Positions 1 through 26,160 are shown, numbered from the stretch's first letter. The stretch is 26,160 nt of DNA from a bacterium (GCA_021160245.1 JAGHCW010000153.1:1-26160), one strand, 5' to 3'. A program made the numbers and translations. The notes: a model not told the origin generated them from the letters alone.

Positions 1-1
1 T

Positions 2-607
2 GTGGCTGAAAGGGAATCAGCCCACTCCGATCCAGCTCTTTATGGTATTACGGACGGCAAAGCCGTCGGAACCTACTTCGAGCATAAGTTCCAACAGTAC
101 CTAAGTGAAAAGTATACCTATGAACGAGGCAGCTCTGCCAAAGGCATTGATTTCCCTGCTCTCGGCGTCGATATGAAAGTAACTAGCATCAAACAACCAC
201 AGTCGTTTTGCCCGTTTAAGTCAGCCAAGCAAAAGATCTACGGACTTGGCTATTCCCTATTAGTCTTCGTGTACAGAAAAACTGATGAAGAGGAGAGTCG
301 CACAGGAACTCTCACAATTGTTCACACGATTTTCGTTGACCAGGAAAGGACAGGTGATTTCCAAACTACTACGGGGATTTTGAAGATCCTGGAAAATGAG
401 GGCAATGAAGACGATTTGATAGCATTTATGCATGATCGCCTGTTGCCCGTTGACGATATTCAAGCTTCTCGAATTGCCGAAGAGATTATGAAAAAGCCTC
501 CTATAGTGGGGTACTTAACGATTTCCAATGCCCTTCAGTGGAGACTCCAGTACCGGCGAGTGATCGATAAGGCCGGCACCATTGAGGGGATATTGAGGGT
601 CAAATAA
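2..607 (+). CDS. Type II-like restriction endonuclease of an R-M pair
   Basis: A 201-residue protein read from a GTG at the very edge of the window. An upstream start cannot be excluded, but the N-terminus looks natural. The centre carries GIDFPALGVDMKVTS (about residues 48-62), a D...DxK pattern that fits a PD-(D/E)XK nuclease core. It is followed by PQSFCPFKSAKQKIYGLGYS (about 66-85), which I associate with a widespread endonuclease family found beside N6-adenine methyltransferases. The C-terminus (YLTISNALQWRLQYRRVID) looks like a recognition or oligomerisation helix region. The expected role is to cut unmodified foreign DNA in the cytoplasm. The methyltransferase gene starts only 4 nt downstream, so the two are almost certainly co-transcribed. 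Family assignment is from motif recognition, and the recognition sequence cannot be read from the gene. Confidence 0.75.
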   Translation: MAERESAHSDPALYGITDGKAVGTYFEHKFQQYLSEKYTYERGSSAKGIDFPALGVDMKVTSIKQPQSFCPFKSAKQKIYGLGYSLLVFVYRKTDEEESRTGTLTIVHTIFVDQERTGDFQTTTGILKILENEGNEDDLIAFMHDRLLPVDDIQASRIAEEIMKKPPIVGYLTISNALQWRLQYRRVIDKAGTIEGILRVK

Positions 608-611
608 CGCC

Positions 612-2147
612 GTGATCAAGGTAAAAAAGGGTAACCGGAAAGTCGAGTTCGGGGATTTCCAGACACCGATCGGGCTTGCCCGACAATGTTGTTCCTTGCT
701 TTCTCAAAACGGTTTAGAACCTGTTTCCGTACTTGAGCCAACATGCGGCAAAGGTAGTTTTCTGGTTGCCGCTCTTGAATACTTCCCAACCATAAAAAAG
801 GCAATTGGACTGGAGATCAATGACGATTACGTGAGGGCGTCCCGTCAAATACTCGGGCGTATCCCCAGGTCTAGTGATGTGTGTGTCATACAAGATGACT
901 TTTTTGCCGTTGACTGGCGACAGGTACTCGAATCTCTACCTGAGCCTCTTCTTATCATAGGCAATCCTCCATGGGTCACAAATGCGACACTAGGAACTCT
1001 TGGCAGTTGTAATCTTCCCCCCAAATCCAATTTCCAGAACCGCCGGGGAATCGATGCGATGACAGGAAACAGCAATTTCGACATTTCCGAGTGGATGTTA
1101 ATCCAAACGCTCGAATGGACTAAGAGGCGGCATGCAACAATAGCAATGCTTTGTAAAACAGCCGTTGCGAGAAAAGTGCTTCTTCGGGCCTGGGGGGCAG
1201 GACAATTCTTGGAGCGTTCAGCTCTATACCGGATTGATGCTCAGAAGTATTTCGGTGCTTCTGTGGATGCTTGTCTTCTCATTGCTACGGTTTCTGCCCG
1301 TGGTCAAAATTTCGATTGTCAAGTTTATGACCAGCTAACAGATAATGGGCCTAGCACAGTGTTTGGATACCGTAAGGGACATCTCGTAGCCAAGATCAGT
1401 GGTTTTGAGCGATGGGAACATCTCGAGGGTGAGGAACATTGGAAGTGGAGGTCTGGGGTCAAACATGATTGTGCTAAGGTCATGGAGTTTCGAGAGGAAA
1501 ATGGCCGATTTCGAAACGGTTTAGGCGAACTTGTTGACCTTGAAAAGAATTATCTCTATCCAATGCTGAAAAGTTCGGATATTGCTACCGTCTCGAATGT
1601 CAAACCGACGCGTTGGATGCTTGTTACCCAAAAGTTTATAGGGCAAGACACGTTTGTCATTCGAAGACGTGCTCCTAAAACTTGGGAATACTTGAAAAGG
1701 CATGCTGATCTTCTGGATCGACGGGCAAGTGCAATTTACCGCAAACAACCTCAATTCTCAGTTTTTGGCGTTGGCGAGTATTCATTCGCTCCGTGGAAGG
1801 TTGCGATTTCAGGTTTTTACAAGAATTTGCAGTTTGTTGTAATCGGCTCGTCTGGAGAGAAACCCATTGTGTTGGACGATACCTGCAACTTCCTTGCTTG
1901 CCGAACTAGAGAGCAAGCTCTGTATCTAGCGCAGCTGGTAAATTCTAAAATCGCCAAGGAATTCTTCTCTGCTATGGTCTTTTGGGATGCCAAGAGACCC
2001 ATTACAATTTCTCTCTTACGTCATCTGAACCTCCTAGCGCTTGCTCAGGAACTCGGCTCAACTGGGATGATGAGAGAATACCTAAACGAACAACAGACTA
2101 ACACCAAGCAAATGTCACTATTCGGTAGCGCTCAACTGTGTAAATAG
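612..2147 (+). CDS. N6-adenine DNA methyltransferase (R-M modification subunit)
   Basis: A 511-residue protein starting at GTG, 4 nt after the endonuclease stop, with a GAGGG ribosome-binding-like stretch just upstream. The N-terminal FGDFQTP (13-19) resembles motif X. VLEPTCGKGSFLVAAL (40-55) is the S-adenosylmethionine-binding motif I, GLEIN (66-70) the following acidic motif, and IIGNPPW (115-121) the catalytic NPPW motif IV of N6-adenine (gamma-class-like) methyltransferases. The remaining roughly 350 residues would hold the target recognition domain, comparable to Eco57I/TaqI-type stand-alone enzymes. It should protect host DNA from the adjacent endonuclease. Base composition looks somewhat AT-richer than the secretion operon, consistent with horizontal acquisition, though I did not compute it. 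Function is confident, specificity unknown. Confidence 0.88.
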   Translation: MIKVKKGNRKVEFGDFQTPIGLARQCCSLLSQNGLEPVSVLEPTCGKGSFLVAALEYFPTIKKAIGLEINDDYVRASRQILGRIPRSSDVCVIQDDFFAVDWRQVLESLPEPLLIIGNPPWVTNATLGTLGSCNLPPKSNFQNRRGIDAMTGNSNFDISEWMLIQTLEWTKRRHATIAMLCKTAVARKVLLRAWGAGQFLERSALYRIDAQKYFGASVDACLLIATVSARGQNFDCQVYDQLTDNGPSTVFGYRKGHLVAKISGFERWEHLEGEEHWKWRSGVKHDCAKVMEFREENGRFRNGLGELVDLEKNYLYPMLKSSDIATVSNVKPTRWMLVTQKFIGQDTFVIRRRAPKTWEYLKRHADLLDRRASAIYRKQPQFSVFGVGEYSFAPWKVAISGFYKNLQFVVIGSSGEKPIVLDDTCNFLACRTREQALYLAQLVNSKIAKEFFSAMVFWDAKRPITISLLRHLNLLALAQELGSTGMMREYLNEQQTNTKQMSLFGSAQLCK

Positions 2148-2155
2148 GGACGTCA

Positions 2156-2196
2156 GGTGCCGGCTCGCACGTGCCGAGCTCGCCTCAGCCGGCACC
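2156..2196 (+). terminator. Large hairpin after the R-M genes, probable terminator
   Basis: GGTGCCGGCT (2156-2165) is exactly complementary in inverted orientation to AGCCGGCACC (2187-2196), a perfect 10-bp stem with a 21-nt loop. Inside it GCTCG (2163-2167) can instead pair with CGAGC (2175-2179), so two mutually exclusive hairpins are possible. A T-run (about 2210-2214) follows 13 nt after the stem. That is farther than in a textbook intrinsic terminator, so termination is likely but not certain. Confidence 0.5.
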
Positions 2197-2214
2197 GGGT
2201 TGGACACTGTTTTT

Positions 2215-2232
2215 ATTCGTGTTAATTCGTGG
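2215..2232 (+). repeat. Short TTCGTG direct-repeat element upstream of dinB
   Basis: ATTCGTG occurs at 2215-2221 and again at 2225-2231, a 10-nt period, ending in a GG as in TTCGTGG. The reverse complement (CCACGAAT..CACGAAT) is closely related to the CACGAAG repeats at 3467-3492 on the other side of dinB. It lies 14 nt before the dinB start codon. Confidence 0.45.
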
Positions 2233-2245
2233 CTACCTTAGGGCT

Positions 2246-3436
2246 ATGAAAGATCAAACTCGAACAATCATACACATCGACATGGATTGCTTTTTCGCGG
2301 CCATTGAGCAGCGGGACAATCCCAACCTGCGCGGCAGGCCGGTCGTCATCTGCGGCAGCCCGGACAGGCGAAGCGTCGTCTCGACGGCGTCGTATGAGGC
2401 GCGGAAGTTTGGGATAGGGTCTGGCAGTTCGGCGTTCTCGGCGCATATCAAGTGCCCCGACGCGGCGTTTGTCGAGGGTAATAGCCACAAATACATCTAC
2501 GCTTCGAGCAGACTGATGCAAATACTCAAAGATGTTACGTCCGAGGTGGAGATAGCGAGCGTGGACGAGGCGTTCTTGGACATTACGGGTTGCGAGGCGC
2601 TTTATGGTTCGCCGGAGAACGTTGCTTGGTCGATCAAGGACCGGGTCAAGAATGAACTCGGGGTTACCTGTTCGGCCGGCATCGCGCCAAACAAGCTCGT
2701 GGCCAAGATGGCGTCGGGCCTGCACAAGCCGGACGGGCTGACGGTCGTCTTGCCGGGCGAGGAGGAGAGATTTTTGTCGAAGCTGCCCGTCGGCAAGCTC
2801 TATGGCGTCGGCGAGAAGACGCAGCAGGTTTTGCACAAGCTCGGTGTCAGCACGGTCTTTGACCTAACGCTCGTGCCTCGTGATGTGTTGGTGCGGCACT
2901 TCGGCGTTGGCGGCGAGTGTCTCTACCATGCGTCGCGCGGTATCGACGATAGCCCTATCATCCCGTATTACAAATCGCACAGCGCAAAATCTATGGGCCA
3001 CGAGCACACGTTCGACCGCGATGTGAACAACCCCGCGGCGGTGTTTGGCACGCTACTATGGCTGTCCGAGAAGCTCGGAAGGAGACTTCGCAAGGGCAAT
3101 TACTTCGCCAGCAACATCACGATCAAGCTCCGCTTTGCCGACTTCACGACGATAACGCGCGGCTCTATGCTGCGAACGCCAACCAACATAGAGCGAGTGA
3201 TATTCCCGTCCGCCAAAAATCTTTTGCTCGCTTCCTGGAAGGATAGGAAAATGTTACGGTTGCTCGGCATCAACGCCAGCAGCCTCGTCCGCTCACAGAG
3301 CGTGCAACAGGAGCTGTTTGGCGTTGGGAATAGCAAAAGGCACAAGAGATTGGTTGAGGCGGTCGATAAGATACGCGACCGCTTCGGGGAGAAGGCTATC
3401 CGCTATGCAGGCTCGCTTTCGGCGTATGCTGTTTGA
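2246..3436 (+). CDS. dinB: DNA polymerase IV (Y-family translesion polymerase)
   Basis: A 396-residue protein from ATG 2246. HIDMDCFFAAIEQRDNP (10-26) is the Y-family motif with the metal-binding Asp and the Phe steric gate. SVDEAFLDI (105-113) holds the catalytic Asp-Glu pair. TCSAGIAPNKLVAKMAS and the helix-hairpin-helix-like LYGVGEKT complete the palm and thumb, and the C-terminal part matches the little-finger domain. It copies across damaged template bases with low fidelity. An in-frame GTG at 2171 would add 25 residues translated from the hairpin and repeat region, which are not family-like, so the ATG is preferred. Length is slightly longer than E. coli DinB. No LexA-type operator was recognised upstream. 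The gene sits between two related repeat elements (2215-2232 and 3463-3528), which may mark an inserted cassette. Confidence 0.93.
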   Translation: MKDQTRTIIHIDMDCFFAAIEQRDNPNLRGRPVVICGSPDRRSVVSTASYEARKFGIGSGSSAFSAHIKCPDAAFVEGNSHKYIYASSRLMQILKDVTSEVEIASVDEAFLDITGCEALYGSPENVAWSIKDRVKNELGVTCSAGIAPNKLVAKMASGLHKPDGLTVVLPGEEERFLSKLPVGKLYGVGEKTQQVLHKLGVSTVFDLTLVPRDVLVRHFGVGGECLYHASRGIDDSPIIPYYKSHSAKSMGHEHTFDRDVNNPAAVFGTLLWLSEKLGRRLRKGNYFASNITIKLRFADFTTITRGSMLRTPTNIERVIFPSAKNLLLASWKDRKMLRLLGINASSLVRSQSVQQELFGVGNSKRHKRLVEAVDKIRDRFGEKAIRYAGSLSAYAV

Positions 3437-3462
3437 GGCTTCAAGGAGATTAATGAGAGGGT

Positions 3463-3528
3463 GATCCACGAAGAGCACGAAGATACACGAAGAGAGAACT
3501 TAGTGGTCCTTCGTGTCCTTAGTGGATC
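3463..3528. repeat. Imperfect inverted repeat built from CACGAAG units
   Basis: The left arm 3463-3482 and right arm 3509-3528 match in inverted orientation at 17 of 20 positions (GATCCAC-n-AAG-nn-CACGAAG), separated by 26 bp. The left side contains three tandem CACGAAG copies starting at 3467, 3476 and 3486. The right side is the complementary CTTCGTG-type sequence ending in GTGGATC. Elements of this CCACGAAG...CTTCGTGG style are known to me as intergenic repeats scattered in several environmental bacterial genomes. Here it lies between dinB and the next gene, and could fold in RNA or be a small non-autonomous mobile element. Confidence 0.6.
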
Positions 3529-3541
3529 GCTCATAACATCA

Positions 3542-4375
3542 ATGATGTCGCAGCAATCAATAGATTTTGGCACGCAACGGCCCGTCCAAAGCGGTGCCGC
3601 GAAGCAGTTTTTCATCGGCACTTCGGGCTACAGCTTCCAGGACTGGAAGGGCACGTTCTATCCTGAGAATATCCGAAACCGCGACATGCTGGCCTTTTAC
3701 GCGCAGCATTTCGGTGTGGCCGAGATCAACGCGACTTACTATCGCATCCCACCACCGAGGACGTTCGAGGCGATGCTCGAGAAGGTTACGCCGGGTTTTG
3801 AGTTTATCGTCAAGACGCATCAAGATATGACGCATACTCGCAAAGCGTCAGATGATGACTATAAAATCTACGCCGAGTGCATCCGGCCCCTGCTGGATGC
3901 CGGTCAGTTCTCTGGCTTGCTGTCGCAGTTCCCGTGGTCATTCAAACATTCGCCGGCGAACATGGATTACATCAAGGTGATGCGAGACAGGCTGCCGCGC
4001 GTGCCACTCGTCGTTGAGTTCAGACACGACAGCTGGCTATCAGCCGAGACCTACAACTTCCTGCGCGCCGAGAACATCATCTATTCCTGCGTTGATGAGC
4101 CGCGCCTCAACGGACTCCTGCCACCGCAAAACGTTACAACTTCCGACGAAATCGGCTACGTACGCCTCCATGGCCGCAACGCGAAGCACTGGTGGAATGG
4201 AGGCGCGCTGCGATACGACTATTCCTACAGCGAAAAAGAGCTCAACGACTGGGCCGCCCGCCTCAAGAACATGTCCAAAAACGCCCGCAAGATATTCGTC
4301 CTCTTCAACAACTGCCACCTCGGCCAGGCCGCCCAAAACGCGATAGCGCTGAAGTTGATAATGGAGGAGGGGTGA
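3542..4375 (+). CDS. DUF72 / YecE-family protein
   Basis: A 277-residue protein from ATG 3542 (a second ATG follows directly). FFIGTSGYSFQDWKGTFYP is the hallmark N-terminus of the DUF72 (YecE) family, a TIM-barrel-like fold. Further typical blocks are FAVAEINATYYRIP-like (about 60-75), FIVKTHQDMTH, SQFPWSF, VEFRHDSW, and the C-terminal YVRLHGRN...FVLFNNCHLGQAAQNA. The biochemical role of the family is not established. An in-frame GTG at 3461 would extend it by 27 residues, but these are simply the translated CACGAAG repeat element, so that start is rejected. The gene is downstream of dinB, possibly co-transcribed through the repeat, and ends 11 bp from the convergent stop of the minus-strand nuclease-like gene. 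Confidence 0.85.
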   Translation: MMSQQSIDFGTQRPVQSGAAKQFFIGTSGYSFQDWKGTFYPENIRNRDMLAFYAQHFGVAEINATYYRIPPPRTFEAMLEKVTPGFEFIVKTHQDMTHTRKASDDDYKIYAECIRPLLDAGQFSGLLSQFPWSFKHSPANMDYIKVMRDRLPRVPLVVEFRHDSWLSAETYNFLRAENIIYSCVDEPRLNGLLPPQNVTTSDEIGYVRLHGRNAKHWWNGGALRYDYSYSEKELNDWAARLKNMSKNARKIFVLFNNCHLGQAAQNAIALKLIMEEG

Positions 4376-4386
4376 GGGTGTGTCTC

Positions 4387-4902
4387 TTAGCGTTCAGTCC
4401 GCTTTCTGAGTTGCTGCTGTGGGAGGTCCCTCAAATGTGTTCCACTACGTTTCAGGTGAATCTTGAGGCCTTTCTTGGAGATGCGAACTCGCAATTTATC
4501 CATCTTCCTTACAACCATCGGATTCCAGCGGCGTCTTTTCAATGCAGCAAGTATGATTGTGTTCACTCTATGCAATGAGCCGGCCTTCTGGATTAGACGC
4601 GCCGCGAGTTTCCATCCATTTTGAATCTGTTGATGTATCTCCAGAGCATCCCTACCAGTGCTTTTCATTTCAACAATCCCCACAATCAGTTCCGCAGGGA
4701 CCCAGAAGATAATGCAATCACACATCTGTTGAGTGTGATCGACCAAAGGGTCTTCCTTCCTATCCGCTCTGATTGAAACGCAGCTGGCGAGGTCTTGCAG
4801 GTCAAGAACACAACCTTTATCTTTGAATTTCGTACACGTTTCCCCGCCCCAGCTATCAATGGCAAATTGAAGAAGAGCGTCGTCCCCATGAGGTGTGGTC
4901 AT
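4387..4902 (-). CDS. Small putative PD-(D/E)XK nuclease-like protein coupled to an ATPase
   Basis: A 171-residue minus-strand protein of no family I recognise with certainty. The sequence MCDCIIFW (60-67) followed by ELIVGIVEMKST (71-82) gives a D62...E78-x-K80 arrangement inside two hydrophobic strands, then a helix (ALEIHQQIQNGWKLAA). That is the typical layout of a PD-(D/E)XK nuclease core. The C-terminal third is very basic (about 122-171, many Lys/Arg), suitable for nucleic acid binding. Its ATG overlaps the stop of the upstream ATPase gene as ATGA (4899-4902), indicating translational coupling and probably a physical complex. By analogy with ATPase-plus-effector phage defence pairs (Septu, PARIS, Gabija style) it could be the effector. 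It could also be a non-catalytic partner. Nuclease function is inference from the motif. Confidence 0.6.
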   Translation of the reverse strand: MTTPHGDDALLQFAIDSWGGETCTKFKDKGCVLDLQDLASCVSIRADRKEDPLVDHTQQMCDCIIFWVPAELIVGIVEMKSTGRDALEIHQQIQNGWKLAARLIQKAGSLHRVNTIILAALKRRRWNPMVVRKMDKLRVRISKKGLKIHLKRSGTHLRDLPQQQLRKRTER

Positions 4903-6401
4903 CTGCTTAATTCGTTCTCGATTCTTATTCCCTCCTCATAGAGGCCTTCATCAACTTTTCCAAATTCGCCCTGGTATAATCCCTCCTTAGTGGCCTCTTC
5001 CCGCCTGGTAACGTATGCTTTGCTTCTGCCGTCATACTTGAACCGATAGACGCCGATCTCATCCCCTGTGAGGTAGTCATCCTCCCCGAAGTCGAAGGAC
5101 TCGCCCAGCTCTTTCCGCCTATCCTTCTTGATACCTCCAAGCATCACGAAATTGCTAAGCCGAGACAGTAAGTACTCACTGTGTGTGGTGATAATCAGAT
5201 TGACACCCGCGCGGACAAGACGCACGAGATACTTGGCCAGTATTTTCTGATTCTGGGGGTGGAGATGAGCTTCAGGCTCGTCGATGATGAGAATGGAATT
5301 CGGCTGAGCGAGATATCTCAAATACAGGATCATCGGTGCTAACTCAGAGATAGTAGATGAGCATTGGTGAAGAAGGAGCTCGTTCTTCCCGGTTTGATAT
5401 TTGATACTGGGGGGCAGGCTCTTATGAACGGCGGTGAGCTGAATTGAGCCCGCCAAGATTTCGGTCTCGAATTCGCTCGCCATGGTTGAGAACACGCCCG
5501 GATTCAATCCGACGAGCTCCGACATGAGCCTGAAGAAGTCCGAATCCGCACCTCTGGGGAGAATGCTCATTCTTTTCTGCCAGTTTTCCCACAATACCTT
5601 TTGCTGCAGGATCGCGCCTATGAACGGGGAACCCAACAACATAAGTCCCGCTCTTTCTCCCGGGAAGTAGTGACACCCTCTTTCCAGCTGAAGCCAAAGA
5701 GAGCTCAATGATTCAGTGGCTAGCGCATGCCCCAACATGGCGATGCGAGCTTTCTTCTCAGATTGGGCTTCAGGTTTACCGTTTATCGTCTCCCAATATA
5801 TGACATTATATTTCTTGTTCTTAATGCCCCCAAGAAAGCCATCCAAGCGCCTAATAATCAGTCTGTCCTTTGATGATTCTAGACTGATCGACCAATCAGG
5901 AACCTGGATCCCAATTGCGAGGCGACCTTTTCCATTCCGTGCTAGTTGATTCACCTTTGTGCCATAAATTCTAACAATTTCAGCAGTTAACGGGCCAAGA
6001 GAAACTTTCTGGAATATGGACGAGCCTATTTCCATCGCTTCAGCCGGAGAAATGTCAAAAGGTTTGCCCTGCGACACGTCGGGATTACGGCTTAAGATGG
6101 AAGAAATAGTGTCATAGCAGAAACTGTCATCAAGAAATGCCCTTGTGTTCAGCTCCTTCGAGAGTCCCTCTTTAGATGCTATGGGGGGCCATATCGGCGG
6201 TCCCGGGTCCACATGCCAATAGGACCGGAACAGCGAATAAAACATCATTGCCGCATACGTCTTCCCCGAATTATTCGGGCCGATGAAGATCGTCATTGGT
6301 TTGAGGTCGATTTCGGCTTTGCGGAGGGGGCCGAAGTTCTCAAGCGTCAGTTTGAGGTCGATTGGCTTTGGCTTCGCTTTCTTCTTCTTCCTTGGGCTCA
6401 T
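4899..6401 (-). CDS. ABC/AAA-type ATPase (OLD/PtuA/AriA-like), probable defence protein
   Basis: A 500-residue minus-strand protein with an SMC/ABC-like ATPase split across its length. Walker A is FIGPNNSGKT (39-48). The signature-like segment CSSTISELAPM is at 347-357, Walker B is SILIIDEPEAHLHPQ (369-383), and the H-loop is ITTHSEYLL (404-412). The lysine-rich N-terminus (RKKKKAKPKP) precedes the LTLENFGPL strand typical of AAA_15/AAA_21 ATPases. No TOPRIM domain follows Walker B; the C-terminal 90 residues (YLTGDEIGVYRF..YVTRREEA) are short. The start is supported by AAGGAGGG at 6409-6416 (on the reverse strand), 7 nt upstream. It is coupled by a 4-nt overlap to the small nuclease-like gene. 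Such ATPases commonly act as sensors in anti-phage systems. That role is inferred from architecture and from the neighbouring R-M genes. Confidence 0.8.
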   Translation of the reverse strand: MSPRKKKKAKPKPIDLKLTLENFGPLRKAEIDLKPMTIFIGPNNSGKTYAAMMFYSLFRSYWHVDPGPPIWPPIASKEGLSKELNTRAFLDDSFCYDTISSILSRNPDVSQGKPFDISPAEAMEIGSSIFQKVSLGPLTAEIVRIYGTKVNQLARNGKGRLAIGIQVPDWSISLESSKDRLIIRRLDGFLGGIKNKKYNVIYWETINGKPEAQSEKKARIAMLGHALATESLSSLWLQLERGCHYFPGERAGLMLLGSPFIGAILQQKVLWENWQKRMSILPRGADSDFFRLMSELVGLNPGVFSTMASEFETEILAGSIQLTAVHKSLPPSIKYQTGKNELLLHQCSSTISELAPMILYLRYLAQPNSILIIDEPEAHLHPQNQKILAKYLVRLVRAGVNLIITTHSEYLLSRLSNFVMLGGIKKDRRKELGESFDFGEDDYLTGDEIGVYRFKYDGRSKAYVTRREEATKEGLYQGEFGKVDEGLYEEGIRIENELSR

Positions 6402-6679
6402 TTCGAGGCCCTCCTTATATCAGAAGACGTCAGTCTTTGATTGTGTGCTATCAGTTGATCGGAAGATAACATCTCCCTTTGTCAGCATCAAACGGTTCCG
6501 CCGTACGCCCCGCTCAGCCCTTAATCGCCTTGCGATTGGCGGCTCGCTGAGGAGATTGCCGTGCAATATCTCAGCGCATAGCACAAAAGCAGCGGGGGGG
6601 CGTGGGGGCACGCTGCGGCTGCACCCACATACTATCAATTGCTCTTCCGCATGACTATTGCGGGGAGCACAATCCGCGC
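6402..6679. other. Non-coding gap between fxsA and the ATPase gene
   Basis: A 278-bp stretch downstream of fxsA and upstream of the ATPase gene, both on the minus strand. A 103-codon minus-strand frame spans it, but its composition is unlike a protein family (Pro/Arg-rich low complexity) and it overlaps fxsA, so I do not call it a gene. It contains a G-run-rich segment (6594-6608), a possible terminator stem and the ATPase ribosome binding site. I see no convincing promoter. Confidence 0.5.
6589..6616 (-). terminator. Possible terminator stem downstream of fxsA
   Basis: Read on the minus strand, GCAGCG (6616-6611) and CGCTGC (6594-6589) form a perfect 6-bp stem around a C-rich 16-nt loop, and TTTTG follows immediately. 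It lies 64 nt past the fxsA stop. The stem is short and the T-run weak, so this is tentative. Confidence 0.3.
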
Positions 6680-7072
6680 TTAGAAGCCGTCGGGTGAATC
6701 GAAGTGGACGTCGATGTGGCGTTTGAGCCACTTCTTAACCGGAATCTTCATCAGCCGACGGGTTGGCGGGACGAGGCAGCAGAGGCCTAAGGTGTCGGTT
6801 ACGAAACCGGGCGTCAAGAGCAAGAGCGCCCCCGCCAGCACGAATGCGCCGCTTAGGAGCTCGTCGGCGGGGATGATGCCGTCCTGCAGCTGGGACTTGA
6901 TGCTATTGAGCGCCTTGAAGCCCTGATGTTTGGCGAGTATGGCGCCTGCGAAGCCCGTCAGGATCACGACCGCGACGGTTGGCCCGACGCCGATATGTGT
7001 GCCGATCTTAATGAGCAGCGCCAGCTCAAGGACTGGAACGAGCGTGAACAACAGAAAGAGTCTCAGCGGCAA
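6680..7072 (-). CDS. fxsA: FxsA-family cytoplasmic membrane protein
   Basis: A 130-residue minus-strand membrane protein starting at TTG. The sequence RLFLLFTLVPVLELALLIKIG (4-24) forms the first membrane helix with the conserved E/LxxLIxIG pattern. IGVGPTVAVVILTGFAGAILAK (27-48) forms the second, followed by GF.AL..I..QL.DG.IPADELL, characteristic of FxsA. LLSGAFVLAGALLLLTPGFVTDTLGL (72-97) gives the third and fourth short helices with the family TPGFVTD motif. FxsA in E. coli suppresses F-plasmid exclusion of phage T7 when overexpressed; its molecular function is not known. The gene stands downstream of the large secreted protein gene in the same orientation with a 132-bp gap, and no clear promoter was recognised there. 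The start codon is uncertain because the ribosome binding site is weak. Confidence 0.85.
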   Translation of the reverse strand: MPLRLFLLFTLVPVLELALLIKIGTHIGVGPTVAVVILTGFAGAILAKHQGFKALNSIKSQLQDGIIPADELLSGAFVLAGALLLLTPGFVTDTLGLCCLVPPTRRLMKIPVKKWLKRHIDVHFDSPDGF

Positions 7073-7204
7073 CTGTCAGCTCTTATCATAATAGAGTTAG
7101 CGTCACTTTCTGCCGGCCCTGACCGCTTTCTATTAGCGAGCCGAATAACTGTTGCAATGCGTGGGCTGAGGCCGAGACAATCTCCGTCGCAGCAAGTTCC
7201 CCGC

Positions 7205-9886
7205 TTAGGGTTCTACAGTTATGTAGGGATAGATATTGCTCGCGTTACCGGCGCGGTCGAATGCGACAATCTGAACCAGCAAGAGACCAGCGGGATAAGA
7301 ACCCGCCTCGACATCAAAGCTCTTGATGTAGAAGCCGTCACCTGGCTCATCGTCAGATTGAGTGCCATCATCAAGCAACAAAATGCCAGTCGGCATCCCG
7401 TCCACATAGACCTCAACTCTCTCGATATCATCGCCGCCATCCGCATCCAAAACTAGGGCTTTCAGAATGACTTCGCTGTCCTCGCTGACGTCAATCATAG
7501 GAGGATAGAATCCGCCAACGAAGATAACTGGTTTAGTATTTACCAAAGGTATGGGACCAGTAGCAGAGGAAGTGGGCTCCCCGTTCATTGCTTCCAGGAA
7601 AAGGCTCTCGAGCTGCTCCGATTGGACCCCAGTTCCATATCGATCTATGAGCGCCTGCAGCCGCCAGGGAACGTCGGTCGGATCGAACGAGGCGAGGCGC
7701 GGCGACTCGGGGCCCCTTTGGGACTTATCGATGATTGTCAGATAGGGCCAAAGTGTGCTAAATTCGCCATAGACATCCTCGGCGGCAATTTCCTGAATCG
7801 GGAGCATCCCGGCGGGATTGCCTCTTGTGATGTATTCGTTGTGATAAAAGACACCTGCTCCCTCATAGGCGCCGATGTACTCAAGGAATATCCCGGTCGG
7901 ATAATGATACTTGGTCGCTGGGTTCATCGTGTACATCTGGACGTTTCTGAGCTTTGACATCCCCTCGCCATACTCCACGACAGCCCACGCCTCAAATTCG
8001 CCAACCTTAGATGAATGGAGCTCGCTAAGTCCCCATCCCGCCATCCGTACTGCCGCAATAGCAGAGCATGTGAAAGTCCAGCAGTCGGCCTCAGGCATCG
8101 CATTGCCGTCGTTGTCTGCGGCAAAGGCGCATATTTCAACCGTCTCGCCCTCATTGAATTCCCTGGGCGGAACATACGTGCAGTCTATAACCGCATCGTC
8201 ACCCGCCTCATACTGTTTGAGTGTGAATGACGAAACTTCGGTGCCATTGACCCACATTCTGATCGACGACTGAGCCACGCCAACGCCGACGTCTGAAAAG
8301 CGACAGAAGATGTCAGAATCCGTTGATATATTGTAGGAATCGCTGGCTGGGCGTCTCTTCGTAATTATGGGATATGAGTTGTCAGTCGTTGTGAAATACC
8401 ATGTGTCCGAGGAGCATTTAGGGCTGGTCGCGGTGTTACATGCGCTTGCTCTTATTGTATATCTCAATCCGTCCTGCAGATTGGTCTCTGTTAATGCCAC
8501 CCGGTAGCCGTTTGTTATTCTGGAGATAGTAGAGGCCTTCGCTTGGCCATTTAGGGTGATGCCTATCGACGAATAGTTGATGTCGCTCGTTGCGTCTGTG
8601 ATGTCAACCGAGATATCGACAGAGCCAGGATCGACATTGGTCGCATTACGGGCCGGCTGGTGGTTAGTAAAGCTCGGACCGCCTGTCCCGACGCGGAATG
8701 AATACGTGTGATCGAGCGTCAATGTGCCGCACTGCTGCTCTGCAATTATATGAACATCGACTGATTCGCCAATCGTAAACGGGGTTGAGTGATCGTAGCT
8801 GATATGATAGCCCTGATGGTCTGTAAGCTCTGTAATTGTCGCCCCGTTGGTGACGTTCCGCTCCGTTGCATCGGATTGCAGCTTGATGAAAAACTGTAGC
8901 GAGGCCCTGTCGATGCAACTCTCGTCGTCATAGACGTCCATCGATATAACGACATTCTGATCGACGTTGTTTGCATCCTCTCCGGGCACGAGGTTGGTCA
9001 ATTCTGGAGGCGTAGTTTCCGCCGCAACCGTTGTGAAAGAGTAGTTGCCGCTTGATTGATTGCCCTGGGAATCCGCACAACCGATGATGAGGTTGACCGT
9101 TGTCCCAGCAGCCCAGCAGTCGCTAAGAACGCTAACCGAGACATGGTATCCACCCGCAATTCTCTCGGTGTCGGTAGAGACCCCTTGACCTCCCGCACTG
9201 GCCGAAAGGGTGTCTATGTTCACGCCGCATGTGTCCAAGATGTCGAACTCGATCTCCTGACAAAGGGACACGCCCGTCGCGCCATTTGCGGGAGAGAAGT
9301 TCTCGAATGTCGGTCCTTCCGTATCGTAGGGGTCTAGCGTCTCAATGTGGGAAGTGATCGTTGTGTTGTAGGCCTCCTGGGCGCCACTCCAGCTATCGCT
9401 GATCTGGAAATCATGGTCGATTATGACGGCCAGTGGAATGACGGCTCCAGAAAGAGATGCATAAAGCTCGTCGTAGCGGCCCCATGCAGCCCCATCCGGG
9501 TCGTATAGCACGGGAAAATCAGCTGATGGAAGGTTCGGTATCATCCCGAGGACGTCGGCCTCAGACTCCCCCGTAAAGCCGGCTATAGCGAAGAATCGAA
9601 CGCATTCGCTCTTGTATTGCTGCCAGAAGCCACTGCCCGGATCGGCAAAGCTCGAGAGTATAGCGCGTTGCGTGCCCGCAGGCGGCCTCGATGTGAAGAA
9701 AAACAGCACTATGATCGCCCCCTCTTCGTCGGAGAGCGTCACTTGCTGGTTATAGGTGCCGGAAATGGTGTTGATGTCTCTTAAGGTGAAGTCCTTTGCC
9801 GCTTGCCCGATCGCGAAGATCGGCACTAGGAGCAGGATCATCAGCCCCGCAGCAATACTTAAACGCCCCAGACGACAATTATACAT
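7205..9886 (-). CDS. Large secreted protein: degenerate thioredoxin-fold domain plus Ig-like repeats
   Basis: An 893-residue exported protein. A Sec signal peptide covers about residues 1-28 (hydrophobic IAAGLMILLLVPIFAIGQA). Residues 30-185 look like a peroxiredoxin/thioredoxin-fold domain (AAKDFTLRDIN, IIVLFFFTSRPPAGTQ, VLYDPDGAAW, GAVIPLAVIIDHDF with a cis-Pro-like position), but the CxxC site is replaced by SRPPAG, so it should be redox-inactive. Four Ig-like repeats follow at about 187-288, 292-400, 402-500 and 504-608. Each opens with P.f.n..P..na.nV and contains an acidic D...sID..S segment. Residues 610-780 are of unknown fold, and 785-893 form a last beta domain ending in an FDRAGN motif. 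Paired cysteines in the repeats suggest extracytoplasmic disulphides. The start has GGAGGG at 9893-9898. It is divergent from the T2SS operon and may be a substrate or cell-surface partner; this is inference. Confidence 0.8.
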   Translation of the reverse strand: MYNCRLGRLSIAAGLMILLLVPIFAIGQAAKDFTLRDINTISGTYNQQVTLSDEEGAIIVLFFFTSRPPAGTQRAILSSFADPGSGFWQQYKSECVRFFAIAGFTGESEADVLGMIPNLPSADFPVLYDPDGAAWGRYDELYASLSGAVIPLAVIIDHDFQISDSWSGAQEAYNTTITSHIETLDPYDTEGPTFENFSPANGATGVSLCQEIEFDILDTCGVNIDTLSASAGGQGVSTDTERIAGGYHVSVSVLSDCWAAGTTVNLIIGCADSQGNQSSGNYSFTTVAAETTPPELTNLVPGEDANNVDQNVVISMDVYDDESCIDRASLQFFIKLQSDATERNVTNGATITELTDHQGYHISYDHSTPFTIGESVDVHIIAEQQCGTLTLDHTYSFRVGTGGPSFTNHQPARNATNVDPGSVDISVDITDATSDINYSSIGITLNGQAKASTISRITNGYRVALTETNLQDGLRYTIRASACNTATSPKCSSDTWYFTTTDNSYPIITKRRPASDSYNISTDSDIFCRFSDVGVGVAQSSIRMWVNGTEVSSFTLKQYEAGDDAVIDCTYVPPREFNEGETVEICAFAADNDGNAMPEADCWTFTCSAIAAVRMAGWGLSELHSSKVGEFEAWAVVEYGEGMSKLRNVQMYTMNPATKYHYPTGIFLEYIGAYEGAGVFYHNEYITRGNPAGMLPIQEIAAEDVYGEFSTLWPYLTIIDKSQRGPESPRLASFDPTDVPWRLQALIDRYGTGVQSEQLESLFLEAMNGEPTSSATGPIPLVNTKPVIFVGGFYPPMIDVSEDSEVILKALVLDADGGDDIERVEVYVDGMPTGILLLDDGTQSDDEPGDGFYIKSFDVEAGSYPAGLLLVQIVAFDRAGNASNIYPYITVEP

Positions 9887-9969
9887 AGTATTCCCTCCAC
9901 ATTATCAAATGCGCTCGGATAAGCGGAAAACACGATAATCAATGGTCTATACAATTCTAAACTGCCTAG

Positions 9970-9998
9970 ACTATAATCGGGCGGTTACTCTACTTCAA
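9970..9998 (-). promoter_or_regulatory. Housekeeping-type promoter of the secreted-protein gene
   Basis: On the minus strand TTGAAG (9998-9993, 4 of 6 to TTGACA) is separated by 17 bp from TATAGT (9975-9970, 5 of 6 to TATAAT). It points toward the 893-residue gene whose start is about 84 bp downstream. The -35 box is part of the inverted repeat 9991-10013. Confidence 0.5.
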
Positions 9999-10013
9999 GT
10001 CTAATTTGAAGTA
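9991..10013. promoter_or_regulatory. Perfect inverted repeat, candidate operator
   Basis: TACTTCAA (9991-9998), 7-bp spacer, TTGAAGTA (10006-10013): a perfect 8-bp dyad, 23 bp overall with centre-to-centre spacing of about 15 bp, suited to a dimeric DNA-binding protein. It overlaps the -35 region of the minus-strand promoter and lies 87 bp before the sigma factor gene. Confidence 0.5.
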
Positions 10014-10042
10014 TATTGTGCTACACGTCTAGTTGGAGCGCA

Positions 10043-10070
10043 TTGGAACCAGTGCCCTTGCGCGTATGTT
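10043..10070 (+). promoter_or_regulatory. Candidate promoter of the sigma factor/T2SS operon
   Basis: TTGGAA (10043-10048) and TATGTT (10065-10070) with a 16-bp spacer match the housekeeping consensus at 4 of 6 each. The overlapping GGAACC (10045-10050) resembles the -35 element of ECF-type promoters, which would allow autoregulation by the sigma factor encoded just downstream. The two readings cannot be separated by eye. Confidence 0.3.
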
Positions 10071-10099
10071 TTACATTTAATCGCAATTAAGAGCAATTT

Positions 10100-10666
10100 A
10101 TGGCCGTTACTGATGACCAACTTATTGATCAGGTTCTAGCGGGCGATACGGGCAGTTTTGAGGAGCTCGTAGGTCGGTATCGTAACCAAGTTTTTAACTT
10201 CATATTGCGACTCTTGGGGAGTCGAGATGATGCGGAGGATATCCTCCAGGATACGTTTATGAAGGTATATCAAAGTTTGCCTCGTTATCAAAAGCGTGCT
10301 AGGTTCGCAAGTTTCCTTTTCACAATTGCGCATAACCTCTCGATGAACAGGATAAATTACAGAAAGCGTTCGCTTCTGAAGCTGGATACGCTTTCTCAAT
10401 CATCCGACACCAAGAGCACAATGGACAGAACTCCTGACGCGGAGTTGAGGGAAGATGAGATATCAATTGTTGTACATAGAGCGATAGACAAGTTGCCTCC
10501 GAAGTATCGGGCCGCGTTGGTCCTTAGCGAGTTTGAGGGATTTTCCTATAAACAGATTGGCCAGGTCTTAAATTGCTCCGTGGGAACGGTGAAGTCCCGC
10601 ATATTTAGGGCTAGGGACCTCTTAAGAGGGCATTTGAAAGATTATGAAGAAAAAGGACTGCAGTAA
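10100..10666 (+). CDS. ECF-type RNA polymerase sigma factor
   Basis: A 188-residue sigma-70 family ECF factor. Region 2 spans about 20-90: FEELVGRYRNQVFNFILRLL, then DAEDILQDTFMKVYQSL (region 2.2, core-RNA-polymerase binding), then FASFLFTIAHNLSMNRIN (2.4, -10 recognition). Region 4 spans about 122-180: AIDKLPPKYRAALVLSEFEG, FSYKQIGQVLNCSVGTVKSRIFRAR (helix-turn-helix for -35 recognition). It lacks regions 1 and 3, as expected for ECF factors of the RpoE/SigW kind. Its stop codon lies 23 nt inside the next gene, a zinc-finger anti-sigma factor, the classic arrangement for a cognate pair. It heads the T2SS operon, so secretion is probably among its targets. The stimulus is not apparent. Confidence 0.93.
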   Translation: MAVTDDQLIDQVLAGDTGSFEELVGRYRNQVFNFILRLLGSRDDAEDILQDTFMKVYQSLPRYQKRARFASFLFTIAHNLSMNRINYRKRSLLKLDTLSQSSDTKSTMDRTPDAELREDEISIVVHRAIDKLPPKYRAALVLSEFEGFSYKQIGQVLNCSVGTVKSRIFRARDLLRGHLKDYEEKGLQ

Positions 10667-11318
10667 ACGGCGGATTCACATTTCCGCTTATATCGATAAC
10701 GAGCTGTCTGGATGGCGTCTGGTTGAACTTGAGTCGCACCTCGCGGTCTGCCGGGAGTGTTCAGATTATCTCAAGTCACTGAAATTGCTTTCGGGGAGGA
10801 TCGGGCAATTGACACGGCTTGTTCCGGGCGATGAGGTTATCGCCGGGCTCATGGCCGAAATTCGCTCGCAGAAATTCGCTGAGCGGAGGACTCCGGTTTT
10901 AGGTTTTGGCTTCAGCAATGCCCGCTGGGGGCTTGCGGCCGCGGCAGTTACTGTTCTTTTCTTCTCGTTGTTTATTTGGATGTATATGCCGGGCGGGTTG
11001 CCAAGAGAGACGGCGATGAACACTGCGTCTGACAGTGAGCGGGTCTTGACGGAGAGTTCAGACGCCGATCTGTCCAAGACGATCGCCTCAGACCTCGACA
11101 AGGCGAAGTCGCAATTGCTAGCCGAATTGATCGAGGAAGATCTAGATGAGAGCGACGCCTCGTTGGATGCGGATGATGTTGGACCGTCTGAGGCGAAGAG
11201 CTCATCTTCGGACGAATCCGACGGCCGAGTTGTGCATACACTCAATTTTGGGAAGACGCCGGCAGCGCGCACTTCAGTGTCATCTCACGTGCTTTACGTG
11301 AGTTACGGGAATAGGTGA
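10644..11318 (+). CDS. Membrane-bound zinc-finger anti-sigma factor
   Basis: A 224-residue protein overlapping the sigma factor gene by 23 nt. The N-terminal cytoplasmic anti-sigma (zf-HC2-type) domain contains ISAYIDNELSGWRLVELESH and the HLAVCREC ligand motif (H32, C36, C39), with C6 or H12 as likely fourth ligand. One transmembrane helix, about 95-115 (WGLAAAAVTVLFFSLFIWMY), is followed by a periplasmic tail of about 105 residues. The tail is strikingly acidic and Ser/Asp-rich (about 128-195) and unlike a folded sensor domain. The expected role is to hold the ECF factor inactive at the inner membrane until a signal triggers release, probably by proteolysis in the periplasm. The next gene begins inside its stop codon (GTGA, 11315-11318). 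Confidence 0.85.
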   Translation: MKKKDCSKRRIHISAYIDNELSGWRLVELESHLAVCRECSDYLKSLKLLSGRIGQLTRLVPGDEVIAGLMAEIRSQKFAERRTPVLGFGFSNARWGLAAAAVTVLFFSLFIWMYMPGGLPRETAMNTASDSERVLTESSDADLSKTIASDLDKAKSQLLAELIEEDLDESDASLDADDVGPSEAKSSSSDESDGRVVHTLNFGKTPAARTSVSSHVLYVSYGNR

Positions 11319-12637
11319 TAGCATTGAGGAAGACGATTGGCTGCTTTGAAGGGAGATGTGGTTTGAGAATTGCTTTGATCTTTATGTTGGTATTTGCTCT
11401 ATCAGCAGTTCCTGCAGCCATCTCCTACGCTCAAGAGAGCTACGATTTGGGCAACCGTCTCTTTGCCAGCCGCGACTACTTAAAGGCACAGAACGCTTAT
11501 GAGAAGGCAATACGCGAGAGTAGTGGCGAGATAGCGGCGCACTCGAGATATATGCTTGGCCGGAGTTTTGAGGAATTGGACAATTGGCAGAAGGCGGAGG
11601 AAAACTATCAGCTACTGTGGAGACTTGCCCCAAGGAGCTCATGGGCTGATGATGCGCTCCTGCTCGTTGCCACCCACCTCGCCTCGTCGCAGAATCCGGA
11701 CGATTTGAATCGCGCAAAAAAACTCTGTGAGAAGCTGCGCACGCTCTACCCTAATTCACCGTTGTTCGCCGAGGCATCCTGCATATTGGGCGAGACTAAC
11801 ATCCGACTCGGGAACTTTGACGAGGCGTTCAAGACTCTCGTTGAGGTTATTCAGAGGGACGATGCGTGCGATATCTTCGATCGCGCCTATTTTGCTCTTG
11901 GTCGGCTCTATTCAGATCCCCATAATCCGAAGAAGGATTTGGACAAGGCACTCGATGCGTTCAAGTGGGTAACTGAGCAGACGCCGGAAAGCTGCTATGC
12001 CTCGTGGGCGAACTTCTCCGCGGGGAACATTCTTCGGCAGCAAAAGAAGTGGGAGCACGCTAAGTTATATTTCCAGGCGGTTTTGGATAGATATGACGGG
12101 ACATTCTGCGCCGCGGCTACGGTGCCCATCTTGGCGCTTTCGCGCGTTGAGCAGGAGCGGTTTCTGCGGGGTCGGGAGTCATTTGAGCAGCTCTTGAGGC
12201 TTATCCATAAGGGTCCGCGTCCAATTGGCGCAGCAAAAGCGGCTCCAACTGAACTGCCGACAGCAAAGGTGCTGCAGATTCAGATCATGGCCAGGGAAAC
12301 CTATTCGGACGACAAACGGGCTAGCTACAAGGGCGATGTTCGGGTTTCGGTCGGAGATATGAAGGTCTTCGCGGACCAGGCTGTCTGCGAGCTTCAGACG
12401 CATATTTTCCGCACATCGGGAGGGACGACCCTTCAGTTAAGGGATCGTTTTGCTCTCAACAGTCGGCGACTGACGTTCGACCTAAAAAATCAAAGAGGCA
12501 TCGCCTCAGGTGATGTTAGGTTTGTTCAGCGGGTCTCTGGCTCTGGAGGAGCCGCTGAGCCGAAGGTCCGGACGGTTCGGAGGCTCGAATTCCTGATCAA
12601 GGACGGTCAGATCGTTCCGGTCTCGGAGCAGGAATGA
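11315..12637 (+). CDS. Exported TPR protein with LptA/OstA-like C-terminal domain
   Basis: A 440-residue protein starting at GTG inside the anti-sigma stop. A signal peptide covers about 1-39 (ALIFMLVFALSAVPAAISYA) with likely cleavage before QESYD. Residues 42-300 carry tetratricopeptide-type helical repeats with the A..Y..A pattern (LFASRDYLKAQNAYEKAI, LGRSFEELDNWQKAEENY, LGETNIRLGNFDEAFKTL and further units), resembling BamD/YbgF-type proteins. Residues about 319-405 differ: YKGDVRVSVGDMKVFADQAVCEL and RRLTFDLKNQRGIASGDVRF resemble the beta-jelly-roll repeats of LptA/OstA proteins. The combination is unusual. Its position between the regulators and gspE, with 4-nt overlaps on both sides, implies a role with the secretion system, perhaps as a periplasmic assembly or envelope scaffold factor. 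That role is inferred from context only. Confidence 0.7.
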   Translation: MIALRKTIGCFEGRCGLRIALIFMLVFALSAVPAAISYAQESYDLGNRLFASRDYLKAQNAYEKAIRESSGEIAAHSRYMLGRSFEELDNWQKAEENYQLLWRLAPRSSWADDALLLVATHLASSQNPDDLNRAKKLCEKLRTLYPNSPLFAEASCILGETNIRLGNFDEAFKTLVEVIQRDDACDIFDRAYFALGRLYSDPHNPKKDLDKALDAFKWVTEQTPESCYASWANFSAGNILRQQKKWEHAKLYFQAVLDRYDGTFCAAATVPILALSRVEQERFLRGRESFEQLLRLIHKGPRPIGAAKAAPTELPTAKVLQIQIMARETYSDDKRASYKGDVRVSVGDMKVFADQAVCELQTHIFRTSGGTTLQLRDRFALNSRRLTFDLKNQRGIASGDVRFVQRVSGSGGAAEPKVRTVRRLEFLIKDGQIVPVSEQE

Positions 12638-14352
12638 GGGTCTCCTTTGAAACTCCTCAGATGCTCACTCGGTTGCTTGTCTCGACAGGCAAGGTCTCTG
12701 AAGAGGACTTGCAACAGGCGTTTCTGCAAAGGGACTCGTCCCGAGAAGGCGCCATAGACGCGCTTCTTCTGTCTCATAAGATCACAGAGGATGGCCTTGC
12801 GGCAGCTCTTTCGGAGTTCTTGGATTGTCCTTTGCTCAAGTACAATGAGTTTCCAGAGGAAGCCCTCGAGATCGAGGAGCTCTCGCCCAAGTTTCTAAAA
12901 GAGCATTACGTTCTTCCGCTTCGGTTTGAGGGCAACGATCTAGTAGTCGCGATGGCAGACCCTCTCGACAAGTACACACTCGACAACATCCGCCTCTGCA
13001 CAGGCAAAGGGGTGAAGGTCATCGTCAGTTCCCAAGCCGATCTACTTCGGGCTCTTGAGGACCGTTTCGGCGATGCGACTATGGACGAGATAATCGAGGA
13101 TATCGCGGAGGAGGACCTTGAGCTCTTAGGTACTGAGGAGGACGAGGACATTGATCATCTGCGCGACAAGGCGTTTGAGGCGCCAGTTATCAGGCTGGTG
13201 AACCTTCTCATCTCGCGAGCGGTTGAGGCTGGGGCGAGCGACATTCACATAGAGCCATTTGAGGGTCAATTGAAGATTCGCTATCGGGCGGATGGCGTTT
13301 TGCACCACGTTGAATCGCCACCTAGAGCGTTGGAGTCGGCGATTGTGTCAAGAGTTAAGATCATGGCGGACCTGAACATCGCCGAGCGCAGGCTTCCTCA
13401 GGATGGCCGTATTGGCTTGAAGGTTGGGGGCAAGAAGATCGACCTTCGTGTATCTACGGTTCCGACGATGCACGGCGAGAGCGTCGTGATGAGGATACTC
13501 GACAGGGAGAGTATGCGCTTCGATCTTATGACCCTTGGATTTGAGAAGGACACGCTCGACAGGTTCCAGTTCCTGATCCGAAAGCCCCACGGTATTATTC
13601 TCGTCACCGGGCCCACGGGTAGCGGCAAGACGACGACGCTATTTGCCGCGCTCGATAAGATCAACTCGCCGGACAAGAAGATCATCACGGTCGAGGACCC
13701 TGTTGAGTACGAGCTGCCCGGCGTCAATCAGATAGAGGTCAAATCCAAGATAGGGCTTTCATTCGCCAGCGGCCTGCGCTCCATAGTTCGTCAGGACCCA
13801 GACGTGATTCTCATTGGGGAGATTCGCGATCTTGAAACGGCCGAAATAGCGGTGCAGTCCGCGCTGACAGGTCACTTGGTCTTCAGCACCGTTCATACAA
13901 ATGATGCTCCAACCACGATCACGCGGCTTCTAGATATGGGAGTTGAGAATTACCTTCTTGCCTCGACCGTTGAGGGGATTCTCGCGCAGAGACTTGTGCG
14001 ACGGCTCTGTCCCCTATGCAAGGAGGCTTATACGCCGAAGAAGGACGAGCTCGCACAGATCGGTATTCTGAATGGGCAGGATATTCCGAGCAAGATATAT
14101 CGAGCTGGCGGCTGCGACGAGTGCAGCAATACGGGCTTTAAGGGGCGCGTCTGCGTGAATGAGCTCCTGGTTATGGACGAGGAGATGTCGGGCCTTGTGC
14201 TTGAGGCAGCGGCCGCTCAGCGCCTCAGGCAGCACGCGAAGAAGAAGGGCACAAGGACGTTGAGAGAGGACGGGTGGATGAAGGTCGTATCTGGGCTAAC
14301 CAGCATCAGCGAGGTGCTGAGGGTGACTCAGGAGGAGCTGATCGATGAATAG
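12634..14352 (+). CDS. gspE: T2SS assembly ATPase GspE (PilB/VirB11 family)
   Basis: A 572-residue cytoplasmic hexameric ATPase that powers pseudopilus assembly. The N-terminal MshEN-type domain (about 10-147) carries the two typical LxxxLxxxGxxxxxxL units and a PLDKYTLDNIR segment. The catalytic core follows: ASDIHIEP (201-208), Walker A GPTGSGKTTT (326-335), Asp box ITVEDPVEY (351-359), Walker B-like VILIGEIRD (391-399), and His box GHLVFSTVHTNDA (413-425). The tetracysteine zinc motif is present as C459-PL-C462 and C494-DE-C497, as in GspE and PilB. Its ATG overlaps the TPR gene stop (ATGA, 12634-12637). Assignment to GspE rather than PilB rests on the surrounding gsp gene order. All key residues look intact. 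Confidence 0.95.
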   Translation: MRVSFETPQMLTRLLVSTGKVSEEDLQQAFLQRDSSREGAIDALLLSHKITEDGLAAALSEFLDCPLLKYNEFPEEALEIEELSPKFLKEHYVLPLRFEGNDLVVAMADPLDKYTLDNIRLCTGKGVKVIVSSQADLLRALEDRFGDATMDEIIEDIAEEDLELLGTEEDEDIDHLRDKAFEAPVIRLVNLLISRAVEAGASDIHIEPFEGQLKIRYRADGVLHHVESPPRALESAIVSRVKIMADLNIAERRLPQDGRIGLKVGGKKIDLRVSTVPTMHGESVVMRILDRESMRFDLMTLGFEKDTLDRFQFLIRKPHGIILVTGPTGSGKTTTLFAALDKINSPDKKIITVEDPVEYELPGVNQIEVKSKIGLSFASGLRSIVRQDPDVILIGEIRDLETAEIAVQSALTGHLVFSTVHTNDAPTTITRLLDMGVENYLLASTVEGILAQRLVRRLCPLCKEAYTPKKDELAQIGILNGQDIPSKIYRAGGCDECSNTGFKGRVCVNELLVMDEEMSGLVLEAAAAQRLRQHAKKKGTRTLREDGWMKVVSGLTSISEVLRVTQEELIDE

Positions 14353-14393
14353 CGCCCGACCGGCTCAACCCGTGTTGACGAGGGCTTAGGGCG

Positions 14394-15662
14394 GTGCCTG
14401 TTTTCGCCTATAAGGCTTCTGACAAGCGGGGAAATATCACTGAGGGCACGATGGACGCCCGGGATCAGGGCCTGGTAATTCGGGCGCTGCAAGACCGCGC
14501 TTTGTTCCCCTTGAACGTCGAGGCTTACGTGCCAAAGAAGGGGCTCTCGCTTGAGATCAGCCTCAAACAGCTGACCGGCAGGATACGCCAGCGGGATGTT
14601 CTGGCCACGACACAGCAGCTCTCAACGTTGATTAACGCCGGGGTGCCGCTTGATAAGGCGCTTGGTATAACGATTGATACGACGGATAGGGATCGATTTC
14701 GGCGCGTTCTTGAGAACGTCCGCAAGAGCGTTCAGGGCGGCAACTCGTTCGCTGACTCGCTTGCGAAGTACCCTCGGGTCTTCTCGAAGCTATATGTGAA
14801 CATGGCAAGAGCTGGGGAGCGCGGCGGTGTCCTTGAGTCGGTTATGAGCCGAATCGTGGGTTTTATCGAGAGCTCGCAGCAGATGAGAGACCACATCATC
14901 AGCTCGATGATCTATCCCCTGCTTTTGGTCGTCGCCGGCGGCGTGGCGGTCATCATCCTCTTGATGTTTGTCATACCGCGTTTCGCAATGATATTCGAGG
15001 ACATGGGCCAAGCTCTTCCGCTTCCGACACAGATGCTGATGTCTTTTTCCGATCTCGTCGCGCAGTATTGGTGGGCGATTCTCGCGGCGGCAGTGGCTGC
15101 GTTTATAGCCATCCGACAGGCGCTTAAGAACGACAAGAACGCCCTCGCATTTGACCGGTTGAAGTTGAGGACACCGGTTCTCGGCTCCTTGCTGCAGAAG
15201 ATCGAGGTGGCGCGATTTGCCCGCACGCTTGGCACTCTCATCCAAAACGGCGTGCCGATCATTCAGGCGCTGAGGATAGTCAAGGACATCATATCCAACC
15301 GGGTAATAGCCGATGCCCTATCTCGCGCAGCACGAGACGCCAACGGGATTGGGAAGGGAAAGGGCGCAAGAGACATAATATCGTCGATAACAAAGGGCAA
15401 AGGTATCTCGAAACCACTGGCAGAGAGCGGCGTTTTCCCCGTTCTAGCGGTCAGCATGGTAACGATTGGGGAGGAGAGCGGGCAGCTTGAGCAAATGCTG
15501 GAGAAGGTGGCGGACATCTACGAGCTTGAGGTCAAGAACGCGCTGAAACGCCTGATCAGCATGTTGGAACCGATGATGATCCTCATCATGGGCCTCGTCG
15601 TGGGGTTCATTGTAATCTCAATGCTTATGGCCGTTTTCAGCATAAACAATATCGCAATGTAG
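14394..15662 (+). CDS. gspF: T2SS inner-membrane platform protein GspF
   Basis: A 422-residue polytopic protein starting at GTG (MPVFAYKASDKRGNITEG), the standard GspF/PilC N-terminus. Two T2SSF domains: about 68-195, with QLSTLINAGVPLDKAL (75-90) and ARAGERGGVLESVMSRI (138-154), and about 270-400, with FARTLGTLIQNGVPIIQALR (275-294, domain-two repeat) and TIGEESGQLEQMLEKVA (357-373). Transmembrane helices at about 172-194, 223-242 and 391-416. An insertion rich in Gly/Lys (IGKGKGARDIISSITKGKG, 319-337) sits in the second domain and is longer than usual. It forms the inner-membrane base that couples GspE to the pseudopilus. It lies 41 nt after gspE. Confidence 0.95.
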   Translation: MPVFAYKASDKRGNITEGTMDARDQGLVIRALQDRALFPLNVEAYVPKKGLSLEISLKQLTGRIRQRDVLATTQQLSTLINAGVPLDKALGITIDTTDRDRFRRVLENVRKSVQGGNSFADSLAKYPRVFSKLYVNMARAGERGGVLESVMSRIVGFIESSQQMRDHIISSMIYPLLLVVAGGVAVIILLMFVIPRFAMIFEDMGQALPLPTQMLMSFSDLVAQYWWAILAAAVAAFIAIRQALKNDKNALAFDRLKLRTPVLGSLLQKIEVARFARTLGTLIQNGVPIIQALRIVKDIISNRVIADALSRAARDANGIGKGKGARDIISSITKGKGISKPLAESGVFPVLAVSMVTIGEESGQLEQMLEKVADIYELEVKNALKRLISMLEPMMILIMGLVVGFIVISMLMAVFSINNIAM

Positions 15663-15675
15663 AATGATAAAAAAT

Positions 15676-15681
15676 AGGAGG
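15676..15681 (+). promoter_or_regulatory. Strong ribosome binding site of the major pseudopilin
   Basis: AGGAGG, a full Shine-Dalgarno match, 8 nt before the gspG start. It is the best such site in the operon, consistent with the major pseudopilin being needed in excess. Confidence 0.7.
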
Positions 15682-15689
15682 AACCGATA

Positions 15690-16109
15690 ATGCAATTGGC
15701 GCGAGAACGACTCCTTTCTGCTTTTTTGAGTAGAAGGAACACTCGAGGCTTCACCCTCATCGAACTGCTGGTCGTCCTTGTAATACTGGGCCTCCTGGCA
15801 GCGATTGTTGTCCCGCAGTTCACAGGAAAAATCGACAAAGCCAAGATACAGACGACCAAAACACAGATACAGATGCTCATGACAGCTCTTGATTTACTCA
15901 AGGCGGACGTTGGGGAATACCCGGGCTCTCTTGAGGAGCTACTCTCGTCAAGCGCCTCGAACTGGGACGGCCCATATCTTAAGAAAAAGAAGATTCCGAA
16001 GGACCCCTGGGGTAACGATTACTCCTACTCGGTGATCGATGGCGGGCGCTCTTGCGAGATAACCTCTCAAGGCTCAAAGGACTCCGGTCCGATATCGAGC
16101 TCGGACTAG
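15690..16109 (+). CDS. gspG: Major pseudopilin GspG
   Basis: A 139-residue type IV pilin-like protein. The prepilin peptidase site is RG|FTLIELLVV with cleavage after G20, and the conserved Glu at +5 is present. The hydrophobic helix LLVVLVILGLLAAIVVPQF anchors and polymerises the subunit. The mature domain follows GspG closely: alpha-helix KAKIQTTKTQIQMLMTALDLLKADVGEYP, then the loop GPYLKKKKIPKDPWGNDY with the diagnostic PWGN/Y box. The C-terminal segment normally forming the calcium site (often SLGADG) reads SQGSKDSG here, so calcium binding may be altered. Expected to polymerise into the periplasmic pseudopilus. The gene is 27 nt after gspF. Confidence 0.95.
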   Translation: MQLARERLLSAFLSRRNTRGFTLIELLVVLVILGLLAAIVVPQFTGKIDKAKIQTTKTQIQMLMTALDLLKADVGEYPGSLEELLSSSASNWDGPYLKKKKIPKDPWGNDYSYSVIDGGRSCEITSQGSKDSGPISSSD

Positions 16110-16208
16110 CATCTCTCCGCGGCTGAAGTAATAGTCGTGCGCCGAGATGTTGTGGGGCCAGACCGGACGAGATGTGAGCTCTGGCCTCGATCCTTATTCG
16201 AGGGAATT

Positions 16209-17012
16209 ATGCTTACGTCAGGAGATGACAAGTTCATGCGCAGGCCGAAGATCACATTCGGAGGTTCACAGGCGCTTTTGCGATCACGAATCTCCAACCG
16301 CGAGCTGCAGAAGCAGAGAGCGACCGGAGGGTATCAGACTGACGAATGCGCAAGGGGCTTTACTCTCATAGAATTGATTGTCGTTCTCTTTGTGGCCGGC
16401 CTCATAAGCGCTTTTGTCCTGCCCTCGTTCATTGGGGGGCTTAGAGGCGCGAGGCTCAAGGGGGAGACCAAGCACCTTGCGGCGACTCTGCGATTCGCCC
16501 GAAGCCAGGCCGTCTGCTCAAAGGGCCTTGCCGTGGTCGCGATCGATCTGGATAAGAACAGCTACAAACTGACGATCAAGAAGAGCAAAGGTCGAGGCCA
16601 AGCGAGCGCCCAGAAGGGATTGGACCCGTTCGGCAACAGCTCTGGTGGCGATCTCAACTCCCCGCTCTTCGCCTCGCCCAAGTCTTCCGGTCGCTCGATG
16701 GATCTCGGTTCTCTAAACAGCCCGGGCGCGATGGACGACGGGCCAGCTAGAATGAAGGAGGGGGGCGGAGGTTCATCCCTCTCCAACAGACTCATGCGGG
16801 AGCGACAACTCCCCTCCGATGTGACAATCGCTAGTTTCACGTACGGCGATGAGACTTACGAGGATGGCGCGTGCAACGTTTTCTTCTTTCCACGGGGAAC
16901 CTCCACAGGCGCTCTGATAGAGGTTATGAGCGATTCGGGCGCGTCGTTTGTTATAGAAATAGAGCCTGTAACTGGCTCTGTGAAAATTAGGTCTCCCGAA
17001 GACGAATACTAG
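16209..17012 (+). CDS. gspH: Minor pseudopilin GspH-like, with large low-complexity insert
   Basis: A pseudopilin with RG|FTLIELIVVLF, Glu at +5, a TM helix and the GspH-like KHLAATLRFARSQAV segment that follows it. The start is uncertain. GTG 16137 gives a 74-residue leader, ATG 16209 (GAGGG, 4 nt spacing) a 50-residue leader, and ATG 16236 (AGGAG, 11 nt spacing) a 41-residue leader; all are far longer than usual (about 6-20). I list ATG 16209 (267 residues). The beta domain begins with GLAVVAIDLDKNSYKLTIKK, then is interrupted by about 69 residues rich in Ser, Gly, Pro and Lys (about 125-193), and resumes with LPSDVTIASFTYG...FFFPRGTSTGALIEV, matching the GspH C-terminal strands. Minor pseudopilins form the pseudopilus tip. 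Confidence 0.82.
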   Translation: MLTSGDDKFMRRPKITFGGSQALLRSRISNRELQKQRATGGYQTDECARGFTLIELIVVLFVAGLISAFVLPSFIGGLRGARLKGETKHLAATLRFARSQAVCSKGLAVVAIDLDKNSYKLTIKKSKGRGQASAQKGLDPFGNSSGGDLNSPLFASPKSSGRSMDLGSLNSPGAMDDGPARMKEGGGGSSLSNRLMRERQLPSDVTIASFTYGDETYEDGACNVFFFPRGTSTGALIEVMSDSGASFVIEIEPVTGSVKIRSPEDEY

Positions 17013-17035
17013 GTCTCCGCAGTTTGAGGAACGAA

Positions 17036-17500
17036 ATGAAGCACAATTCACGACGGCGAGGCTTCACTCTGCTTGAGGTCATGATCGCGATGGCGATTCT
17101 GGCAATTGGGCTTGTAACAGTGATGCAGCTCTTCGCCGGAGCATTGCGGCTCGGAAGGATTGATCGTGGATTGACTGAAGCGGTTCTCGTGGCGCAGAGG
17201 CGGATGGATGAGTTGCTCCTTATGACGGAGCTTGACGAGGGCTTTGAGGAGTCGGGAGAGGAGGACGGCTACTCCTGGACACAATATGCCGAACCACTCT
17301 ATGAAGGGGGATTGGGCGAGTCCGACGAGATGGAAGGACAGACTGCCGATTTCATAGAGCAGATTCAGGATGACGAAGCGGTCGTGCCCGTCAACGTATT
17401 CAAGTTGACGGTAACTGTGAAATGGCGGATTGGCGAGAGCTCAAACGAGCGAGAATATACATTAACGAGTTTGAAGGCGCTCTGCTTCCATGAGGATTAG
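17036..17500 (+). CDS. gspI: Minor pseudopilin GspI-like
   Basis: A 154-residue pseudopilin from ATG 17036, chosen because GAGGA (17026-17030) lies 5 nt upstream; a TTG at 17024 would add four residues. The leader is MKHNSRRRG with cleavage before FTLLEVMIAMAILAIG, the typical GspI N-terminus (FTLLEVMVA). Mature residues AVLVAQRRMDELLL match the conserved A...A...L pattern after the helix. An acidic loop (ELDEGFEESGEEDG) and a second acidic stretch (about 90-112) replace a usually short region. KLTVTVKWRIGESSNEREYTLTSLK forms the end strands, similar to GspI's VxVxW. The gene overlaps gspJ by 11 nt. Confidence 0.88.
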   Translation: MKHNSRRRGFTLLEVMIAMAILAIGLVTVMQLFAGALRLGRIDRGLTEAVLVAQRRMDELLLMTELDEGFEESGEEDGYSWTQYAEPLYEGGLGESDEMEGQTADFIEQIQDDEAVVPVNVFKLTVTVKWRIGESSNEREYTLTSLKALCFHED

Positions 17501-18290
17501 TTATGGACGTCGTGTATTTTCCAACAGAAGTGGGTTCACGCTTCTTGAGCTCCTGATCGCGGGCACTATTACGGCGATTATCGTCGTCTTAATCCTCTCA
17601 GCATTTCAGGTGGCCTCAAAAGCCTGGGCGGTTGGAGAGCGCCGAGGCGAAAGCACGCAGCGGACTCGCGTGGCCATCTCACATCTGATCGGGGACATCA
17701 AATCTGCGTATCCATCGAAGGTCAGGATGTTTGAGCAGGCCGGACGGACACGTCTAAGCCGGGTTTTGCTCTTCTCTGGGCTCTCGGACAGCATCAGTTT
17801 CGTCACAAAGGAGAGTGGAATCTCGGGTGAGGAGAACGCCTTTGGGGTCCGGTCGGTGACCTACTTTGTCAACTCGTCGGGTGCGGACGATGAGGCGGGG
17901 CTGGTTGTTCGGGAGGGCAATCCGTTTGTGGAGGAGCCTTTCGAGAATGGTGTGACGTTCCAGCTCGACCCAAACGTAACGTCCATTTCGTTTCGGTACT
18001 TCTTTGATCCGAACATCCGCTCCCGATTCAGCAGTTTCGTGGGGAAGGTGGCGGAGAGGGAGCCGGGGGAGTGGCTCGACGAGTGGGACTCGTACGGCGA
18101 GGGGTCATCTGAAATCGGTCTGAGCGTTGAGCAAGGGAAGGAAGTTCAGCGCTTCTTGCCCAAGTCCGTTGAGATAACGATGACGGTGATCCAAGATGGC
18201 GAGGAGCGAACGCTTGAGCCATTTATTGTGCCAATCATGAATCGGCAGATATCGCTTTCCAGTGGGATAGCAGAGGTGGAGGAGTTCTGA
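17490..18290 (+). CDS. gspJ: Minor pseudopilin GspJ-like
   Basis: A 266-residue pseudopilin overlapping gspI by 11 nt. The leader is 15 residues, cleaved in SG|FTLLELLIAGTITAII, with Glu at +5. The following RTRVAISHLIGDIKSAYPS matches the GspJ pattern of a polar helix ending in a DI segment. The beta domain contains VTYFVN (about 129-134), LVVREGNPF, and VTSISFRYFFDPN (about 178-190), which corresponds to the GspJ strand that reads v..l.frY.d. A long acidic/Gly-rich stretch between about 200 and 227 is extra. It is expected in the tip complex with GspI and GspK. The gene ends 4 nt before gspK. Confidence 0.88.
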   Translation: MRISYGRRVFSNRSGFTLLELLIAGTITAIIVVLILSAFQVASKAWAVGERRGESTQRTRVAISHLIGDIKSAYPSKVRMFEQAGRTRLSRVLLFSGLSDSISFVTKESGISGEENAFGVRSVTYFVNSSGADDEAGLVVREGNPFVEEPFENGVTFQLDPNVTSISFRYFFDPNIRSRFSSFVGKVAEREPGEWLDEWDSYGEGSSEIGLSVEQGKEVQRFLPKSVEITMTVIQDGEERTLEPFIVPIMNRQISLSSGIAEVEEF

Positions 18291-18294
18291 GACG

Positions 18295-19464
18295 ATGAAG
18301 CGGAGGCAACGTAGCCTAAGTCATAAGGTCCGGACTCTCGGCGCAGGCGCAGAGAGCAGCGGCTCTTGGATTGCAGGGCTCAGGCGCGAAATCGGTGGCC
18401 TATTGCAGTCAATGTGGAGGACGAGCGCAAACGACAGGCGGGGCATCGCACTGCTTATGACGATTTGGATAATGATCCTGCTGACTGTGATGGCGCTTGA
18501 GTTTTCGTTTGCAAAGCGAGTTGACCTGACGGTGGCGGTCAACTTTCGGGACGAGATGCAGGCCTATTACTACGCCATGGCAGGCGTCAACATGGCGATG
18601 GCGGAGCTTTTGTCAAAGCAGCACTATTTCGGCAGCGGCGGAGGGCTCTATTTCGTCGCTCGTCAGGTCAAATGGGACGATGCGGGCGATGTTGAGCTGG
18701 ACGAGGCGTCTCCCAATAGAACGGATGTACAGCTCGGCAGAGGCTCATTCACTTATGAGCTCGTCGATGAGCGTCGAAAGCTGGACATAAGACTCTCGAG
18801 TAATGACGATCGATTTTTGGACCTTCTCGTAAACTCGGGCGTTGATGAGATGACGGCGGACACTATTCTCGATTCGCTGAAGGACTGGCGAGATGCCGAC
18901 GATACGCGTCGCCTCAATGGAGCGGAGGATGAGTACTATCAGGCTAATTACGAGGAGCACGGTATGCCAGAGCCATATCTAGCCAAGAATGATCAGCTCG
19001 ACTCGGTGCGGGAGCTGTTGCTCATAAATGGCGTGACTCCCGAGATTCTCTTTGGTTCGGGCAACATTGAGAACTATGGTTACCGTGAGGAGTCGGGCAC
19101 AGATGACGATGGCGATACCTATTCCGGTGTTTACGATCTTCTGACAATTTGGGGAAGCTCGCTCTATTACGATACTGCAAGCGACGAGCTTTTGGATGGA
19201 TTGACGAATGACACGAGGGCTCAGGATGAGCTCGATCGGCGAGAGGATGAGGATTGGAACTACCAAACTGCATCGACGCATCCGATAACTTCGTCGAAGT
19301 TCACAATCACGTCGACCGGAAGAGTTAGGAACACTGAGGTTGCGCGAACGGTTGTTGCAGTAGTGAGAAAAGTTGGAACTGTGAGGAATCCACGCGTTGA
19401 GATACTTGAGTGGCACGATAATTATGTTGGTTCCGCCTATATGCAATTTGGCGGTGAGTTTTAG
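18295..19464 (+). CDS. gspK: Minor pseudopilin GspK
   Basis: A 389-residue protein. The N-terminal leader is very long (about 50 residues) and ends in DRRG|IALLMTIWIMILLTVMALEF. As expected for GspK there is no Glu at +5 (Met here). RDEMQAYYYAMAGVNMAMA (85-103) is the usual GspK post-helix segment with the AyyaAeAG-like pattern. GSFTYELVDERRKLDIRL (150-167) precedes the helix-rich insertion domain with SLKDWRDADDTRRLNGAEDEYY (194-215), which in GspK carries acidic calcium-binding residues, and LDSVRELLLINGVTPE. This matches the T2SSK family well. GspK caps the pseudopilus and is thought to limit its length and recruit substrate. The start at 18295 has GGAGG upstream; an internal ATG at 18412 would give a 10-11 residue leader but has no visible ribosome binding site. 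Confidence 0.92.
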   Translation: MKRRQRSLSHKVRTLGAGAESSGSWIAGLRREIGGLLQSMWRTSANDRRGIALLMTIWIMILLTVMALEFSFAKRVDLTVAVNFRDEMQAYYYAMAGVNMAMAELLSKQHYFGSGGGLYFVARQVKWDDAGDVELDEASPNRTDVQLGRGSFTYELVDERRKLDIRLSSNDDRFLDLLVNSGVDEMTADTILDSLKDWRDADDTRRLNGAEDEYYQANYEEHGMPEPYLAKNDQLDSVRELLLINGVTPEILFGSGNIENYGYREESGTDDDGDTYSGVYDLLTIWGSSLYYDTASDELLDGLTNDTRAQDELDRREDEDWNYQTASTHPITSSKFTITSTGRVRNTEVARTVVAVVRKVGTVRNPRVEILEWHDNYVGSAYMQFGGEF

Positions 19465-19492
19465 CTAGTGATGCGAATTAGTTAGGGATTTA

Positions 19493-21367
19493 ATGGTCTC
19501 ACTACAATCGAGTCTTAGCATTCTCTTCAAACGCGACAGGGTGATACTGACGCACTTAGGGAAGGGCTTTACGAAGTACACGCTCCTGCAGCATGAGGTT
19601 ATCGACCTTAATGGTTCGGAAGACCGCTCTGAGGAGCACCTTGATATTATCACTCAAAACGGAATATCGCACTTTCTGGAGCAGCACAAGATCAAGCCAG
19701 ATTGCATCTCGATAGGCATCCCCCGGAGTAGCGTTTTCTTTGCGTTCATAAAATTACCGAAAGTCCAGGGGGCGAATGTCAAAGACCTACTTGATTACGA
19801 GATCGAGCGCCATGTGCCACTGCCGTCCAGCGCCATTTACTACGATGGCCAAGTGGTCGGGGAGGCCGGGCAGGACGGCGGACTTTTGAACATTGCGATT
19901 GTAGCAGCCCCCAGAGGTTTGGTGGAACGTTACGCCAACATCGTCTCGCAGATAGGATTGACACCATCTTCCATCAAGGTAGCAGCGCTTGGGCTCTCGG
20001 ATTTTTTCAACCTCTTCGAATCCCCGTTGAATGGCTCGTCTATGGCCCTGGTGGACTGTGATGAGACCGAGGCCGATGTACTTATTCTAAAGGGAGGGGA
20101 GCTGCGGCACTGTCGGACGATTTCTCTTGAATGCGAGAGTCAAGCGGTCCATGGAACTTCTTCCGAGGCGAATAGAATTTCCGAGACGGGCGATTATGGC
20201 ATCCTAGGCGCCGGGGAGATGGCGGAGTCCCCGGGTTTTAGGGACGATATGACCACAAAGAGGGCGCAGTGTATTCTCGACGAGCTTGCCGCTTACGCAG
20301 ACGGCTCGGCTGAAAATACCTACATAGATGAGATATGCCTTTCAGGCGAATATCGAAGTACGCTTCTGCTTCAAGGCGCCCTATCTGAGCTGGGATTCAG
20401 TGGTCGCGTCAGGACGCTCCAGCCTAACATAAGAATGCGCTCAATGCTGTCTGCAGATAAGGCGAGCTCGCTCTGCCCGGCAATAGGTTTGGGCACAAGC
20501 GATCTTGATGAGGCCAAGGGAGGCATCAACCTCTTGCCCCCGGAGCTCAGGGCAAGTCGGACACTTTACGGCAAGAAGTTCATGATCGGCCTTTCCATAG
20601 CGCTTTGCCTGATGCTCATGGGTGGTATTTCCAGTAGCGTCATAAAGAAGAAGATGGCGGTTGATTTTCTGCAAACCAAGGTCAACTCGCTTGAAGACGA
20701 GGTGAAGCTGATAGCTGAGACCCGCAGCAAGTCGCGAGAGTGGAGCAGCTTGCTCAAGGAGTTGAGGTTGGTTGGTTTGGAGACGCTCAATCCGTTACTA
20801 GTTCTCAAGGAGCTCGACCGGCTCTTGCCTCATGAAGGTGAGGAGAAGGTTTGGCTGACCAACTTCCGCCTCAAGGGTACATCTCTCTCGATAGACGGTC
20901 TTTCTGATAAGCCGGAGGGGATACTCGGTCGTCTTGAGGAGTCTCCGCTCTTTATGAACGCGGGCTTCGAGGGCCGGACAACTTCTCGGAAGGATACCGA
21001 GCGTTTCGGTGTTGTTCTGGAGATTGATCTCGCGGGCCAATCGCAGCTACTAGAACCACAATTGAGAACAGAAATCATTGAGGAGCCGTTGGGGCCTCTT
21101 CCGCCCGAGGGCTTCGAACCTCTTGATCCTGATGAGTTTGATGAGGAGCTAGAGGATGACCTCGAGCATCAGGATAATGGAGTTCAGAATTTCCCTCTTC
21201 GCAATCCTCTTCTCGGGCCAAATCAGCGCGATACATTTGAGGATGACGGACTGAAGCTGCCGCTACGTAGCCCTCTTGGGCGGCGCTATCCCGCTACCGG
21301 CTCAGGTGCGTCGCGTTCTCTCGATGCGAGGGATGATGCGGATGAGACCGAGGAGGAGCAGGATTGA
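19493..21367 (+). CDS. gspL: T2SS assembly platform protein GspL (PilM-PilN type fusion) with acidic tail
   Basis: A 624-residue protein. Residues 1-335 form an actin-like PilM/GspL cytoplasmic domain (FIKLPKVQGANVKDLLDYEIERHVPLP is split here as IKLPK 86-90 and DYEIERHVPLP 101-111; also MALVDCDETEADVLIL, and DEICLSGEYRSTLLL 279-293), which recruits GspE. INLLPPELR (345-353) is the PilN signature, followed by one membrane helix (about 362-382), a coiled-coil stretch (388-425) and a ferredoxin-like periplasmic domain (430-515) ending in VVLEIDL. A further ~105 residues (520-624) are acidic, Pro-rich and apparently disordered, and contain two copies of a PLR[NS]PL motif. That tail is not part of standard GspL. 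The gene is coupled to gspM through TTGA (21364-21367). Confidence 0.88.
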   Translation: MVSLQSSLSILFKRDRVILTHLGKGFTKYTLLQHEVIDLNGSEDRSEEHLDIITQNGISHFLEQHKIKPDCISIGIPRSSVFFAFIKLPKVQGANVKDLLDYEIERHVPLPSSAIYYDGQVVGEAGQDGGLLNIAIVAAPRGLVERYANIVSQIGLTPSSIKVAALGLSDFFNLFESPLNGSSMALVDCDETEADVLILKGGELRHCRTISLECESQAVHGTSSEANRISETGDYGILGAGEMAESPGFRDDMTTKRAQCILDELAAYADGSAENTYIDEICLSGEYRSTLLLQGALSELGFSGRVRTLQPNIRMRSMLSADKASSLCPAIGLGTSDLDEAKGGINLLPPELRASRTLYGKKFMIGLSIALCLMLMGGISSSVIKKKMAVDFLQTKVNSLEDEVKLIAETRSKSREWSSLLKELRLVGLETLNPLLVLKELDRLLPHEGEEKVWLTNFRLKGTSLSIDGLSDKPEGILGRLEESPLFMNAGFEGRTTSRKDTERFGVVLEIDLAGQSQLLEPQLRTEIIEEPLGPLPPEGFEPLDPDEFDEELEDDLEHQDNGVQNFPLRNPLLGPNQRDTFEDDGLKLPLRSPLGRRYPATGSGASRSLDARDDADETEEEQD

Positions 21368-21924
21368 AAAAGCTCACAGCTCGTGACCGCAAATTACTGA
21401 TTGTCGCTTTGCTGGCAGTAGTCTGCTACCTCGTCTATTTCTTTGTTCTTGGGCCAATCATCGAATATAGCGCGGAGCTTTCGGAGGAAAAAGACACGCT
21501 GCAGTTCCGCTATGAGAAGAGCATCAAGGCGATTTCGCAAAAGGCTGCCCTGGAAGCCGAGCTCAATGAGCTCAAAAGGATCGGAGCAGAGCTCACAGAC
21601 CGCCTGATTCCATCTACTAATGTCAAAGTCGCGGGCGCGAAGCTCCAGCAGACGTTGGATGGCTTTTTGCAGAAGGCCAGGCTCAAGACGCGAAGCAAGA
21701 AGATTCTAAAGACGGAGGAGCGTGGTGGTTTCATGGCGGTGCCGGTCGAGCTCAACGCGACGGGGACCCCTTCACAGCTCAAGGATTTTCTCACGCGGCT
21801 GATGAACGACAAAATGCTCCTTCAGATTAAGAAGCTCGACATTAGACCAGAGAACCAGCGCGACCCTCACAGTGTTATTATAGAAGCAGTAGTTGTTGGG
21901 TATGTAGTCACGAAAGCGCCTTAA
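21364..21924 (+). CDS. gspM: GspM / PilO-like inner-membrane protein
   Basis: A 186-residue bitopic protein starting at TTG within the gspL stop, with a GGAGGAG-like stretch just upstream. A short cytoplasmic N-terminus, one transmembrane helix (about 10-30, LLIVALLAVVCYLVYFFVLG), a coiled coil (35-78, heptad-like SAELSEEKDTLQFRYEKS...ELNELKRIGAEL) and a periplasmic ferredoxin-like domain (about 85-184). The domain includes FMAVPVELNATGTPSQLKDF (123-142), the PilO-type signature (vpv.l...G....l..Fl..l), and LLQIKKLDIRPEN. It should dimerise with GspL in the inner-membrane platform. Sequence similarity is closer to the PilO branch than to enterobacterial GspM, in keeping with the PilM-PilN style of the upstream gspL. 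Confidence 0.85.
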   Translation: MKKLTARDRKLLIVALLAVVCYLVYFFVLGPIIEYSAELSEEKDTLQFRYEKSIKAISQKAALEAELNELKRIGAELTDRLIPSTNVKVAGAKLQQTLDGFLQKARLKTRSKKILKTEERGGFMAVPVELNATGTPSQLKDFLTRLMNDKMLLQIKKLDIRPENQRDPHSVIIEAVVVGYVVTKAP

Positions 21925-21938
21925 CGGAGTCTTAAGTC

Positions 21939-22694
21939 TTGTTTCGGAAGTTGTTTCTCATAAATCTCTCGCTCTTTGCCGCGGCAGTTCTCTCTGCCAT
22001 GTGGCTGGTGGATATCTGGCAGTCATCTCTGGCCGCTGAGATCAAGACTAACCCGGCTGCGCCCAAGCGCATAGCGAGAAGCGAGTACACATTTGACAAG
22101 ATAGAAGCCGGCTCGGGCTACGAGCTCATGGTTGACCGCGATCTCTTCAGGCCGGATAGAAAGCGCTATATTCCGCCTGAGCCCAAGCCGAAGCCCAAAC
22201 CGCTGTCGGAAGCCGAAAAGAAGATAAAACCGAACTTCTGCGTAGTCGGCATAATGATACTCTCCGAGACGAACAAGTACGCAATAGTCGGCGAAAAGCC
22301 CGCAAAGAAAATAGTACCCAAGAAGCCGGCCAAGCGAAAACGACGCTCGAGGCGCCGGCCCCGAAAGACGAAGAAGGCGAAGACTCCGCCACCCGAGAAT
22401 CTACTGAAAGCGAAGTCCTATCGTTGGGGTGAAGAGATCAAGGATGGTTGGTTCATTTCAGAGATCAAGCCGACGATCGTCGTCTTCTCAAACGGCACCG
22501 AGATATTCGAGGTGTCAGTGGACAAATCGAAGATACCTGAGCAAGACAAAGTAGCAGAGAGTAATAAGAATGAGAAGAGGCCCGGTAGGAAAGTAACTTC
22601 CCCATTCACAAAGAGGAAGCCGTTGCCACCCGACAAGGACGAGGCCACTCAGCGGTTTCTCGATGCCCTGAAGAAGGCGGGCAAGAAAAGATGA
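21939..22694 (+). CDS. gspC: GspC-like protein with polybasic insert and no PDZ domain
   Basis: A 251-residue protein from TTG 21939 (GGAG at 21926-21929, 9 nt upstream). A membrane anchor at about 7-27, then MVDRDLFRPDRK (64-75), which corresponds to the RdlF motif opening the GspC homology region. The homology region reads FCVVGIMILSETNKYAIVGEK (100-120, split by a long insert) and resumes with YRWGEEIKDGWFISEIKP (161-178) and IVVFSNGTEIFEV (180-192), the strands that bind the secretin N0 domain. Between them lies a very basic Lys/Arg/Pro-rich stretch (about 120-150). The C-terminus (195-251) is again basic and shows no PDZ or coiled-coil domain. It should link the inner-membrane platform to GspD. 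PilP is an alternative label; position between gspM and gspD fits both. Confidence 0.75.
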   Translation: MFRKLFLINLSLFAAAVLSAMWLVDIWQSSLAAEIKTNPAAPKRIARSEYTFDKIEAGSGYELMVDRDLFRPDRKRYIPPEPKPKPKPLSEAEKKIKPNFCVVGIMILSETNKYAIVGEKPAKKIVPKKPAKRKRRSRRRPRKTKKAKTPPPENLLKAKSYRWGEEIKDGWFISEIKPTIVVFSNGTEIFEVSVDKSKIPEQDKVAESNKNEKRPGRKVTSPFTKRKPLPPDKDEATQRFLDALKKAGKKR

Positions 22695-22756
22695 TAGAAT
22701 GGAGAAAGGGGCGAGCCGCAACCGACGTTAGAAAACAACCGACCCAGGGAGTCAAT

Positions 22757-25222
22757 ATGTCTTATAATTCGAGGTTTTCGCACAGCCGCGGGAAATGGGC
22801 TGACCTTATTATCGTTATGGTTTTGACGGCCTTTCTAGTCAGCGGCTGTTCACTGTCCCATAAGCAGGATGACTTGGCGGCCCCTCCAGCGACTCAATCC
22901 CAAGGAATGAGCGAATCGCCCGGGGCTCAGCCTTCGGACGAGAAAATCGCCGGTGATGAAGAGATGCGTAAGCAGGCTGAGAAGGCGCCTGCAGAAGAAA
23001 GCAAAGAGTCCACGCCAACTGACGCGACGATCGTCGCAGAGAACGCTGCAGACGAGGAGGAGAGCGAAGCGGCATCTCCATCGAAGCAGGAGCCGGCGAC
23101 TGATAGACTGCTATTCTCCTCAACCTCAGAAAAACCCAAGGAATCACTCTCAAGGGACCTTGAGGAACGAGAGACCTGGCCATACCTGACGCTTGAGGCA
23201 GCCCCGATAGAGGATGTCCTTGAGATGTTTATCAAGGTCATGCCGGAGCGTGGGACGTTCAACTACATCGTGGACCCGGCGGTAAAGACGAAGAAGATCA
23301 CCACACGCTTTTGGCGTCCCGTTAGGCCTGAAAACCTGTGGTACATCCTCCAGTCAATACTGACGATGAACGGCCTTGCGATGATAGATTCTGGACGAGA
23401 CTTTTACAAAATCGTGCCTCTTCAGACTGGTAAGCAGCTACCCATCGACACTTATGTCGGACGAACCGGAGATCACCTCGAGCTCACGGATGTCCTCGTT
23501 ACCCAAGTAATCCCAACAGAGCACATCATGCCGTCCTCGCTTCTGAAGCTTATCAAGCCGTTTCTTTCGGGAGCATCATTTGAGATAGCCAACGACGAGA
23601 CGATGCTCATGATCATCACAGACCTCGCGTCCAACATCAAGCGCGCCATGACATTCGTGAAGCTACTCGATGTTCCGTTGGCGACTGAGGACCTCAAGGT
23701 CTATCCGATTCAGTACGCCGACGCGGGTGAGGTTGCCTCAATACTCGATAAACTCTTCGCCTCAAAAAGCAAGAAGAGCACGGCCGCCTCAACCCGGAGC
23801 AAGCGTAGGACGTCAAAATCGCGATCGAGAAGGAGCCCGGCGTCCAGCACAACCGGCTCTCTCGGAGGTTTTGCGGAGAAGCCCGTGATCATCACTGACA
23901 AGCGCTCCAACTCGCTGATTATCCTCGGCCGGAAGGCGGCGCACGAGGCTGCAAAGACGGTAATCGAGATGTTGGATGTTGACATCTACGGCGCCTCAAA
24001 GACCTACGTATATTATCTTGAGCATGCCGAAGCCAAGTCGATGGCCTCGCTTCTGACAAGTCTGTATGGCAAGGGCAAGTCGACTAGCTCTCGAAAGAGC
24101 ACGACGAAAACGAGGACTCCTTTCAGTAGTAAGGTTCGGAGCAAGGGTGGTTCCGGAACGGTCGCTTCCGGAAGCGTCAGTGGCGAGGTAACCATTGTCG
24201 CGGATGAACACACGAACGCATTGATAATTATGACAGACCCGACCAACTACCCCGAGATCAGGCAGACGATTGAGGCGCTTGATATTCAACCAAAACAGGT
24301 TTTGATCGAGGTGTTGATTGCGGAGCTCACACTCGATAAGACAACGCAATTTGGGCTTGAATGGGCGCTGAAGGGACGCGGCAGCATGCAGGTTGGTGGT
24401 GAGGAGTTCAATGTCTTGTCTGACATCGCTCAATCGCTTCAGATTCCGACGGGCAGCGGGTTTGTATTGAGCATTCTTGACGGCGAGAGGCTCAAGACTT
24501 TGCTGAATGCTTATGCGAATGAATCCAAGCTCAACGTTCTATCCAATCCACGCATCATTTCATCCAATAATCAGGAGGCGAAGATATCCGTCGGCAAAGA
24601 CGTCCCCATTGTGACGAGCGAGACGTCAAGCGGCACGTCCTCGATAAGCAACAACCTTGATGTCAGGAGGACCATTCAATACAAAGAGACAGGTGTTATC
24701 CTGACCGTCAAGCCGCACGTGAATGAGCAAAAGAAAGTCAAGCTGGAGCTTAGCCAGACAGTATCCGACGCTCAGACAAACAAAATCGGCGGCTCCGACT
24801 CCCCAATCGTCAATCGTCGTGAGGTCAAGACAACCGTCTTTGTTGATGATCAATGCACCTTGCTCCTCGGCGGAATGATCAAGAAGAACGTCAACACCGC
24901 CAAGGAGGGCATTCCCTACTTGATGGACATCCCGTTGCTCGGGAAGCTATTCTCCTCAACATCCATTCTGGAGACGAATACAGAGCTTCTTATACTCATC
25001 ACGCCCAGAGTCATCGATTCGCACGAAGATAGCATTAAGGTAATTGATGACTACGAGAGCGCTATGAAGGGCCTATATGAGGAAATCCGTAAGCGACGAG
25101 GAACGTTCTGGCGAGATATTCAGAAAAAGTCCGAAGACGAAGACAATGATGAAGAATCTGAGACCGAATCGTCGGATGAAACGGAAACTGAAGCGAAGAC
25201 CGAGCCAGACTCAGAGAAATGA
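22757..25222 (+). CDS. gspD: Outer-membrane secretin GspD, predicted lipoprotein
   Basis: An 821-residue secretin. ATG 22757 is preferred because GGGAG lies 5 nt upstream and it gives a lipoprotein signal ending LVSG|C with the lipid-accepting Cys31; ATG 22691, overlapping the gspC stop, would add 22 residues before it. An acidic linker (32-138) leads to N0 (about 141-223, TLEAAPIEDVLEMFIK), N1 (240-308), N2 (312-410) and N3 (414-511). The secretin domain (about 515-753) contains VLIEVLIAELTL, SNPRIISSNNQEAKISVGKDVP, and the terminal LLGKLFSS...TELLILITPRVI. Two Ser/Lys/Arg-rich inserts (335-372 and 439-475) interrupt N2 and N3. The C-terminus (790-821) is highly acidic. It forms the outer-membrane pore. 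The lipid anchor could replace the need for a separate pilotin. Confidence 0.93.
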   Translation: MSYNSRFSHSRGKWADLIIVMVLTAFLVSGCSLSHKQDDLAAPPATQSQGMSESPGAQPSDEKIAGDEEMRKQAEKAPAEESKESTPTDATIVAENAADEEESEAASPSKQEPATDRLLFSSTSEKPKESLSRDLEERETWPYLTLEAAPIEDVLEMFIKVMPERGTFNYIVDPAVKTKKITTRFWRPVRPENLWYILQSILTMNGLAMIDSGRDFYKIVPLQTGKQLPIDTYVGRTGDHLELTDVLVTQVIPTEHIMPSSLLKLIKPFLSGASFEIANDETMLMIITDLASNIKRAMTFVKLLDVPLATEDLKVYPIQYADAGEVASILDKLFASKSKKSTAASTRSKRRTSKSRSRRSPASSTTGSLGGFAEKPVIITDKRSNSLIILGRKAAHEAAKTVIEMLDVDIYGASKTYVYYLEHAEAKSMASLLTSLYGKGKSTSSRKSTTKTRTPFSSKVRSKGGSGTVASGSVSGEVTIVADEHTNALIIMTDPTNYPEIRQTIEALDIQPKQVLIEVLIAELTLDKTTQFGLEWALKGRGSMQVGGEEFNVLSDIAQSLQIPTGSGFVLSILDGERLKTLLNAYANESKLNVLSNPRIISSNNQEAKISVGKDVPIVTSETSSGTSSISNNLDVRRTIQYKETGVILTVKPHVNEQKKVKLELSQTVSDAQTNKIGGSDSPIVNRREVKTTVFVDDQCTLLLGGMIKKNVNTAKEGIPYLMDIPLLGKLFSSTSILETNTELLILITPRVIDSHEDSIKVIDDYESAMKGLYEEIRKRRGTFWRDIQKKSEDEDNDEESETESSDETETEAKTEPDSEK

Positions 25223-25244
25223 CATTAGATCGATGGAGGAATAA

Positions 25245-25817
25245 ATGCGACGATATTTAGCGATAATGGCCATATCCCTGCTCGCTGTCACGATGGCCCT
25301 CGCGGGATGCTCCCGCCGAGACGACGATAGCTCGGACGACTCTACATCGACTATATGGGGTCTTCGAATGACCGCCATCGAATCGATGACAGGTCTCACA
25401 TACGTTGACGCAAGCGTGGATGCCGCCGACTTGGGCGTCGATGATGCTGCCGTGGTCTATGTGATCAACAGATATCCTGACTACTATGTGGATACGGACG
25501 GCGACATTGACCCCATGTACAACGTCGTTGTCACCAAGTATCATGTTGACCTTGCCATAGCCGGGTATTCCCCTTTCACCTTCCAGCGCAGCATTTATAT
25601 GGAGATTCCTGCATCCACAACGGACGAGACGGTCTCCTTGAACGCCATCGTAGTTCCCGCCATCCTCAAGTCCCAGATCGCGACGATTGTGGATGCTGAG
25701 GGAGGCCTCGTCGAAGCCGCCGCGACTATCCGCCTCGAGGGTGAGTTCGGCAGCGGCGAGGATGCCTGGACCACCGGCCGCGTCCAGGTCAGGATCACCT
25801 CGGAGAGCGCGTTGTAG
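25245..25817 (+). CDS. Small lipoprotein of unknown function at the end of the T2SS operon
   Basis: A 190-residue protein with a clear lipoprotein signal peptide (MRRYLAIMAISLLAVTMALAG before Cys22, lipobox LAGC). Gly-Gly-Ala-Gly-Gly-Ala (GGAGGA) just before the ATG supports the start. After a short Asp/Ser-rich linker (25-35) the mature part is mostly predicted beta strand (TYVDASVDAADLG, VVTKYHVDLAIAG, QRSIYMEIPAS) with the acidic DTDGDIDP turn (about 84-91), possibly calcium-binding. No family recognised. It follows gspD by 22 nt in the same direction, so it is probably co-transcribed and may be a pilotin-like helper, an accessory outer-membrane lipoprotein, or a secreted client. Confidence 0.75.
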   Translation: MRRYLAIMAISLLAVTMALAGCSRRDDDSSDDSTSTIWGLRMTAIESMTGLTYVDASVDAADLGVDDAAVVYVINRYPDYYVDTDGDIDPMYNVVVTKYHVDLAIAGYSPFTFQRSIYMEIPASTTDETVSLNAIVVPAILKSQIATIVDAEGGLVEAAATIRLEGEFGSGEDAWTTGRVQVRITSESAL

Positions 25818-25840
25818 GCGCTCGGTATATGTAGTAAAGC

Positions 25841-25855
25841 AGGAAGTTGACTTCC
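25841..25855 (+). promoter_or_regulatory. Ribosome binding site buried in a hairpin before the HEPN gene
   Basis: AGGAAG (25841-25846) is the only Shine-Dalgarno-like site for the next gene. GGAAG (25842-25846) pairs perfectly with CTTCC (25851-25855) around a TTGA loop, and the stem ends directly at the ATG (25856). In mRNA this would hide the ribosome binding site. Confidence 0.45.
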
Positions 25856-26160
25856 ATGAATGATGATTTCGCGTCTGCGACTGCTCGTCACTACTGTGAT
25901 TCGCAGTTACTGCTTGCCGAACAGAGATTCGACAATGCCGCCTACCTCGCCGGTTATGCAGTGGAATGCGGCCTGAAAGCCCTCATAATGCATGGCGGAG
26001 GGCAGCCAAGAGCCTACAGCCATGAGCTTTCGACTTTAGGAGGTAAGGCTCTTGATTTGGCGGTCTTGCTTTCACCAGCGCTTAGACACTATCATATCAA
26101 CATAATAGGCGAGATGCTCAGAGCTTGTGATGGCTGGAAACCAGAATTGAGATACACAAA
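25856..26160 (+). CDS. HEPN-domain protein (partial, cut by window end)
   Basis: An open frame from ATG 25856 to the window edge, 101 codons without a stop, too incomplete for its full length to be known. The translation begins MNDDFASATARHYCDSQLLL and continues with FDNAAYLAGYAVECGLKALI (about 25-44), which matches the HEPN-family helix pattern A.hLaGYa.EC.LKal. YSHELSTLGGKALDL (about 54-68) corresponds to the following helix with its conserved His. HEPN proteins are often RNases in toxin-antitoxin modules, usually beside a MNT nucleotidyltransferase, or accessory domains in defence systems. The R-x4-6-H catalytic motif, if present, would lie beyond the window. The partner gene is not visible. 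It is separated from the T2SS operon by 38 bp. Confidence 0.7.
   Translation, partial: MNDDFASATARHYCDSQLLLAEQRFDNAAYLAGYAVECGLKALIMHGGGQPRAYSHELSTLGGKALDLAVLLSPALRHYHINIIGEMLRACDGWKPELRYT

Follow-up and report, generated by a model that had tools for sequence, protein, structure and literature searches.

Where a T2SS operon lies directly behind genes for an ECF sigma factor and an anti-sigma factor, does this pair control the secretion machine? The question is raised by a stretch of 26,160 nucleotides (the window), a whole contig (C4) of the 3.43 Mb draft genome G000, for which the original prediction had the sigma system adjusting the whole machine. To our knowledge, little is understood about how bacteria other than a few proteobacteria match T2SS expression to need. 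The best gspE match among named genomes belongs to Candidatus Coatesbacteria, a little-known candidate phylum of uncultured bacteria, and comparisons were made within four genomes of this group from three genera (G000 to G003). With a probability of about 0.72, we read the locus as an autoregulated ECF sigma/anti-sigma module that would head a complete T2SS operon and a small, unlinked regulon of secreted proteins.

Composition and conservation of the operon

From the sigma gene to the lipoprotein gene, all main genes lie on the plus strand and either overlap, as several do, or are separated by at most 45 nt, in the order sigma, zf-HC2 anti-sigma, TPR, gspE-F-G-H-I-J-K-L-M-C-like-D, lipoprotein (Table 1).

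Table 1. Predicted features of the T2SS operon and of its upstream region (window coordinates).
Feature	Position	Strand	Basis or remark
Distal sigma70-type promoter-like element, TATACA-N18-TATAAT	9948..9977	+	10/12 match
Predicted ECF promoter, GGAACC-N17-GTTTTAC	10045..10074	+	identical in three genomes/genera
ECF sigma (sigma2 + sigma4)	10100..10666	+	Pfam, NCBIfam, orthologues
Anti-sigma, zf-HC2	10644..11318	+	Pfam, alignment
Secreted TPR protein, LptA/OstA-like C-terminal domain	11315..12637	+	Pfam
gspE	12634..14352	+	TIGR02533, 682 bits (cut-off 630)
gspF	14394..15662	+	PF00482 (T2SSF); TIGR02120 just below cut-off
gspG, major pseudopilin	15690..16109	+	TIGR01710 above cut-off
gspH-like minor pseudopilin	16137..17012	+	N_methyl at residue 73; XpsH/GspH below cut-off
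gspI-like minor pseudopilin	17024..17500	+	N_methyl
gspJ-like minor pseudopilin	17490..18290	+	N_methyl just below cut-off; operon position
gspK	18295..19464	+	PF21687
gspL (PilM-PilN-like)	19493..21367	+	Pfam
gspM	21364..21924	+	T2SSM_b
gspC-like, HR-type region	21939..22694	+	weak GspC_delta match; position
gspD secretin, N-terminal lipobox LVSGC	22691..25222	+	TIGR02517 above cut-off
Small lipoprotein, no known family	25245..25817	+	61% identical in G002

The ORF coordinates bore out most of the spacing described originally, namely the 23-nt overlap of the sigma and anti-sigma genes, the 4-nt overlap (ATGA) of the TPR gene with gspE, which is present in all four genomes, and the short gaps, none above 42 nt, through gspD and the terminal lipoprotein. 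A second 4-nt overlap, proposed between the anti-sigma and TPR genes, holds only with the GTG start at 11315. The likely TPR start is TTG 11363, preferred because AAGGGAG precedes it, a signal peptide directly follows and the relatives fit it better; the corresponding spacing is 31 nt in G002 and 20 nt in G003.

The sigma factor (188 aa) has the composition of the ECF class, with Sigma70_r2 (PF04542) and Sigma70_r4_2 (PF08281) joined by a short linker as its only domains, and TIGR02937 scored above cut-off. The protein encoded next combines the class I motif (H-x3-C-x2-C, here HLAVCREC; PF13490 at 34.8 bits, cut-off 22.2) with one hydrophobic segment, read at about residues 94-115. Its zf-HC2 domain is predicted to be cytoplasmic and its tail, ending SHVLYVSYG, periplasmic. 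In the original prediction the anti-sigma would sense envelope or secretion status; no sensor domain was recognised in this periplasmic part of about 100 residues, where strong conservation is confined to the end (SHVL-F/Y-VSYG). The zf-HC2 domain is single in the window's anti-sigma (10644-11318) and occurs as two tandem copies in the G002 and G003 orthologues (L106 4519-5406; L108 1057-1971); judging by these orthologues, the difference is a domain gain or loss inside one anti-sigma family. Each of the four genomes also encodes another, conserved ECF sigma (L013, L010, L011, L012), which shares about 30-35% identity with that of the window.

The system was assigned as a T2SS and not as a type IV pilus because GspE, GspG and GspD exceeded the curated T2SS cut-offs, whereas PilB and PilQ stayed under theirs. 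D, E, F, G, the minor pseudopilins, K, L and M were all found; the match for C was weak, and no PDZ domain was found in the gspC-like protein. In the G002 orthologue of the TPR protein, PF03968 (LptA/OstA-like) scored above cut-off. The annotated start of the gspH-like gene probably lies too far upstream. A lipobox-like motif is also present in the G002 GspD.

At one end of the contig, adjacent genes encode a type II restriction enzyme and a methyltransferase (2-607 and 612-2147, plus strand; strong PADLOC matches to REase_II and MTase_II). An OLD/AAA_15-type ATPase gene (4899-6401, minus strand), which resembles the defence ATPases PD-T4-4_A, AriA and GajA, is adjoined by a gene for a 171-aa protein without a known family. 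Just 3' of the operon, a HEPN-like gene (25856-26160, plus strand; weak PF05168) is cut by the contig end.

The order sigma, anti-sigma, TPR, gspE and subsequent genes is kept in G002 and G003, members of two other genera, with sigma orthologues of 77-79% identity. The arrangement is therefore not due to chance, nor is the neighbourhood unique to this genome. In G001 the contig starts inside the TPR gene, so that TPR-gspE sits at the contig edge. No sigma gene precedes gspE in the outgroup loci L015 (unclassified bacterium) and L016 (CSSED10-310), and the ECF-headed layout therefore looks phylum-specific within the Coatesbacteria branch.

A search inside the operon, the interval between the regulators and gspE included, revealed neither a strong promoter nor a strong terminator: promoter-like sites numbered 16, versus 11.4 (sd 3.1) in shuffled sequences, and terminator-like sites 18, versus 15.8. 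The operon is likely one transcription unit. For the continuous 15.7-kb unit of the original prediction, the gene order and the near-shuffle level of internal signals are as expected, and co-transcription is what they suggest. It is nevertheless conceivable, if unlikely, that the sigma-type promoter drives sigma, anti-sigma and perhaps the TPR gene only, that transcription of the T2SS relies mainly on weaker housekeeping promoters within the operon, and that the neighbourhood is kept for another reason. Internal starts are frequent in long operons, and weak sigma70-like matches do occur inside this one, for example at 15664-15691 before gspG. Against this stand the site counts just given, close to those of shuffles, and the 4-nt TPR/gspE overlap shared by four genomes, which leaves no space for a terminator at that point. 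Control of the whole machine by the sigma factor is most likely, because the operon is probably a single unit, its order is conserved and a conserved ECF-type promoter stands at its head. On these grounds the proposal that the sigma system adjusts the whole machine gains support.

The predicted head promoter and its recurrence at other loci

Alignment of the region upstream of sigma revealed two strong blocks amid otherwise diverged DNA. The proximal block, GGAACC-N17-GTTTTACA, stands about 25 nt ahead of the sigma start, with 13 fixed bases at a fixed spacing in three of three genomes, and has the usual form predicted for an ECF promoter, with an AAC-type -35. The distal block, TATACA-N18-TATAAT, recurs in G002 and G003 with hexamers and spacing unchanged; it may drive a basal level of operon expression, or be part of the promoter region of the divergent gene. 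This divergent gene (7205-9886, minus strand) encodes a secreted AhpC/TSA-like protein with Big_5, and G002 has, at the corresponding place, a divergent gene whose N-terminus is similar. A weak internal site inside gspM (21851-21880, 11.1 bits) was discarded as chance-like in 26 kb.

Autoregulation is usual for ECF sigmas with a co-encoded anti-sigma (review PMC8103513). Here, the zf-HC2 gene overlaps the sigma gene and the conserved footprint precedes it; from the position and conservation of this footprint, the sigma factor is probably autoregulated. With zero mismatches, the motif occurs once in the 3.43 Mb of G000 and once in G003.

A motif built from the sigma promoters only was then searched with at most one mismatch. 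Elsewhere in the genomes it recurs before two loci that are shared between genera. Such sites precede a gene for a VIT/vWA protein in G000 and G003, and a gene for an M1-type peptidase, or the gene before it, in G000 and G001. The chance of one such orthologous pair is below 0.001, a rough hand estimate (about 41 cross-genome hit pairs, each about 4e-5 per given upstream region, times about 0.2). In G002 the vWA site, found by orthology, is GGAACC-N17-GTTTATT (3 mismatches), its distance from the start nearly matching that in G003, so that the secreted VIT/vWA protein has a site before three of three orthologues; no orthologue was found in G001, whose contig also does not include the sigma promoter region. 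For the secreted M1-type peptidase, sites are present in three of four genomes and weak in the fourth. The G002 site, AGAACC-N17-GTTTCAC, was already a 2-mismatch match and was identified via orthology; that of G003 scored 8.8 bits versus a null 95% level of 8.4, at the same position as in G001 and G002. The G000 site precedes not the peptidase gene itself but a gene for a 324-aa protein directly 5' of it. This locus (L165 450-9085) encodes a TonB-dependent receptor, ExbB, ExbD, the 324-aa secreted protein and the M1-type peptidase together, so that TonB-type genes adjoin a gene that the T2SS sigma is predicted to control.

Leaving the sigma gene aside, the intergenic sites of the 1-mismatch search that are followed by a gene within 150 nt all precede signal-peptide genes, except for one pair. 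In that pair, the motif is exact and a HIT-domain gene follows it at about 70 nt (L116 1429-1458 and L117 1501-1530, both minus strand); it occurs in G001 and G002, of the same genus, and was not seen in G000 or G003, and no tRNA is present there. The core pattern RGAACM-N16-TGTTTWW gave seven matches in the 12.4 Mb of the four genomes, all at the sigma, vWA and peptidase loci, versus four for the reversed pattern. Since the core had been relaxed to include the known sites, this specificity is partly circular, and its informative part is therefore that no extra matches appeared. Genome-wide, the 2-mismatch motif was not above its reversed control and was dropped as a sole criterion.

The probable targets of the sigma factor are thus the T2SS operon that contains its gene and a small number of genes for secreted proteins. 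Because the same promoter signature precedes the latter, the machine and its probable cargo appear to be induced jointly. T2SS cargo is not something that sequence alone can reveal; the VIT/vWA protein and the M1-type peptidase are perhaps such cargo and are retained as candidates.

These sites bear on two further explanations. It is improbable that the sigma factor is a general envelope-stress sigma of the RpoE/SigW kind that merely carries the T2SS operon among targets such as periplasmic chaperones. Its best NCBIfam matches are indeed SigW, SigE and RpoE, all under cut-off, and a PpiC/SurA-like lipoprotein gene of G000 has a 1-mismatch site; however, this site lacks the TG, G000 has a single exact copy of the motif, and conserved sites occur at three loci only. 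Least probable of all is that another sigma or regulator binds the GGAACC element while this sigma works elsewhere: the pairing is a deduction and each genome has at least one paralogous ECF sigma, but an element directly before the sigma gene in three genera and unique in the genome fits autoregulation (PMC8103513).

Known and parallel systems

The autoregulated module proposed here can be set beside known systems. The original prediction regarded a T2SS under a co-encoded anti-sigma sensor as unusual; the arrangement itself stands, and its rarity is tempered by an experimental precedent, VreI/VreR-Hxc of P. aeruginosa, and by the ECF-headed operons common in Acidobacteriota.

In P. aeruginosa, VreI/VreR is encoded beside the hxc T2SS, and induces hxc and its substrate LapA (PMC2729926, PMC7035377). 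In VreA-VreI-VreR (PUMA3), as in the window, an ECF sigma and a membrane anti-sigma adjoin a T2SS cluster, and VreI also induces exbBD-like genes. HxcQ is a liposecretin (PMC2996285) and, given its N-terminal lipobox, the GspD of the window may be one too. In contrast, VreI is of the cell-surface-signalling kind, with the receptor VreA and dependence on PhoB, and Vre and Hxc are adjacent units, whereas the sigma of the window appears autoregulated within the T2SS operon. Its anti-sigma is of the zf-HC2 type, and the interval from the divergent AhpC/TSA gene to the lipoprotein gene contains no VreA-like receptor gene. Of what defines the VreIR-Hxc type, the adjacency was observed here, together with a shared promoter, and control of the T2SS and its cargo is predicted.

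Class I zf-HC2 pairs such as SigW-RsiW and SigR-RsrA share the sigma2-sigma4 structure, the overlapping anti-sigma gene, the AAC-type -35 and the deduced autoregulation; unlike in these pairs, the downstream operon is here a complete T2SS.

Adequate upstream sequence was available for 70 gspE loci of named genomes; in 11 of them an ECF sigma gene lies on the same strand 1.0-1.3 kb upstream. Nine of the 11 carry Acidobacteria-type names; the other two, L060 (named Arcobacter) and L092 (named Acidimicrobiia), have sigmas that group with Bryobacterales and are probably misnamed bins. At one locus (L021) the sigma gene lies on the opposite strand; the remaining 58, one of them (L017) named Acidobacteriota, lack one. 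In a sample of the phylum to which the genome of L061 belongs, taken as Acidobacteriota from the name of L061 (Bryobacterales), a sigma was present at 22 of 32 gspE loci, plus one weak case (L232). With this case counted as without, 33 of 44 Acidobacteriota-type loci (11/12 and 22/32) have a same-strand ECF sigma upstream, versus 0 of 58 other loci (57 without any sigma, and L021).

As in the window, the Acidobacteriota operons begin with sigma, an anti-sigma-like gene (where examined), a gene for a secreted protein and gspE-F-G, under their own conserved promoter. The loci read in detail encode a sigma, a membrane anti-sigma-like protein, a secreted protein of about 180 aa, and gspE; of these two proteins, Pfam recognised neither example that was searched. 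Apart from L232, their sigmas form one clade, separate from the Coatesbacteria sigma. Their promoter, GACTTTTT-N15-(CG/CA)TCTT, lies mostly 17-50 nt before sigma, and for GACTTTTT-N15-TCTT, 22 of 34 loci scored at least 10/11 versus 0.24 expected under a mononucleotide-shuffle null, with a few close relatives among the loci. The GGAAC promoter of the Coatesbacteria type was absent before these sigmas. A common origin of the two sigma groups was not supported (separate clades, in a tree without a broad ECF outgroup), and no sequence support was seen for homology between the TPR and ~180-aa proteins. The separate clade, the other promoter and the unrelated third gene point to probably independent recruitment, and T2SS operons led by their own sigma gene seem to have originated on two or more occasions.

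Proposed mechanism and significance

At rest, the zf-HC2 anti-sigma would keep the sigma factor at the inner membrane, and the distal sigma70-type promoter may supply a basal level of expression. A periplasmic or envelope signal would inactivate the anti-sigma, and the freed sigma would guide RNA polymerase to GGAACC-N17-GTTTTAC, giving sigma, anti-sigma, the TPR-OstA protein and the whole T2SS, a positive feedback on which the anti-sigma would act as a brake. The unlinked genes for the VIT/vWA protein and the M1-type peptidase, both candidate cargo, would be transcribed by the same sigma. In this scheme we infer the sigma-promoter pairing, the co-transcription and the cargo status.

A more far-reaching version, which is tentative and rather doubtful, would make this a dedicated T2SS regulon of machine plus VIT/vWA and M1 cargo, in which the conserved SHVLFVSYG tail reads assembly or load of the machine, a feedback switch coupled to secretion and evolved separately in Coatesbacteria and Acidobacteriota.

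The arrangement is real and non-random, and control by the sigma factor is a hypothesis well supported by the sequence. The ECF-headed T2SS layout is neither unique nor unprecedented; what is new here, beyond the original prediction, is the GGAACC-N17-GTTTTAC footprint and the probable wider regulon. An in-operon sigma switch with a recognisable promoter would make the T2SS cargo of uncultured phyla predictable from DNA alone. For testing it, cultivable organisms would be offered by the separate version in Acidobacteriota, with its own sigma clade, its own promoter and 33 of 44 loci.
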